Source of the DNA: Qaidamihabitans albus
GTDB taxonomy: Bacteria; Actinomycetota; Actinomycetes; Mycobacteriales; Pseudonocardiaceae
Direction: 5' to 3'
Assembly (NCBI RefSeq): GCF_016464705.1
Contig: NZ_JAEHOB010000023.1
Coordinates: 8,910-65,859, forward strand
DNA: 56,950 nucleotides
Shown: positions 1 through 56,950 of the stretch, one piece after another
How positions within the stretch are numbered: the first letter of the stretch is position 1
How the letters are laid out: every line of letters starts with the position of its first letter
Program-made: the position numbers and the translations under genes
Notes under the pieces: generated by a model
The model's database searches: none
The model's input: only the letters and a program-made list of their open reading frames with translations
Told to the model about the DNA's origin: nothing

Positions 1-12
1 CCCGGCGGGCGG

Positions 13-858
13 CTAGGACCAGCCGATGCCGAACACACCGGGGCCGAAGTCGAGCGCGACGGCGTGGACCCCGCTGGCGTTGTCGAGCCGCAGCTCACGG
101 CTCGCGGCCGTGCCACCGGCCTCCTCACGTGCGTACTGCCAGCAGCGGAACGGCACGTCGCCGCCTTCGAAGCGCACCTCAAGCAGGTACTCGCGCACCG
201 GCCTGCCGAACTCGCGAAAGTGCGTGTTCGCCGCGCAGGGCGGCCCGGAGCCGGTGAAGGAGTACTCGACGAGGTGGGTCTCGCCGCGGTCGATCGGCCG
301 GTCGAAAAGCAGCTCGGCGACCGTGACGCCGTGCGCGGAGTCCGGCTCGACCCGGCCGACGGTGCAGTTCCGCAGGGCGCGCAGCGCGGGCAGGCCCGGG
401 TAGGCGAGCAGCCAGCGGTCCTGCCCGTCCGCCGTCGCCTGGAACACGGCCCTGGCCGTGACGCGGCGCTGCCGGCCGTCGGCGGTGACGTCGCAGCGGT
501 CGTGCAGGCCGACGAGGGTGAGCCGCTCATTCAGGGGCCCGGGTTCGGCGGCGTCCCTGCGCCTGCGGGACGAGCTGCCGCGCGGGCGTGGCGGCGGCAG
601 CAGCCCGAGCAGCGAGCCGGCCACGAGATCGAGGATCTCCTCGAGCGCGCGGACGGCCGAGATCGAGCTCTGCCGTTCCGGCTGGCGCTTGCCCGACTGC
701 CAGTAGCTGAGCGCGGTGACGCTGACCGAGACGCCGCGTGCCTGCAGCCGCGCCTGGATGCGGTCGAGACTGAGCCCGCTGGCGGAGATCGCATTCCGTA
801 GCGCGACGGAGAACGCGGTTCCACCCGGCTCTCCGTCGGTATCCTGCTCCGTCAGCAT
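13..858 (-). CDS. XRE-like helix-turn-helix regulator
   Basis: Probable DNA-binding regulator of 281 aa. Residues about 15-75 form a helix-turn-helix region of the XRE/Cro type (S-x-x-T-A-L-S-Y-W-Q-S-G-K-R-Q-P recognition segment), followed by an Arg/Ser-rich linker and a C-terminal domain of about 170 residues that I do not recognise; it may be a sensing domain. The ATG is directly preceded by GGGGAG, a very short spacing, so the exact start is not certain. The gene is divergent from the secreted protease at 1082, with a shared 223-base promoter region. Its target is unknown; control of the protease or of itself is a guess from position. Confidence 0.7.
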   Translation of the reverse strand: MLTEQDTDGEPGGTAFSVALRNAISASGLSLDRIQARLQARGVSVSVTALSYWQSGKRQPERQSSISAVRALEEILDLVAGSLLGLLPPPRPRGSSSRRRRDAAEPGPLNERLTLVGLHDRCDVTADGRQRRVTARAVFQATADGQDRWLLAYPGLPALRALRNCTVGRVEPDSAHGVTVAELLFDRPIDRGETHLVEYSFTGSGPPCAANTHFREFGRPVREYLLEVRFEGGDVPFRCWQYAREEAGGTAASRELRLDNASGVHAVALDFGPGVFGIGWS

Positions 859-1081
859 CTCCCCGGTTCGCCCCCGACCTGCGTGCTGGTAACGATATGG
901 GCAACGTTAGCAGCGAACTGTAACGCCAGGCCGGTGATCGCGTTGTGCTACCCGTGACCCATACGGTCTACGGCACGTTACTCCAAACGGGCCAATACTG
1001 GTAACTGGCAATCATTGCCCCGTCCCTGCCCGCACCGATTGCATGACTTTTACGCAACAGGTCGGGACAGGGAGGCAGTCA
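859..1081. promoter_or_regulatory. Divergent promoter region, regulator / subtilase
   Basis: This 223-base spacer between two divergent genes is visibly richer in A/T than its surroundings and repeats the short words GTAAC/GTTAC several times (around 887, 904, 978 and 1001). These could be operator half-sites of the XRE-like regulator or plain promoter elements. I see no clear -35/-10 pair. Confidence 0.35.
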
Positions 1082-2311
1082 ATGGGCTCAACGGGGTCAG
1101 CGGGGTCAGCGGGGTCAGCCGGTAACTCACGACACCTTCGGCGAGGGCTGGCCGCGGCAGCGGCGGCCGTGGGGCTGGCGGTGGCAGCCACGCTCGGTTC
1201 GGCACCTGCGTACGCGGCGCAGGGGCAGATCCAGTCGGCGGGCACGGCCACGGCGGTGCCGGACAGCTACCTGGTGGTACTGGAACAGAACCGGCTCACC
1301 ACGGGCCTGCTGTCAGTGGCGCGCGGCCTGGCCGGGGACTACGGCGCCGAGCTCACCCGCACGTTCGGCAGCGCGCTGAACGGGTTCTCGATCAAGGCCA
1401 GCGAGGTCGAGGCCAAGCGGCTCGCCGCGGACAGCGACGTCGCCTATGTCGTGCAGAACCAGCGTGTGCGCATCGCCGACGTGCAGCAGAGCCCGCCGTC
1501 TTGGGGCCTCGACCGCATCGACCAGCGGGATCTGCCGCTGGACGACACCTACGAGTTCGCGTTGAAGGCGGACAACGTGACCGCCTACGTCCTCGACACC
1601 GGGGTCGACGCCGATCACAGCACGTTCGGCGGCCGCGTCGCCGCCGGTAAGGACTTCATCGACAACGACGACGACGCCGCCGACGAGCACGGGCACGGCA
1701 CGCACGTCGCGGGCACCATCGGCGGCGGCGAGTACGGCGTCGCCAAGGGCGTCCAGATCGTCCCCGTCCGGGTCCTCGACGCGAACGGCAGCGGAACCAC
1801 CGAGCAGATCGTCGCGGGCATCGACTGGGTCGCCGCCAACGCCAGCGGTCCCTCGGTCGCCAACATGAGCCTCGGCGGCATGGTGGACACCGCCCTCGAC
1901 GACGCCGTGCGCGGCGCCATCGAGCAGGGCGTGACGTTCGGCGTCGCGGCGGGCAACTCCAGTCTCGACGCCAGCCTCTTCTCGCCCGCGCGGGTCGGCG
2001 AGGCGATCACCGTCGCCGCGAGCGATGACGGTGACGCCCAGGCGTCCTTCTCGAACTTCGGCAGCGTGGTCGACCTCTACGCCCCCGGTGTGGACATCAC
2101 CTCGGCCTGGACCGACGGCGGGGAGAACACGATCAGCGGCACGTCGATGGCCACGCCGCACGTGGTCGGCGCCGCCGCGCTGTACCTGGCCGGGAACCCG
2201 GACGCCACGCCCGCGGCCGTCGAGGAGGCGCTGACCGGCGCCGCCACGCCCGACAAGATCACCGACCCGAGCCTCGGCACGCCGAACCGGCTGCTCTACA
2301 CCGGGGAGTGA
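1082..2311 (+). CDS. Secreted subtilisin-like serine protease (S8 family)
   Basis: Extracellular endopeptidase of the proteinase K/subtilase type, 409 aa. The start at 1082 is chosen because GGGAGG lies six bases upstream; an in-frame ATG at 1043 lacks such a site. An N-terminal Gly-Ser-Ala repeat precedes Arg-rich and Ala-rich signal segments ending in A-Y-A before A-Q. An I9 propeptide domain (PDSYLVVL...) follows, then the catalytic domain with Asp172 (V-L-D-T-G), His205 (H-G-T-H-V-A-G) and Ser355 (G-T-S-M-A-T-P). All triad residues are present, so it should be active after propeptide cleavage. It ends without a C-terminal binding domain. Strong hairpin terminator follows. Confidence 0.93.
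   Translation: MGSTGSAGSAGSAGNSRHLRRGLAAAAAAVGLAVAATLGSAPAYAAQGQIQSAGTATAVPDSYLVVLEQNRLTTGLLSVARGLAGDYGAELTRTFGSALNGFSIKASEVEAKRLAADSDVAYVVQNQRVRIADVQQSPPSWGLDRIDQRDLPLDDTYEFALKADNVTAYVLDTGVDADHSTFGGRVAAGKDFIDNDDDAADEHGHGTHVAGTIGGGEYGVAKGVQIVPVRVLDANGSGTTEQIVAGIDWVAANASGPSVANMSLGGMVDTALDDAVRGAIEQGVTFGVAAGNSSLDASLFSPARVGEAITVAASDDGDAQASFSNFGSVVDLYAPGVDITSAWTDGGENTISGTSMATPHVVGAAALYLAGNPDATPAAVEEALTGAATPDKITDPSLGTPNRLLYTGE
1093..1119 (+). repeat. 9-bp tandem repeat in protease leader
   Basis: Three perfect copies of GGGGTCAGC, with a degenerate fourth copy just upstream, encode the Gly-Ser-Ala run in front of the signal sequence. The 9-base period keeps the reading frame whatever the copy number. 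Confidence 0.8.
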
Positions 2312-2327
2312 GCGAAACGCCCGCAGC

Positions 2328-2358
2328 GGTGACCCGGCGCGCTGTGCGCCGGGTCACC
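2328..2358 (+). terminator. Hairpin terminator after subtilase
   Basis: A perfect 13-bp stem (GGTGACCCGGCGC pairing with GCGCCGGGTCACC) with a five-base loop begins 16 bases after the protease stop. There is no long T-run, as usual in actinobacteria. Confidence 0.8.
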
Positions 2359-2392
2359 GCCTTGTTACCTGCCGGTAATGCCATGATGAGGC

Positions 2393-3145
2393 ATGGCCAT
2401 CCGGAAGAACATCGTGATCACCGGTGCCAGCTCGGGGCTCGGAGCGGGTATGGCCCGCCGGTTCGCCGCCGCGGGCCGCGACCTCGCCCTGTGCGCACGC
2501 CGCACCGACCGGCTCGACGAGCTCGCCGCGGAGCTGCGGCAACGGCATCCCGGCATCCGGGTGCTGACCCGCGAGCTCGACGTCAACGACCATGATCGTG
2601 TCTTCAGCGTGTTCGAGGAGTTCCGCGCCGAGCTGGGCGGCCTCGACCGGGTCATCGTCAACGCGGGCCTCGGCAAGGGACAGCCGGTCGGCACCGGGTA
2701 CTTCCATGCCAACCGGCAGACCGCGGAGACCAACTTCGTCGCCGCGCTCGCCCAGTGCGAGGCGGCGCTGGCGATCTTCCGCGAGCAGAACGCCGGTCAC
2801 CTGGTGGTCGTCTCCTCGTTCAGCGCACTGCGCGGGCTGCCCGGCAACCTGACCGCCTATGCCGCGTCGAAGGCCGCGGTCTCCGCGCTGGCCGACGGCA
2901 TTCGCGCCGACATGCTGCGGACGCCGGTGCGGGTCACCACCCTCCTGCCGGGCTACATCGAGTCGGAGATGACCGGTTCGGCGGGCCGCACGCCGCTGCT
3001 CGCCGGGGCCGAGAAGGGCGTGCGGGCGCTGGTCAGGGCGATCGAGCGGGAACCAGCCAGGGCCTACATCCCGCCCTTGCCGTGGGCGCCGCTCAGTGTT
3101 GTCATGCGGGTGCTGCCGACCGGACTGCTGCGGAGGTTCACGTGA
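2393..3145 (+). CDS. Short-chain dehydrogenase/reductase (SDR)
   Basis: NAD(P)-dependent oxidoreductase of 250 aa with a classical SDR Rossmann fold: T-G-A-S-S-G-L-G cofactor motif at residues 10-17, N-A-G motif, catalytic Ser in V-V-S-S-F-S and the Y-A-A-S-K active site. The substrate is not evident; related actinobacterial proteins are annotated as acting on fatty acyl or steroid-like alcohols. Its stop codon overlaps the GTG start of the kinase at 3142 (GTGA), so the two are translationally coupled. It is the first gene of a four-gene run to 5801. Confidence 0.88.
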   Translation: MAIRKNIVITGASSGLGAGMARRFAAAGRDLALCARRTDRLDELAAELRQRHPGIRVLTRELDVNDHDRVFSVFEEFRAELGGLDRVIVNAGLGKGQPVGTGYFHANRQTAETNFVAALAQCEAALAIFREQNAGHLVVVSSFSALRGLPGNLTAYAASKAAVSALADGIRADMLRTPVRVTTLLPGYIESEMTGSAGRTPLLAGAEKGVRALVRAIEREPARAYIPPLPWAPLSVVMRVLPTGLLRRFT

Positions 3146-4200
3146 GCGACCCGGTCACCGAGGTCCGCGACGAGGATCGCTTCGACGTCGCCGCCGTGCA
3201 CGAGTGGCTGGCCGCGCGCGTGGACGGCCTGGCCGGGCTCCCGCAGGTGCGGCAGTTCCCCGGCGGGGCCTCGAACCTGACCTACCTGCTGCGTTACCCG
3301 GGCCGCGAGCTGATCCTGCGCCGCCCGCCCGCCGGGCACCGGGCTGCCTCGGCGCACGACATGCGGCGCGAGTACCGCGTACAGGATGCGCTGCGGCCCG
3401 TCTTCCCGTACGTGCCGCGGATGCTGGCCCTCTGCGACGACCCGGCCGTGCTCGGCGACGACTTCTACGTCATGGAGCGCCTCCACGGCCTCATCCTCCG
3501 CGGCGACCTGCCACCCGGGATGTCGCTGGAGCCCGCCGCCGCGCGGAGGCTGTCCACCGGCGTCATCGACCGGCTGGTCGAGCTGCACGAGGTGGACGTG
3601 GCCGCCGCGGGTCTCGGCGACCTGGGCAAGGGCACGGGTTACGTCGAGCGGCAGATCCGCGGCTGGACCGAGCGCTACCGGCGGGCGCGCACGGAGAACG
3701 TGCCCGAGTTCGCCGAGGTCACCGCATGGCTCGCCGCCAACCTGCCGGACGAGGTGTCGATCTGCCTGATCCACAACGACTACCGGCTGGACAACGTGGT
3801 GCTCGACAGCGCGGAGGGACTGGACGTCGTCGGCATCCTCGACTGGGAGATGGCCACGCTCGGCGATCCGCTGATGGAGCTGGGCAGCACACTCGCCTAC
3901 TGGGTCCAGGCCGATGACGACGACTTCTTCAAGGCGAGCAGGCGGCAGCCGACCCACCTGCCCGGGATGCTCACCCGGGCCGAGGTGGTGGATCACTACG
4001 CCCGGCGCACCGGGCTGGCGATCCCCGACTGGACCTTCTACGAGGTGTACGGGCTGTTCCGGCTCGCCGCGATCATCCAGCAGATCTACTACCGCTATCA
4101 CCAGGGGCAGACCCGAAACCCGGCGTTCCAGGACTTCTGGCAGCTGGTCGGCTACCTGGAATGGCGGTGCCGCACCGTGATCGAGGGGAGTACCGGCTGA
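3142..4200 (+). CDS. APH-fold phosphotransferase (ACAD10/LvaA-like kinase)
   Basis: Aminoglycoside-phosphotransferase-fold kinase of 352 aa, here starting at the GTG that overlaps the upstream TGA. It has the N-terminal F-P-G-G-A-S-N-L-T-Y nucleotide-binding loop, the L-R-R-P-P strand, the catalytic loop L-I-H-N-D-Y-R-L-D-N and the metal-binding I-L-D-W-E-M-A. This is the subfamily found as a domain in human ACAD10/11 and as LvaA in the Pseudomonas levulinate pathway, which phosphorylates hydroxyacyl-CoA; a role in antibiotic resistance is less likely. Neighbouring SDR and phosphatase fit a lipid or hydroxy-acid pathway. No acyl-CoA dehydrogenase gene is present in the cluster. Substrate is inferred only from family. 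Confidence 0.85.
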   Translation: MSDPVTEVRDEDRFDVAAVHEWLAARVDGLAGLPQVRQFPGGASNLTYLLRYPGRELILRRPPAGHRAASAHDMRREYRVQDALRPVFPYVPRMLALCDDPAVLGDDFYVMERLHGLILRGDLPPGMSLEPAAARRLSTGVIDRLVELHEVDVAAAGLGDLGKGTGYVERQIRGWTERYRRARTENVPEFAEVTAWLAANLPDEVSICLIHNDYRLDNVVLDSAEGLDVVGILDWEMATLGDPLMELGSTLAYWVQADDDDFFKASRRQPTHLPGMLTRAEVVDHYARRTGLAIPDWTFYEVYGLFRLAAIIQQIYYRYHQGQTRNPAFQDFWQLVGYLEWRCRTVIEGSTG

Positions 4201-4863
4201 ATGGGCGCCATCTACCTGGTGCGGCACGGGCAGGCGTCGTTCGGCGCCGCCGACTACGACGTGCTCTCCGAGCGCGGGACCGAGCAGTCCAGGGCCGCCG
4301 GTGCGGAGCTGCGCAGGCGGCAGGTCGACGTGGCGCAGGCGCGCTGCGGCACGCTGTCGCGGCAGCGGGCGACGGCGGCCACGGCGCTGGCCGAGGTGGC
4401 GCCGAGCGTCGTCGCCAAGGAGGACCCGCGGTGGAACGAGTACGACCACACCGACATCGCCGCCCACCACGGTGGTGGCGCGGCACAGGACAGCGCCGAC
4501 CCGCGCGCGTTCCAGGCGGCGCTCGAGGCCGCGCTGGCGAGCTGGGTGCGGGCGGGGGAGGAGAGCCCGTGCGCGGAGACATGGCCCGCCTTCCTCGGCC
4601 GGGTGCGCGGTGCCCTCGACGACGTGATCGCGGCGCTCGGCAAGGGTGAGCAGGCGGTGGTGTTCACCTCGGGCGGGGTGATCGCGGCCTTGTGCGGCGC
4701 GCTCTCCGCGACGCCGGAGACCGGTCTGCTGACCCTGAACCGCGTCACGGTGAACGCGGGGATCACCAAGATCGTCACCGGCCGCGCGGGCACGACGCTG
4801 CTGTCGTTCAACGAGCACGGGCACTTCGAAGGCCAGGCAGCGGCACTGCTCAGCTACCGGTAG
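4201..4863 (+). CDS. Histidine phosphatase (phosphoglycerate mutase-like)
   Basis: 220-aa histidine phosphatase superfamily protein. The N-terminal L-V-R-H-G-Q motif carries the phospho-accepting His, and V-F-T-S-G-G-V-I occupies the position where the second active-site His is normally found (S-H-G-G); that His is Ser/Thr-Ser here, so activity may be altered. The ATG abuts the stop of the kinase gene with no gap, indicating an operon. It could remove a phosphate placed by the upstream kinase or act on an unrelated small phosphomonoester. Confidence 0.82.
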   Translation: MGAIYLVRHGQASFGAADYDVLSERGTEQSRAAGAELRRRQVDVAQARCGTLSRQRATAATALAEVAPSVVAKEDPRWNEYDHTDIAAHHGGGAAQDSADPRAFQAALEAALASWVRAGEESPCAETWPAFLGRVRGALDDVIAALGKGEQAVVFTSGGVIAALCGALSATPETGLLTLNRVTVNAGITKIVTGRAGTTLLSFNEHGHFEGQAAALLSYR

Positions 4864-4871
4864 GAGGCACC

Positions 4872-5801
4872 ATGCGTTTCGGTGAGGTCCGGGTCGTTCC
4901 CGTCAACGGGTACGGCCCGGAGGACACGCTGGTCGACGCGGACGGGCAGGTCTACACCGGGCTCGCCGACGGCCGCATCATCCGGATCAGCCAGGACGGC
5001 AGGCGCATCGACGCGGTCGCGGACACCGGCGGGCGGCCGCTCGGCCTGGAGTTCTACGGCGACGAGCTGCTCGTCTGTGACGCGTACCGGGGCCTGCTGG
5101 TGGTGTCGCCCGCCGACGGTGCCGTGCGGACTCTCACCAGGGAGGTCGCGGGCAGGCCGATGGTGTTCTGCAACAACGCCGCGGTCGCGGCGGACGGCAC
5201 CGTCTACTTCAGCGACTCCTCGGCCCGCTTCCCGATCACCCACTGGCGCGACGACCTGATCGAGCAGACGGGCTCCGGCAGGCTGCTGCGCCGCGGCCCG
5301 GACGGTGCGATCGACGAGCTCGCCGGCGGGCTCCAGTTCGCCAACGGGGTCGCGCTGTCCGCGGACGAGTCGTTCGTGACGGTGGCCGAGACGGGGGACT
5401 GCCGGGTGCGCCGCGTCTGGCTGACCGGCGAGCGGGCGGGCAGCACCGATGTCTTCGCCGACGGCCTTGCCGGGCATCCGGACAACACCTCCACCGGCAG
5501 CGACGGGCTGATCTGGGTGACGCAGGCGAGCCCGCGCGTGGCGGCACTCGACATGGTGCGGCGCCTGCCCGGCGCGCTGCGGGCACTGGTGCGGCGGTTG
5601 CCGACCTCGGTGCAGCCGTCCCCGGCCCGGACCTGCGGGGTGCTCGGCATCGACTCCGAGGGCACGATCGTGCACGACCTCTCCGGCGAGGTCAGCGGCT
5701 TTCACATGCTCACCGGAGTGCGTGAGCGCGATGGCGTGCTCTACTTCGGCAGCCTGGAGGAGCGGTCGATCGCCATCACCACGGTGCCGGTCCGCTCGTG
5801 A
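4872..5801 (+). CDS. SMP-30/strictosidine synthase-like beta-propeller protein
   Basis: 309-aa six-bladed beta-propeller protein. Start at 4872 follows AGGAGG at the ideal distance; it lies eight bases after the phosphatase stop. Blade motifs are typical of the strictosidine-synthase-like/gluconolactonase group: N-N-A-A-V-A-A-D-G-T-V-Y-F-S-D-S-S, Q-F-A-N-G-V-A-L-S and G-H-P-D-N-T-S-T-G-S-D-G. In bacteria such proteins are usually lactonases or hydrolases; no signal peptide is seen. The last codons are TCG TGA inside the 46-bp repeat at 5795. Confidence 0.85.
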   Translation: MRFGEVRVVPVNGYGPEDTLVDADGQVYTGLADGRIIRISQDGRRIDAVADTGGRPLGLEFYGDELLVCDAYRGLLVVSPADGAVRTLTREVAGRPMVFCNNAAVAADGTVYFSDSSARFPITHWRDDLIEQTGSGRLLRRGPDGAIDELAGGLQFANGVALSADESFVTVAETGDCRVRRVWLTGERAGSTDVFADGLAGHPDNTSTGSDGLIWVTQASPRVAALDMVRRLPGALRALVRRLPTSVQPSPARTCGVLGIDSEGTIVHDLSGEVSGFHMLTGVRERDGVLYFGSLEERSIAITTVPVRS

Positions 5802-5840
5802 GTGCGTACGCGAGTTCTAACTCGCGTGGCCACTCACGAG
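5795..5840 (-). repeat. 46-bp palindromic element, copy 1
   Basis: Outer arms CTCGTGAGTG/CACTCACGAG pair perfectly; an inner 9-bp stem ACGCGAGTT/AACTCGCGT surrounds a CT loop. Core GAGTTAGAAC reads on the minus strand. The arm TGAs are the stop codons of both convergent genes (4872-5801 plus, 5834-7324 minus). It probably also acts as a bidirectional transcription terminator. Confidence 0.95.
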
Positions 5841-7324
5841 GGTGAGGTGCCGATGCTGAAGCCCGCGTCCGTGCCCAGCTCGATCTTGGCGCCGAGCGGG
5901 TCGCGGTCGAGGAGCCCGGCGATCGTCTCGGGATGCTCGCTGGAGGCGGCGGTCCACGCGCCGTCCGGCAGGGTGGCCAGCACGATCCCGCGTTCCGGCT
6001 CGCCCGACCTGTCGTGCAGAACGGTGTAGGTCTCCACCGTCGCCGGTCCGGTGGCGCCGGTGACGACTGCTCGCCGGGGCAGCGCGGCCACCTCGGCCGA
6101 GACCTGGTGATGGGCGTAGGGCTCGGTGGGCGGATCGGCGGCGAGCACGACGGCGGCGTGCTTGGTCAGGAACCAGCCGACGGCCGTGGCCAGCCCGTAC
6201 TCGCCACGGGTGCCGCGCAGCCGTCCGACGAGCGTGGCCAGCGCGTGCGTCACGTAGTTGCTGCCGGGCCCGCCCGCGAACGTCAGCCCACCGGTCACCG
6301 TCGGTGGCCGCGCCGGATCGGCGAGGTCGGCGTCGCTCAGGCCGAGTTCGGTGGCCGCCACCTGCACCGCCGAGGGGAAGCACGAGTACAGGTCGAGATG
6401 GCCGATGTCGCCGATCCCGAGACCGGCGTGCCGCAGCGCGGCCGAGGTGGCGGCGGCGATCGCGGGGGAGCGGTCCAGCCGCGGCCGCTCCGAGACGAAC
6501 CAGTGGTCGTCGGCGCCGGCCGTGGCGTGCACGAAGACCCAGTTCTCCCGTGGGATACCGGCCGACTCCGCGGTGGCCGCCGAGCAGAGCAGCAGCGCGG
6601 CGGCCTGGTCGACGAAGATGTTGGCGGTCAGCAGCTTGCGGTACGGCAGCGCGGCCATCCGGTTGTGGGGTCCGACCGTGACGATGTCCCGCGCACCGGG
6701 CGGGTCGGTCACCGCGGCGTGCGGGTTGTGCCGGGCGACGTCGGCGAAGCGGGCCCAGAGCCGGCCGAGCCGGTCGACGTGCGCGGGCAGGTCGCGGCCC
6801 GCGGCCGCGCGGATCGCGTTCTCGAACAGCGGGTAGAAGCCCAGGGGCAGGCGGAGCTGCGCGGCGGCCTCGGCCGGGTGCAGCGGCTCGCGGTCGACGC
6901 CGAGCATGCGGGTCGGCGCGGTGCCCTCGGGCTGCTTCGGGCCGCCGCCGTAGCGGCCGGCGAGCAGTGCCTTGACCGCCTCGCCGCCGGCCAGCAGCGT
7001 CGCGTCCAGCTCGCCGCGGCGGATCCGGCTCGCGGCGTCGGCGAGCAGTTCGACCGGGCTGGTGCCGCTGGTGTGGGTGTAGACGGTCTCAGCGGGGGAG
7101 AGGCCCAGCTCCACGGCGAGCAGCGCGGCCGGGTCGGCGGTGCCCCACGAGAAGCTGTCGGCCACCCCGACCGAGTGCAGGCGCTCGCGCAGCGCGGGCG
7201 CTCCGGCGTCGGCGAGCGCGGCTTCGGCGGCCAGCCGCATCAGCTCCCGTGGGGAGGTGGCTGCTGTGCTGTCCCGCAGGGTGTGCTGACCTGCGCCGAC
7301 GAGTACCGGGGTCCGTGGGTCCAC
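5834..7324 (-). CDS. Thiolase-like protein with C-terminal OB-like domain
   Basis: 496-aa thiolase-superfamily protein, annotated from the GTG at 7324 (R-T-P-V-L-V-G-A-G begins the fold); longer upstream reading has no conserved sequence. The N- and C-halves show the thiolase layout, with C-F-P-S-A-V-Q and G-G-P-G-S-N-Y-V-T-H-A near the C-terminal active-site loops. The nucleophilic Cys region reads T-H-T-S-G-T-S-P, without Cys. A last domain of about 90 residues resembles the additional domain of mycobacterial thiolase-like protein type 1 (TLP1). Classical acetyl-CoA acetyltransferase activity is therefore doubtful; acyl-CoA binding or sterol side-chain chemistry is more likely. Divergent from the MFS exporter. 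Confidence 0.82.
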   Translation of the reverse strand: MDPRTPVLVGAGQHTLRDSTAATSPRELMRLAAEAALADAGAPALRERLHSVGVADSFSWGTADPAALLAVELGLSPAETVYTHTSGTSPVELLADAASRIRRGELDATLLAGGEAVKALLAGRYGGGPKQPEGTAPTRMLGVDREPLHPAEAAAQLRLPLGFYPLFENAIRAAAGRDLPAHVDRLGRLWARFADVARHNPHAAVTDPPGARDIVTVGPHNRMAALPYRKLLTANIFVDQAAALLLCSAATAESAGIPRENWVFVHATAGADDHWFVSERPRLDRSPAIAAATSAALRHAGLGIGDIGHLDLYSCFPSAVQVAATELGLSDADLADPARPPTVTGGLTFAGGPGSNYVTHALATLVGRLRGTRGEYGLATAVGWFLTKHAAVVLAADPPTEPYAHHQVSAEVAALPRRAVVTGATGPATVETYTVLHDRSGEPERGIVLATLPDGAWTAASSEHPETIAGLLDRDPLGAKIELGTDAGFSIGTSPS

Positions 7325-7473
7325 GACTCGACGGTAGCACTTACTGGCGCTGTGCCAATAGTGTGGAGCGTGACGCCGAACACTCGAAAACGCGTGGCAC
7401 GGCAATTTCGCCGCCGATAGCATGGACCGGCAACTGGGGCTTTTTCTCTTCTTCTTCCGTCGGAAATGGAATC

Positions 7474-9042
7474 ATGACGACTTCGCAACTGAATAACGAC
7501 TCTGTCGAGGACAGACTCGACAGCGGCGTCCTGAAAATCGCCGCTGTGGTGGTGCTCGGCTCCATCATGGCGATCCTCGACGTGACGGTGGTCAACGTCG
7601 CACTCCAGGCGCTCACCCTGGAGTTCGAAACGTCCTTCGACACCATTCAATGGGTGGCGACCGGTTACATGCTGGCGCTGGCCACGGTCATTCCCGTTAC
7701 CGGCTGGGCCTCGGATCGTTTCGGCACGAAAAGGCTCTACCTGCTCGCCATCACGCTGTTCCTGGTCGGTTCGATGCTGGCCGGAATGGCGTGGAACGTC
7801 GAAACGCTGATCGTGTTCCGCGTCGTGCAGGGGTTCGGCGGCGGCATGCTGATGCCGGCGGGTATGACGATCCTGACCAGGGCGGCGGGCCCGCACCGGG
7901 TCGGCCGGGTGATGGCGGTGCTCGGCGTGCCGATGCTGCTGGGCCCGATCGGCGGTCCGATCCTCGGCGGGTGGCTGGTCGACTCGGTGAGCTGGCGCTG
8001 GATCTTCTACATCAACGTGCCGATCGGGATCATCGCCCTGATCGCGGCCTGGCGGCTGCTGCCGAAGGACGACCCCGAACCGGCCGAGCGGTTCGACTTC
8101 GCCGGGATGCTGATGCTCTCGCCCGGCCTGGCGATGCTGATCTACGGAGTCTCCGAGATCCCGGGCGCGGGCGGGATCGGCGCGACCGGCGTGTGGCTGC
8201 CGATCGTGCTCGGTGCCGGGCTGATCGTCGGCTTCGTGCTGCGCGCACTACGGATCGACAACCCGCTCGTCGACCTGCGCCTGTTCCGGGACCGCACCTT
8301 CGCGGCCGCCTCGGCGACCATGGCGTTGTTCGCGGTGGCCTTCTTCGGCGCGATGCTGCTGTTGCCGACGTACTTCCTGCTGGTCCGGGGCGAGTCGGCG
8401 CTGCAGGCGGGGCTGTTGCTTGCGCCCCAGGGACTCGGCGCGATGCTCACCATGCCGGTGGCGGGCAGGCTGGCCGACAGGGTCGGTCCTGGCAAGGTAG
8501 TGCTGCCGGGCCTCGGGCTGATCCTGGCCGGGCTCGCCATGTTCTCGCAGGTCGGCCCGGTGACGCCGTACTGGCAGCTGCTGGCGGCCCTGTTCGTGAT
8601 GGGGATGGGCCTCGGCGCCACGATGATGCCGATCATGTCCGCCGCCCTGCAGACGCTGACCAGCAAGAACGTCGCCAGGGCATCGACCGCGCTGAACATC
8701 ATCCAGCAGACCTCGGGCGCCATCGGCTCGGCGGTGATGTCGATCATCCTGGCGGGCCTGCTGGCCGGGAAGTTCGGCGTGCCGACCAGCCAGGGCCAGC
8801 TGGCCGCCACCGGCGCGCTGGCGGACCCGCGGACGCGGGACGCCGCCGCGGTGCTGGCGGCCGACTCGTTCGCCACGACGTTCACCTGGGCGGTGGTGCT
8901 GATCGCGCTGTGCCTGGTCCCGGCGCTGTTCCTGCCGCGGCGCCCCGCCGTGCGCCCGGACCGGAGCGGGGACACGGGAGACAGGGGAGACGCCGACGGC
9001 ACCGGGGACGCCGAGGCAGCGCCGGTGATGCTCCCGCACTGA
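7474..9042 (+). CDS. MFS multidrug exporter, DHA2 (EmrB/QacA) family
   Basis: 522-aa integral membrane drug:H+ antiporter with about 14 membrane segments. Start at 7474 has GGAAATGGA just upstream; the open frame upstream carries no homology. Family motifs are visible: L-D-V-T-V-V-N-V-A-L (motif D1 region), G-W-A-S-D-R-F-G-T-K-R (motif A), F-R-V-V-Q-G-F-G-G-G and G-P-I-G-G-P-I-L-G-G (motif C of exporters). The C-terminus is an acidic Gly-Asp-rich tail. It converges on a TetR gene whose stop is only four bases away, so that regulator probably controls efflux. Confidence 0.92.
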   Translation: MTTSQLNNDSVEDRLDSGVLKIAAVVVLGSIMAILDVTVVNVALQALTLEFETSFDTIQWVATGYMLALATVIPVTGWASDRFGTKRLYLLAITLFLVGSMLAGMAWNVETLIVFRVVQGFGGGMLMPAGMTILTRAAGPHRVGRVMAVLGVPMLLGPIGGPILGGWLVDSVSWRWIFYINVPIGIIALIAAWRLLPKDDPEPAERFDFAGMLMLSPGLAMLIYGVSEIPGAGGIGATGVWLPIVLGAGLIVGFVLRALRIDNPLVDLRLFRDRTFAAASATMALFAVAFFGAMLLLPTYFLLVRGESALQAGLLLAPQGLGAMLTMPVAGRLADRVGPGKVVLPGLGLILAGLAMFSQVGPVTPYWQLLAALFVMGMGLGATMMPIMSAALQTLTSKNVARASTALNIIQQTSGAIGSAVMSIILAGLLAGKFGVPTSQGQLAATGALADPRTRDAAAVLAADSFATTFTWAVVLIALCLVPALFLPRRPAVRPDRSGDTGDRGDADGTGDAEAAPVMLPH

Positions 9043-9045
9043 GCG

Positions 9046-9684
9046 CTATCGCGCCCTGGTGCCGGTCTGCTCCGGTACCTCGGGGAAGACGTCCCTGACG
9101 AGCGTCAGCAACGACCTGCTCAGCAGGGTGTGCACCTGCTGGCGGTTCAGGGCGCCGCGCACCAGCCATTCGCGGCCCGCCGCCTTCACCATGCCGCCGT
9201 AGGCCCGCACCAGGGCATTCAGCTCGTTCCAGTGGGCATCGTCCGGACTCAGGCCGACCGCTTCGAGAACGCGGTCGGCCGAGTTCCGGTCGGCCTCGTC
9301 CAGGATCCGCTCCACCTCGACGTCCCGGCCGATGCCCTCCGGGGTGATCGCGGCGAGCCACATCTTCTCCTGCTTGCTGACCATGTCGAGGAACCACTCG
9401 ACGGCCGCGTCGGTGCGCTGTTCGAGGGAGCCCTCGGGCAGCCGTTTGACCGCGAAGTGCGGCACGGTGAGCGCGCGCTTGACCACGGCCAGGTACAGGT
9501 CGCGTTTCGTGCCGAAGTAGTGGTTGATGAGCCCGCGGGCGACACCGGCGCGCGCGGCGATGTCCGATGTGGACACCTCACCGTACGGGCGCTCCCCGAA
9601 CAGGTCGGCCGCGCAGGCGAAGATCTGTTCCTTGCGTTCGTCGGGCTCCAGCCTTCGCCATTTGGGCGCCGATTCCGTGGTCAT
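9046..9684 (-). CDS. TetR/AcrR family regulator
   Basis: 212-aa one-component repressor. The N-terminal 65 residues form the TetR helix-turn-helix (I-A-A-R-A-G-V-A-R-G-L-I-N-H-Y-F-G-T-K-R-D-L); the C-terminal ligand domain is not assignable to a subgroup. It lies 13 bases downstream of the GMC oxidoreductase on the same strand, probably co-transcribed, and convergent with the MFS exporter. Either could be the target. Confidence 0.9.
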   Translation of the reverse strand: MTTESAPKWRRLEPDERKEQIFACAADLFGERPYGEVSTSDIAARAGVARGLINHYFGTKRDLYLAVVKRALTVPHFAVKRLPEGSLEQRTDAAVEWFLDMVSKQEKMWLAAITPEGIGRDVEVERILDEADRNSADRVLEAVGLSPDDAHWNELNALVRAYGGMVKAAGREWLVRGALNRQQVHTLLSRSLLTLVRDVFPEVPEQTGTRAR

Positions 9685-9697
9685 GAAGTGGATTTTC

Positions 9698-11407
9698 TCA
9701 CGTCGCGGCCTCCTCCGCCGGAAAGAGGGGCAGGTGCAGCGCGCCGGGTGCGGTGCCGGGGACCGCCGGCCGCGCGGGCACTACCGGGCTTACCCGCCGG
9801 TAGGGCTCGCCGAGCGGGGGACGGGGATCGCGCTCACCCTTGTTCGGCCACAGTGCCATCGCCCGCTCGGCCTGCGCGGTGATGGTCAGTGAGGGGTTGA
9901 CCCCTAGGTTCGCGGAGATCGTGGAGCCGTCGACCACGTGCAGGCCCTCGTACCCGAACAGCCGCTGGTAGGGGTCCACCACGCCGGTCGCCGGGGACTC
10001 GCCGATCGCGCAGCCGCCGATGAAGTGACCGGTGAGCGGGACGTTGACCAGGTCGTTCCAGCCACCACCCGGAATGCCGCCGATCTTGTCCGCGACCCTT
10101 CGCGTCACCTCGTGCCCGCCCGGGATCCAGACGGGGTTGGGCTCGCCGATGCCCTGCCTCGTGCGCATCCGCCTGCCGAGCACCCCGCGCCGCGTGTAGG
10201 TGGTCACCGAGTTGTCGAGTGTCTGCATCACCAGCAGCGCGATCGTCTGTTCCGACCAGTGCCGGGGGTTGTGCAGCGTGGGCAGCACGCGCCGCTGCCG
10301 CCACATCTCGCGCAGGCCCAGCAGCCAGCGCGGCTTGCCGGGGGCGGGGTCGGTGAGCACGGCACCGAGAAGGGCGAGCAGGTTGCTGCCCTTGCCGTAG
10401 CGAACAGGCTCAACATGGGTCACCTCGTCCGGGTGAATGGAAGAGGTGATCGCCACGCCGCGGTGGAACTCGCTGTCCCGCCGCCTGGTGCGTGCGGCGA
10501 GCACGGCCTCGGAGTTCGTCCGGGAGAGCACGCCGAGCCGTTCCGAGATGCGGGGGAGCACGCCGCGGTCGCGCAGCCTGTGCAGCAGTCGCTGCGTGCC
10601 GAGCGAGGCGGCGGAGAACACGACCTGCTCCGCGGTGAACGTGCGCCTGCGCCACGGCCGTCGGGTGTGGACGGTCGAAACCGCGTAGCCGCCACCGGAC
10701 AGGGGTCGCACCTCGGTCACCGTGGTCATCGGATGCACCCGCGCGCCGGCCTGCTCGGCCAGGTGCAGGTAGTTCTTCACGGTCGTGTTCTTGGCGCCGT
10801 GCCTGCACCCGGTCATGCACTCACCACAGTGAATGCACGAGCGCCGGGCGGGACCTGCGCCGCCGAAGTAGGGATCGGCCACCTCCTGGCCGGGTGCGGT
10901 GTCCTCGCCGCCGAAGAAGACACCGACCTGGGCGGGGTGAAAGGTGTGCCCGATGCCCATGTCCGCGGCGACCTCGCGCATCACCTCGTCGGCCGGTGTA
11001 ACGCGAGGGTAGGTCGCGACCCCGAGCATGCGCCTCGCCTGGTCGTAGTACGGTGCGAGCTCATCCTTCCAGTCGGTGATGGCCGACCACTGTGGATCTT
11101 CGTAGAAGGCGTCCGGTGGCTCGTACAGCGTGTTGGCGTAGACCAGCGAGCCACCGCCCACGCCCGCGCCGCTGAGCACCAGCGCGTCCCTGAGCGGGGT
11201 GATGCGGAAGATGCCGGTGCAGCCGAACTTCGGCGCGAACAGGTAGTCGCGTACCCGCCACGACGTCGTGGCGAACTCGTGGTCGGCGAATCGCCTGCCC
11301 ATCTCGAGCACGCCGACCCGGTAGCCCTTCTCGGTGAGCCGCAGTGCGCTGACGCTCCCGCCGAAGCCCGAGCCGATCACGAGGACGTCGTAGTCGAAGC
11401 CTGCCAT
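9698..11407 (-). CDS. GMC oxidoreductase, ChoD-like (putative cholesterol oxidase)
   Basis: 569-aa FAD-dependent oxidoreductase similar in length and motifs to M. tuberculosis ChoD (Rv3409c). Start at 11407 (M-A-G-F-D-Y-D) places the dinucleotide fold V-I-G-S-G-F-G-G-S at the N-terminus. G-A-G-V-G-G-G-S-L-V-Y is the second flavin motif, and N-V-P-L-T-G-H-F-I-G-G-C-A-I-G plus V-N-P-S-L-T-I-T-A-Q-A-E form the C-terminal active-site region. A cysteine cluster S-C-I-H-C-G-E-C-M-T-G-C lies in the middle, unlike secreted cholesterol oxidases and compatible with an Fe-S centre. No signal peptide. The natural substrate is not proven to be cholesterol even in the mycobacterial member. Confidence 0.87.
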   Translation of the reverse strand: MAGFDYDVLVIGSGFGGSVSALRLTEKGYRVGVLEMGRRFADHEFATTSWRVRDYLFAPKFGCTGIFRITPLRDALVLSGAGVGGGSLVYANTLYEPPDAFYEDPQWSAITDWKDELAPYYDQARRMLGVATYPRVTPADEVMREVAADMGIGHTFHPAQVGVFFGGEDTAPGQEVADPYFGGAGPARRSCIHCGECMTGCRHGAKNTTVKNYLHLAEQAGARVHPMTTVTEVRPLSGGGYAVSTVHTRRPWRRRTFTAEQVVFSAASLGTQRLLHRLRDRGVLPRISERLGVLSRTNSEAVLAARTRRRDSEFHRGVAITSSIHPDEVTHVEPVRYGKGSNLLALLGAVLTDPAPGKPRWLLGLREMWRQRRVLPTLHNPRHWSEQTIALLVMQTLDNSVTTYTRRGVLGRRMRTRQGIGEPNPVWIPGGHEVTRRVADKIGGIPGGGWNDLVNVPLTGHFIGGCAIGESPATGVVDPYQRLFGYEGLHVVDGSTISANLGVNPSLTITAQAERAMALWPNKGERDPRPPLGEPYRRVSPVVPARPAVPGTAPGALHLPLFPAEEAAT

Positions 11408-11427
11408 CCGCCTACCGTCGCCCGTTG

Positions 11428-11442
11428 TTGGCACTCTGTCAA
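11428..11442. promoter_or_regulatory. Imperfect inverted repeat upstream of GMC gene
   Basis: TTGGCA-CTC-TGTCAA lies about 20 bases upstream of the GMC oxidoreductase start. On the minus strand it contains TTGACA, so it could combine a -35 element with an operator for the co-oriented TetR regulator. Short; may be coincidence. Confidence 0.35.
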
Positions 11443-11461
11443 GAGTTCCGGCGGATGCCGG

Positions 11462-11602
11462 TCAGAGCCGGTGCCGGAGCATCCTCGGCGGAGAGCGGGT
11501 CAGGTCGCGCAACCGGAAACGGTGCGGGCCCGCGGGCTCCAGAAGGCGCGCGTCGAGGAGGCGGTCGATGGCCGCCTCGGCAGGCTTGCAGGGATGGGCC
11601 GT
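11462..11602 (-). pseudogene. Relic of AfsR/SARP-type regulator C-terminal segment
   Basis: An open stretch of 46 codons, bounded upstream by an in-frame TGA and without a start, reads A-E-A-A-I-D-R-L-L-D-A-R-L-L-E-P-A-G-P followed by H-R-F-R-L-R-D-L-T-R. This is very like the winged-helix stretch that follows the NB-ARC domain in AfsR/SARP regulators (L-v-d-a-h-L-L-e-p-a-g-p-g-R-y-r-l-H-D-L-l-R). The rest of the gene is missing: the remaining 133 bases up to 11735 hold nothing I recognise. It appears to be the last remnant of a deleted pathway-type regulator between the GMC and ABC genes. Confidence 0.55.
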
Positions 11603-11735
11603 TCACCCGGGGTATGCCGCGGTGTGCCGTCTCGTGTGGACGGTCGCGGACCGCCGCGGGGTAGGGTTCGCCCAACCCCCTGCCCGGGGGCGCGCACTGG
11701 TGACCTGGCGGGCCGCAGCCGGTGGGATGGGAGGC

Positions 11736-12509
11736 ATGACAGCACCCCAGCACACCGAGGCCGTACCCCGAGGGCCGGGCCTGTCGGCCCCGGCCGTCGA
11801 GCTCCGCGGCGTCAGCCGGGACTACGGCAGCGGCCAGGCGCGCGTGCGCGCCCTCGACGACGTGAGCATCGCGTTCGCGGCAGGCACCTGGACGGCGGTG
11901 ATGGGTCCCTCCGGTTCCGGCAAGTCGACGCTGCTGCACTGCGCCGCCGGGCTGGAGCGGGCCAGCGCGGGGCAGGTGCTGCTCTCCGGCGAGGACATCA
12001 CCGCGGCGGGCGAGCAGGAGCTGACCGAGCTGCGCCGCGGCCGGATGGGGTTCGTCTTCCAGAGCTTCAACCTCATCGGGTCGCTCACCGCCGAGCAGAA
12101 CGTGACGCTGCCGCTGCGGCTCGCCCGCAGGCGCGTGTCCGGCAGCCAGGTGCGGGAGGTGCTGGCGAGCGTCGGCCTCGAGGACCGCAGGCGGCATCGC
12201 CCCCGCGAGCTCTCCGGCGGGCAGCAGCAGCGGGTCGCGATCGCGCGGGCGATGGTGACCCGGCCGGCGGTGCTCTTCGCCGACGAGCCCACCGGCGCGC
12301 TCGACTCGGCCTCCGCCAGGCAGGTCCTCCGCCTGCTGCGCGGCATGGTGGCCGAGGCGGGGCAGACCATCGTCATGGTCACCCACGACCCCGCGGTCGC
12401 GGCCAGTGCCGACTCCGTCGTGTTCCTCTCCGACGGCCGCATTGCCGACCGCGCCACCGCGCCGAGCGCCCACGAGGTCGCCGAGCGGCTCGCCCGACTG
12501 GAGGCGTGA
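11736..12509 (+). CDS. ABC transporter ATPase (MacB/LolD type)
   Basis: 257-aa ATP-binding subunit. Walker A G-P-S-G-S-G-K-S-T, Q-loop F-V-F-Q-S-F-N-L-I, signature L-S-G-G-Q-Q-Q-R and Walker B V-L-F-A-D-E-P-T-G-A-L-D are all intact; the S-F-N-L and E-P-T-G-A-L-D forms are those of the MacB/FtsE/LolD subfamily. Two in-frame ATGs (11727, 11736) are possible; the second gives a better fit to the N-terminal length of relatives. It is followed after three bases by its permease. Likely a mechanotransmission or export pump for a peptide, antibiotic or lipoprotein. Confidence 0.92.
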   Translation: MTAPQHTEAVPRGPGLSAPAVELRGVSRDYGSGQARVRALDDVSIAFAAGTWTAVMGPSGSGKSTLLHCAAGLERASAGQVLLSGEDITAAGEQELTELRRGRMGFVFQSFNLIGSLTAEQNVTLPLRLARRRVSGSQVREVLASVGLEDRRRHRPRELSGGQQQRVAIARAMVTRPAVLFADEPTGALDSASARQVLRLLRGMVAEAGQTIVMVTHDPAVAASADSVVFLSDGRIADRATAPSAHEVAERLARLEA

Positions 12510-12512
12510 CCA

Positions 12513-14366
12513 GTGTTGCGTCTGTCCTGGAGCACCTTCCGCGAGCGTGGCCAGCTGTTCCTCGGCGCGCTGCTCACCGTCTGTCTCGGCGTCGCGCTCG
12601 TGCAGTCGTCGCTGCTGATCCTGCTCGCCGCGGCCATCGGCGGGTACGTCGAGGCGATCACGCTGCTCGGGATGACCCTGGCCATCGCGACGTTCCTCGC
12701 CGTGTTCATCGTCGCGTCGACCTTCGCGTTCACCGTCGCCCAGCGCAGGCGTGACCTCGCCCTGCTGCGGCTCGCGGGCGCGGGCCGGGGTCAGCTCCGC
12801 AGGCTGCTGCTCGCCGAGGCGGTCCTGCTCGGCCTGTTCGGCACGGGGATCGGCGTGCCGCTGGGCATGCTCGTGCAGCGGGTCCAGACCGGCCTGCTGA
12901 CCGGCCTCGGCTTCGTGCCGCCGGAGTTCACCGTGCCCTGGCACGACTGGATCCTCGCCGTGTCGGCGGGCATCGGGGTCGGCGTCGCGGTCGCCGGGGT
13001 GCTCGCCGCCTCCCGGCGGGGGGCGCGGGTGCGGCCGCTGGAGGCGCTGCGCGAGACAGGGGAGGCCGCGCGGGTGATCACCGCGTCCCGCTGGTTCTTC
13101 GGCGTGCTGTTCCTCGGCGGCGCGGTGGCACTGGCGACCGTGTCGTCCTTCGCCGGGCCGATCGCGGCCGTCCCGCTTTCGATCAACGTCGCGATCACCG
13201 CGGCCATCGGCCTGAGCGCGCTCAGCCCGCTGGTCGTGCCCCTCGCCGGACGCGTCATCGGGCTGCTGCTGCGTGGCGGGCCGCTCGGCACCCTCGCGGC
13301 GGCGAACCTGCGCGACGGTGTGCGGCGCAGCGCGTCGACGGCGGCGCCCCTGCTCGTGCTGGTCGCGCTGCTGCTCGGCATGTCCGGCACGCTCACCACC
13401 CTCGGTGCCGCCGCTGAACGCGAGCTGCACCAGGACCTGCGAGCCGACCTCGTCGTCACCACGGAGGGCCCGCTCCCGGTCGGCGAGGTGCCCGGGGTCG
13501 CGACCGCCTCGACAGAGCTGGCCGTGCCGGTGACCCTGACGGTCGCCACCGTGGAAGACGGCGAGACCGAGACCGACACGGCCGAGGCGGTGGCCGTCGA
13601 CCCGGCGGCCTACCTGCGGACCCATCACCGCACCGCCGTCGAGGGCTCGCTGACCGACCTGCACGGCGACACCATCGCCTCCGCCGAGCACCCTCTCGGC
13701 AGCGTCGTCGAGGCCCGGATCGGTGAGCGCACCGTGCCGCTGCGCGTGGTCGCCGTGCTGCCCGGGTCGTTCGGCAGTGGCGCCGACGTTCTCCTGCCAC
13801 GCGAGCTCGTGCCCGCCGCGGTGGCCGCGGAGGCGCCGGCGCACACGCTGGTGCGACTCGACCCCGGCGCCGACCCCACGCGGGTGACGGCGGCCCTCGG
13901 CGAGGGCCGCGTGGAGACAGCCGAGGCGTGGGCCGCCCGCACCGCCGCCCGGCAGCAGGACACCAGCGCCGGGATCATGACCGTGATCATGGGTCTGGCC
14001 GGGCTGTATGCCCTGATCGCCGTGGTCAACGCCGTCGTGATCGGGGCGGCGGAGCGCAGGCGCGAGTTCGCCGTCGCCAGGGTGAGCGGCCTCAGCCGGG
14101 GCCAGGTCGTGCGGGCGGCGCTGGTGGAGTCGTGGGCCGTCGCCGCGATCGGCCTGTTCCTCGGCGGGCTGGCCGCGGCGGGCACGGTTGCCGGGATCGG
14201 TGCCGCGGCGGCGCGGTCCACCGGCGCCTGGCTGGTCGGCGTGCCGGGGCCGCTGGTCGTCGCCGTGGTGGCCGGTGCCTTCGCGGTGGTGGGCGCCACG
14301 AGCGTGCTGACAAGCCTCGTTGCCACCCGGCCCCGGCCGGTGTCGCTCGTCGGCGCGGGGGAGTGA
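12513..14366 (+). CDS. ABC transporter permease, FtsX/MacB-like
   Basis: 617-aa membrane protein with two FtsX-like permease units: membrane segments around residues 15-50 and 55-130, a second set at about 185-290, a large extracytoplasmic region (about 300-470) and the final FtsX domain (about 480-610). The A-Q-R-R-R-D-L-A-L-L-R and A-E-R-R-R-E-F-A-V-A-R motifs are the coupling helices that contact the ATPase. Start is a GTG three bases after the ATPase stop. This one-permease layout with a fused duplicated core is common in actinobacterial export pumps. Substrate unknown. Confidence 0.9.
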   Translation: MLRLSWSTFRERGQLFLGALLTVCLGVALVQSSLLILLAAAIGGYVEAITLLGMTLAIATFLAVFIVASTFAFTVAQRRRDLALLRLAGAGRGQLRRLLLAEAVLLGLFGTGIGVPLGMLVQRVQTGLLTGLGFVPPEFTVPWHDWILAVSAGIGVGVAVAGVLAASRRGARVRPLEALRETGEAARVITASRWFFGVLFLGGAVALATVSSFAGPIAAVPLSINVAITAAIGLSALSPLVVPLAGRVIGLLLRGGPLGTLAAANLRDGVRRSASTAAPLLVLVALLLGMSGTLTTLGAAAERELHQDLRADLVVTTEGPLPVGEVPGVATASTELAVPVTLTVATVEDGETETDTAEAVAVDPAAYLRTHHRTAVEGSLTDLHGDTIASAEHPLGSVVEARIGERTVPLRVVAVLPGSFGSGADVLLPRELVPAAVAAEAPAHTLVRLDPGADPTRVTAALGEGRVETAEAWAARTAARQQDTSAGIMTVIMGLAGLYALIAVVNAVVIGAAERRREFAVARVSGLSRGQVVRAALVESWAVAAIGLFLGGLAAAGTVAGIGAAAARSTGAWLVGVPGPLVVAVVAGAFAVVGATSVLTSLVATRPRPVSLVGAGE

Positions 14367-14414
14367 CCCGTCGACTCCGGCGGTGATCGGCGCACTGGGC
14401 GAAACCGGTGGATC

Positions 14415-14433
14415 TTAGGGTAGCCTTAGCTGA
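14415..14433 (+). promoter_or_regulatory. Iron box (IdeR/DtxR-type operator)
   Basis: The 19-bp site TTAGGGTAGCCTTAGCTGA agrees at 14 of 19 positions with the DtxR/IdeR consensus TTAGGTTAGGCTAACCTAA and lies 34 bases upstream of the siderophore-interacting protein start. It predicts iron repression of that gene. Confidence 0.6.
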
Positions 14434-14466
14434 GATGAGGCATCCGGCGTGATGAGGAGCGAGTCA

Positions 14467-15276
14467 ATGACGGACCGACCGGCGCGCAGTGGCGGCAAGC
14501 CCGTCACGCGGCTGCGGGTGCTGCGCACCGAGCGCATCACCCCGCACATGATCAGGGTCGTCTCCGGCGGGGAGGGGCTCGCGGCGTTCGTCGCCAACGA
14601 GTTCACCGACAGCTACGTCAAGGTGCTCTTCCCGGTGCCGGGCGTCGCCTACCCCGAGCCGTTCGACATGCGGGTGATCAAGGCCGAGCTGCCGCGCGAG
14701 CAGTGGCCACGCCAGCGCAGCTACACGGTTCGTTATCACGACCCGCACGCCGGTGAGCTGGCGATCGACTTCGTGCACCACGGTGACGAGGGGCTCGCAG
14801 GCCCGTGGGCGGCGAGCCTGCGACCCGGCGACGAGTTCCTGGTCATGGGCCCCGGCGGCGCCTACGCGCCGAGCGCGGAAGCCGACTGGCACCTCTTCGT
14901 CGGCGACGAGAGCGCGCTGCCGGCCATCGGCGCGTCCCTGGAGGCGGTGCCCGCCGGTGCGCCGGTGCGCGCCCTGCTGCTGGTGGAGGACGCGGCGGAG
15001 GAGCAGCCGCTGCCGACCAAGGGCGACGCGCAGATCCGCTGGCTGCACCGCTCGGCGCAGGACGATCTGGTGGCCGCGGTGCGCGCGCTGGAGTTCCCCG
15101 GCGGCACGGTGCACGCGTTCGTGCACGGCGAGGCGGGGTTCGTCCGGGAGCTGCGCAGGCACCTGCTGGACGAGCGCGGCGTCCGCAGGGACATGCTCTC
15201 GATCTCCGGCTACTGGCGGCGCGGCAAGACCGACGAGGCCTGGCGCGAGGAGAAGGCCGCCGAAAAAGCCTCGTGA
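14467..15276 (+). CDS. Siderophore-interacting protein (FAD-dependent ferric reductase)
   Basis: 269-aa SIP-family flavoprotein, predicted to reduce ferric siderophores in the cytoplasm and release iron. The start at 14467 is preceded by GAGGAG at seven bases; two other in-frame starts (14449, 14452) lie before that site and are less likely. The FAD-binding motif R-S-Y-T-V-R-Y and the G-P-G-G-A-Y segment are typical, and the C-terminal SIP domain ends with S-G-Y-W-R-R-G-K-T-D-E-A-W-R. An iron box upstream supports the role. The stop is the TGA of a 46-bp repeat. Confidence 0.92.
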   Translation: MTDRPARSGGKPVTRLRVLRTERITPHMIRVVSGGEGLAAFVANEFTDSYVKVLFPVPGVAYPEPFDMRVIKAELPREQWPRQRSYTVRYHDPHAGELAIDFVHHGDEGLAGPWAASLRPGDEFLVMGPGGAYAPSAEADWHLFVGDESALPAIGASLEAVPAGAPVRALLLVEDAAEEQPLPTKGDAQIRWLHRSAQDDLVAAVRALEFPGGTVHAFVHGEAGFVRELRRHLLDERGVRRDMLSISGYWRRGKTDEAWREEKAAEKAS

Positions 15277-15315
15277 GTGCCTACCCGAGTGAGAACGCCG
15301 GTAGCCACCCACGAG
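15270..15315 (+). repeat. 46-bp palindromic element, copy 2a
   Basis: Outer arms CTCGTGAGTG/CACCCACGAG carry a single mismatch. Core CGAGTGAGAAC. Supplies the TCG TGA end of the siderophore-interacting protein gene. Directly followed by copy 2b. Confidence 0.93.
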
Positions 15316-15316
15316 G

Positions 15317-15362
15317 GTCGTGAGTGGCTACACGAGTTAGAACACTGTTACGCACTCACGAG
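15317..15362 (+). repeat. 46-bp palindromic element, copy 2b
   Basis: Second copy in direct tandem, one base after 2a, with arms GTCGTGAGTG/CACTCACGAG and core CGAGTTAGAAC. Its middle differs from 2a, so it is not a recent duplication of it. It lies wholly intergenic, 21 bases before the next start. Confidence 0.93.
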
Positions 15363-15383
15363 GTGCTCGGGTAGAACGGGTGC

Positions 15384-16631
15384 ATGACTGATCTCGAGGT
15401 GGAGACCGACCCCGGCGAGCTCGGGTTCGACCAGGAGCGCCTGAACCGGATCGACGACCGGATGGCGCGCTACGTCGACGAGGGCCTGCTGCCCGGCTGG
15501 CTCGCCGTCGTCAGCAGGCACGGCAAGATCGTGCACGTTTCCACCCGGGGCCGGCGCGACGTCGAGGCCGGGCTGCCGGTCGAGCGGGACACGGTGTGGC
15601 GCGTCTACTCGATGACCAAGCCGATCACCTCGGTCGCCGCGATGATGCTCGTCGAGCAGGGTGTGTTCGACCTCGCCGACCCGATCTCGGCATGGCTGCC
15701 GGAGTTCACGGACATGCGCGTCTACACCAAGGGCTCGGCACTGCGCCCCGCCACGGTGCCCGCCACCGAGCCGATCCGCGTGTGGCACCTGCTCACGCAC
15801 ACCGCCGGGCTCACCTACGGCTTCCACCACGCGCACCCGGTCGACGCGATGTACCGGCAGGCGGGCTTCGAGCTGTTCTCACCGCCCGGGATGGACCTGG
15901 CCGCGTGCAGCGCGGCGTGGGCCGAGCTGCCGCTGATGTTCGAGCCCGGCACGGAGTGGAACTACTCGGTGGCCACCGACGTGCTCGGCAGGCTGGTCGA
16001 GGTCGCGTCCGGGCAGCCGTTCGACACCTTCCTGGCTGAGCGCATCCTCGGCCCGCTCGGCATGACCGACACGTCGTTCCAGGCCACCGGCGGCGCACTG
16101 GACCGCCTGGCCGCGCTCTACGCGCCCGAGCCCGGCTCCCGGCGCGCGGTTCGCCACGACGCCGTCGGGGAGGCCATCACCCGCACGCCCGCGTTCCTCT
16201 CCGGGGGCGGTGGCCTCGCCTCCACCGCGGCCGACTACCACCGGTTCACCCAGTTCCTGCTGCGCGGCGGTGAGCTCGACGGGGTGCGCCTGCTCGCGCC
16301 GCGCACCGTCGCGTTCATGACCCGCAACCACCTGCCCGGCGGGGCGGACCTCGACGAGTTCGGCCGTCCGCTCTACGCCGAGGTGCCGTTCAACGGCTTC
16401 GGCTTCGGGCTCGGCTTCTCGGTGCTGCAGGACCCGGTGAAGGCCAGGACGCTGGCCAGCGCGGGCGAGTTCGCCTGGGGCGGCCTCGCGAGCACCGCGT
16501 TCTGGGTCGACCCTGCGGAGGATGTCACCGTGCTGTTCTTCACCCAGCTGATGCCCTCCAGCACCCACCCGCTGCGCCAGCAGCTGCGCCAGCTCGTCTA
16601 CCAGGCCCTCGTGAGTGGGAAACCGAGTTAG
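15384..16631 (+). CDS. Serine hydrolase, class C beta-lactamase-like (CubicO)
   Basis: 415-aa cytoplasmic beta-lactamase-fold hydrolase. The nucleophile motif S-M-T-K (S-x-x-K) lies near residue 77, and the Y-S-V in E-W-N-Y-S-V fills the Y-x-N position. No signal peptide, so an esterase or amidase role is more likely than cell-wall or antibiotic hydrolysis. The last six residues (V-S-G-K-P-S) and the TAG stop are encoded by a 46-bp repeat, so the native C-terminus may originally have ended near Q-A-L. Confidence 0.88.
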   Translation: MTDLEVETDPGELGFDQERLNRIDDRMARYVDEGLLPGWLAVVSRHGKIVHVSTRGRRDVEAGLPVERDTVWRVYSMTKPITSVAAMMLVEQGVFDLADPISAWLPEFTDMRVYTKGSALRPATVPATEPIRVWHLLTHTAGLTYGFHHAHPVDAMYRQAGFELFSPPGMDLAACSAAWAELPLMFEPGTEWNYSVATDVLGRLVEVASGQPFDTFLAERILGPLGMTDTSFQATGGALDRLAALYAPEPGSRRAVRHDAVGEAITRTPAFLSGGGGLASTAADYHRFTQFLLRGGELDGVRLLAPRTVAFMTRNHLPGGADLDEFGRPLYAEVPFNGFGFGLGFSVLQDPVKARTLASAGEFAWGGLASTAFWVDPAEDVTVLFFTQLMPSSTHPLRQQLRQLVYQALVSGKPS

Positions 16632-16653
16632 AACCCGGTTTCCCACTCACGAG
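16608..16653 (+). repeat. 46-bp palindromic element, copy 3
   Basis: The most perfect copy: the stem runs 18 bp, CTCGTGAGTGGGAAACCG against CGGTTTCCCACTCACGAG, with a 10-base loop containing TTAGAAC. Here the upstream gene reads in the other frame and stops at the core TAG. It lies between two convergent genes and is a strong candidate terminator for both. Confidence 0.95.
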
Positions 16654-16666
16654 CGGTGGCCAGGCG

Positions 16667-17665
16667 CTATGCGGTGAGCTTGGTGATGATCTCGTCGCCG
16701 TAGGCGGCCAGTGTCCGTTCCCGCTGGTCGTGCATCAGGTACACGGCGAACTGGTGCACGCCCAGCTCCGCGAGCTCCTCCAGCCGCTGCACGTGCGCGG
16801 AGGCCGGGCCCACCAGGCAGAAGCGGTCGACGATCTCGTCCGGCACGAAGTCGGTCGACGGATTTCCCGCCTTGCCGTGGTGCGCGTAGTCGTAACCCTG
16901 CCTGCCCGCGATGTAGTCGGTCAGCTCGGACGGCACCGGCCCGGCGTCGCCGTAGCGGGCGACCAGGTCCGCCACGTGGTTGCCGACCATCCCGCCGAAC
17001 CAGCGCAGCTGCTCGCGCTGGTGCGCGAGGTCGTCACCGACATAGGCGGGCGCGGCCACACAGATCGTGATCCCCTCCGGGTCGCGTCCCGCCTCCCGCG
17101 CCGCCTCCCGCACCGAGCCGATCGTCCACCGCGCGATCACCGGGTCGGCGGTCTGCAGGATGAACCCGTCGGCCTGCTCACCGACCATGCGCAGCGCCTT
17201 GGGCCCGTAGCCGGCCATCCACATCTCCAGCCGGCCGTCGCGCACCCACGGGATCCGCACGGCGGTGTCGTTGTGGGTCACCTCGCGCCCCTCGGCCAGC
17301 TCCTTGATCACGTGCATCGCCTCGCGCAACGTGGCCAGAGTGGACGGTGGCCTGCCCACCACGCGATGCGCCGAGTCGCCGCGGCCGATGCCGCACACCG
17401 TCCGGTTGCCGAACATGTCGTTGAGCGTGGCGAACAGCGACGCCAGCACCGACCAGTCACGCGTGCCGGGGCTGGTCACCATCGGGCCCACGACCAGCGA
17501 CGACGTCTCCGCCAGGATCCGCGAGTAGATGACGAACGGCTCCTGCCACAGCACGCTGGAGTCGAACGTCCACCCGTAGCCGAAACCGCGGTCCTCCGCC
17601 TCCCGCATGAGCCGCACGACCTCACCGGCAGGGGGATCGGTCTGCAGTACCACTCCGAATTCCAT
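16667..17665 (-). CDS. LLM-class flavin/F420-dependent oxidoreductase
   Basis: 332-aa luciferase-like TIM-barrel oxidoreductase resembling the family I know as TIGR03842 (CPS_4043-type, close to methylene-tetrahydromethanopterin reductase). Start at 17665, M-E-F-G-V-V-L-Q; a longer frame upstream runs through the hydantoinase gene and is a shadow. G-I-G-R-G-D-S-A-H-R, W-M-A-G-Y-G-P-K-A and G-Y-D-Y-A-H-H-G-K-A-G are conserved landmarks. It begins 11 bases after the dihydropyrimidinase stop, so it is the last gene of the NCS1-amidohydrolase-dihydropyrimidinase operon. It may carry out the ring reduction (or oxygenation) step that feeds the pathway; this is inference from position. Confidence 0.85.
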   Translation of the reverse strand: MEFGVVLQTDPPAGEVVRLMREAEDRGFGYGWTFDSSVLWQEPFVIYSRILAETSSLVVGPMVTSPGTRDWSVLASLFATLNDMFGNRTVCGIGRGDSAHRVVGRPPSTLATLREAMHVIKELAEGREVTHNDTAVRIPWVRDGRLEMWMAGYGPKALRMVGEQADGFILQTADPVIARWTIGSVREAAREAGRDPEGITICVAAPAYVGDDLAHQREQLRWFGGMVGNHVADLVARYGDAGPVPSELTDYIAGRQGYDYAHHGKAGNPSTDFVPDEIVDRFCLVGPASAHVQRLEELAELGVHQFAVYLMHDQRERTLAAYGDEIITKLTA

Positions 17666-17676
17666 CGCACACGCCC

Positions 17677-19071
17677 CTAGTTCAGGTACTGGCAGCGGTC
17701 GCGGGAGAGGAACCGGCCGTGCCCCGCCGTGCCGTGGTACTCGCCGCCCTCGATCAGGACCCGGCCCCGGGAGAGCACCGTGTCCACCCGTCCGGTGAGG
17801 CGCATGCCCTCGTAGGCGGAGTAGTCGACGTTCATGTGGTGGCTGGCCGCCGAGATCGTCTGCTCGGCGTTCGGGTCGTAGATCACGATGTCGGCGTCCG
17901 AACCCGGCGCGAGGACACCCTTGCGCGGGTACAGCCCGAACATCCGGGCCGGCGTGGTCGAGCAGGTCTCCACCCAGCGGGCGAGCGAGATCTCCCCGGC
18001 GACCACGCCCTGGTGCAGCAGGTCCATCCGGTGCTCGACGCCCGGCATCCCGTTCGGGATCTTGGTGAAGTCGCCCCGGCCGAGCTCCTTCTGGTCCTTG
18101 AAGCAGAACGGGCAGTGGTCGGTCGAGACCACCGAGAGGTCGTTGGTCCGCAGGCCCCGCCACAGGTCGGCCTGGTGATGCTTCTCCCGCAGCGGGGGAG
18201 AGGCGACGTACTTCGCCCCCTCGAAGTCAGGCTTCGCCAGGTCCTCGATGGAAAGGTAGAGGTACTGCGGGCACGTCTCGGCGAACACGTTCTGGCCGTC
18301 GTCGCGGGCCTCCGCCACCGCCGCGAGCGCCTGGGCGGCGGAGAGATGCACGATGTAGAGCGGCGAGCCGGTGACCTTGGCCAGCGTGATCGCCCGCGAC
18401 GTCGCCTCCCCCTCCAGCTCCGGTGGCCTGGTGAGCCCGTGCTGCACCGGCTCGCCCCTGCCCTCGGCCAGTGCCCGGGCTGCGAGCTGGTCGATCGCGA
18501 TGCCGTTCTCCGCGTGCATCATGATCGTCGAGCCGGTCTCGGTGGCCTTGTGCATGGCGCGCAGGATCTCGCCGTCGGTGGAGTAGAACACGCCCGGATA
18601 CGCCATGAACATCTTGAAGCTGGTGACTCCGGCGTCCACACAGGACTCCATCTCCTTCAACGTCGTGTCGTTGACGTCGGAGACGATCATGTGGAACCCG
18701 TAGTCGATAGCGCAGTCGCCGTCCGCCTTCTCGTGCCACTTGTCCAGTGTGGACAGCAGCGATGTTCCCTTGGCCTGTACGGCGAAGTCGATGATCGTCG
18801 TGGTGCCGCCCCACGCGGCCGCGCGGGTGCCGGTCTCGAACGTGTCGGCGGAGAACGTGCCGCCGAAGGGCATCTCCATGTGCGTGTGCGCGTCGATCCC
18901 GCCGGGCATGACGTACTTGCCCGCCGCGGAGACGATCCGGTCGGCGCGGGTTTCGTAGGCGTCCGACCCGGGGTCGGTGAGCGCCACGATCCGCTCGTCT
19001 TCGACGACCACGTTCGCCTCGATCGGGCCGGACGGGGCGAGCACGGTTCCGGATTTGATCACCAGGAGCAT
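17677..19071 (-). CDS. hydA: Dihydropyrimidinase / D-hydantoinase
   Basis: 464-aa amidohydrolase that opens 5,6-dihydropyrimidine or hydantoin rings to N-carbamoyl acids. Binuclear-zinc ligands are in place: H62-T-H64, carboxylated Lys153 in S-F-K-M-F-M-A-Y-P-G, M-H-A-E-N, V-H-L-S and S-T-D-H-C-P-F. Length and ligands match bacterial dihydropyrimidinases. AGGAGG stands just before the ATG. Ten bases separate it from the upstream ureidopropionase-like gene. The pairing with a beta-ureidopropionase-type partner favours a dihydropyrimidine over a 5-substituted hydantoin substrate. Confidence 0.93.
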   Translation of the reverse strand: MLLVIKSGTVLAPSGPIEANVVVEDERIVALTDPGSDAYETRADRIVSAAGKYVMPGGIDAHTHMEMPFGGTFSADTFETGTRAAAWGGTTTIIDFAVQAKGTSLLSTLDKWHEKADGDCAIDYGFHMIVSDVNDTTLKEMESCVDAGVTSFKMFMAYPGVFYSTDGEILRAMHKATETGSTIMMHAENGIAIDQLAARALAEGRGEPVQHGLTRPPELEGEATSRAITLAKVTGSPLYIVHLSAAQALAAVAEARDDGQNVFAETCPQYLYLSIEDLAKPDFEGAKYVASPPLREKHHQADLWRGLRTNDLSVVSTDHCPFCFKDQKELGRGDFTKIPNGMPGVEHRMDLLHQGVVAGEISLARWVETCSTTPARMFGLYPRKGVLAPGSDADIVIYDPNAEQTISAASHHMNVDYSAYEGMRLTGRVDTVLSRGRVLIEGGEYHGTAGHGRFLSRDRCQYLN

Positions 19072-19081
19072 CGGGTCCTCC

Positions 19082-19924
19082 TCACGGCTTGACGAGCGAG
19101 TCGTACGAGTCCGGCCTGCGATCGCGGTAGAACGCCCACAGCTCGCGGACCTCCGCCAGCTTGGCCATGTCCAGGTCGCGCACCACGATCTCGTCCTCGG
19201 TGTCCGAAGCCGCGTCGCCGACGAGCTCGCCGCGCGGGTCGACGAAGTAGGTCTGACCGTAGAAGTCGTTGTCGCCCAGCGGTTCCACGCCGACCCGGTT
19301 GATCGCCCCTATGTAGTACTCGTTGGCCACGGCGGCGGCGGGCTGTTCGAGCCGCCACAGGTACTGCGAAAGGCCGCGGCTCGTCGCCGAGGGGTTGAAC
19401 ACGATCTTCGCGCCGGCCAGCCCGAACGCGCGCCAGCCCTCGGGAAAGTGCCGGTCGTAGCAGATGTAGACGCCGATGCGGCCCACCGCCGTGTCGAAGA
19501 CCGGGTAACCCGTGTTGCCGGGCCGGAAGTAGAACTTCTCCCAGAATCCCTTCACCTGCGGGATGTGGTTCTTGCGGTACTTGCCGAGGTAGCTGCCGTC
19601 GGCGTCGATCACCGCGGCGGTGTTGTAGAGCAGGCCCGGCTGTTCCTCCTCGTACACCGGCAGGATCAGCACGACCCCGTGCCGCTCGGCGACCTCCTGC
19701 ATCAGCCGCGTGGTCGGCCCGTCCGGGACGGCCTCGGTGTAGGAGTAGTACTCGGTGTCCTGGACCTGGCAGAAGTACGGGCCGTAGAACAGTTCCTGCA
19801 GGCACACCACCTGCGCGCCCTGCGAGGCGGCCTTGCCGATCGCGTCGACCGCGGTGGCGATCATCGAGTCCTTGTCACCCGTCCACCGCTGTTGCACCAA
19901 GCCGGCCCTGACCAGATCGCTCAC
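19082..19924 (-). CDS. Nitrilase-superfamily amidohydrolase (beta-ureidopropionase-like)
   Basis: 280-aa carbon-nitrogen hydrolase predicted to convert N-carbamoyl-beta-alanine to beta-alanine, CO2 and ammonia. The Glu-Lys-Cys triad is visible: E in L-Q-E-L-F-Y, K in K-Y-R-K-N-H-I-P and C in Y-I-C-Y-D-R-H-F-P-E. The H-I-P-x-V-x-G-F-W-E-K-F-Y-F-x-P-G-N run is characteristic of beta-ureidopropionases. GTG start follows AAGGAGGAG. The start lies 50 bases inside the 3' end of the transporter gene, an unusually long overlap, consistent with translational coupling. Confidence 0.9.
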   Translation of the reverse strand: MSDLVRAGLVQQRWTGDKDSMIATAVDAIGKAASQGAQVVCLQELFYGPYFCQVQDTEYYSYTEAVPDGPTTRLMQEVAERHGVVLILPVYEEEQPGLLYNTAAVIDADGSYLGKYRKNHIPQVKGFWEKFYFRPGNTGYPVFDTAVGRIGVYICYDRHFPEGWRAFGLAGAKIVFNPSATSRGLSQYLWRLEQPAAAVANEYYIGAINRVGVEPLGDNDFYGQTYFVDPRGELVGDAASDTEDEIVVRDLDMAKLAEVRELWAFYRDRRPDSYDSLVKP

Positions 19925-21458
19925 TTTGCTCCTCCTTGTGGGTGGGAATGGCCGCCCCGCGCGAGCCGGGCAGCGTCAGCGCGAGGTACACCAGGAACGC
20001 GGCCACCAGGCCGACGACCCAGCTGTAGTCGTAGAACGCCCGGAACAGCGGGATCAGGCCGTCCTCGGGGAACGGGCCCGCGCCGGGGGCGGAGTGCGCG
20101 CCGCCGACGGCGAGCACCGCGCCCACGGCGGAAGCCACCAGCGCACGCCAGTTCCAGCCGCCGCGGAACCAGTAGCGGCCCTGCTCGCTGAACAGGTCCG
20201 TCAGGTCCAGGCGGGTCCTTGCCTGCACCCAGTAGCCAGCGACCAGCACACCGGCGATCGCGGCGAGCACGCCGCCGTAGAAGTTCAGCCAGGCGAAGAT
20301 GTAGATGTTCGGGTCGGAGATCAGCCGCCACGGCTGGATGACGATGCCGATCACACCGGTGATGAGCCCGCCGACCCGGAAGCTGATCCGCTTCGGGAAG
20401 GCGTTGGAGAAGTCGTAGGACGGGCTGACGACGTTCGCCGCCAGGTTGGTGGTGATCGTCGCGAGCACGAGCCCGAGCAGCGCCGCGATCACCACGACCG
20501 GCGAGTCGAACCGGCTGGCCAGCTCGACCGGGTCCCAGATGGCCTCGCCGTAGATGACGATGCCACCGGAGGTGATCATGATCGACATGATGGCGACGAA
20601 CGACATCGTCGTCGGCAGGCCGAGCACCTGCCCCCAGAGCTGCTTGCGCTGGTTCTGGCCGAACCGGGTGAAGTCCGGCATGTTCAGCGAGAGCGTGGCC
20701 CAGAACGCGATCATGCCCATCAGCGAGGGCGCGAAGACCTTCCAGAAGTCGGCGCCCCAGCCGAGCTCCGAGGGCTGGGAGAAGATCGGGCCAAGACCGC
20801 CCGCCTTGACCAGGACCCAGATGAGCAGGATGAGGAAGCCCACGGTGACCAGCGGTGCCGCCCAGCTCTCCAGGCGGCGGACGGCCTCCATGCCCCGCCA
20901 GATGATGATCATCTGCACGGCCCAGAACACGCCGAAGCACAGCCACAGCGTCCACGGCTCACCGCCGACCACGGCGGCGCCGGTCCAGCCGTCGCCGAGC
21001 AGCTTGCCGAGGATCACGAACATCGCCTGGCCGCCGACCCATGTCTGGATGCCGAACCAGCCGCAGGCGACCAGCCCGCGCAGCAGGGCCGCCAGGTTGG
21101 CCCCGCGCACGCCGAAGAAGGCGCGGGCGAAGACCGGGAACGGGATGCCGTACTTGGTGCCCGCATGGCTGTTCAGCAGCATCGGCCCCAGCACGATCAG
21201 GTTGCCGAGGGCGATGGTGAGAAACGCCTGCGCCCAGTTCATGCCGATCGCGATCAGCCCGGAGGCGAGCAGGTAGGACGGAAGGTTCAGCGCCATTCCG
21301 TTCCACAGCGCGAAGTAGTTGTAGGTGGTCCAGGTTCGTCGCTCGATGGGCACCGGGGCGAGTTCGTCGTTGAAGAACCGGCTGCCGTGCACCGACGACG
21401 CATCGCGAAGTTCCACCCGGCCGTCCGGGTGGTGGATCTGGGCGGTGGTCGGCTCCAT
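19875..21458 (-). CDS. NCS1-family transporter (nucleobase/hydantoin/allantoin permease)
   Basis: 527-aa integral membrane symporter with about 12 helices, related to Mhp1, PucI and fungal Fur/Fcy permeases. Typical features: N-terminal R-R-T-W-T-T-Y-N-Y-F-A-L-W, G-I-P-F-P-V-F-A-R in helix 3, G-W-F-G-I-Q-T-W-V-G-G and N-M-P-D-F-T-R-F. It would import uracil, dihydrouracil, hydantoin or allantoin. It heads the minus-strand operon with the amidohydrolase, dihydropyrimidinase and LLM oxidoreductase, and its context favours a pyrimidine or hydantoin substrate. The hydrophilic tail overlaps the following gene by 50 bases. Confidence 0.92.
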   Translation of the reverse strand: MEPTTAQIHHPDGRVELRDASSVHGSRFFNDELAPVPIERRTWTTYNYFALWNGMALNLPSYLLASGLIAIGMNWAQAFLTIALGNLIVLGPMLLNSHAGTKYGIPFPVFARAFFGVRGANLAALLRGLVACGWFGIQTWVGGQAMFVILGKLLGDGWTGAAVVGGEPWTLWLCFGVFWAVQMIIIWRGMEAVRRLESWAAPLVTVGFLILLIWVLVKAGGLGPIFSQPSELGWGADFWKVFAPSLMGMIAFWATLSLNMPDFTRFGQNQRKQLWGQVLGLPTTMSFVAIMSIMITSGGIVIYGEAIWDPVELASRFDSPVVVIAALLGLVLATITTNLAANVVSPSYDFSNAFPKRISFRVGGLITGVIGIVIQPWRLISDPNIYIFAWLNFYGGVLAAIAGVLVAGYWVQARTRLDLTDLFSEQGRYWFRGGWNWRALVASAVGAVLAVGGAHSAPGAGPFPEDGLIPLFRAFYDYSWVVGLVAAFLVYLALTLPGSRGAAIPTHKEEQSERSGQGRLGATAVDG

Positions 21459-21568
21459 TGCGGCATCCTGCTCGCCCGAAGTGTCCGGTCGGGACTGGCA
21501 GAGTGTTCACCGTTGCGGGTGACCGACAACACACTGTCGATTGCGCGCCGACGGTTCCGGTGCTTGCC

Positions 21569-21599
21569 CGCCGCCGTTAACGGCCCGGTAACGGCGGCG
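21569..21599 (-). terminator. Hairpin between SSI gene and NCS1 operon
   Basis: A perfect 11-bp stem, CGCCGCCGTTA against TAACGGCGGCG, with a nine-base loop. It lies 22 bases beyond the end of the inhibitor gene on the minus strand and would separate it from the transporter operon. No T-run. Confidence 0.7.
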
Positions 21600-21620
21600 C
21601 AACAGGCGGGGCGAAAAGGG

Positions 21621-21995
21621 TCAGATGGCGAACACGCCGGAGGACTCCGCCTCGGCGAAGCAGGTGTTGGAGTAGGAGGTCCTGAAGTGCACCCGCTCCC
21701 CGCGCCAGGTGCCGTGTGCCTCGGCGCGGACGGGCGCGTGGATCATCGGGCACGCCCGGTGCTCGGTCGGCAGGCGGGCGAAGTCGCCGTCCGCCTGCTC
21801 CAGCGCGTCGCACGCCGCCTCCGCCTCCGGGTGGGTGCCGGAGGCCGGATCGCAGAGAAGCACAGCGGAGCGGGGCGTGCCACCCTCCGGATGCAGGGTG
21901 AGGACGAGGGAGGACCCGGGGGGAGTGGCCTGCCCGCCCGCGCACATCAGGGTGACGGCGCACGCGGCGAGCGATCCGGCGGAGAAGATGGGCAT
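21621..21995 (-). CDS. Subtilisin inhibitor-like (SSI family) protein
   Basis: 124-aa protease inhibitor of the Streptomyces subtilisin inhibitor family. Diagnostic run L-C-D-P-A-S-G-T-H-P-E-A-E-A-A-C, then G-D-F-A-R-L and the reactive loop C82-P-M84-I85; Met84 occupies P1 as in classical SSI, favouring subtilisin- and chymotrypsin-like targets. Cysteines 48/62 and 82/112 match the two SSI disulfides, and the end S-G-V-F-A-I matches the conserved C-terminal strand. The leader (residues 1-24) is hydrophobic but lacks a basic N-region; S-L-A-A-C resembles a lipobox. No alternative upstream start before an in-frame TGA. It could restrain the subtilase encoded at 1082. Confidence 0.9.
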   Translation of the reverse strand: MPIFSAGSLAACAVTLMCAGGQATPPGSSLVLTLHPEGGTPRSAVLLCDPASGTHPEAEAACDALEQADGDFARLPTEHRACPMIHAPVRAEAHGTWRGERVHFRTSYSNTCFAEAESSGVFAI

Positions 21996-22031
21996 ACCTC
22001 GGCTATCGGCACGCGCGCGGCGGAGGCTGTG

Positions 22032-23678
22032 TCACCCGACGGAGTGATCGCCGTCGCCCGATGGTGGAGCGACCTCCTGGGCGAGCAGGGCGACGTAGAG
22101 CGACAGCATCGACTCCGGGTCCTCCAGCGGCACGCCGAGCACCTGCTCGATCCGCGCGAGCTGCTGGTAGTAGGCCGTCCGCGAGGTGTGCGCCGCCGCG
22201 GCGGCCGCCGACTTGTTCCCGCCGTGCTCGCAGAAGAACCGCAGCGCCTGCACCAGCCTGCTGCCCGAGGCCGCGTCCCTGGCGAGCAGCGGACCGAGCT
22301 CCCGCGCCGCGAACGCGGCCACGCGGTCGTCGTCCGCGAGCAGGTGCAGCAGGCCGCGTAGCCGCACGTCCTCCAGCCGGTGGAACCCGCACGCGGGCCG
22401 GTCGTCCCGGCGCAGGGCGGCCGCGGCGACATGGGCCGCCTCGGCGAGACTGCGCCCCGCCTCCGCGCCCGACTCCACGGTGCTGCCGACGGCGACCACC
22501 GCGGGCATCGAAGGACGCGCCTGGTGGATCTCCGTGGCCAACCTGCCCAGTACGGCCTCCGAGTTCGCCTGCGGCGATAGGGAGAGCAGGACCCGCACGC
22601 TCAGGTCGTCGGTGGCGGCGACCAGTGCCGCGACCTTTGCCCTCCGGGCCGCCAGTGCCGTCGCCTCGGCGAGCTCCCGCAGCACCGGCTGGGTGGAGGC
22701 CGCCCCGGCGGGCCGCGGGGCCCCGGTCAGCCGGGGCCGGATCGCGGCGCCCACGAGCCGCCTGCCGGTGAGCGGCACCCGCAGCGCCGCCGCGCGTGCC
22801 ACCAGCTCGGCCGAAGGGGCGGGCGTGGCGAGCAGCTCGGCGAGCACCGCCCGGTGGGCCTGCCGTTCCAGCCCGTCACCGTCCCTGGTGAGCAGGTGGT
22901 GCACGGCAAGCGCGGAGGCGGCGCGCTCGGCGACGACGACGTGCCGGTGCGGCGGCGGCTCCCCGCACACGAGGATCAGCCTGCCCCAGTCGTGCCCGCG
23001 CGCGCCGACGATGGTCACGAGCCACCCCGTCGCGCCGTGGTAGCCGGTGCGCTCGCCGAGGCGGACCGGGCGGGAGCGCTGCTGCCACCCGGCGAGCAGC
23101 TCGCCGGGGTCGGCCCCGGCGGCGTCGTAGGCCAGCACCTCGTGCGACAGCGTCTCCAGCACCACCGGTTGCCCGGTGAGCCTGGCGACCTCGCGCAGCA
23201 CCACGTCCGGCTCCGCGCCGGAGACGGTGAGCGCGGTGAACGTCTCGTGCACCTGCTCGGCGGCGCGCAGCTCGGTCACCTGCGCGTCCACGATCAGCCC
23301 GTTCACCGCCTCGGTGACCGTCACGTAGCGGGTCTCCCTGGACAGGGTCACCAGCGGCAGGTCCTGCTCGTCGGCGGCGCGCAGCAGTGCGGGCGGCAGC
23401 CGGTCGCTCCAGTGCCGGACCAGCTCCACGACCAGCCCGGTGACACCGACCCCGGCCAGCTCCTCGACGTACTCGCGGAGCGCGGCGTCGTCGTCGGGCA
23501 GGGCGATCCCGGTGGTGAGCACCAGCTCGCCGCCCTTGAGCAGGTGCGCGATGTCGGCGACCTCGGCGACGTGCACCCAGCGGACCCGGCCGTGCAGCCC
23601 GTTCGCGCCCGCCACCACGCGCGGCCCACCGTGCCGGATCACCGGCAGCGCGAGCACCTCGGCCACGGTCGGGTACAT
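22032..23678 (-). CDS. PucR-family transcriptional regulator
   Basis: 548-aa regulator. The N-terminal PucR domain (M-Y-P-T-V-A-E-V-L-A-L-P to about residue 125) is followed by a GGDEF-like central region and a C-terminal helix-turn-helix (F-F-C-E-H-G-G-N-K-S-A-A-A-A-A-A-H-T-S-R-T-A-Y-Y-Q) of the PucR type. The start at 23678 is chosen at the conserved M-Y-P-T-V; the longer antisense reading through the aminotransferase is a shadow. It sits between the minus-strand uptake operon and the divergent plus-strand aminotransferase/dehydrogenase pair, ideal for controlling both. In Bacillus PucR senses purine catabolites; here a pyrimidine-derived effector is likely. Confidence 0.92.
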   Translation of the reverse strand: MYPTVAEVLALPVIRHGGPRVVAGANGLHGRVRWVHVAEVADIAHLLKGGELVLTTGIALPDDDAALREYVEELAGVGVTGLVVELVRHWSDRLPPALLRAADEQDLPLVTLSRETRYVTVTEAVNGLIVDAQVTELRAAEQVHETFTALTVSGAEPDVVLREVARLTGQPVVLETLSHEVLAYDAAGADPGELLAGWQQRSRPVRLGERTGYHGATGWLVTIVGARGHDWGRLILVCGEPPPHRHVVVAERAASALAVHHLLTRDGDGLERQAHRAVLAELLATPAPSAELVARAAALRVPLTGRRLVGAAIRPRLTGAPRPAGAASTQPVLRELAEATALAARRAKVAALVAATDDLSVRVLLSLSPQANSEAVLGRLATEIHQARPSMPAVVAVGSTVESGAEAGRSLAEAAHVAAAALRRDDRPACGFHRLEDVRLRGLLHLLADDDRVAAFAARELGPLLARDAASGSRLVQALRFFCEHGGNKSAAAAAAHTSRTAYYQQLARIEQVLGVPLEDPESMLSLYVALLAQEVAPPSGDGDHSVG

Positions 23679-23721
23679 GGGCGGCCTCCTCGCGTTCTCC
23701 GCCGGTAGGGAAGATGCAGAC

Positions 23722-23758
23722 TGTACGGCGGCTGACGGGAGTCGGTACATATTGTCCG
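23722..23758. promoter_or_regulatory. Candidate PucR operator / divergent promoter
   Basis: The 117-base divergent spacer contains TGTAC and GTACA as an inverted repeat separated by 18 bases (23722-23749), overlapping the A/T-rich imperfect palindrome CGGTACATATTGTCCG at 23743-23758. It is the only A/T-rich patch in the spacer. Confidence 0.4.
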
Positions 23759-23795
23759 TGGCGCACCGGCGTGGCCCGCCCCGACACTCGGACGC

Positions 23796-25100
23796 ATGAC
23801 GGAATCGGACCTGTTGAGCCGGCACCGGGCCGTGCTGCCGGACTGGCTGGCGCTGTACTACTCCGAACCGATCGAAATCGTGCGGGCGCAGGGCAGGCAC
23901 GTCACCGACTCCACGGACCGGACGTACCTCGACTTCTTCGCCGGGATCCTGACCAACGCCATCGGCTACGACGTCCGCGAGATCTCCGACGCGATCCGCG
24001 CGCAGCTCGACACCGGCGTGCTGCACACCTCGACGCTCTACCTCATCCGCAAGCAGGTGGAGCTCGCCGAGCAGATCGCGGAGCTCTCCGGCATCCCGGA
24101 CGCGAAGGTGTTCTTCACCAACTCCGGCACCGAGGCCAACGAGACCGCGCTGATGCTCGCCACCCAGTACCGGCGCAGCAACCAGGTGCTCGCGCTGCGC
24201 AACTCCTACCACGGCCGCGCGTTCGCGACGGTGGGCATCACCGGCAACCGGGGCTGGTCGGCCAGCGCGCTCTCGCCGGTGAAGGTCAGCTACGTGCACG
24301 GCGGCTACCGCTACCGCGGCCCGTTCGCCGGCCTCTCCGACGCCGACTACATCGCCGCGTGCGTGGACGACCTGCGCGACGTGCTGCGCACCACCACCTC
24401 CGGCGACGTTGCCGCGCTGATCGCCGAGCCGATCCAGGGGGTCGGCGGCTTCAACGTGCCGCCGGACGGGCTGCTCGGCGCGTTCAAGGAGGTGCTCGAC
24501 GAGTACGGCATCCTGCTCATCTCCGACGAGGTGCAGACCGGCTGGGGCCGCACCGGCGAGCACTTCTGGGGCATCGGCGCGCACGGTGTCACCCCGGACG
24601 CGCTGACCTTCGCGAAGGGCCTCGGAAACGGGCTCGCGATCGGCGGCGTGGTCGCCCGCGCGGACGTGATGGACAGCCTGCGAGCCAACTCGATCTCCAC
24701 CTTCGGCGGCAACCCGGTCGCGACGGCGGGCGCCAAGGCCACCCTGGACTACCTGCTCGACAACGATCTCCAGGGCAACGCCGCCAAGCTGGGCGACCGG
24801 CTGATCGCCGGACTGCGGGACATCGGCGACCGCTACGGCGTGGTCGGCGATGTGCGTGGCAAGGGCCTCATGCTCGGCATCGAGCTGGTGGAGCCGGGCA
24901 GCGCCGAGCCGAGCCCGCCCGCCGCCGGCATCGTGCTCGAGGAGACGAAGGCACGCGGCCTGCTCGTCGGTAAGGGCGGCCTGCACAACAACGTGATCCG
25001 GCTGGCACCGCCGATGACGCTGACCGACGACGAGGCGGGTGAGGCCCTCGCGATCCTGGGAGAGTCGATCGCGGTGGCGAACGAGGAGCGCGGCGCATGA
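23796..25100 (+). CDS. Class III omega-aminotransferase (beta-alanine type)
   Basis: 434-aa PLP-dependent transaminase. N-S-G-T-E-A-N-E (cofactor phosphate region), S-Y-H-G-R, I-A-E-P-I-Q-G-V-G-G, S-D-E-V-Q-T-G-W-G-R-T-G and the Schiff-base Lys274 in F-A-K-G-L-G-N-G are all intact. Overall it resembles AGXT2/4-aminobutyrate-type enzymes. Followed with a 4-base overlap (ATGA) by the semialdehyde dehydrogenase, it should convert beta-alanine to malonic semialdehyde, the step after ureidopropionase. GABA or beta-aminoisobutyrate are alternative substrates. Confidence 0.9.
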   Translation: MTESDLLSRHRAVLPDWLALYYSEPIEIVRAQGRHVTDSTDRTYLDFFAGILTNAIGYDVREISDAIRAQLDTGVLHTSTLYLIRKQVELAEQIAELSGIPDAKVFFTNSGTEANETALMLATQYRRSNQVLALRNSYHGRAFATVGITGNRGWSASALSPVKVSYVHGGYRYRGPFAGLSDADYIAACVDDLRDVLRTTTSGDVAALIAEPIQGVGGFNVPPDGLLGAFKEVLDEYGILLISDEVQTGWGRTGEHFWGIGAHGVTPDALTFAKGLGNGLAIGGVVARADVMDSLRANSISTFGGNPVATAGAKATLDYLLDNDLQGNAAKLGDRLIAGLRDIGDRYGVVGDVRGKGLMLGIELVEPGSAEPSPPAAGIVLEETKARGLLVGKGGLHNNVIRLAPPMTLTDDEAGEALAILGESIAVANEERGA

Positions 25101-26587
25101 CGGAGCGGATCAGTCACTGGATCGACGGCAAGAGCTGGGCTGGGGCACCCGAACGGACCGGGGAGGTGTTCGATCCCGCCACCGGCGAAGTCCGCGCGCA
25201 CGTGGACTTCGCCGGTGACCGGGAGGTCGCCGAGGCGGTCGGCGCCGCGGCCCGCGCGCTGCCCGGCTGGCGCGCCGCCTCGCTGGCCACGCGCGGCAAG
25301 GTGCTGTTCGCGTTCCGCGAGCTGCTCGCAGCGCGCAAGGACGAGCTCGCCCGGATCGTCACCGACGAGCACGGCAAGGTGCTCTCCGACGCCGCAGGCG
25401 AGGTACAGCGCGCGCTGGAGAACGTCGAGTTCGCCTGCGGGGCGCCGCAACTGCTCAAGGGCGGGTTCAGCGAGAACGTCTCGCGCGGCGTGGACGTGTA
25501 CTCGATCGCCCAGCCGCTCGGCGTGGTTGGCGTGATCTCCCCGTTCAACTTCCCGGCGATGGTGCCGCTGTGGTTCGTGCCCAACGCGATCGCGTGCGGC
25601 AACACGGTCGTGCTCAAGCCCAGCGAGAAGGACCCGTCCGCGGCCTTGTTCATCGCGGAGCTGTTCGCCGAGGCGGGGCTGCCGCCGGGTGTGCTCAACG
25701 TGCTGCACGGCGACAAGGTGGCCGTCGACGGCCTGCTGGAGCACCCGGCGGTGAAGGGCATCTCGTTCGTCGGCTCGACACCGATCGCGCGCTACGTCTA
25801 CGAGACCGGCACCAGCCGGGGCAAGCGCGTGCAGGCGCTCGGCGGCGCCAAGAACCACATGGTCGTGCTGCCCGACGCCGACCTCGATCTGGCCGCCGAC
25901 GCGGCGGTCTCCGCCGGGTTCGGCTCGGCGGGGGAACGGTGCATGGCGGTGTCGGTGGTGGTCGCGGTCGACCCGGCCGGGGACGAGCTGGTCGCCAGGA
26001 TCGCCGAGCGCATCGCCGCGCTGCGGGTCGGCGACGGCCGCGAGCCCGAGTCGGAGATGGGGCCGCTCGTCACGGCCGCCCACCGCGAGCGCGTCCGCTC
26101 CTACATCGACGCCGGGGTCGCCGCCGGCGCGGAGCTGGTGGTCGACGGCCGCGCCGCCGCGGAAGGGCGGGCCGGCTTCTGGCTGGGCCCGACCCTGTTC
26201 GACCGGGTGGGTCCGGACATGTCGATCTACACCGACGAGATCTTCGGCCCCGTGCTCTCCGTGGCCCGGACCGCCTCCTACGACGAGGCGCTGGAACTGG
26301 TCAACGCGAGCCCCTACGGCAACGGCACGGCGATCTTCACCACCGACGGCGGCGCCGCCCGGCGGTTCCAGCACGAGGTCGAGGTCGGCATGGTCGGCGT
26401 CAACGTGCCGATCCCGGTGCCGGTCGGCTACTACTCCTTCGGCGGCTGGAAGGACTCGCTGTTCGGCGACAGCCACGCCTACGGTCCGGAGGGCATCCAC
26501 TTCTTCACGCGCACCAAGGTGGTCACCTCGCGCTGGCCCGACCAGTCCCACGCCGGCGTCAACCTGGGCTTCCCCGGCAACGCCTGA
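25097..26587 (+). CDS. mmsA: CoA-acylating (methyl)malonate-semialdehyde dehydrogenase
   Basis: 496-aa aldehyde dehydrogenase of the MMSDH type, converting malonic semialdehyde to acetyl-CoA (or methylmalonic semialdehyde to propionyl-CoA) with NAD+ and CoA. Catalytic Cys282 lies in [11 protein letters not shown]; the usual ALDH general-base Glu is replaced in Q-A-L-G-G-A-K-N-H, as in CoA-acylating members. [11 protein letters not shown] and the C-terminal [12 protein letters not shown] are family hallmarks. Its ATG overlaps the aminotransferase stop. It completes the route from beta-alanine to central metabolism. Confidence 0.93.
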
Positions 26588-26657
26588 CCTGCCGGCACAG
26601 CGAACCCGTAAACTCGTCGTCAACTACGCATCGGTAGGGCGACGAGAGGAGGTGCCG

Positions 26658-27683
26658 GTGGCCAGCTCCGAGGAGCGCCGCTTCGAAGTCCTGCGGGCCA
26701 TCGTTGCCGACTACGTGTCGAACCAGGAGCCCATCGGATCGAAGGCGCTCGTGGACCGGCACAACCTCGGCGTGTCCAGCGCGACCGTGCGCAACGACAT
26801 GGCGGCCCTCGAGGAAGAGGGCTACATCACACAACCGCACACCAGCGCGGGACGTATCCCGACCGACAAGGGCTACCGGCTCTTCGTCGACCGGCTCTCC
26901 GAGATCAAGCCGCTCTCCGGCGCCGAGCGCCGCGCCATCAGCGGTTTCCTGGAGGGCGCGGTCGATCTCGACGACGTGCTACGGCGCTCGGTGCGGCTGC
27001 TGGCCCAGCTGACGCGCCAGGTCGCGGTCGTGCAGTACCCGATGCTCACCAACTCCACCGTGCGCCACGTCGAGGTGGTGCAGCTCACCGCGGCCCGGCT
27101 GATGCTCGTGCTGATCACCGACACCGGCCGGGTCGACCAGCGCACGGTCGACCTCGGTGACGTGATAGCGGACGAGGGCGTCGCGCGGCTGCGGGACATG
27201 CTCAACGTCGCGCTGAGCGGGCACCGGCTCTCCGAGGCCGCCGCGAAGGTCGCGGAGATGCCGGAGCAGGCGCCCGCCGAGCTGCGCGACGTGATGACCA
27301 GGGTCTGTACCGTGCTGGTGGAGTCGCTCGTCGAGCATCCGGAGGAGCGGCTCGTGCTCGGGGGGACGGCGAACCTCACCCGCAACGTCGCGGACTTCCC
27401 CGGCTCGCTGCGCCAGGTGCTGGAGGCCCTCGAGGAACAGGTCGTGGTTCTCAAGCTCCTCGCCGCGGCCCGCAACCCCGGTGCGATCGCGGTGCGGATC
27501 GGTGAGGAGAATGAGGACGAGCAGATGCGCAGCACCTCGGTGGTGTCCATCGGGTACGGCATGGATGACATGCTCCTGGGGGGCATGGGCGTGGTCGGCC
27601 CGACACGGATGGACTATCCCAGCACGATCGCCGCGGTGCGTGCGGTGGCCAACTACGTGGGCCAGATCCTGGCCGGCAAGTAG
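26658..27683 (+). CDS. hrcA: Heat-inducible transcription repressor HrcA
   Basis: 341-aa repressor of chaperone genes that binds CIRCE elements. The start at 26658 is preferred over a GTG at 26652 because the latter lies inside the AGGAGG site. The N-terminal winged helix ([33 protein letters not shown]) and the C-terminal [15 protein letters not shown] segment are conserved. I find no CIRCE inverted repeat in the 70 bases upstream. It starts the conserved hrcA-dnaJ-rsmE cluster. Confidence 0.97.
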
Positions 27684-27746
27684 CCGGTGACGGGGGACGA
27701 GGCTGTCAGCGCAGATTCGCAATAGGCACGGGAGGACGGCAAGACG

Positions 27747-28913
27747 GTGGCGAGGGACTACTACGGCATCCTGGGCGTGGCGAAGAACGCGCCGGACCAG
27801 GAGATCAAGCGTGCCTACCGCAGGCTCGCGCGCGAACTGCACCCTGACGTCAACCCCTCCGAGGACGCCCAGCACCGATTCAGCGAGGTCACCACCGCCT
27901 ACGAGGTCCTGTCCGACCCGCAGAAGCGCAAGATCGTCGACCTCGGCGGCGACCCGCTGGAGAACGGTGCCGCCGCAGGCGGCGGTGGCGGTGACCCGTT
28001 CGGCGGCTTCGGCGGGCTCGGCGACATCATGGACGCCTTCTTCGGTGCGGCCACCGGTGGCGGCCGTGGGCGCGGCCCGCGCAGCCGGGTCCAGCCCGGC
28101 TCCGACGCGCTGATCCGGATCGGCCTCACGCTGGAGGAGTGCGCCACCGGTGTCGACAAGGAGATCACCGTCGACACGGCGATCCTCTGCGACCTGTGCC
28201 AGGGCGCCGGCACGTCGGAGGGCGCCACGGTCAAGACCTGTGACACCTGCGGCGGGCAGGGTGAGATCCAGTCGGTGCAGCGTTCCTTCCTCGGCCAGGT
28301 CGTCACCGCACGGCCGTGCCCGGTGTGCCGCGGCTTCGGCGAGGTCATCACCGACCCCTGCCAGCAGTGCGGCGGCGACGGCCGGGTGCGCTCCCGGCGG
28401 GACGTGGTGGCGAAGATCCCGCCGGGCGTCGGCGACGGCATGCGGATCCGGCTGTCCGGGCAGGGCGAGGTCGGGCCCGGCGGCGGCCCCGCAGGCGACC
28501 TCTACGTGGAGGTCGACGAGGCGCCGCACGACGTGTTCGTCCGCGAGGGCCACGACCTGCACTGCAACTTCCGCATCCCGATGACCAGCGCCGCGCTGGG
28601 CGCGACGGTGCCGCTGGAGACGCTGATCGACGGCGAGCAGGAGATCGACATCGAGCCGGGCACGCAGCCGAACACCGAGCTGGTGCTGCCCGGAAAGGGC
28701 ATGCCGCGGCTGCGCTCGTCCGGCCGCGTCGACGGCAGGGGCGACCTGCACGTGCACATCGACGTCGTCGTGCCGAGCAAGCTCGACGACGAGCAGAGCG
28801 AGCTGCTGCGCGAGCTGGCGCGGCGGCGGGGTGAGGAAGCGCCCACGCTCTCCGGCAACGGCCACAAGCACGGCGGCGGCCTGTTCTCGAAGCTGCGCGC
28901 CAAGAGCCGCTAG
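27747..28913 (+). CDS. dnaJ: Chaperone protein DnaJ (DnaJ2 type)
   Basis: 388-aa Hsp40 co-chaperone of DnaK. J domain at residues 4-70 with H32-P33-D34, Gly/Phe-rich linker (D-P-F-G-G-F-G-G), four C-x-x-C-x-G-x-G zinc repeats (C-D-L-C, C-D-T-C, C-P-V-C, C-Q-Q-C) and two C-terminal substrate-binding domains. This is the second actinobacterial DnaJ linked to hrcA rather than the one in the dnaK operon. GTG start, 63 bases after hrcA. Confidence 0.97.
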
Positions 28914-29686
28914 TGCCCGACGGCGCCGACGGTAGCGACAGCACACCGCCGGTCTTCCTGGTCGCGGAGCTGCCTGCTGGCGAGCACGTGTCGCTCGACG
29001 GCGAGGAGGCACGGCACGCCGCCACCGTGCGGCGGACGCGGCCGGGCGAGCAGCTGACCCTCTCCGACAGTGCCGGAGGTGTCGCGCGCTGCGTGGTGGA
29101 GGCCGTCCACCCCGGCCGCCACCCTCGTCTCGACCTGCGGGTGCGGCAGCGGTGGCAGGAGCCGCCGCCCGCGCTGCGCGTCACGATCGCGCAGGCGCTG
29201 GCCAAGGGCGATCGTGGCGAGCTCGCCGTCGAGCTCGCCACCGAGGCCGGAGCGGACGCTGTGCTGCCGTGGCGGGCCGCCCGCAGCATCGCCCGCTGGG
29301 ACGAAGGCCCGCGCGGGGCCAAGGCGCTCGCGCGGTGGCGTGCCGCCGCCCGCGCCGCCGCGAAGCAGGCCCGGCGAGGGCGGGTTCCCGAGGTCGGCGA
29401 TCCGGTCGGCACGAAGGAGCTGGTCGCGGTGCTCTCCGGCGCCGCGTGCGGCCTCGTGCTCGACGCCGACGCGCCGCGGCGGCTCACCGAGGCGGAGCTG
29501 CCCGCGGAGGGCGAGCTCGTGCTGGTCGTCGGTCCGGAGGGTGGGATCACGCCCGGTGAGCGGGAGGCGTTCGCCGCAGCCGGGGCGCTCGGCGTGCGGC
29601 TCGGCCCGACGGTGCTGCGCACCTCGACGGCGGGCGCGGTCGCCCTCGGCGCCCTTGGCGCGCTCACCAGCCGCTGGCGCGGCTGA
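28913..29686 (+). CDS. rsmE: 16S rRNA (uracil-1498-N3)-methyltransferase RsmE
   Basis: 257-aa SPOUT-fold RNA methyltransferase that methylates U1498 (E. coli numbering) of 16S rRNA. The knot region V-V-G-P-E-G-G-I-T-P-G-E and the S-adenosylmethionine loop L-R-T-S-T-A are intact; an N-terminal PUA-like domain (E-E-A-R-H-A-A-T-V-R-R) precedes it. Its GTG shares one base with the dnaJ stop (TAGTG), showing tight coupling. Confidence 0.93.
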   Translation: MPDGADGSDSTPPVFLVAELPAGEHVSLDGEEARHAATVRRTRPGEQLTLSDSAGGVARCVVEAVHPGRHPRLDLRVRQRWQEPPPALRVTIAQALAKGDRGELAVELATEAGADAVLPWRAARSIARWDEGPRGAKALARWRAAARAAAKQARRGRVPEVGDPVGTKELVAVLSGAACGLVLDADAPRRLTEAELPAEGELVLVVGPEGGITPGEREAFAAAGALGVRLGPTVLRTSTAGAVALGALGALTSRWRG

Positions 29687-29832
29687 TGTAGCCCGAACGG
29701 GTGCCGTCAGTTCGACCGTCGCGGCTGTTTGGACGTATTTCCATGCCACTGCTGGCGTGACGCCAGGAACAACCGTTACGCTCGTTAACGATCGACTTCC
29801 CCCGGTTTCGGCGCGCTCGGCGCGCCGACGAC

Positions 29833-29863
29833 CCGCCGGACACCTCCCCCCTCGGTCCGGCGG
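29833..29863 (+). terminator. Hairpin in rsmE-HIT spacer
   Basis: A 9-bp perfect stem, CCGCCGGAC against GTCCGGCGG, lies in the 317-base gap 29687-30003. The gap otherwise holds an A/T-rich patch near 29770-29795 with CGTTAACG, a possible promoter, and no coding-like reading frame. Confidence 0.5.
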
Positions 29864-30003
29864 AGCCGCGGAGGCGGTGGAGCGACCCCCAGGCTTCACC
29901 GCCCCGCGGCGCCTAGTCGGTGACCGGGCCACCTCCCTCAGGCGCCTGTGCCACTTCGCAGCGCCCTTGCCGCCCGCGTGGCCACCCTCGATAGGGTCTG
30001 CGC

Positions 30004-30369
30004 ATGAGCGACGCGGACACGCTGTTCGAACGAATCATCGCCAGGGAGATCCCGGCCGAGGTCGTGCACGAGACCGAGACCACGCTGGCGTTCCGGGATG
30101 TCCGGCCGCAGGCGAGCACGCACGTGCTCGTGGTGCCCAAGACCCGGTACCGCACGGTGGCCGAACTCGCCGCCGCCGATCCGCAGCTGCTCGCCGACGT
30201 CGTCACCACCGCCGAGGAGGTGGCCAGGCTGGAGGGTCTCACCGAGAGCGGCTACCGCATCGTCTTCAACACCGGTGACGACGCAGGCCAGACCGTGTTC
30301 CATGTCCACGCGCACGTGCTCGGCGGGGAACAGCTCGGCTTTTTCGGGCGTTATACCGACGGGGCCTGA
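30004..30369 (+). CDS. HIT-family nucleotide hydrolase
   Basis: 121-aa histidine-triad protein of the HinT type. H-V-H-A-H-V-L-G-G is the catalytic triad near the C-terminus, and N-terminal F-E-R-I-I-A-R-E-I-P-A is characteristic. HinT proteins hydrolyse AMP-lysine-type adenosine phosphoramidates. In related actinobacteria this gene also precedes phoH. Confidence 0.94.
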   Translation: MSDADTLFERIIAREIPAEVVHETETTLAFRDVRPQASTHVLVVPKTRYRTVAELAAADPQLLADVVTTAEEVARLEGLTESGYRIVFNTGDDAGQTVFHVHAHVLGGEQLGFFGRYTDGA

Positions 30370-30404
30370 ACGGCCCTGGGCGGGGTAATCTACCTGCCCT
30401 ACGG

Positions 30405-30427
30405 CGTCGATGCCGTTAGCATCGACG
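30405..30427 (+). promoter_or_regulatory. Perfect hairpin upstream of phoH
   Basis: CGTCGATGC and GCATCGACG form a 9-bp stem with a five-base loop. The right arm shares the word GCATCGAC with the tandem repeat that starts 14 bases later, so the hairpin arm and the repeat units could form alternative pairings. Confidence 0.6.
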
Positions 30428-30440
30428 TGGCGAGAATGAC

Positions 30441-30496
30441 CAGTACCGACCAGCATCGACCAGCATCGACCAGCATCGACCAGCATCGACCAGCGC
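30441..30496 (+). repeat. 10-bp tandem repeat (CAGCATCGAC)n before phoH
   Basis: Four perfect head-to-tail copies of CAGCATCGAC (30451-30490) with a degenerate copy in front (30441-30450) and a partial one behind. The period of 10 is not a multiple of three. If translation began at the upstream GTG/ATG (30427/30436), any copy-number change would shift the frame; if it begins at 30526, the array lies in the leader. Confidence 0.9.
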
Positions 30497-30525
30497 AGCC
30501 GCGCAGAAAGCAGGCCCGAGGGCAC

Positions 30526-31557
30526 GTGGCCGGAACCGCCCCGCAGCAACCCACAGAGGCCGCCTCGCAGGCAGCCCAGTCGAAATTCCCCATTCCCGAC
30601 GCCGCCGCACTTGTCCTGCTCGGCTCCCGGGACGAGAACCTCCGGGTCGCGGAGGATCTGCTCGACGCCGACGTGCACGTCCGCGGCAACGAGGTCACCC
30701 TCACGGGTGCACCGGCCGATGTCGCCTTCGCCGAGCGCGTCTTCGCGGAGCTCGTGCTCCTGGCCGGGCGTGGCCAGCAGATGGGGCCGGACGCCGTCCG
30801 GCGCACCGTGGCGATGCTCTCGGCCGGCAGCTCGGAGTCGCCCGCCGACGTGCTGAGCATGGACATCCTGTCCCGCCGTGGCCGCACGATCCGGCCGAAG
30901 ACGCTCAACCAGAAGCGTTATGTCGACGCGATCGACAAGCACACCGTCGTGTTCGGCATCGGCCCCGCCGGTACCGGCAAGACGTACCTGGCGATGGCCA
31001 AGGCCGTGCAGGCGTTGCAGGCCAAGCAGGTGACGCGGATCGTCCTCACCCGGCCCGCCGTCGAGGCGGGCGAGCGGCTCGGCTACCTGCCGGGCACGCT
31101 CAACGAGAAGATCGATCCGTACCTCCGGCCGCTGTACGACGCGCTGCACGACATGGTCGATCCCGAGTCGATCCCGCGGCTCATGCAGGCGGGCACGATC
31201 GAGATCGCGCCGCTGGCCTACATGCGCGGCCGCACGCTGAACGACGCGTTCATCATTCTGGACGAGGCGCAGAACACCACGCCCGAGCAGATGAAGATGT
31301 TCCTCACGCGGCTCGGCTTCGGCTCCAAGGTCGTGGTCACGGGCGACATCACGCAGGTGGACCTGCCGAGCGGGCAGCGCAGCGGGCTGCGGATCGTGCG
31401 GGAGATCCTGGAGGGCGTCGACGACCTGTTCTTCTCCAGCCTCACCAGCCACGACGTGGTGCGGCACCGGCTCGTCGGCGACATCGTGGACGCCTACGAG
31501 AAGTGGCACGCGACCCAGGACGCCCCCAACAGCGGGAAGGCCGCCGGCGACCGATGA
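30526..31557 (+). CDS. phoH: PhoH-family ATPase (PhoH1)
   Basis: 343-aa PhoH-like P-loop ATPase, corresponding to Rv2368c by position. N-terminal KH-like segment followed by Walker A G-P-A-G-T-G-K-T and Walker [10 protein letters not shown]; the [10 protein letters not shown] and G-D-I-T-Q-V-D-L-P motifs complete the core. These proteins are RNA-linked ATPases/helicases. I take the GTG at 30526 because conserved sequence starts soon after, though its ribosome site (GAGGG, three bases away) is poor; the frame is open from 30427 across the 10-bp repeats, so a 376-aa form is possible. Thirteen bases precede ybeY. Confidence 0.93.
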
Positions 31558-31570
31558 GCGAGGAACGTCG

Positions 31571-32122
31571 ATGAGCATCGAGATCGCGAACGAGTCCGGC
31601 GCGAGGGTGGAGGAGGAGTCGATCGTCTCCGCGGCCCGGTTCGCGCTGGACAAGATGGAGGTCAGCCCCCTCGCCGAGCTGTCCGTGCTGCTCGTGACCC
31701 TCGAAGTGATGGAGGACCTGCACGAGCGCTGGATGGACCTGCCGGGGCCGACGGACGTCATGGCGTTCCCGATGGACGAGCTGGAGGCCACCCGCAGGCC
31801 CGACGCCGCGGAGGCGTCGCCGGCGCTGCTCGGTGACATCGTGCTGTGCCCGGCGTTCGCGAAGGACCAGGCCCACGCGGCCGGCCATTCGCTCGGCGAC
31901 GAGTTGCACCTGCTGACCGTGCACGGCGTGCTGCACCTGCTCGGCTACGACCACGCCGAGCCGGCCGAGGAACGTGAGATGTTCAGCCTGCAGAAGCGCA
32001 TCCTCGCCGACTTCCAGGCGGCAAGGGCCGCCGCCGAGCGCCGGGACGCCCGGCGCACTGCCGACGACCGGCTGCTCGGGGCGGCGGGTCTCAACGGAGG
32101 GCCAGAGCCGGAGTCGTCGTGA
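31571..32122 (+). CDS. ybeY: Endoribonuclease YbeY
   Basis: 183-aa zinc endoribonuclease for 16S rRNA 3' maturation and ribosome quality control. The metal site [11 protein letters not shown] is intact, and P-T-D-V-M-A-F-P-M with G-D-I-V-L-C form the rest of the fold. A charged C-terminal tail of about 35 residues extends beyond the usual end. The stop overlaps the start of the next gene (GTGA). Confidence 0.96.
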
Positions 32123-33450
32123 CCAGTTCCGCGGTCCTGCTCGTCATCGCCGCACTGCTCGTCCTGCTCGGCGGTGTGTTCGCGGCGGCGGACGCGGCCA
32201 TCAGCACGATGTCGCAGGTCCGGGCCGAGGGCCTGGTGCGGCTGAGCCGGCTCGGGGCGCGTCAGCTCACCGCCGTCCTGCGCGAGCGCAGGCGGCATAT
32301 CAACCTGCTCCTGCTGCTGCGCATGGGCTGCGAGCTCACCTCGACCGTGCTGGTCACGGTCGTCAGCCTGCGCAGGATCGAGCCGGTGTGGCTCGCCGTC
32401 GTGACCGCGGGCCTGGCGATGGTTGTGATCAGCTACGTCCTCGTCGGCGTCGGCCCGCGCACCATCGGCAGGCAGCATCCCGACCGCGTCGGGCTGATCG
32501 TGGCGGGGCCGGTGCGCGTGCTCGGCTCCGTGCTGGGCCCGCTGAGCAGGCTCCTCATCGTCCTCGGCAACGCCATCACACCGGGCAAGGGGTTTCGCGA
32601 GGGCCCGTTCACCACCGAGGCCGAGCTGAGGGAGCTGGTGGACCTCGCGAGGGAGCGCGGCGTCGTGGAGGACTCTGAGCGCGAGATGATCCACTCGGTG
32701 TTCGAGCTCGGCGACACGGTGGCCCGCGAGGTCATGGTGCCCCGCACGGAGATCATCTGGATCGAGCAGAACAAGACCGTGCGCCAGGCGCTCGCGCTGT
32801 CGTTGCGGACCGGCTTCACCCGGCTGCCGGTGATCGGTGAGTCGGTGGACGACGTCGTGGGCGTGGTCCACCTCAAGGATCTCGTCCAGGCGTCGATGGC
32901 CGAGGGCGGCAACGCCCGCGAGGTGGGCGAGCTGATGAACCCGGCGAGCTTCGTGCCCGACTCCAAGCGGCTCGACGAGCTGCTCAAGGAGATGCAGGTG
33001 TCGCGCAGCCACCTGGCGATCGCGGTCGACGAGTACGGTGGCACCGCCGGCCTGGTCACCATCGAGGACATCCTGGAGGAGATCGTCGGCGAGATCACCG
33101 ACGAGTCCGACACCGGTGAGCGGCCGCCGGTGGAGTACCTGGACGACAACGCCGTCCGCGTGTCGGCGAGACTGGCGGTCGACGACCTTGGCGAGCTGTT
33201 CGCCCTCGACCTCTCGGACTACGACGTCGAGACCGTCAGCGGGCTGCTCGCGCAGCGGCTCGGCCGGGTGCCGCTGCCGGGCGCCGAGGCCGAGATCGCC
33301 GGCCTGCGGCTGCACGCCGAGGGCGGCAAGGACCGGCGCGGCAGGATGCGGATCACCACGGTCGTCGTGCGGGCGGTCGACGACCGGATCGCCGGCCGCA
33401 GGCTGCCGGTGGGCAACGACGAGCAGGACAGGAGTGTGGAGCATGCCTGA
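32119..33450 (+). CDS. HlyC/CorC-type transporter (CNNM + CBS domains)
   Basis: 443-aa membrane protein, Rv2366c-like. An N-terminal CNNM/DUF21 domain with about three to four helices (residues 1-150) is followed by two CBS domains (V-P-R-T-E-I-I-W-I to D-L-V-Q and M-N-P-A-S-F-V-P onwards; [23 protein letters not shown]) and a CorC/HlyC C-terminal domain. The family is implicated in Mg2+/Co2+ efflux. Start overlaps ybeY; end overlaps the next small gene by eight bases. Confidence 0.94.
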
Positions 33451-33790
33451 GAGCGGGCCCGAGCTGGATCCCGAGGACGAGAAGATCGTGATCCTGGCGC
33501 GCTCGACGCGCGCCCGTAGCCAGGCGCCGGAGGGCGCGGCCGTGCGGGACACCGACGGGCGAACCTACGCCGCAGGCACGGTCGACCTGCCGTCGCTGAA
33601 GCTGACCGCCCTGCAGGCCGCGGTGGCGGCCGCGGTGTCCAGCGGGGTGGAGGGGCTGGAGGCGGCCGCCGTGGTCACCGCGGAGCCGCTGGTCGCGGAG
33701 GCCTCCGTGCACGCCGTGCGCGACCTCGCGCCCGAGGCGCCGATCCTGCGGGCGGATCCCTCGGGCGAGGTCCAGGAGACCCTTCGGTGA
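33443..33790 (+). CDS. Cytidine deaminase-like protein lacking zinc ligands
   Basis: 115-aa protein in the position of Rv2365c. Its order of segments is that of cytidine deaminase: R-S-x-A-P-E-G-A-A-V-R-D-T-D-G-R-T-Y-A-A-G-T-V, then A-A-V-V-T-A-E-P-L and L-A-P-E-A-P-I-L. Yet the catalytic (C/H)-A-E has become T-A-L-Q-A and the P-C-x-x-C ligand pair has become A-E-A-S-V-H. It is thus predicted to be a non-catalytic pseudoenzyme, perhaps a nucleoside- or RNA-sensing partner of Era/YbeY. It overlaps corC by eight bases and era by four, so it is tightly embedded in the operon. Confidence 0.8.
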   Translation: MPESGPELDPEDEKIVILARSTRARSQAPEGAAVRDTDGRTYAAGTVDLPSLKLTALQAAVAAAVSSGVEGLEAAAVVTAEPLVAEASVHAVRDLAPEAPILRADPSGEVQETLR

Positions 33791-34686
33791 CCGAAAGCCA
33801 TCGATCGGGGTTCGCCTGCTTCGTCGGGCGGCCCAACGCGGGCAAGTCCACTCTCACGAACGCGCTGGTCGGCAGCAAGATCGCCATCACCTCGAGCAAG
33901 CCGCAGACGACCCGGCACGCGATCCGCGGGATCGTGCACCGCGAGGACGCGCAGCTCGTCATCATCGACACCCCCGGTCTGCACCGGCCGCGCACCCTGC
34001 TCGGCGAGCGGCTCAACGACGTGGTGCACTCCACGTGGTCCGAAGTGGACGTCATCGGCTTCTGCGTGCCCGCCGACGAGAAGATCGGGCCCGGTGACCG
34101 GTTCATCGCCGCCGAGCTCGCCAGGATCGCCCGCCGTACTCCGGTGATCGGCATCGTCACCAAGACCGACCTTGTGCGGCCCGAGCAGATCGCGAAGCAA
34201 CTGCTGTCGTTGCAGGACGTGATGGACTTCGCGGATCTCGTGCCCGTTTCGGCCGAAAAGGACTACCAGGTCGGCACGCTCGCCGACCTGCTCGTCGCGC
34301 GGCTGCCCGAGGGCCCGCCGCTCTACCCGGGCGGCGAGCTGACCGACGAGCCCGAGCAGACCCTCATCGCGGAGCTCATCCGGGAGTCGGCGCTGGAAGG
34401 GGTGCGCGACGAGCTGCCCCACTCGATCGCGGTCACGATCGAGGAGATGCTGCCCCGCGACGGGCGCGACGACCTGATCGACGTGCACGCGTTTCTCTAC
34501 GTCGAGCGGCCGAGCCAGAAGGGGATCGTCCTCGGGCACCGGGGGGCGCGGCTGAAGGAGGTCGGTGCGACCGCCCGCAGGCACATCGAGGCGTTGCTCG
34601 GCACCAAGGTCTATCTCGACCTGCACGTGAAGGTTGCCAAGGACTGGCAGCGCGACCCCAAGCAGCTCCGGCGGCTGGGCTTCTGA
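33787..34686 (+). CDS. era: GTPase Era
   Basis: 299-aa ribosome-assembly GTPase binding 16S rRNA near its 3' end. G1 G-R-P-N-A-G-K-S-T, G2 T-T-R-H, G3 D-T-P-G and G4 T-K-T-D are present; a C-terminal KH domain contains V-L-G-H-R-G-A-R-L-K-E-V-G. GTG start overlaps the preceding stop (GTGA). It ends the hrcA-era block. Confidence 0.97.
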   Translation: MTESHRSGFACFVGRPNAGKSTLTNALVGSKIAITSSKPQTTRHAIRGIVHREDAQLVIIDTPGLHRPRTLLGERLNDVVHSTWSEVDVIGFCVPADEKIGPGDRFIAAELARIARRTPVIGIVTKTDLVRPEQIAKQLLSLQDVMDFADLVPVSAEKDYQVGTLADLLVARLPEGPPLYPGGELTDEPEQTLIAELIRESALEGVRDELPHSIAVTIEEMLPRDGRDDLIDVHAFLYVERPSQKGIVLGHRGARLKEVGATARRHIEALLGTKVYLDLHVKVAKDWQRDPKQLRRLGF

Positions 34687-34760
34687 GAACCTGTTCCGGT
34701 CTGGGGTGACGTGCACGATCGCCTCGTGGGTGTGAAGACGAGCAACGACCGGGAGGCGCC

Positions 34761-35162
34761 GTGTCCGACCAGTATCCCCAGTACCCGCAGTATCCCGAGT
34801 ATCCGCAGTACCCGGGCAACTACGGGCAGGCGCCGCCGCCCGGCCCCTACGGACCGTACGGCCAGTACGGGCCGCCGCCCAACTACGGACCGCCGCCGGA
34901 CAACAACCTGGTGTGGGGCATCCTCGCCACCGTCTTCTGTTGCCTGCCACTGGGCATCGTCTCGATCGTGAAGGCGAACCAGGTGTCCACGCTGTGGATG
35001 CAGGGCCTGCACGCCGAGGCGCGGAAGGCGGCCGACGAGGCGAAGAAGTGGGCGATCTGGTCGGCGGCGAGCCTCGGCATCCTGGTGCTGCTCTACGTCG
35101 TCTTCATCGTCGTGATGCTCGTCGCCTTCGGGATGGCGGCCAGCGACATCACCCCGGGATAA
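34761..35162 (+). CDS. CD225/dispanin-family membrane protein, first copy
   Basis: 133-aa protein with a Pro/Tyr-rich cytosolic N-terminus (Y-P-Q repeats from a 9-base tandem unit at about 34770-34815) and a CD225/dispanin region: W-G-I-L-A-T-V-F-C-C-L-P-L-G-I-V-S-I-V-K-A-N-Q-V and a second helix near residues 95-120. The C-C-L-P and V-x-K-A-x-Q-V landmarks are those of interferon-induced transmembrane relatives. Function in bacteria is unknown. GTG start follows GGGAGG. The stop shares one or more bases with the next start. Confidence 0.85.
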   Translation: MSDQYPQYPQYPEYPQYPGNYGQAPPPGPYGPYGQYGPPPNYGPPPDNNLVWGILATVFCCLPLGIVSIVKANQVSTLWMQGLHAEARKAADEAKKWAIWSAASLGILVLLYVVFIVVMLVAFGMAASDITPG

Positions 35163-35626
35163 TGCTCGGGGTGAGCGCCGAGACCGTCTACTCGGGAGCG
35201 CCCGCGCGCGGCCCGCGGGCGCGGGCCAGGGCGCTCGGCCCGCCGCTCGCGGTCGTGGCGGCGGGCGCGGCGGCGGCTGCGATCGTGCTGTGGGGCGACC
35301 CGACCACGCCCGGCGGCCCGCTGCCGGTGTGCCCGACGAAGGCTTTCTTCGGCATCGACTGTCCCGGCTGCGGCGCGCTGCGGATGCTCTACAGCCTCCT
35401 GCACGGCGACCTTCCCGCAGCCCTGCGGTACAACGCCGTGACCGTCGTCGTGCTCGGGCTGCTCGCCTGGAGTTTCGCCGCGTGGACCACCGGCCGGTGG
35501 CGCGGGCGGTGGGTCCGCAGCTGGCTGCACTGGCGGTGGACGCCGGCCGTCGCCGGTGTGGTGCTCGCGGTGTGGTTCGTGGTCCGCAACCTCCCTTTCG
35601 CGCCGTTCACCGCCCTCTACGTGTGA
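35162..35626 (+). CDS. DUF2752 membrane protein
   Basis: 154-aa protein with about three membrane segments. The motif C-P-T-K-A-F-F-G-I-D-C-P-G-C-G-A-L-R is diagnostic of DUF2752; its three cysteines suggest metal or thiol chemistry, but no function is known to me. The ATG at 35162 overlaps the TAA of the previous gene; a GTG at 35171 is an alternative start. It lies between two dispanin-like genes, suggesting one membrane system. Confidence 0.85.
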   Translation: MLGVSAETVYSGAPARGPRARARALGPPLAVVAAGAAAAAIVLWGDPTTPGGPLPVCPTKAFFGIDCPGCGALRMLYSLLHGDLPAALRYNAVTVVVLGLLAWSFAAWTTGRWRGRWVRSWLHWRWTPAVAGVVLAVWFVVRNLPFAPFTALYV

Positions 35627-35754
35627 CACCGGGGGACACTTCGGCCGCAACGGCGACTTCCTGAGACAGCCGGTACGAGCGGCAGGTACGCTCCCCGCGC
35701 AGCCGCGGCGTCGCGCCACGGCGATCGAGGCATGACGAGCTAGGGGAGGGCCCC

Positions 35755-36225
35755 ATGACCAACCCGTACGGGCAGCCGCCGCAGCAGCCCTACGGCCAGC
35801 AGCCACCGCAGTACGGCCAGCAGCAGGCGTACGGCCCGCCGTCGGGCGGGATGCCGGCCGCGCCGTACGGTCAGCAGCCGCAGGCGCCCTACGGCCAGCA
35901 GCCCTACGGCCAGCCCGGCTACGGTGCGCCGGGCATGGGCGGGCAGCCCGGCGGCCAGGACATCCCTGACTACAAGGGCTGGGCGATCGGCTGCATCTTC
36001 CTGTTCTGGGTCCTCGCCATCTTCGCGATCATGAAGTCGAACGAGGTCGGCACCTACAAGATGCAGGGCAACTTCGCGGCCGCGCAGGAGGCGTCGAAGC
36101 AGACGAAGACACTGTGCATGATCGCGACCGTGATCGGCGGTATCGGCTGGCTGATCGCGATCATCATGATCATTGTCGCGATCGCCGCCACCGGTGAGGC
36201 GATCGACTCCATCAACAACTACTGA
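35755..36225 (+). CDS. CD225/dispanin-family membrane protein, second copy
   Basis: 156-aa protein with a long Q/P/Y/G-rich N-terminal tail (repeated P-Y-G-Q-Q-P units, residues 1-70) and two predicted membrane helices (about 78-98 and 122-150) with the dispanin core I-M-K-S-N-E-V-G-T-Y-K-M-Q-G. GGGAGGG stands before the ATG. Sequence differs from the first copy, so they are paralogues rather than a recent duplication. Low-complexity tails of this kind often bind other membrane or cytoskeletal proteins. Confidence 0.85.
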   Translation: MTNPYGQPPQQPYGQQPPQYGQQQAYGPPSGGMPAAPYGQQPQAPYGQQPYGQPGYGAPGMGGQPGGQDIPDYKGWAIGCIFLFWVLAIFAIMKSNEVGTYKMQGNFAAAQEASKQTKTLCMIATVIGGIGWLIAIIMIIVAIAATGEAIDSINNY

Positions 36226-36281
36226 CGCCGCCGCGAACGGGACTCACGGCCACTGTCGGCCGGTGGTGACATCATGTCCCG

Positions 36282-37133
36282 GTGAGTCTGTACCGGGACA
36301 TCGGCGTGGTGCTGCGGGTGCACAAGCTCGGTGAGGCCGACCGCATCATCACCCTGCTCACGCGACGGCACGGGAAGGTGCGTGCCGTCGCCAAGGGCGT
36401 GCGCCGGACCACCTCCCGGTTCGGCGCCCGGCTGGAGCCGTTCGGGCACGTCGACGCGCAGTTCTACACCGGCCGCACGCTCGACGTGATCACCCAGGTC
36501 GAGACGGTCGACGCGTTCGCGCTGCCGATCGTGGGCGACTACCAGCGCTACACCGCGGCCAGCGCCATCACCGAGACGGCCGACCGGCTCACCGTCAACG
36601 AGGGCGAGCCTGCGCTGCGGCTGTACCTGCTGGTCACCGGCGCGCTGCGGGCGCTGGCCGGGGGGCAGCGGGACGCCTCGCTGGTGCTCGACGCGTTCTT
36701 CCTGCGCGCGATGGCCTTCGCGGGCTGGGCGCCGGCCATCACCGAATGCGCCCGCTGCGGCGAGCCGGGGCCGCACCGCGCCTTCAGCGTCCAGGCGGGT
36801 GGCTCACTGTGCTCACGCTGCCGTGCCGCCGGGTCGGTGCACCCGGCGCCCGAGGTGTTCCTGTTGCTCGAAGCGCTGCTGCACGGGGACTGGTCGGTGG
36901 CCGAGGCGAGCACCGTCGGGGTGCGCAGGGACGTCAGCGGCCTGGTGGCCGCGCACCTGCAGTGGCACCTGGAGCGGCAGCTGCGGTCGCTGCCGTTCGT
37001 GGAGCGCCGTGCCCGTGAGTCCCCGATCGCGGGCAGGTTAGGGTCGGATGCGATATCCGGCAGTACGGAGGTGCCAGGTGCGACGGAGGGGACGCGAGAC
37101 CGCGGCGTCACAGGTGGCGCCACGGCCACCTGA
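36282..37133 (+). CDS. recO: DNA repair protein RecO
   Basis: 283-aa recombination mediator that loads RecA with RecF/RecR. N-terminal OB fold ([21 protein letters not shown]), helical domain and zinc finger C-A-R-C...C-S-R-C. The C-terminal 30 residues are Gly/Ala/Thr-rich. Its 3' end overlaps the uppS start by 56 bases. Confidence 0.95.
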
Positions 37134-37926
37134 CCCGCACCCTTCCGGCGCCCGCCCGCCGCAGATCCCGCCGGAGCTGGTGCCGCAGCACGTCGCGCTC
37201 GTGATGGACGGCAACGGCCGTTGGGCGAACCAGCGCGGGCTGCCCCGGATCGAGGGGCACAAGCGCGGCGAGGCCGTGATGATCGACGTCGCCAGCGGGG
37301 CCGTCGAGCTGGGCGTGAAGTGGCTCTCGGTGTACGCCTTCTCCACCGAGAACTGGAAGCGCAGCCCCGACGAAGTGCGCTTCCTGATGGGGTTCAACCG
37401 CGACACGATCCGCAGGCAGGTCGACTACCTTGGCTCGATCGGCGTGCGCATCCGCTGGGCAGGCCGCCGGCCGCGGCTTTGGCGCAGCGTCATCAAGGAG
37501 CTGCAGGCGGCGGAGGAGAAGACGAGGCACAACACGAAGCTCAACATGACGATGTGCGTCAACTACGGTGGCCGCGCGGAGGTCGGTGACGCGGTGCGCC
37601 AGATCGCCAGGCTCGCCGCCGAGGGCCGGATCGACCCGGACAAGGTCGACGAGCGCACCATCGCGAAGTACCTGTACCAGCCCGAGATGCCGGACGTGGA
37701 CCTGTTCCTGCGGCCCTCGGGCGAGCTGCGCACGTCGAACTTCATGCTGTGGCAGTCCGCGTACGCGGAGTTCGTCTTCCAGGACACCCTCTTTCCCGAC
37801 TTCGACCGCACGAAGCTGTGGGACGCCTGCCTGGAGTACGCGCGGCGCGATCGCCGCTTCGGTGCGGCGGTCGACAGAACAGGCACCGGAACCGATACCG
37901 CCGCCGCGACGAAGGGTTCGTCATGA
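37078..37926 (+). CDS. uppS: Decaprenyl/undecaprenyl diphosphate synthase (long-chain cis-prenyltransferase)
   Basis: 282-aa cis-prenyltransferase that makes the lipid carrier for cell-wall synthesis (Rv2361c-like). M-D-G-N-G-R-W-A with the catalytic Asp, Y-A-F-S-T-E-N-W-x-R, and [11 protein letters not shown] are conserved. The GTG at 37078 is taken as start because GGAGG lies six bases upstream; it is inside recO. Four-base overlap with the next gene. Confidence 0.95.
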
Positions 37927-38339
37927 CCTCGGAAGCCGCTGACACCGCCGCCTTGCTCACCGCGGCGCGCGAGTCGCTCGAACGCTATCTCGAGGTGCAC
38001 GTCGACGACGACGGCGCGCTGACGTTCTCGCACGCCGACGTGCCGTGCGTGATCCAGGCGACGCGCCTGGCCGAGGGGCTGAACGTGCTGAGCCTGACCT
38101 GCGTGGTGGCCTGGGACCTGCCCGACGACAAGACGGTCGCCGCCTCGGTGGCGGAGCGCGCGGGCCAGGGCCTGTTCGGCACGCTCGGCGTGGTGCACAC
38201 CGAGCGCGGGATGGACCTGACGCTGCGGTACGCGTTCCCGGCGCAGGGCCTCGGCGACGCCCCGCTCGGCACCCTGCTGATGCTGGTGGTCTCCACCGCG
38301 TCCCAGGTTCGGACCGACCTGCTCGGCGCCGACTCGTGA
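37923..38339 (+). CDS. YbjN-like conserved protein
   Basis: 138-aa soluble protein in the position of Rv2360c, between uppS and the zinc genes. The fold looks like the YbjN / secretion-chaperone-like family ([11 protein letters not shown] and L-R-Y-A-F-P segments), with no catalytic motif. ATGA overlap with uppS suggests co-expression. The stop is contributed by a 46-bp repeat. Confidence 0.65.
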
Positions 38340-38378
38340 GTGCCCACCCGAGTTAGAACACCGCTGGCCACTCACGAC
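38333..38378 (+). repeat. 46-bp palindromic element, copy 4
   Basis: Arms CTCGTGAGTG/CACTCACGAC (last pair mismatched), core CGAGTTAGAAC; inner arms pair poorly. Its TGA ends the YbjN-like gene. It lies between two co-oriented genes, 26 bases before the permease start. Confidence 0.93.
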
Positions 38379-38403
38379 CCGCGCGCATGGCATCATCTGG
38401 CTA

Positions 38404-39423
38404 ATGGCAACCGTTTCCGACAGTGAGCTCGGTTCGGCGCAGCCACGCGCCCGCCGCCGGATCACGTCGATCGAGGTGCTGTGCGCGATCCTGGTCGTGG
38501 CGCTGCTCGGCCAGTCCTGGCTGCGGTCGGTGTTCGACGTGCCCGCGCTCAGCACCGCCTCGACCGTTTTCGTGGCGGTCTGCGTGCAGGCACTGCCCTT
38601 TCTGGTGCTGGGTGTGCTCGTCAGCGGTGCCATCGCGGCGTTCGTGCCCGCCCGCGCGCTGGAGCGGCTGCTGCCTCGCAGGCAGGCCGCCGCCGTCGGC
38701 GTCGCCGGGTTGTCGGGTGTCGCGCTGCCGGGCTGCGAGTGCGCCTCGGTACCGGTCGCCCGCAGGCTGATGGGCCAGGGGGTGGCCCCGGCCGCCGCGC
38801 TGACTTTCCTGCTCGCCGCGCCCGCGGTGAACCCGGTCGTGCTGGTCGCCACGGCGGTCGCGTTCCCCGGTGAGCCCGGTATGGTGCTGGCGCGGCTCGC
38901 CGGATCGCTCGCGACATCGATGGTGATGGGCTGGCTGTGGATTCGCTGGGGCAAGCTGGAGTGGATCGCCGAGCGTGCCCGCCGAAGGCTTCCGGAGACC
39001 AGCGGCCGTGACCGGTGGTCCACCTTCGCCGAAACCGCGCGCGCCGACCTGGTGGACGCGGGCGGGTTCCTGGTGCTCGGCGCGCTGGTCTCCGCGGCTC
39101 TCGGGGTGCTGGTGCCCGGGGAGTGGTTCGGCGTGCTGTCCGATCAGATCGTGCTCGGCATCCTCGTCATGGCGGTGCTCGCCGTGGTGCTCTCCCTGTG
39201 CAGCGAGGCGGACGCCTTCGTCGCGGCATCGCTGTCCGCCCTGCCGCTGCTGCCGAGGCTGGTGTTCCTCGTCGTCGGGCCGGCCATCGACGCGAAGCTC
39301 TTCGCGCTGCAGGCCGGCACGTTCGGCCGGGCGTTCGCGTTCCGGTTCGCCCCGGTGACCTTCGTCGTCGCGATCGGCTGTGGCGTGCTGGCCGGGCTGG
39401 TGTTCCTCGGCGGTGTGCGATGA
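38404..39423 (+). CDS. UPF0718/DUF318-type permease
   Basis: 339-aa membrane protein with about eight helices. The duplicated permease motif A-L-P-G-C-E-C-A-S-V-P-V-A-R-R-L and A-A-P-A-V-N-P is that of the ArsP/YcgR-like permease family; C-E-C and the S-L-C-S-E-A-D-A-F repeat could bind metal. It is coupled (ATGA) to a TIGR03943-type partner and convergent with Zur/SmtB regulators, pointing to a metal, most likely zinc. The substrate is inferred. Confidence 0.85.
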   Translation: MATVSDSELGSAQPRARRRITSIEVLCAILVVALLGQSWLRSVFDVPALSTASTVFVAVCVQALPFLVLGVLVSGAIAAFVPARALERLLPRRQAAAVGVAGLSGVALPGCECASVPVARRLMGQGVAPAAALTFLLAAPAVNPVVLVATAVAFPGEPGMVLARLAGSLATSMVMGWLWIRWGKLEWIAERARRRLPETSGRDRWSTFAETARADLVDAGGFLVLGALVSAALGVLVPGEWFGVLSDQIVLGILVMAVLAVVLSLCSEADAFVAASLSALPLLPRLVFLVVGPAIDAKLFALQAGTFGRAFAFRFAPVTFVVAIGCGVLAGLVFLGGVR

Positions 39424-40142
39424 GGCGAGAGACGCAGAACATCCTGCTCATCCTGCTCGGCGGGGCACTGCTCAAGATCGCGCTGAACGGCGACTACCTG
39501 CGCTACGTCAAGCCGTCGCAGCAGCCGTGGGTCATCGCGGGCGGGGCGGCGATGGTGCTGCTCGGCGGGATCGCCGTCGTGCGCGACGTGCTGGCGGCCC
39601 GGCGTGCCGAGCCCGCCGGAGTGCCCGGGGACGACTGCCACGACCATCCGGCGCGCTCGGCGTGGCTGCTGATGGTCCCCGTGCTCGCGGTGTTCCTGGT
39701 GGCACCACCCGCGCTTGGTGCCGACTCGGTGGCCCGCAACGAGGCCAGGGCGCCGGAGGTCACCCGCGGCGCTTCCTTCCCGCCGCTGCCGCCGGGCGAG
39801 GTGGTGCCGCTGGCCGTGTCGCAGTTCGTCACCAGGGCGGGCTGGGACGCGGCGGGCACGCTCAACGGCAGGACCGTGTCGATGACCGGGTTCGTCGTGC
39901 GCGACGGCCGGGACGTGCTGCTGGCCCGGATGGTGATCAGCTGCTGCGCGGCGGACGCGTTCCCGGTGACGGTGCGTCTGACCGGCGAGCCGCGGGCGGC
40001 GGAGCTGCCCGTCGACACGTGGATCGAGGTGACCGGCCAGTACGTGCCGGGGCCGCAGCAGCGGCGCCCCGGCCACGCGCCGGAACTGGCGGTCACGACC
40101 CTTCGGGAGACCCCGGCGCCGCCGGACCCCTACGAGTACTGA
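39420..40142 (+). CDS. TIGR03943/DUF1980-type permease partner
   Basis: 240-aa protein with N-terminal membrane helices (residues 8-25, 38-55, 78-97) and an extracytoplasmic OB-like domain containing I-S-C-C-A-A-D-A-F-P-V, typical of the YcgQ/TIGR03943 family that pairs with UPF0718 permeases. Start ATG overlaps the permease stop. It ends 16 bases before a 46-bp repeat. Confidence 0.83.
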   Translation: MRRETQNILLILLGGALLKIALNGDYLRYVKPSQQPWVIAGGAAMVLLGGIAVVRDVLAARRAEPAGVPGDDCHDHPARSAWLLMVPVLAVFLVAPPALGADSVARNEARAPEVTRGASFPPLPPGEVVPLAVSQFVTRAGWDAAGTLNGRTVSMTGFVVRDGRDVLLARMVISCCAADAFPVTVRLTGEPRAAELPVDTWIEVTGQYVPGPQQRRPGHAPELAVTTLRETPAPPDPYEY

Positions 40143-40158
40143 CGTCCCGAACCGAAGC

Positions 40159-40204
40159 CTCGTGAGTGCCTGCGCGAGTTAGAACTCGCCTGCGCACTCA
40201 CGAG
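40159..40204 (+). repeat. 46-bp palindromic element, copy 5
   Basis: Arms CTCGTGAGTG/CACTCACGAG perfect; inner 7-bp stem GCGAGTT/AACTCGC around AG. The right-arm TGA, read on the minus strand, is the stop codon of the Fur-family gene. Separates the convergent permease and regulator operons. Confidence 0.95.
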
Positions 40205-40641
40205 CGGTGACCAGGGCTCTTGGCGCGTGCGCAGTCGGCGCAGGTGCCGACGATCTCCACGGTGTGGCTGATGTCGGAGAAGCCGTTGCCGGTCGCGATC
40301 TTCTCGGCCCACCGTTCGACGGCAGGCCCCTCGATCTCGACCGTGTGGCCGCAGTGCCGGCACACGAGATGGTGGTGATGATGCGAGGAGCAGCGGCGGT
40401 AGACGGCCTCGCCCGAGCCCGTGCGCAGGACGTCGATCTCCCCTGCCTCGGCCAGTGACTGCAGCGTGCGGTACACGGTGGTCAGGCCGACGCCCTCGCC
40501 ACGCTTGCGCAGCTCGTCGTGCAGGTCCTGCGCCGAGCGGAAGTCGTCGACCTCGCCCAGCAGCTCCACCACCGCGGCGCGCTGCCTGGTCGCGCGACGG
40601 CCCGGCATGGGCGCCCGGCCGCGGGTCTCCGTTGTGCTCAT
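40198..40641 (-). CDS. zur: Fur-family regulator, probable Zur (FurB)
   Basis: 147-aa metalloregulator. Winged helix R-R-A-T-R-Q-R-A-A-V-V-E-L-L with L-T-T-V-Y-R-T-L, then a His-rich metal site H-H-H-H-H-L-V-C-R-H-C-G and C-terminal C-A-D-C. It corresponds by synteny to Rv2359 (FurB/Zur) and is coupled (ATGA) to an ArsR/SmtB gene upstream, as in mycobacteria. It should repress zinc-uptake genes and possibly the convergent permease pair. Confidence 0.93.
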   Translation of the reverse strand: MSTTETRGRAPMPGRRATRQRAAVVELLGEVDDFRSAQDLHDELRKRGEGVGLTTVYRTLQSLAEAGEIDVLRTGSGEAVYRRCSSHHHHHLVCRHCGHTVEIEGPAVERWAEKIATGNGFSDISHTVEIVGTCADCARAKSPGHRS

Positions 40642-41033
40642 CCGTGCGCCTCCTCCTGCACGTGTGCGACGGCGTCGACGACGATATGGGCCAGGTGGTC
40701 GTCCACCAGACGGTAGGCCACCTCCCGGCCGCGCCGCTCGCCGTGCACGACGCCGGCCGCCTTGAGCACCCGCAGGTGCTGGCTGATCAGCGGCTGGGCG
40801 ACGTCGAGGGCGTCCACGAGTTCGTGTACGCACCGGTCGCCGTCCCGCAGCTGCAGCACGATCGCGATCCGCACGGGGGCGGCGAGCGCGCGCAGCAGCT
40901 CCCCGGCGTCGGCGAGGGTACCCGGCGCGGGTGGTGGCGTGGGCGGTGACTGCGCCGGCGCCGGCGAGTGCACGTGTGGCTCCGCCTCTCCGGGCAGTCC
41001 GGACGGAGCCGCGCCGGAACTCACCGTCGGCAT
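40638..41033 (-). CDS. ArsR/SmtB-family metalloregulator
   Basis: 131-aa repressor corresponding to Rv2358. Start at 41033 (M-P-T-V-S-S-G); a Pro/His-rich leader (H-V-H-S-P) precedes the winged helix (C-V-H-E-L-V-D-A-L-D-V-A-Q-P-L-I-S-Q-H-L-R-V-L). The last helix D-D-H-L-A-H-I-V-V-D-A-V-A-H has the SmtB alpha-5 zinc ligands (D-x-H...H). It probably represses the arsR-zur operon until zinc is in excess. Confidence 0.92.
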   Translation of the reverse strand: MPTVSSGAAPSGLPGEAEPHVHSPAPAQSPPTPPPAPGTLADAGELLRALAAPVRIAIVLQLRDGDRCVHELVDALDVAQPLISQHLRVLKAAGVVHGERRGREVAYRLVDDHLAHIVVDAVAHVQEEAHG

Positions 41034-41069
41034 GTCGATCTCCAGCCCTTGGTCGTGAAGCGTTGATGG

Positions 41070-41087
41070 AGGATGCCCTACCATCCT
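41070..41087. promoter_or_regulatory. Inverted repeat upstream of smtB-zur operon
   Basis: AGGATG-CCCTAC-CATCCT is a 6+6+6 inverted repeat 37 bases upstream of the ArsR start. Candidate metalloregulator operator. Confidence 0.45.
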
Positions 41088-41166
41088 AGTGTTCCGGTGA
41101 CAGTGAGCCCGGCCGTCATGATCCGCCGTGCTGCTACTGCTCCATCCGGGTGAGACTGAGGGGACC

Positions 41167-42345
41167 ATGACACGTTTCGTGACCAAGTTGGCCGCCGGTG
41201 CCGCCACCCTGGCGCTGGCCGCCCTCCCGGGTGCCGCGACGGCCCAACAGCAGGCGGTGGACGAGGAGACCGGCCCGGTGGCCTACGCCAACGCCGCCGC
41301 GCTGAAGGTGGGCGAGAAGGGCGGGTCGGTCATCAGTGAGACGCAGCGCTCCCCGCTCAGCCCGGGCACCTCGCGGCTCGCGCAGAGCCGGACGACGGTC
41401 CCCGGCACCGACGACGAACGCGCCGCCGCGGGGCCCTACTACGAGATCGGCCTCGGCAAGCACCACGTCGCCGCCACGCTGAAGGACACCAACGTGCCCA
41501 CCGCCGTCGCGCGGGCCGACTACGCGCTGCGGGATCTCGCGCGGAAGAACGACCCGACCGTGCTCGAGTTCCAGGGCGCGAAGAGCGAGGTCACGTGCCC
41601 CGCGCCGGGTTCGCTGACCGGCACGACGTCGGCCGAGAAGCTGTGGGTGCGCCACGGCGGCAAGCTCGTCTCCGTCAAGCTCCCCAGCGGGAACGAGCCG
41701 CTGACGCTCCGGGACCTGCCGCTCGGCCCGCCGCGCGACGTACCGGACGCCGCCGCCGGCGAGCGCGTCACCTCCGACGTGACGATCAGCAGGATCAGCT
41801 CCTACGACGACCTGCTGCGCCAGGAACAGTGGCGCAGCGGTGACGTGACCGTCGCCGCGGGCTGGCAGGTCGAGATCGTCACCCATGTGCCGAAGGCCGT
41901 GAAGCCCACGAAGGTCACAGATGCCCCGGAGTCGCCGGAAGCGAAGTCGGACGACACCGCGGCGCCGGAGACCTCGGGCACCACCGAAACCAGCGAGACC
42001 ACCGGAGCGGGCGAGGAGTCCGGCACCGCGAGCACCGGCCGGACGGACCCGGCGACCGAGCAGACCAAGCACACCGAGCACACCGAGGACACCGGGGATG
42101 TCGAGGATGTCGTCACCAGGATCGTGCTCGGCGGGGTGAGCTGCTCGCTGCCGCAGGACTTCGTCGCCGCGGCGGGTGGGGACGGCCGGTCCGGCCCGGC
42201 GGTGCCGGTGAAGATCCCGGCCGGGGACGGGCCCGGGCAGGCCGCCACCCCGTGGGGTGCGGGGCTCCTCGGCGCGGGCGTGCTGTTCGGCGGTGCCGCC
42301 GTGCTGGTCGCCCGGCGCCGCAGGCCCGGCCCCGGCGCGGAGTAG
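41167..42345 (+). CDS. Secreted, C-terminally membrane-anchored surface protein
   Basis: 392-aa protein of unknown function. Residues 1-26 are a signal peptide ending A-T-A before Q-Q. A globular region to about residue 250 is followed by a Thr/Glu/Asp-rich low-complexity stalk (about 255-320), then a short region with one Cys (G-G-V-S-C-S-L-P) and a C-terminal membrane helix with R-R-R-R tail. The ground plan is that of wall or membrane-anchored proteins, though no LPxTG motif is seen. Start at 41167 follows GAGGGGA. A class F sortase gene begins five bases after its stop. Confidence 0.75.
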   Translation: MTRFVTKLAAGAATLALAALPGAATAQQQAVDEETGPVAYANAAALKVGEKGGSVISETQRSPLSPGTSRLAQSRTTVPGTDDERAAAGPYYEIGLGKHHVAATLKDTNVPTAVARADYALRDLARKNDPTVLEFQGAKSEVTCPAPGSLTGTTSAEKLWVRHGGKLVSVKLPSGNEPLTLRDLPLGPPRDVPDAAAGERVTSDVTISRISSYDDLLRQEQWRSGDVTVAAGWQVEIVTHVPKAVKPTKVTDAPESPEAKSDDTAAPETSGTTETSETTGAGEESGTASTGRTDPATEQTKHTEHTEDTGDVEDVVTRIVLGGVSCSLPQDFVAAAGGDGRSGPAVPVKIPAGDGPGQAATPWGAGLLGAGVLFGGAAVLVARRRRPGPGAE

Positions 42346-42350
42346 TTCTC

Positions 42351-42998
42351 GTGCGGCGGCGCTACGTCGCGGGCGGGCTGGGCACACTGGCCGTGGCCGC
42401 GGTGCTCGCCGGGGTGCTGGTGCTGACCTCCGGCACCGACGAGCCTGCTTCGCACGCGGCCCCCGCGCCGCCCACGGCGCCCACCGCCGCGGCGACGCCC
42501 GCCGCCACCGAACCGTCGCGCGCGTCCTCCGCGCCGCCCACGGCCGCCGCGCAGCCTCCGGGCACGGTGCGCCTGCCCGAGGGCGGTACGGCGCGGCTCG
42601 TCCGGCGGGAGCTGACCGCCGACGGGACCCTGCCGATCCCCGACGGGCTCGACGAGGCGACCTGGTGGGGCGCGAAACTCGGTGCCGAGCACGGCGCCGC
42701 GTTGCTGTCCGGGCACGTCAACTGGGCGGACCGGACCGGGCCGTTCGACGAGCTCTGGCGCAGCCGCGAGGGCAGGCGGGTGACCGTCGTGGACATCGCG
42801 GGCGGCCGCTGGGTCTACCGCATCACCGACGTGCTCACCCTGCACAAGGACGAGCTGGCCGGGCACGCCGAGCGGCTGTTCGGGCAGGACGGGCCGCACC
42901 GGCTCGTGCTCGTCACGTGCGGCGGCGACTACGTCGGCGGCACCGACGGTTACGAGGACAACCGGATCGTCACCGCGGAGCTCGTCGCCCGGCCGTGA
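42351..42998 (+). CDS. Class F sortase
   Basis: 215-aa membrane-bound cysteine transpeptidase. N-terminal signal anchor (residues 8-25), Ala/Pro/Thr-rich linker, then the sortase barrel with catalytic His (L-L-S-G-H-V-N-W), Cys (L-V-L-V-T-C-G-G) and Arg (E-D-N-R-I-V-T-A). GTG start five bases after the preceding surface-protein stop. Class F is the actinobacterial single-domain type whose substrates are poorly known. Confidence 0.9.
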   Translation: MRRRYVAGGLGTLAVAAVLAGVLVLTSGTDEPASHAAPAPPTAPTAAATPAATEPSRASSAPPTAAAQPPGTVRLPEGGTARLVRRELTADGTLPIPDGLDEATWWGAKLGAEHGAALLSGHVNWADRTGPFDELWRSREGRRVTVVDIAGGRWVYRITDVLTLHKDELAGHAERLFGQDGPHRLVLVTCGGDYVGGTDGYEDNRIVTAELVARP

Positions 42999-43088
42999 AC
43001 GGCTCATCCCGGCGCGAGCTGGGCGCGGCAGGCCGGATAGGCTGATAGCTCACTGTCATAACCGATCCCGCATGCCCCGGAGCGTGGA

Positions 43089-44477
43089 GTGCCCGCCAAC
43101 ACCATTGAGACCGTCGTCAGCCTGTGCAAGCGTCGTGGCTTCGTCTTCCCGAGCGGGGAGATCTACGGCGGTACCCGGTCGGCGTGGGACTACGGACCCC
43201 TGGGCGTCGAGCTCAAGGACAACATCAAGCGCCAGTGGTGGAAGGCGATGGTGCAGACCCGCGACGACGTCGTCGGCCTCGACTCGTCGGTGATCCTGCC
43301 GCGCCAGGTGTGGGTGGCCTCCGGTCACGTCGACGCCTTCGTCGACCCGCTGGTGGAGTGCCTTTCGTGCCACCGCCGTTTCCGCGCCGACCAGCTCGCC
43401 GAGGACTACGCCGAGCGCACCGGCAAGGAGGTCGCCGAGGGGGACCTCTCCGACGTGCCGTGCCCGAACTGCGGCACCCGTGGCCAGTACACCGAGCCGC
43501 GTGAGTTCAACGGGCTGCTCAAGACCTATCTCGGCCCGGTCGAGTCCGAGGAGGGCCTGCACTACCTCCGCCCGGAGACCGCGCAGGGCATCTTCGTCAA
43601 CTTCCTGAACGTGCAGACGACCTCGCGCAAGAAGCCGCCGTTCGGCATCGGCCAGATCGGCAAGTCGTTCCGCAACGAGATCACGCCGGGCAACTTCATC
43701 TTCCGCACCCGCGAGTTCGAGCAGATGGAGATGGAGTTCTTCGTCGAGCCGGGCGAGGACGAGAAGTGGCACCAGTACTGGATCGACTTCCGCACCGACT
43801 GGTACACCGGCCTCGGCATCGCGCGGGACAACCTGCGCCACTACGAGCACCCGAAGGAAAAGCTGTCGCACTACTCGAAGCGGACCGTCGACATCGAGTA
43901 CCGGTTCGGGTTCTCCTCCGGTCAGGAGTGGGGTGAGCTGGAAGGCATCGCCAACCGCACCGACTTCGACCTCACCACGCACTCGAACCATTCCGGTGTG
44001 GACCTGTCCTACTTCGACCAGGCATCCGGGCAGCGGTACCGGCCGTTCGTGATCGAGCCGGCGGCGGGCGTCGGCCGTCCGCTGATGGCGTTCCTGCTCG
44101 ACGCCTACACCGAGGACGAGGTGCCCAACGCCAAGGGCGGCGTCGACCAGCGCTCCGTGCTCAAGCTCGACTACCGGCTCTCGCCGTACAAGGTGGCCGT
44201 GCTGCCGTTGTCGCGCAACGCCGACCTCACGCCGAAGGCCCGCGACATCGCGGCGACGCTGCGCCGGAACTGGAACGTCGACTTCGACGACGCGGGCTCC
44301 ATCGGCAAGCGCTACCGCAGGCAGGAGGAGATCGGCACGCCGTTCTGCGTGACGATCGACTTCGACTCGCTCGACGACCACGCGGTGACCGTGCGCGAAC
44401 GCGACACGATGGCGCAGGAGCGCGTCGCGATCGACAAGCTGGAGTCGTACCTGGCCACCCGCCTCGTCGGCTGCTGA
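43089..44477 (+). CDS. glyS: Glycyl-tRNA synthetase (class II, dimeric type)
   Basis: 462-aa alpha2-type glycyl-tRNA synthetase. F-P-S-G-E-I-Y-G-G and S-A-W-D-Y-G-P-L-G near the N-terminus, C-L-S-C-H..C-P-N-C zinc-like cysteines, motif 2 F-R-N-E-I-T-P and motif 3 G-V-G-R-P-L-M-A-F are visible, with a C-terminal anticodon-binding domain. GTG start. The location after zur/smtB matches mycobacteria (Rv2357c). Confidence 0.97.
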
Positions 44478-44479
44478 CC

Positions 44480-45124
44480 ATGCGGCCGGGAGGCATCGGA
44501 CCCGCCGCGTGGCTGCGCCGCGGCCTGCTCGGCCTGGCGCTCGTCGTGGCACTGGTGGTCGGTGGCACGGCGTTCCGGGTCTGGTACGTGGCCCGCGCCG
44601 ACGATCGCATGCACGCCGACGCGATCGTGGTGCTCGGCGCGGCCCAGTACAACGGCACGCCGTCGAAGATCTTCGAGGCCCGGCTCTCGCACGCGAAGGA
44701 CCTCTACGACGAGGGGGTCGCGCGGCACATCATCACCTCGGGCGGCAGCAGGGTCGGGGACGCGTTCACCGAGGCCGAGGCCGGCGTGCGCTGGCTCGTC
44801 GACAACGGCGTGCCCCGCGAGGACACGACCGCCGTACCGGAGGGCAGCGACACGCTGCGCTCGCTGCGGGCCGTCTCGGCGGAGGCGACGGCCCGCGGCT
44901 GGAACTCGGCTGTGATCGTCAGCGACCCGTGGCACTCGCTGCGCGCGGGCACGATGGCCAGGGACGTCGGTCTCGACGCCTGGACCTCGCCTACGCACAG
45001 CGGGCCGATCGTGCAGACGCGGGAGACGCAGGCCAAGTACATCTTCCGGGAAACCGGCGCCCTGCTGTACTACCGGCTGTCGAAGAACCCGGCCGACGAC
45101 ATCGGCGGCACCGGACTCGGCTGA
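44480..45124 (+). CDS. DUF218/SanA-ElyC-like membrane protein
   Basis: 214-aa protein with an N-terminal membrane anchor (about residues 15-38) and a DUF218 domain: [19 protein letters not shown] and S-D-P-W-H-S-L-R. The family (SanA, YdcF, ElyC) is linked to envelope integrity and possibly lipid-carrier metabolism. Starts two bases after glyS. Confidence 0.85.
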
Positions 45125-45144
45125 TCCGGCCTAAGCTTGCGGCG

Positions 45145-46428
45145 ATGACCCCGATCGACGCCTACACCGCGCACGACCGCGAGCGCAGGCTGGCCGAAAC
45201 GCCGAAGGGTGCCGGGCTGCCCGGCGCCCGTTCCGACGGGCGCACGCCGTTCGCCCGGGATCGTGCGCGCGTGCTGCACTCCGCCGCGCTGCGCAGGCTC
45301 GCAGGCAAGACGCAGGTCGTCGGGCCCGGCGAGGGGGCGGAGGTGAGCGGTGTCCCGCGCACCAGGCTGACGCACTCGCTCGAGGTGGCGCAGATCGGCC
45401 GCGGGATCGCCGAGGAACTCGGCGCGGATCCCGACCTGGTCGACACGGCGGGCCTGGCGCACGACATCGGCCATCCGCCGTTCGGGCACAACGGTGAGCA
45501 GGCGCTCGAGGAGTTCGCGCGGGACTGTGGTGGCTTCGAGGGCAACGCGCAGACGCTACGCATCCTCACCCGGCTGGAGCCGAAGGTGCTCGGCTCCGAC
45601 GGCCGGAGTTTCGGGCTGAACCTCACCCGGGCGTGCCTCGACGCGGCCACGAAGTATCCGTGGCCCCGCGAGGCGGGATCGGCGAAGTTCGGCGCCTACG
45701 CCGACGATCTCGACGCGTTCCGGTGGATGCGTGACGGAGCGCCCCAGCGCCGTCCGTGCCTGGAGGCGCAGATCATGGACTGGTCCGACGATGTGGCCTA
45801 CTCGGTGCACGACGTCGAGGACGGGGTGCTCGCGGGCCGGATCTCGCTGCACGTGCTGCGGGACACCGAGGAGCGCGCGGCGCTCGCCGAACTGGCCGCG
45901 AAGCACTTCTCCACCAAGTCGGTGTCCACATTGGAGGACGCTGCGCGGGAGCTGCTGCGGCTTCCGGTGCTCGCCGAGCTGGCCCGGCCAGGAGCGGACT
46001 CCTCGATGGCGGCCCAGGTGGCCCTGAAACGGCTGACCAGTGAGCTGGTGGGCCGGTTCGCGGGTGCGGCGGTGACCGGCACCCGGGCGGTGCACGGGGA
46101 CGGCCCGCTGTGCCGCTACGGCGCGGAACTTGCGGTGCCGGAGCAGGTGGCCGCCGAGGTCGCGCTGCTCAAGGCACTGGCGCTGCGCTACGTGATGAGC
46201 GACCGGCGGCGGCTCGCCATGCAGGAGGGCCAGCGGCAGCTGCTCGCGGAGCTGGCCGCGGCGCTGCTCCGGCGTGCGCCCGAGGCACTCGACCCCGCCT
46301 TCCGGCCCGCCTGGGCGGAGGCAGGCGGTGACGCGGCCAGGCTGCGGGTGGTGGTCGACCAGATCGCCTCGCTGACCGACGCGCAGGCGCACGCCTGGCA
46401 CGCGTGGCACGCCGGCCGGCAAGGCTGA
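45145..46428 (+). CDS. dgt: Deoxyguanosinetriphosphate triphosphohydrolase-like protein
   Basis: 427-aa HD-domain dNTP triphosphohydrolase, Rv2344c-like. The metal site is H-S-L-E-V-A...[31 protein letters not shown] carries the distal ligand. Start at 45145 (M-T-P-I-D-A-Y) follows a TGA of the previous gene by 20 bases. It would lower dNTP pools; located near dnaG. Confidence 0.94.
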
Positions 46429-46476
46429 GCGTTACTCGATGGTGTGATGATCGAGGCGTCACGGTAGCGTCGGGGG

Positions 46477-47592
46477 ATGGCTGGCAGCGTCTCCGAACGG
46501 GCTCATCTCCGGTTCGCGCTCGCGGTGCACCGGGCGAACGCGGGGCACGGCCGCGACGCGTGTTACTCGCCGTACTCGGTGGCCAGCGCCCTCGGCCTGG
46601 TCACCCGGGCGGCGCGCGGGGACACCGCGGGCGAGGTGGCCGGGCTGCTCGCCGGGGGTGTCGACGGCCTGGAGGAACAGGCGGAGCTGCTGCGCAAGGC
46701 CGCCGTGCTGAACGCGCACGGCGGGCAGGACGAACCGGTGCTCGCCGTGTCGAACATCCTGTGGGCCTGGGACGCCCTGCCGATCGACACGGGGTTCCTC
46801 GACGAGCTCGCCGCCTGGCCGGGCGGCCGGGCCGCCGCGGCGCCGTTCGTCACCGATCCCGAGGGTGCCCGCGCCCGGATCAACGCCGATGTCGCGCGCA
46901 CCACGCAAGACCTCATCCCCGAGCTCCTCGGACCCGGCTCCGTCGCCGACGACACCGTGGCGAGCATCGTCAACGCGCTCTACCTGCGCGTCGGCTGGAC
47001 CTACCCGTTCCGGGCGGAGGACACCGCGGAGGCCGACTTCCACGCCCCCTCGGGCACCCGGCGGGTGCCGACGATGCGGCAGTCGGAGCAGCTCGGCTAC
47101 GCCGCGCGCGACGGCTGGCAGCTCGTGGCTCTGCCCGCGGTCGGCGGGGTCGAGGCCGTCGTGCTGCTGCCGGATGCCGAGCTCGGCGCCGCCGAGTCCA
47201 CCCTGGACGAGGCGTTGCTGTCGGATCTGCTGTCCAGCAGGCAGAACCCGCAGGTGAACCTGTCCGTGCCGAAGTTCTCGCTGGACTTGCGTAGCGAGCT
47301 CACCGAGACGTTGAAGGCACTGGGCGTGCGGACCATGTTCACCCGCGAGGCGGACTTCGGGTCCCTCTCCGCCGATCCCCGGCTGGTCGTGTCCGACGTG
47401 CTGCACGAGGCGGTGCTGCGGGTGGACGAGAGCGGCCTGGAAGGAGCGGCGGCCACGGCGGTGATGATGCGGCTGGTCTCGATGCCGGCGGGCGAGCCCG
47501 TCACCGTGGAGGTGGACCGGCCCTTCCTGCTGCTGGTCCGCCATGCCGATACCGGCGCCGTCTACTTCCTGGCGCGGGTCGTCGAGCCGTGA
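46477..47592 (+). CDS. Serpin (serine protease inhibitor)
   Basis: 371-aa full-length serpin. Y-S-P-Y-S-V-A-S-A-L near the N-terminus (S-P-x-S signature), N-A-L-Y-L-R-V-G-W in the breach/shutter area, and the C-terminal D-R-P-F-L-L-L-V-R-H match the family. The reactive-loop hinge is E318-S-G-L-E-G-A-A-A-T-A-V (to 329), small residues typical of inhibitory serpins; the scissile region would be within M-M-R-L-V-S-M (330-336). There is no signal peptide, so it should act inside the cell. Its stop overlaps the start of the next gene. Confidence 0.92.
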   Translation: MAGSVSERAHLRFALAVHRANAGHGRDACYSPYSVASALGLVTRAARGDTAGEVAGLLAGGVDGLEEQAELLRKAAVLNAHGGQDEPVLAVSNILWAWDALPIDTGFLDELAAWPGGRAAAAPFVTDPEGARARINADVARTTQDLIPELLGPGSVADDTVASIVNALYLRVGWTYPFRAEDTAEADFHAPSGTRRVPTMRQSEQLGYAARDGWQLVALPAVGGVEAVVLLPDAELGAAESTLDEALLSDLLSSRQNPQVNLSVPKFSLDLRSELTETLKALGVRTMFTREADFGSLSADPRLVVSDVLHEAVLRVDESGLEGAAATAVMMRLVSMPAGEPVTVEVDRPFLLLVRHADTGAVYFLARVVEP

Positions 47593-49394
47593 GCCCGACA
47601 GGCACCCTGCGGGCGGTGGTGTCGCAGCCGGCCCGGGAGCCGGCGTCCACCGCGGGCAGGCGGCTGTGGCCGGGCGTCGCCGACGCGGCTGCGCTGCTCG
47701 GCTTCGCCGTGGCCGCCTTCCTGATCTACCGTCCACTGTGGATGGATCTGGAGCGCGGCTACCTGTCGAGCAGTGTGCAGGACCAGAACATGTGGGAGTG
47801 GTTCTTCGCGGTCACGGCGCATTCGGTCGCCAACCTGGAGAACCCGCTGTCGAGCACGCTGCAGAACTTCCCGCTCGGCGTGAACCTGATGTCCAACACG
47901 GTCATGCTCGGGGTGGGCGTCCCGCTCACGCCCGTCACGCTGGCGTTCGGCCCCACCGTGACGTGGGCGCTCGCGCTGACCGGGGGCCTCGCCGGGACGG
48001 CGGCGGCGTGGTACTGGGTGCTGTCGCGGCACATCGTGCGCACCCGGATCGGCTCCGCGGTGGGCGGTGCGTTCTGCGCCTTCGCACCGCCGATCATCTC
48101 CCACGCCAACGCGCACCCGAACTTCGTGGTGCTCTTCGTCCTCCCGCTCATCGTGCTGTGGCTGCTCAAGCTGGCCCGCGGCGAGCGGCCGGTACGCAAC
48201 GGGGTGATCCTCGGACTGCTGCTGGCGTACCAGGTCTTCCTCGGCGAGGAGCCGCTGCTCATCGCGGCGACCACGCTGCTCGTGTTCGCCGGGGTCTACG
48301 CGCTGTCCAGGCCCGAGGAGACGCTGGAGCGGGCCCGGCCGCTCGGGATCGGGCTCGGCGTGGCGGCGGGGGTCGCGCTGGTGCTCGTGGCGTTCCCGCT
48401 GTGGTGGCAGTTCTCCGGCCCGCAGAGCTACAGCACGCTCGAACACGGCTTCGTGGGCAACGACGCCGCGGCGTTCACCACGTTCGCCACCGAGTCGGTC
48501 GCCGCCAACGCGGAGGCGGCGAAGGACCTCTCGCTGAACCGCACCGAGGAGAACGCGTTCTTCGGCTGGCCGCTCGTCATCCTGATGGTCGTCGTGACCG
48601 TGTGGCTGTGGCGGGTGGCGGCGGCGCGCGCGGTCGCGGTGGCGATGTTCGCGATGGCGTGGCTGTCGATGGGCGTCCTGCTCGTGGTCGACGGCACCGC
48701 CACCTCGATACCGGGGCCGTGGCTGCTGCTGTTCGACCGGCCGCTGTTCGACTCGGTGCTCGAGTCCCGGTTCGCGCTCGGTTGCGTGCCGGCCATCGGC
48801 ATCCTGCTGGCGATGGGCACCGAGCGTGCGCTGCGGCTGGGCGGGAACGTCCCGGAGTGGCGCCTGACCTGGCGGGTGGTGTGGTTCGGGGCCCTCGTGC
48901 TCGCGCTCGTGCCGATCGCGCCCACCGAGCTGCGGGTCGGTGAACGCGACGTGGCCCCTGCGTTCTTCACCGGCGGTCTGTGGCGCGATCACATCGAGCA
49001 GGGCGGGTCGCTGGTGGTCGCGCCGCTGCCCGACACCGGTGACGCCGAGGCACTGCACTGGCAGGTCGAGGCCGGTTTCGGGTTCGCGCTCGTGGAGGGC
49101 TATTTCGTGGGGCCGGGCACCGACGGCCGCGGCCGGTACGGGGCGCTGCGGCGGCCCACCTCGGAGCTGCTCGAGGAGGCGGACGAGTCGGGCACGGTGC
49201 CGCAGATCACCGCGGAGGACCGGGCGGCCGCCGCCGAGGACCTGCGCTACTGGCGCGCGGACGCGGTGGTGGTCCGCGCGCACGCCGGCGCGGACCCTGT
49301 GCGCCGGACCGTGGAGCTGCTGTTGGGCCGGGCCGGGCAGGTGATCGGCGGCGTCCACCTCTGGGACCTGCGCCCGCCGCCCACCCCCTCGTGA
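47589..49394 (+). CDS. Polytopic membrane protein, GT-C glycosyltransferase-like
   Basis: 601-aa membrane protein with about ten to twelve helices (residues 30-420) and a soluble C-terminal domain (about 440-590). The arrangement Q-D-Q-N-M-W-E-W-F-F in the first extracytoplasmic loop resembles the acidic catalytic loop of GT-C glycosyltransferases that use polyprenyl-linked sugars, and uppS nearby would supply such carriers; substrate unknown. GTGA overlap with the serpin is probably operon packing. Its TCG TGA end belongs to a 46-bp repeat. Confidence 0.75.
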   Translation: MSPTGTLRAVVSQPAREPASTAGRRLWPGVADAAALLGFAVAAFLIYRPLWMDLERGYLSSSVQDQNMWEWFFAVTAHSVANLENPLSSTLQNFPLGVNLMSNTVMLGVGVPLTPVTLAFGPTVTWALALTGGLAGTAAAWYWVLSRHIVRTRIGSAVGGAFCAFAPPIISHANAHPNFVVLFVLPLIVLWLLKLARGERPVRNGVILGLLLAYQVFLGEEPLLIAATTLLVFAGVYALSRPEETLERARPLGIGLGVAAGVALVLVAFPLWWQFSGPQSYSTLEHGFVGNDAAAFTTFATESVAANAEAAKDLSLNRTEENAFFGWPLVILMVVVTVWLWRVAAARAVAVAMFAMAWLSMGVLLVVDGTATSIPGPWLLLFDRPLFDSVLESRFALGCVPAIGILLAMGTERALRLGGNVPEWRLTWRVVWFGALVLALVPIAPTELRVGERDVAPAFFTGGLWRDHIEQGGSLVVAPLPDTGDAEALHWQVEAGFGFALVEGYFVGPGTDGRGRYGALRRPTSELLEEADESGTVPQITAEDRAAAAEDLRYWRADAVVVRAHAGADPVRRTVELLLGRAGQVIGGVHLWDLRPPPTPS

Positions 49395-49433
49395 GTGCCC
49401 ACGCGAGTGAGAACGCCGGTTGCCACTCACGAC
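49388..49433 (+). repeat. 46-bp palindromic element, copy 6
   Basis: Arms CTCGTGAGTG/CACTCACGAC, core CGAGTGAGAAC. Supplies the stop of the GT-C-like gene and lies 23 bases before the ECF41-type promoter of the next gene. Confidence 0.93.
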
Positions 49434-49456
49434 GTCTGACCAGCACAAACGGCCGC

Positions 49457-49483
49457 TGTCACATCTCGCGTCGCCGTCTCGTC
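49457..49483 (+). promoter_or_regulatory. ECF41-type promoter
   Basis: TGTCACA at 49457-49463 and CGTC at 49480-49483 are separated by exactly 16 bases, the -35/-10 arrangement reported for ECF41 sigma factors. It stands 38 bases before the start of the carboxymuconolactone-decarboxylase-like gene. Confidence 0.8.
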
Positions 49484-49521
49484 CTCCGGGGTGAACCACG
49501 TACCGAAACCGAGGAGGGCTC

Positions 49522-50103
49522 ATGCCACGCATCAAGGGACTGTCGACCAAGCAGGCCGGTCCGCTCGTGCGGCTGGCGTACCGGTTCGCACGGCGCCGTT
49601 ACGGCGCGGTGCCCGAGCCGTTCACCGTGTTCGCGCACCACCCGCGTTTGATGCGGGCGGCGTCGGTGCACGAGCTCATGACCGGGCGGGCCGCGCGCAC
49701 GCTTCCGGTGAGCGTCCGCGAGCTTGCCGTGTACCGCACGGCGGTACGGCTGGGCTGCTCATGGTGCGTCGACTTCGGCACGATGCTGCAGAAGCACGAG
49801 GGGCTGGACATCGAGCGGCTGACGAGCATCGACGACTACCTGACATCGCCGAAGTTCAGCCGGCAGGAGCGGCTCGCGATCGCCTACGCCGACGCGATGA
49901 CCGACACCCCGGTCCGTGTCACCGACGAGCAGGTGGCCGAGTTGGAGCGGGAGTTCGGTCGCCGGGGCGTGATCGAGCTGACGTACCTGATCGGGCTGGA
50001 GAACCAGCGGGCCAGGGTCAACAGCGCACTGGAGATCACCGACCAGGGCTTCACCTCGGGCGACGCGTGCCGGATCCCCGTACCGGCCGACGTCGACTCG
50101 TGA
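49522..50103 (+). CDS. Carboxymuconolactone decarboxylase/AhpD-like protein
   Basis: 193-aa protein of the CMD/AhpD alkylhydroperoxidase-like fold. The redox pair C79-S-W-C82 sits in E-L-A-V-Y-R-T-A-V-R-L-G-C-S-W-C-V-D, which is the proton-relay/peroxidatic motif of the family. GAGGAGGG precedes the ATG. Gene pairs of a COE protein (carboxymuconolactone decarboxylase, oxidoreductase or epimerase) with an ECF41 sigma factor are well known; here the pair is convergent and the promoter matches. A peroxide or organic-radical detoxifying role is plausible. Confidence 0.9.
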   Translation: MPRIKGLSTKQAGPLVRLAYRFARRRYGAVPEPFTVFAHHPRLMRAASVHELMTGRAARTLPVSVRELAVYRTAVRLGCSWCVDFGTMLQKHEGLDIERLTSIDDYLTSPKFSRQERLAIAYADAMTDTPVRVTDEQVAELEREFGRRGVIELTYLIGLENQRARVNSALEITDQGFTSGDACRIPVPADVDS

Positions 50104-50142
50104 GTGCCCACGCGAGTGAGAACTCGTGTAGCCACTCACGAG
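50097..50142 (+). repeat. 46-bp palindromic element, copy 7
   Basis: Arms CTCGTGAGTG/CACTCACGAG perfect, core CGAGTGAGAAC. As in copy 1, both arms serve as stop codons: TGA 50101-50103 for the CMD-like gene and, on the minus strand, 50138-50136 for the sigma factor. Confidence 0.95.
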
Positions 50143-51068
50143 GCAGGGGGCACCCGGGTGAGCTTGTCGGGGTTCGCCACGTCGTAGATCGCGACGATCC
50201 TGCCGTCGCGGATGGCGAAGGTCTGCACGTGGGCGTCGAGGTCGCGGTAACCGTCACCGCCGGGCGCCGTCGGCGTGTAGATGCCCAGGTCGCCGTTGAC
50301 CACCACCGGCCGGGACGACGCGAACGCGCCCGGCCGGTACGTCTTGAGCAGGCCCTGGAAGAAGCGCAGGATCTTGTCGGCACCGGCCATGATCCTGCGG
50401 GCCGTCCTGGCCTTGCCGTCGGAGTCGCCGATGAGCACGACCTCGGGGTGCAGGACCTCGGCCACGGCGCGCACGTCCCCGGCGAGCATGGCCGTCACGA
50501 ACCGCTCCAGCACCTCGCGCTGCTCGGCGAGGCCGGCCCGGGGCGGCGGGTCCGCGTCGGCGAGCGCACGCCTGCCCCGCGAGCCGTGCTGCCGCGCGGC
50601 CGCCGGCGAGCAGCCGAGGATCCCGGCGATCTCGTCGAAGGGCACGGCGAACGCGTCGTGCAGCACGAAGGCCACGCGCTGCTCCGGAGTCAGCTTGTCG
50701 AGCACCACCATCGCGGCCATCCGCACGCCGTCGTCGCGCACGACCGCGTCGAGCGGGTCCTCGCCGGGCGCCCGGTCGGCCGGTGTCACGATCGGCTCCG
50801 GCAGCCACTCGCCGACGTAGCGCTCGCGGCGGGCCGTCGCCGAGCGCAGCCGGTCAAGGCACAGCCTGCTCACGACGGTGGTCAGCCAGCCGCGGAGGTC
50901 CCGGATCTCCGCGTGGCCGCGTGCGGGCAGTGAGCTCAGCCGCAGCCACGCCTCCTGTACCGCGTCCTCCGCGTCGGCCAGTGACCCGGTGAGGCGGTAT
51001 GCCACCGCGACCAGGTGGGAACGGTGGGCGGTGAACGCCGCGGACAGCGCATCCTCGGTGACGGCCAT
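50136..51068 (-). CDS. ECF41-family RNA polymerase sigma factor (SigJ-like)
   Basis: 310-aa extracytoplasmic-function sigma factor with region 2 (V-A-Y-R-L-T-G-S-L-A-D-A-E-D-A-V-Q-E-A-W-L-R-L), region 4 (L-T-P-E-Q-R-V-A-F-V-L-H-D-A-F...P-F-D-E-I-A-G-I-L-G-C-S) and a SnoaL-like C-terminal extension. W88-L-P-E-P92 and N299-P-D-K-L303 are the two signatures of ECF41, in which the extension controls activity instead of an anti-sigma factor. Convergent with its probable target gene. I see no ECF41 promoter upstream of the sigma gene itself, so autoregulation is not supported. Confidence 0.93.
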   Translation of the reverse strand: MAVTEDALSAAFTAHRSHLVAVAYRLTGSLADAEDAVQEAWLRLSSLPARGHAEIRDLRGWLTTVVSRLCLDRLRSATARRERYVGEWLPEPIVTPADRAPGEDPLDAVVRDDGVRMAAMVVLDKLTPEQRVAFVLHDAFAVPFDEIAGILGCSPAAARQHGSRGRRALADADPPPRAGLAEQREVLERFVTAMLAGDVRAVAEVLHPEVVLIGDSDGKARTARRIMAGADKILRFFQGLLKTYRPGAFASSRPVVVNGDLGIYTPTAPGGDGYRDLDAHVQTFAIRDGRIVAIYDVANPDKLTRVPPAS

Positions 51069-51136
51069 GGTGGTGAGTATGGCCCCGCCCGCGCACCTCC
51101 GTCAGCGCGCTAGGCGACACGGCCTAGAGTGAAACC

Positions 51137-53026
51137 GTGGCGGGACGGATCCGGGAGAGCGACATCGCACAGGTGCGTGAGCGCAGTCGGATCGACGAGG
51201 TCGTCGGTGAGTACGTGGCGCTGCGCCGGGCCGGCGGCGGGGCGCTGAAGGGGCTGTGCCCCTTCCACGAGGAGAAGACCCCGTCGTTCAACGTGCGCCC
51301 GACCCACGGCACCTTCCACTGCTTCGGCTGTGGCGAGGGCGGCGACGTCATCAAGTTCGTCATGCAGATCGAGCACCTCGGCTTCGTCGAGTCGGTGGAG
51401 CGCCTCGCCGACCGCATCGGCCTGCACCTGACCTACGAGGGCGGCGGCGGCAGCGTCCAGCGCGACCGCGGCACGCGGGCCCGGCTGGTCGAGGTGCACA
51501 AGGCCGCCCAGGAGTTCTACGCCGAGCAGCTGCTGACGCCGGAGGCGCGCAAGGCCCGCGACTTCCTCAGCGAGCGGAGCTTCGACCAGGTCGCGGCAAG
51601 GAAGTTCGGTTGCGGCTTCGCGCCGGCGGGCTGGGAGCGGCTGACGAAGCATCTGCTCAACAAGGGGTTCGAGCTGAACGAGCTCTACAAGGCGCAGATC
51701 TCCAAGGAGGGCAGGCAGGGCGCGATCGACCGGTTCCACCGGCGGCTGGTGTGGCCGATCAAGGATCGCGGCGGTGACATCGTCGGCTTCGGCGCCCGGC
51801 GGATCTTCGACGACGACCCGATCCAGGCGAAGTACCTCAACACGAGCGAGAGCCAGATCTACAAGAAGTCGCAGGTGCTGTTCGGCCTCGACCTGGCCAA
51901 GCGGGAGATCGCCCGCAGGCACCAGGTCGTGGTGGTCGAGGGCTACACCGACGTGATGGCGATGCACGAGGCGGGTGTGCCGACCGCGGTGGCCTCCTCG
52001 GGCACGGCGTTCGGTGACGAGCACATGCGGGTGCTGCGGCAGCTGATGATGGACGACGACGCCTTCCGCGGTGAGGTGATCTTCACCTTCGACGGTGACG
52101 AGGCGGGGCAGAAGGCGGCGCTGAAGGCGTTCGAGGGCGACCAGACCTTCGCCGGGCAGACCTACATCGCCATCGCGCCGGACGGCATGGACCCGTGCGA
52201 GCTGCGGCTCGCCAAGGGCGACGCGGCCGTGCGCGACCTGGTGGCCCGCCGGACGCCGCTGTTCGAGTTCGCCATCCGCAGCATCCTGCGCGAGTACGAC
52301 CTGGATTCGGTGGACGGCCAGGTCGCGGCGCTGCAGCGGACGGTGCCGCTGCTGGCGCAGATCAAGGACAGGGCCAAGCGCGACGGGTACGCCACCAAGC
52401 TGGCGTGGTGGGTCGGCTGGCAGGACGAGGCGATGGTGGTGCGCCGGGTCAGGGAGAGCACCGGCGTCCCGGTGAAGCCGAACCACCGGCGGGCCGCGGC
52501 GAGCACGAACGGCTCGGCGCCTGCGGACGACCTCGCGCGGCCCGATCCACGGCATCCGGAGCTGCGCGCGCAGCGGGAGGTGCTGAAGGCGGCGCTGCAG
52601 GAGCCCGCGCTGACCGGGCCGGAGTACGACGCGCTGCCCGAGGACGCGTTCACCCACCCGGCGTATGTGTCCGTGCACCGCGCGGTGCTGGCGGCCGGTG
52701 GTACCGGGGGAGGGCTGGCCGGCCCGGCGCTGATCGACGCGGCGAGTCAGCACGCGGCACAGGGCACCGTCCGGTCGCTGATCTCGGAACTCGCGGTCGA
52801 GCCGCTGAAGGCCAAGGGCGAGGTGGACGTGCGCTACATCTCCAGCGTGCTCGCGGCCGTGCAGGAGAACCTGGTGGCGCGGCAGATCGGGGAGCTGAAG
52901 TCGAAGTTGCAGCGCCTGTCGCCGGTGGAGGCGGCCGACGACTACCGCGCGATGTTTGGCGACCTGGTGGCGCTGGAGCAGTACCGCAAGGCACTGCGGG
53001 ATCAGGCCGTCAGCAGGATGGATTGA
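51137..53026 (+). CDS. dnaG: DNA primase DnaG
   Basis: 629-aa replicative primase. Zinc-binding domain C41-P-F-H44...C62-F-G-C65, RNA-polymerase core, Toprim motifs V-V-E-G-Y-T-D-V-M-A and F-D-G-D-E-A-G-Q-K-A, and a C-terminal DnaB-interaction domain (about 500-629). GTG start. Position after dgt agrees with Rv2343c. The stop shares its last A with the ATG of the following gene. Confidence 0.98.
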   Translation: MAGRIRESDIAQVRERSRIDEVVGEYVALRRAGGGALKGLCPFHEEKTPSFNVRPTHGTFHCFGCGEGGDVIKFVMQIEHLGFVESVERLADRIGLHLTYEGGGGSVQRDRGTRARLVEVHKAAQEFYAEQLLTPEARKARDFLSERSFDQVAARKFGCGFAPAGWERLTKHLLNKGFELNELYKAQISKEGRQGAIDRFHRRLVWPIKDRGGDIVGFGARRIFDDDPIQAKYLNTSESQIYKKSQVLFGLDLAKREIARRHQVVVVEGYTDVMAMHEAGVPTAVASSGTAFGDEHMRVLRQLMMDDDAFRGEVIFTFDGDEAGQKAALKAFEGDQTFAGQTYIAIAPDGMDPCELRLAKGDAAVRDLVARRTPLFEFAIRSILREYDLDSVDGQVAALQRTVPLLAQIKDRAKRDGYATKLAWWVGWQDEAMVVRRVRESTGVPVKPNHRRAAASTNGSAPADDLARPDPRHPELRAQREVLKAALQEPALTGPEYDALPEDAFTHPAYVSVHRAVLAAGGTGGGLAGPALIDAASQHAAQGTVRSLISELAVEPLKAKGEVDVRYISSVLAAVQENLVARQIGELKSKLQRLSPVEAADDYRAMFGDLVALEQYRKALRDQAVSRMD

Positions 53027-53544
53027 TGAGCTGGCTGAGCAGGTTGTTCGGGGAACAGGTGCCCGAGGAGATCCGGGGCGGGCTCGCCGAGGGTGAGCAC
53101 GTCCTGGCGTCCGGTGCGGTGGCCACGGGCGGGCACGTAGCCGTCACCGCGCTCGGCCTGTGGGTGCCGGAGGGCGCCGGGGCACGCCGGATCGGCTGGC
53201 ACCTGATCAGCAAGGCGGTGTGGTCGGGCGACACCCTGGCCGTCACGGAGGCGCAGGTCACCGCGCACGCGGGGAAGGCGGTGCTGCTGGCCGACCGCGC
53301 ACCCGTCCGGTACGTCCTGCCGAAGCCGGGCCGGATCCCGGTGATGGTGCGCAGGCGGGTGGAGGGCTCCATCCGGTCGCGGCACCGCAAGGACCTGCCG
53401 GGCGAAGGCGGCGCGTGGTTCGTCGCGCGCAAGCTGCCCGGCACGGACGGGGTGGTACTCCAGGTGCGGCCGGATCCCGGTACCGACACCGGACCGCTGG
53501 CCGCGATCGCCGAGGAGGCCGCCGAGCAGCTGGCGGGCCCGTAG
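53026..53544 (+). CDS. Conserved hypothetical protein downstream of dnaG
   Basis: 172-aa soluble protein that I do not recognise by name. It begins M-S-W-L-S-R-L-F-G and has alternating short strands (V-A-V-T-A-L-G-L-W-V-P, Y-V-L-P-K-P-G-R-I-P-V-M-V) suggesting an all-beta domain, without catalytic motifs. The ATG overlaps the dnaG stop (TGATG), implying coupling; similar small genes follow dnaG in related actinomycetes. Confidence 0.8.
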   Translation: MSWLSRLFGEQVPEEIRGGLAEGEHVLASGAVATGGHVAVTALGLWVPEGAGARRIGWHLISKAVWSGDTLAVTEAQVTAHAGKAVLLADRAPVRYVLPKPGRIPVMVRRRVEGSIRSRHRKDLPGEGGAWFVARKLPGTDGVVLQVRPDPGTDTGPLAAIAEEAAEQLAGP

Positions 53545-53575
53545 TCCTAGCAGTACGCTCGTACTGGGAGGCGAT

Positions 53576-54346
53576 ATGTGGGACCCGGTGAGCTATCTGC
53601 GCTACGGCGACCTGCGGGCACGGCCGTTCTTCGAGCTGACGGCGCGGATCGACGCCGAGGCACCGCGGCGGGTCGCCGACCTGGGCTGCGGCCCGGGGAA
53701 CCTGACGGTGACGCTCGCCCGGCGGTGGCCGCATGCCAAGGTCGAGGCGATCGACGGCTCGCCGGAGATGGTGGCGGCCGCGCGCGAGGCGGGTGTCGAT
53801 GCCCGGGTCATGGACGTGCGCGACTGGACACCGGCGCCGGACACGGACGTGGTCGTGTCCAACGCCGTGCTGCACTGGGTTCCGGAGCACCGGCGGCTGC
53901 TGCGGGAATGGGTCGCCGCGCTGCCCGGCGGCGCCTGGATCGCCGTGCAGATGCCCGGGAACACGAACGCGCCTTCGCATCTCCTGGCCAGGCGGCTCGC
54001 CGAGAGTCCACGCTGGGCGCCGAAGCTGGCGGACGCCGCGCGGGAGGGGGAGGCGGTCGACATGCCGCAGGAGTACGCCGAGCTGCTGGCGGGGGAGGGC
54101 TGTGCCGTGGAGGCCGTGGAGGCGTGGGAGACGACCTACATCCAGCGGCTCGGCGGGCGCGATGCGGTGCTCGAATGGATCAGCGGCACCGCGCTGCGGC
54201 CCGTGCGAGCGGCGCTGGAGCCCGAGGAGTGGCAGCGCTTCCGCGCGGAGCTGGCGCCGATGCTCGACGAGGCCTACCCGCCGCGCGACGACGACACCAC
54301 GTGGTTTCCCTTCCGCAGGGTGTTCGCCGTCGCGCGGACCGGTTAG
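53576..54346 (+). CDS. tam: Trans-aconitate 2-methyltransferase
   Basis: 256-aa S-adenosylmethionine-dependent methyltransferase that methylates trans-aconitate, a toxic by-product of the citrate cycle. M-W-D-P-x-x-Y-L-R-Y at the start, motif I V-A-D-L-G-C-G-P-G-N-L-T, I-D-G-S-P-E-M motif II, S-N-A-V-L-H-W and V-Q-M-P-G-N-T-N are characteristic of Tam. GGGAGG precedes the ATG. Its stop overlaps the convergent gene by four bases. Confidence 0.93.
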   Translation: MWDPVSYLRYGDLRARPFFELTARIDAEAPRRVADLGCGPGNLTVTLARRWPHAKVEAIDGSPEMVAAAREAGVDARVMDVRDWTPAPDTDVVVSNAVLHWVPEHRRLLREWVAALPGGAWIAVQMPGNTNAPSHLLARRLAESPRWAPKLADAAREGEAVDMPQEYAELLAGEGCAVEAVEAWETTYIQRLGGRDAVLEWISGTALRPVRAALEPEEWQRFRAELAPMLDEAYPPRDDDTTWFPFRRVFAVARTG

Positions 54347-54588
54347 CGCTGGCCGGCCCGGCGACGGCCGTCGGCGCTGTAGGGCGCCTGCTCGCCGATC
54401 TTGCGGGCCAGCGGGACCCGTTCGCCGAGCTTCTCGCCGACCTTGGCCCGGGCGACGCCGGCAGCGCCCTGGACGGCGGGGTGATCGGCGATCCCGCGAT
54501 AGGTACGCACGATCTGCTCGTATCGCGCGCGCCCGGCACGCGCGCCGAGCACGTAACCGACCGCTGCGCCGAGCAGGAAGGTCTTCAT
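54343..54588 (-). CDS. Small YtxH-like membrane-associated protein
   Basis: 81-aa protein starting M-K-T-F-L-L-G-A-A-V-G-Y-V-L-G-A-R-A-G-R, a short Gly/Ala-rich helix of the YtxH type, followed by Y-E-Q-I-V-R-T-Y-R and a basic tail. Small proteins of this family are common beside the tRNA/dnaG region in actinomycetes; function unknown. GAGGAGG-like site (AGGAGGCG on the minus strand) upstream supports translation. Confidence 0.8.
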   Translation of the reverse strand: MKTFLLGAAVGYVLGARAGRARYEQIVRTYRGIADHPAVQGAAGVARAKVGEKLGERVPLARKIGEQAPYSADGRRRAGQR

Positions 54589-54749
54589 GTTTTGCGCCTC
54601 CTCGTGGCTGGTGGTCGTGGCCCCATTGTCCCCCAGCGGCGTGCCCGGCGCGCGGGCGTCGCAACCCGGGGGTGCTGCACGAGGTGGATCAACGATGCGT
54701 TAGAGTTCTTTCTTGTCGGCCGGGTTGGCCCCGGACCGGCGCGGAGCAT

Positions 54750-54822
54750 TCCCCCATAGCTCAATTGGCAGAGCATTCGGCTGTTAACCGGAGGGTTGCT
54801 GGTTCGAGTCCAGCTGGGGGAG
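54750..54822 (+). tRNA. tRNA-Asn (anticodon GTT)
   Basis: 73-nt cloverleaf: acceptor TCCCCCA/TGGGGGA, D-arm with GCTCAATTGGCAGAGC, anticodon loop CTGTTAA with GTT, T-arm GCTGG-TTCGAGT-CCAGC, discriminator G. CCA is not encoded. The tRNA is followed by an integrase relic, marking it as a former integration site. Confidence 0.97.
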
Positions 54823-54827
54823 CATCA

Positions 54828-54848
54828 CCCCAGGTCAGCGGCCTGGGG
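54828..54848 (+). terminator. Hairpin after tRNA-Asn
   Basis: CCCCAGG and CCTGGGG form a 7-bp stem with a seven-base loop, five bases beyond the tRNA. Likely tRNA transcription terminator. Confidence 0.65.
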
Positions 54849-54865
54849 TTGCCTGCTGTCAGGCG

Positions 54866-55002
54866 TCATACTCGGTCGACCCGCCACTTTCCCGCCCCGG
54901 TGTCCTCGGTGAACATGCCTTCCAACGCCGCCGCCGCTTCGTTGGTTACCCGGCGTTGCCGGTGGTGCTTCCGGCGACGTCGGGTGTATTGCCGAGCTGG
55001 TC
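54866..55002 (-). pseudogene. Possible coding remnant of unknown origin
   Basis: On the minus strand a frame ending at TGA 54866-54868 reads R-R-V-T-N-E-A-A-A-A-L-E-G-M-F and then T-E-D-T-G-A-G-K-W-R-V-D-R-V, preceded by a basic segment. It looks protein-like but has no start and abuts the oppositely oriented integrase relic. It may be the tail of a lost gene of the integrated element. I do not recognise the family. Confidence 0.3.
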
Positions 55003-55154
55003 CCCGATCGCACTGCGGGCGAGTACGTCGACCCGTCGAACGTGATCAACGGGTATCCGGATGCCATGGAGGCCGTGGGCTACGGCTGCGTGACCTCGCA
55101 CGTGTTCCGCAAACGGTGGCGACCGTGCTGGATGAGGCTGACCTGTCACGGTGA
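54976..55154 (+). pseudogene. Tyrosine recombinase (integrase) C-terminal remnant, frameshifted
   Basis: The frame reading I-A-E-L-V-P-D-R-T-A-G-E-Y-V-D-P-S-N-V-I then G-Y-G-C-V-T-S-H-V-F-R-K changes at about 55112 to T-V-A-T-V-L-D-E-A-D-L-S-R stop. H-x-F-R-K-T-V-A-T is the conserved H-x-x-R box of tyrosine recombinases; one base is missing within CGCAAACGG, and the gene is cut before the catalytic Tyr. The N-terminal part is also gone. It is a relic of an integrative element that used the adjacent tRNA-Asn. The rest of the 423-base gap 54823-55245 has no intact gene. Confidence 0.75.
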
Positions 55155-55245
55155 ACGACGATTCGTGCTGTTGCTGCTGTCTGCGGTCACGCTGTGTCAC
55201 CAGCCGGGACGTAGCCGCCAGTGCACATCAAGGCCCAACCTCGCG

Positions 55246-55848
55246 TCAGCGCAGCAGGGCACGCAGGACCGCCTCGGCGCGTGCGGCGTCGGGTTCCTCG
55301 CCGGTGATGACGCGGGTGTGAATGTAGGCCTCGGTGATGCGGACAGCGGTGTAGGCGAGATCATCGAGCGGTACCTCATGCGAGACCAACTCGGCGGCAC
55401 GATCTTCGGCGATGAGGTCGCGAACCAGGCCGAGGTAGCAGTGCTGGTACTCGCCGGACATGCTCGTGAGCAGGTTGAGCGCGAAGCCGGGCTCGTCGCG
55501 AAGCAGTTTCTGCATGCCGGCGTGGTTGTTCACGTCCCGGACGAACATGGTCAGGGCGGCCGCGGCCCGCGGGCCGGCAGCCACCGTGGCCCGATAGGCA
55601 GCGAAGCTCTTCTGGGTGGCCGACCACAGCACCTCGGTAATCAGCTGCTCGCGCGAGCCCACCCAGCGGTACAGGGTGACCCGGTTGACACCGAGTTCGT
55701 CAGCCAGTCCCTGCATCTCGATGCGCCTCCCAGCCGCGAAGCGGCGTCGCGCTACCGCGAACGCATCCAGCACAGTGGGTCGCCGGCGCGCGGTGCCCTG
55801 GTCGAGCGCGCGTTGCAGCGCGGTGCGCCCTGCCGCGGGCTCGTTCAA
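55246..55848 (-). CDS. TetR-family regulator, QsdR-like
   Basis: 200-aa repressor. The N-terminal block V-L-D-A-F-A-V-A-R-R-R-F-A-A-G-R-R-I-E-M-Q with L-G-V-N-R-V-T-L-Y-R-W-V-G-S-R-E-Q-L is that of the QsdR group, first known as the regulator of a Rhodococcus quorum-quenching lactonase. Divergent from a CubicO-type hydrolase with a gap of only 20 bases, so it probably controls that gene. Third codon positions are less uniformly G/C than in the core genes to the left. Confidence 0.88.
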   Translation of the reverse strand: MNEPAAGRTALQRALDQGTARRRPTVLDAFAVARRRFAAGRRIEMQGLADELGVNRVTLYRWVGSREQLITEVLWSATQKSFAAYRATVAAGPRAAAALTMFVRDVNNHAGMQKLLRDEPGFALNLLTSMSGEYQHCYLGLVRDLIAEDRAAELVSHEVPLDDLAYTAVRITEAYIHTRVITGEEPDAARAEAVLRALLR

Positions 55849-55868
55849 TGAGGGAAGGGCGATCAGTC

Positions 55869-56948
55869 GTGGACGTCCAAGGCAGCTGTGATGTGCGATT
55901 CGAATCCGTGCGAGACGCGTTCACCGAACAGATCCGGTCCGGCAACGAGCTTGGTGCCAGCGTCGTTGTCGACGTCGACGGCCGCACCGTCGTGGACATC
56001 TGGGGTGGCTGGTGCGATGCCGAACACCGCACGCCCTGGGCCCGGAACACCATCACCAACGTCTGGTCAACGACCAAGACCGTGTCCAACCTCGCGGCGT
56101 TGATGCTGATCGACCGGGGGCGGCTCGACCCCTACACGCCCGCCGCGAAGTACTGGCCGGAGTTCGCCGAGAACGGCAAGGACCACGTCGAGGTCCGGCA
56201 CATCCTCAGTCACACCTCCGGCGTGTCCGGTTGGGAAGCGCCGATCAGCCTTGCGGACATGTACGACAGTGCGTCCGCCACTCGACGACTCGCGGCCCAG
56301 GCGCCGTGGTGGGAACCGGGCACGGCGTCGGGCTACCACGCACAGAACCAAGGTCATCTCGTCGGCGAGTTGGTGCGCCGCGTGACCGGCAAAGAGCTCA
56401 AACGCTTCGTCGCCGAGGAGATCGCCGGACCGCTGGACGCCGACTTCCGGATCGGCGCGAGCGACGCCGACCGGAACCGGATCGCGCCGGTTACGCCCCC
56501 TCCGCCATTGCCGTTCGACATGGACACCCTGGACCACGACAGCCCCAAGTACAAAACGCTTCGCGGACCATTGACCGATGCCCTCGCCGCCAACACCACA
56601 GCCTGGCGGCGCGCCGAACTGGGCGCACTCAACGGTCACGGCAACGCACGCTCCGTGGCTCGCATCCTGAAAGCGCTCGCATTGGACGGCACGATCGACG
56701 GCGTGCGACTGCTGTCGCCCGACACCATCGGTCTGATCTTCGATGAGCAGAGCCACGGAGCGGATCTTGTTCTTGACATCCCGCTGCGATGGGGTATCGG
56801 CTACGCGCTTCCCGAGACCGAGACAGTGCCCTACGTGCCGCAAGGACGAGCCTGTTACTGGGGAGGATGGGGTGGTTCGCTCGTCATCGCGGACCTCGAC
56901 GCCCGCACCGGGACTGTCCGGGTAACGGTGGATCTGGTCTTGGTCTGA
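55869..56948 (+). CDS. Serine hydrolase, class C beta-lactamase-like (CubicO)
   Basis: 359-aa beta-lactamase-fold hydrolase. The nucleophile motif is S-T-T-K in N-V-W-S-T-T-K-T, followed by S-G-Y-H-A-Q-N at the Y-x-N position. The GTG at 55869 is preferred because homology starts V-Q-G-S-C-D and GGGAAGG precedes it; the ATG at 55848 would lie on top of the divergent TetR start. Cytoplasmic esterase or lactone hydrolase is likely. Located on the far side of the integrase relic, it may be cargo of the former element. Confidence 0.88.
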   Translation: MDVQGSCDVRFESVRDAFTEQIRSGNELGASVVVDVDGRTVVDIWGGWCDAEHRTPWARNTITNVWSTTKTVSNLAALMLIDRGRLDPYTPAAKYWPEFAENGKDHVEVRHILSHTSGVSGWEAPISLADMYDSASATRRLAAQAPWWEPGTASGYHAQNQGHLVGELVRRVTGKELKRFVAEEIAGPLDADFRIGASDADRNRIAPVTPPPPLPFDMDTLDHDSPKYKTLRGPLTDALAANTTAWRRAELGALNGHGNARSVARILKALALDGTIDGVRLLSPDTIGLIFDEQSHGADLVLDIPLRWGIGYALPETETVPYVPQGRACYWGGWGGSLVIADLDARTGTVRVTVDLVLV

Positions 56949-56950
56949 TC

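Follow-up and report, generated by a model that had tools for sequence, protein, structure and literature searches.

The 46-bp palindrome found at gene ends in our window, the 56,950-nucleotide stretch of Qaidamihabitans albus DNA analyzed here, probably represents a single family of short, non-autonomous repeats of intergenic DNA, either REP-like or MITE-like, and we regard it as a new family of this kind that is tolerated or co-opted at 3' ends. All eight copies listed by the first-pass annotation were rechecked and lie where it placed them, each exactly 46 bp long (Table 1). The arms and core that it gave hold overall, with small deviations at copies 15317, 15270, 38333, 49388, and 5795. 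With gene ends taken from gene calls made for the present analysis, the TGA at offset 5-7 is, as claimed, the stop codon of eight genes, five on the plus strand and three on the minus strand, and a ninth gene is terminated by the core TAG (offset 22-24). The sole Rfam match at the gathering threshold in the whole window was a tRNA, with none for the element.

Table 1. Copies of the 46-bp element in the window, the genes that they terminate, and the orthologous sites in P. shujinwangii (genome G001)
Coordinates	Context and stop codons	Sequence particulars	P. shujinwangii site
5795..5840	Between convergent genes; TGA 5799-5801 ends + gene; reverse TGA 5834-5836 ends - gene	Core GTTAGAAC on minus strand	Without element; carries a different palindrome
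15270..15315	TGA 15274-15276 ends + gene 14467-15276 (siderophore-interacting protein family)	Right arm CACCCACGAG, one arm mismatch (CACCCAC)	
15317..15362	Starts one base after copy 15270; terminates no gene	First bases GTCG, not CTCG	
16608..16653	Core TAG 16629-16631 ends + gene 15384-16631		Element at same site, middle differs
38333..38378	TGA 38337-38339 ends + gene 37923-38339	Last bases CGAC	No element found
40159..40204	Reverse TGA 40198-40200 ends FUR-family gene 40198-40608 (-)	Right flank CGGTGACCAGG similar to arm of ~150-bp long form	Element shared
49388..49433	TGA 49392-49394 ends + gene 47589-49394	Last bases CGAC	No element found
50097..50142	TGAs stop both neighbors: + gene ending 50103 (weak CMD match, below cut-off) and - sigma-70-family gene ending 50136		Element shared

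The genome-wide pattern search that had been proposed located the two arms at 454 places in the 6.53-Mb Q. albus genome (G000), and the reversed control gave 0. As the window also holds 8 matches to GAGTTAGAAC with at most one mismatch against 0.56 expected, chance is excluded. The exact N9-GTTNNAAC-N9 spacing was present at 403 places in this genome; a class-wide sample of 393 further genomes, including two from Pseudonocardiaceae, had none. With a free interior of 4-34 bases, the two-arm pattern was detected in 52 of 120 Pseudonocardiaceae genomes, Q. albus included, many of which carry a single copy. Among the bacterial families sampled, the element was found in Pseudonocardiaceae alone. 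No description of it appeared in titles or abstracts among the matches listed from the open-licence literature, and phage and plasmid collections returned no match for one 46-mer of genus g16, a query that differs from the Q. albus variant.

Comparing the copies, the arms TCGTGAGTG and CACTCACGA and the centre GTTAGAAC are nearly invariant, and the two 9-bp middles are variable. The length is exactly 46 bp in 81 of 83 sampled copies. When DNA sampled from two genomes was scanned for exact arms, 110 of the 123 had a partner at 45-47 bp. Outside recognized elements, 856 kb contain a single core 8-mer; relics decayed by point mutation are thus fewer than expected under neutral decay. At ten sites common to Q. 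albus and P. shujinwangii, the arms are identical at 179 of 180 positions, whereas the middles agree at 5.7 of 18, compared with 4.6 for non-orthologous pairs and 10.1 and 12.5 within each genome. The middles are therefore species-typical even at shared sites, which implies concerted evolution. The intact arms at these shared, hence old, sites resemble a constrained site more than a neutral repeat and speak against the repeat reading.

Placement was examined in a sample of 855,978 bp, or 13% of the genome, with 780 called genes and 83 copies. None of these copies lies inside a called gene, and 42 lie between convergent genes, compared with 136 of 777 gene pairs overall. The element occupies 39 of 125 convergent pairs, 18 of 187 wide tandem pairs, 1 of 239 close tandem pairs, and 2 of 128 divergent pairs. 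Relatives show exceptions to the 3'-end placement: genome G004 has one copy within a called gene, and of six G088 copies that have a core and arms scoring 13 or 14 of 14, two are in divergent gaps. When distances to stop codons were tabulated, as had been suggested, 34 of 107 element/gene-end pairs had the stop at offset 5, 61 had it upstream of the element, and 12 had it deeper inside; for 14 of the 83 elements, the scanned range contained no gene end. The fixed frame relation described earlier survives as an in-frame preference, the offset-5 TGA making up 34 of the 46 stops inside elements (P = 3e-8 against one third), but not as a rule, given the upstream majority of gene ends. This preference can be explained by selection for an immediate stop, without targeting.

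The orthologous sites weigh largely against the proposed stop-codon link. Among 16 offset-5 genes with a usable P. shujinwangii orthologue, the C-terminal tails differ by 0 residues in 7 and by at most 2 in 13. Four of these 16 orthologues have a detected element, and 11 of the other 12 end in TGA. Because two of these 12 tails keep a shortened palindrome with TCGTGA/TCACGA ends, the shared stop may go back to an element that has since disappeared. Many orthologous sites lack the element, and most of those resolved have no other hairpin in its place. Functional replacement by another hairpin was rejected for P. shujinwangii, in which a strong inverted repeat is present at 4 of 20 resolved element-free sites (two of the same interval) versus 7 of 20 control sites. 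In the related genus g16, other palindromes stand in the element's place at two sites in a replacement-like manner. In genus g4, empty sites are present in three sister genomes, where the alignment resumes one base past the right edge of the element and the left edge is ragged; divergence on the left side would mask a target-site duplication.

The suggestion of a mobile or amplified element is thus borne out as to amplification, since copies number in the hundreds, their middles are typical of the species, orthologous sites can be empty, and a long form of ~150 bp exists, but movement itself was not seen. The long form, sought in the Q. albus genome alone, has 39 further scored places, where 81-99% identity extends along the whole query or a part of it. 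It carries imperfect terminal inverted repeats, which are confined to the ~150-bp form, and could not accommodate a transposase gene. Flanks of this form can be recognized beside 17 of the 83 copies, on one or both sides, but not beside the other 66 (a looser motif count gave 36 of 83), and since they accompany few copies in this own-genome search, the long form may be a later composite rather than the parent. By eye, no target-site duplication was common to 30 aligned long-form loci, two of which had flank repeats of 13-18 bases. A one-ended genome search for the long form gave 29 places at no more than 2 mismatches, and by eye no facing pair was spaced like an IS. The check for a RAYT-type transposase was likewise negative: the Y1 family PF01797 had 0 matches in the Q. 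albus genome and matches in 5 of 14 control genomes, and a RAYT-driven REP was accordingly rejected. Neither a mobilizing enzyme, a clear target-site duplication, nor an autonomous partner was found in these searches, an observation that also runs against the repeat reading.

Bacterial REPs include species-specific subfamilies, and a GTAG/CTAG-type foot stands beside the REP hairpin. Like REPs and BIMEs, the element comprises many short, imperfect intergenic palindromes that favor gene 3' ends; ribosome stalling has been reported for REPs no more than 15 nt from a stop codon (PMC12306157). However, it is 46 bp long with near-invariant outer arms and centre and variable middles, its genome lacks a Y1 family match, and no foot of this type was found in the flank composition or the commonest flank k-mers, the commonest 5-mer at flank positions 2-6 being GGTGA (23 of 166). 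It resembles bacterial MITEs in its long form, with imperfect terminal inverted repeats and no room for a transposase gene, but differs in that the one-ended search gave no autonomous IS with long-form ends, no consistent target-site duplication was seen, and most copies are without recognizable long-form flanks. The findings point to a GC-rich actinobacterial lineage in which an abundant gene-end repeat is kept and rewritten without the known REP enzyme family.

Under the repeat reading, copies would spread or overwrite one another through an enzyme that reads the arms and centre, and would be lost by deletion. They would survive mainly at 3' ends, as copies in promoters, operon interiors, or coding sequence would be poorly tolerated. 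When a copy covers the final codons of a gene, its first in-frame arm stop, TCG TGA, would become the stop of that gene, and other frames would be selected against because translation would enter the hairpin. The RNA hairpin may give the element a secondary role as an orientation-free 3'-end structure or weak terminator.

A possible, though less probable, alternative is that the element is a DNA site for a putative two-fold symmetric binding protein, such as a recombinase, a transposase, or a protein of nucleoid or chromosome organization, and that its 3' placement merely avoids promoters. It overlaps the repeat reading where this protein is the copying enzyme. The near-invariant arms and core at exact 9-bp spacing around variable middles fit such a site, as does the regular pairing of exact arms. 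The orientation of the AG centre is also independent of gene direction; in 34 tandem cases, GTTAGAAC was counted 11 times and GTTCTAAC 18 times, and orientation is the same in 5 of 10 orthologous pairs. With both orientations in tandem contexts, RNA-level polarity of the core was rejected. On the other hand, no candidate protein was identified, the middles are species-typical rather than free, and the patchy exact-arm copy number among genus g4 species (32, 1, 0, and 0, by a pattern that arm variants would escape) is odd for a housekeeping site. More speculatively, and in our view unlikely in its full form, the 46-mer TCGTGAGTG-N9-GTTAGAAC-N9-CACTCACGA would be the two-part, two-fold symmetric recognition site of a putative recombinase or DNA-binding protein of Pseudonocardiaceae. 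This protein would copy, flip, and overwrite its sites, so that within each species the middles of hundreds of sites would be rewritten together while arms and centre remained fixed, and the sites would have been co-opted as combined translational and transcriptional gene ends.

It is doubtful that the element serves first of all as a bidirectional transcription terminator or as an mRNA 3'-end hairpin under selection at each site, with arms and loop conserved because they are read by a termination or RNA-processing factor. The element does form a stable hairpin just after stop codons and is enriched between convergent genes, the same site classes as those of other strong hairpins; intergenic stem-loops with this placement and convergent enrichment have been described (PMC1590033), and bidirectional transcript 3'-end positions have been reported in Streptomyces clavuligerus (PMC8269248). 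The predicted RNA fold averages about -29 kcal/mol on either strand, and its mean energy (-29.2 versus -27.5 ± 0.5 for shuffled halves) is lower than that of all 60 shuffles. The halves also form more pairs than shuffled halves (474 versus 441 ± 11, about 3 sd above), but this count stays below the largest of 2000 shuffles, 483, and the middles pair perfectly in only 8 of 81 copies, which weakens a strict RNA hairpin with compensatory middles despite the energy result. A canonical intrinsic terminator was rejected because a U-tract is absent: the T fraction of the first 10 sense-strand nucleotides past the element is 0.142 versus 0.147 for the genome, and TTTT occurs in 1 of 166 flanks. Moreover, a hairpin does not require a fixed length, whereas the element is one repeated family conserved in sequence and length. 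Other long palindromes at the same site in related species would suit a terminator, but strong inverted repeats are few at the resolved element-free sites, and at one genus g16 site a long palindrome is absent, by eye, in 6 of 14 loci.

The earlier proposal that the element inserts at stop codons is very improbable and was rejected as a rule by the offsets in the sampled genome, for although the offset-5 TGA predominates among inside stops and TGA ends nearly all element-free P. shujinwangii orthologues, most stops lie upstream, some elements have no gene end nearby, TGA is in any case the most frequent stop (262 of 368 genes), and a shared stop may come from a lost element.

Such repeats appear to set gene C-termini in this lineage of Pseudonocardiaceae, a family to which antibiotic producers belong. 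Should the site be read by an enzyme or factor, this would amount to a new mobilization or termination system in the family. The repeat also calls for care in annotation, as the sampled DNA has 34 gene ends that rely on the TGA of an element, and TCG TGA terminates 40 of its 780 called genes.

All eight copies of the 46-bp element, a palindrome with variable 9-bp middles between near-invariant outer arms and core, were confirmed in the window sequence at the places and length given by the first-pass annotation. Its reading of the stop codons also held among the called genes: the arm TGA at offset 5–7 (position within the element) ends eight window genes, five on the plus strand and three on the minus strand, and the core TAG ends one further gene. 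The offset 5 stop occurs in 8 of 12 window element/gene-end pairs (11 distinct gene ends); ends were taken from a homemade codon-usage caller instead of a curated annotation, and single ends carry some error. In this respect the window lies at the extreme of a looser genome-wide rule on stop offset. The arm 10-mer STCGTGAGTG has 15 exact matches in the window, all inside the eight elements. An Rfam search of the window returned no family for the element, its sole gathering-threshold match being a tRNA gene, and no published description appeared among the open-licence papers listed by literature searches. The window's thiolase-like gene shows 81% identity to Prauserella shujinwangii record NZ_PVNH01000006.1, and the host belongs to the family Pseudonocardiaceae.

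Coordinates of element copies and accompanying features
Feature	Start or range	Remark
Element	5795	46 bp
Element	15270	46 bp; right arm mutated
Element	15317	46 bp
Element	16608	46 bp
Element	38333	46 bp
Element	40159	46 bp
Element	49388	46 bp
Element	50097	46 bp
Tandem pair	15270-15362	two elements head to tail, 1 base between them
tRNA gene	54750-54822	Rfam match
Same-middle pair	L131:10600-11300 (own contig C1, ~530600-531300)	466 bp apart, in a duplicated stretch with ~90-bp internal repeats
Long form	L126:6413-6561	ends GAGGCTGTCTTCGAACC / GAGCCTGTCCTTGATCC (also L215-L243)

The element is an amplified repeat, REP- or MITE-like. Its two-arm pattern occurs at 454 places in its own genome and a control pattern at 0, bearing out the amplification proposed earlier; the exact N9-GTTNNAAC-N9 spacing occurs 403 times. 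Placement was sampled in the window, contig C1, and a 160-kb part of contig C2, together 855,978 bp; allowing at most one mismatch across both 7-bp arms and a length of 45–47 bp gave 83 copies, 81 of exactly 46 bp and five scoring 13 of 14 on the arms. None of these 83 lies within a called gene (one extending >60 bases before and >40 after the element), and 42 occupy convergent-gene gaps against a background of 136 of 777 adjacent gene pairs (odds ratio 4.8, P = 1e-10). On the strand with core GTTAGAAC, many copies are preceded by ...CCTGGTCACCT and followed by CGGTGACCTGCGG...; a loose flank motif is present on at least one side of 36/83, and 17/83 pass a stricter extension test for long-form flanks. 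This long form is a ~150-bp repeat with the 46-mer at its centre and imperfect terminal inverted repeats, for which a search of the own genome alone returned eight matches beyond the query at 90–96% over >130 bases. None of 29 own-genome places with one long-form terminus revealed an autonomous partner. The RAYT-type transposase suggested by the first-pass annotation was sought as a Y1 transposase, which was not found in the own genome.

Scanning from −80 to just past the element, with a gene near two elements counted twice, yielded 107 element/gene-end pairs, in which 34 stops fall at offset 5, a further 12 lie deeper in the element (offsets 9–33), 54 are upstream within 30 bases, and 7 are still further upstream; 14 of the 83 elements had no gene end in this range. 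The fixed frame relation claimed earlier survives as a preference but not as a rule: 34 of 46 stops inside elements use the first TGA, where frame alone would give one third (P = 3e-8, treating genes as independent), whereas 61 of 107 pairs stop upstream. No stops occur at offsets −1 to 4, where the sequence cannot encode one except at −1. We infer that the element's stop codon was acquired opportunistically, with selection favouring the frame that stops at once.

Sixteen genes with an offset 5 stop had a usable orthologue in the one same-genus genome among those sampled, probably P. shujinwangii and called so below, and the element was detected at four of these. Orthologues largely end alike without the element, which weakens the proposed stop link: C-terminal tails are of equal length in 7/16 and differ by at most two residues in 13/16, with extremes of −6 and +4. 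Five genes stopping deeper inside the element gave differences of −3, 0, 0, 0, and 3, and those stopping upstream gave none in 18/21. Because these differences are small, gain or loss of the element shifted gene ends little. Where no element was detected (12 orthologues), the stop is TGA in 11; two of the 12 tails carry a shortened palindrome bounded by TCGTGA/TCACGA, probably an element relic, and a different palindrome follows the gene at others. At the orthologue of window 5795 (contig C6), a GCAGTGAAGGCCACCTTCACTGC-type palindrome occupies the element's place, and this type was also present at two other P. shujinwangii gene-end sites examined.

The arms and centre are strongly conserved. 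At each of positions 2–10, one base is shared by 160–162 of 162 half-sites, and the exact centre 8-mer occurs outside recognised elements once in 856 kb. In the middle nine bases, 474/729 pairs are complementary versus 441 ± 11 with shuffled halves (the largest of 2000 shuffles, 483, exceeds the observed value), and middles are perfectly paired in 8/81 copies. Orthologous flanks in P. shujinwangii were found for 32 of 43 elements tried, and 11 of these 32 rows had an element there, representing 10 distinct copies, as two neighbouring elements matched one copy; in the reverse direction, 9/12 resolved elements had a counterpart. At the ten shared sites, arms are identical at 179/180 positions and centre orientation is kept at 5/10. 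Middles agree there at 5.7/18 versus 4.6 for non-orthologous pairs (permutation P = 0.008), and within-genome agreement (10.1 and 12.5) is far above 5.7. The simplest account, we infer, is that arms and centre are under selection and that sequence is copied from one site to another; some factor probably reads the arms and the centre. Confidences in the candidate explanations overlap, because being a repeat is compatible with being a binding site or a terminator as well.

Bidirectional termination is plausible. The predicted hairpin has a mean folding energy of −29.3 kcal/mol on one strand and −29.5 on the other, versus −11.1 when shuffled; with halves shuffled among elements it is −27.5 ± 0.5 versus a real −29.2, below all 60 shuffles. 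A U-tract sought in the ten sense-strand bases after the element gave no T enrichment (T fraction 0.142 vs 0.147), and TTTT occurs in 1/166 flanks. Strong inverted repeats occur in 17% of convergent and 18% of wide tandem element-free gaps, 2% of close tandem and divergent ones, and 1% of coding controls; by these frequencies, the element shares its type of location with other 3' hairpins. Strong inverted repeats were present at 4/20 resolved element-free P. shujinwangii sites (15270 and 15317 being one interval) versus 7/20 control convergent sites, a result that weighs against the element being an indispensable terminator.

Among relatives, the loose two-arm pattern was found in 52/120 family genomes, own included, many single-copy, some with other interiors, and with large differences inside genera; a stricter core pattern matched 4/60, own included. 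In a class-wide sample of 394 genomes, two others being Pseudonocardiaceae, the exact-spacing pattern matched none besides the own genome. Amycolatopsis anabasis, with two copies, was the single positive among seven named 11–14 kb loci. Stretches of four relatives (G004, G078, G088, and G108) hold 18 perfect-arm copies, all 46 bp with their own middles; by a gene caller trained on the own genome, one G004 copy sits within a called gene, and in G088 one perfect-arm copy and another copy with one arm mismatch lie in divergent gaps.

Site turnover in two related genera (g4 and g16) was judged by eye. A G004 copy is absent from three g4 sister genomes, where alignment resumes 1 base past the element's right edge in 3/3 and the left side differs. 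G078 and G185, with 89–96% identity across most collinear blocks, have one copy in common, its centre flipped between them; where G078 has another copy, G185 carries a remnant next to a different palindrome. At the first g16 site, with 17 two-flank loci (query included), four loci hold the element, which in one of them adjoins other repeats; seven carry a different long palindrome and three shorter remnants, and a long mixed stretch, no palindrome, and an N-run are seen in one locus each. At the second, with both flanks in 14/15 loci and a looser comparison in 5/14, where the downstream flank aligns 150–270 bases off, one locus has a shortened copy, one an intact copy alongside others, two a relic adjoining other palindromes, four a palindrome of a different family, and six no long palindrome. 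Several other ~45–60 bp intergenic palindrome families of g16 (e.g. GTGAAGGCCTCCTTC..., GTCGCGAAAGCCACTTTCG..., CGCATTTAGTCCTCTACTTGCG..., GTGTCATGAAAGGGTCGTTCAGGAC...) alternate at the same gene-end sites (L164–L181; L194–L213; L252–L266).
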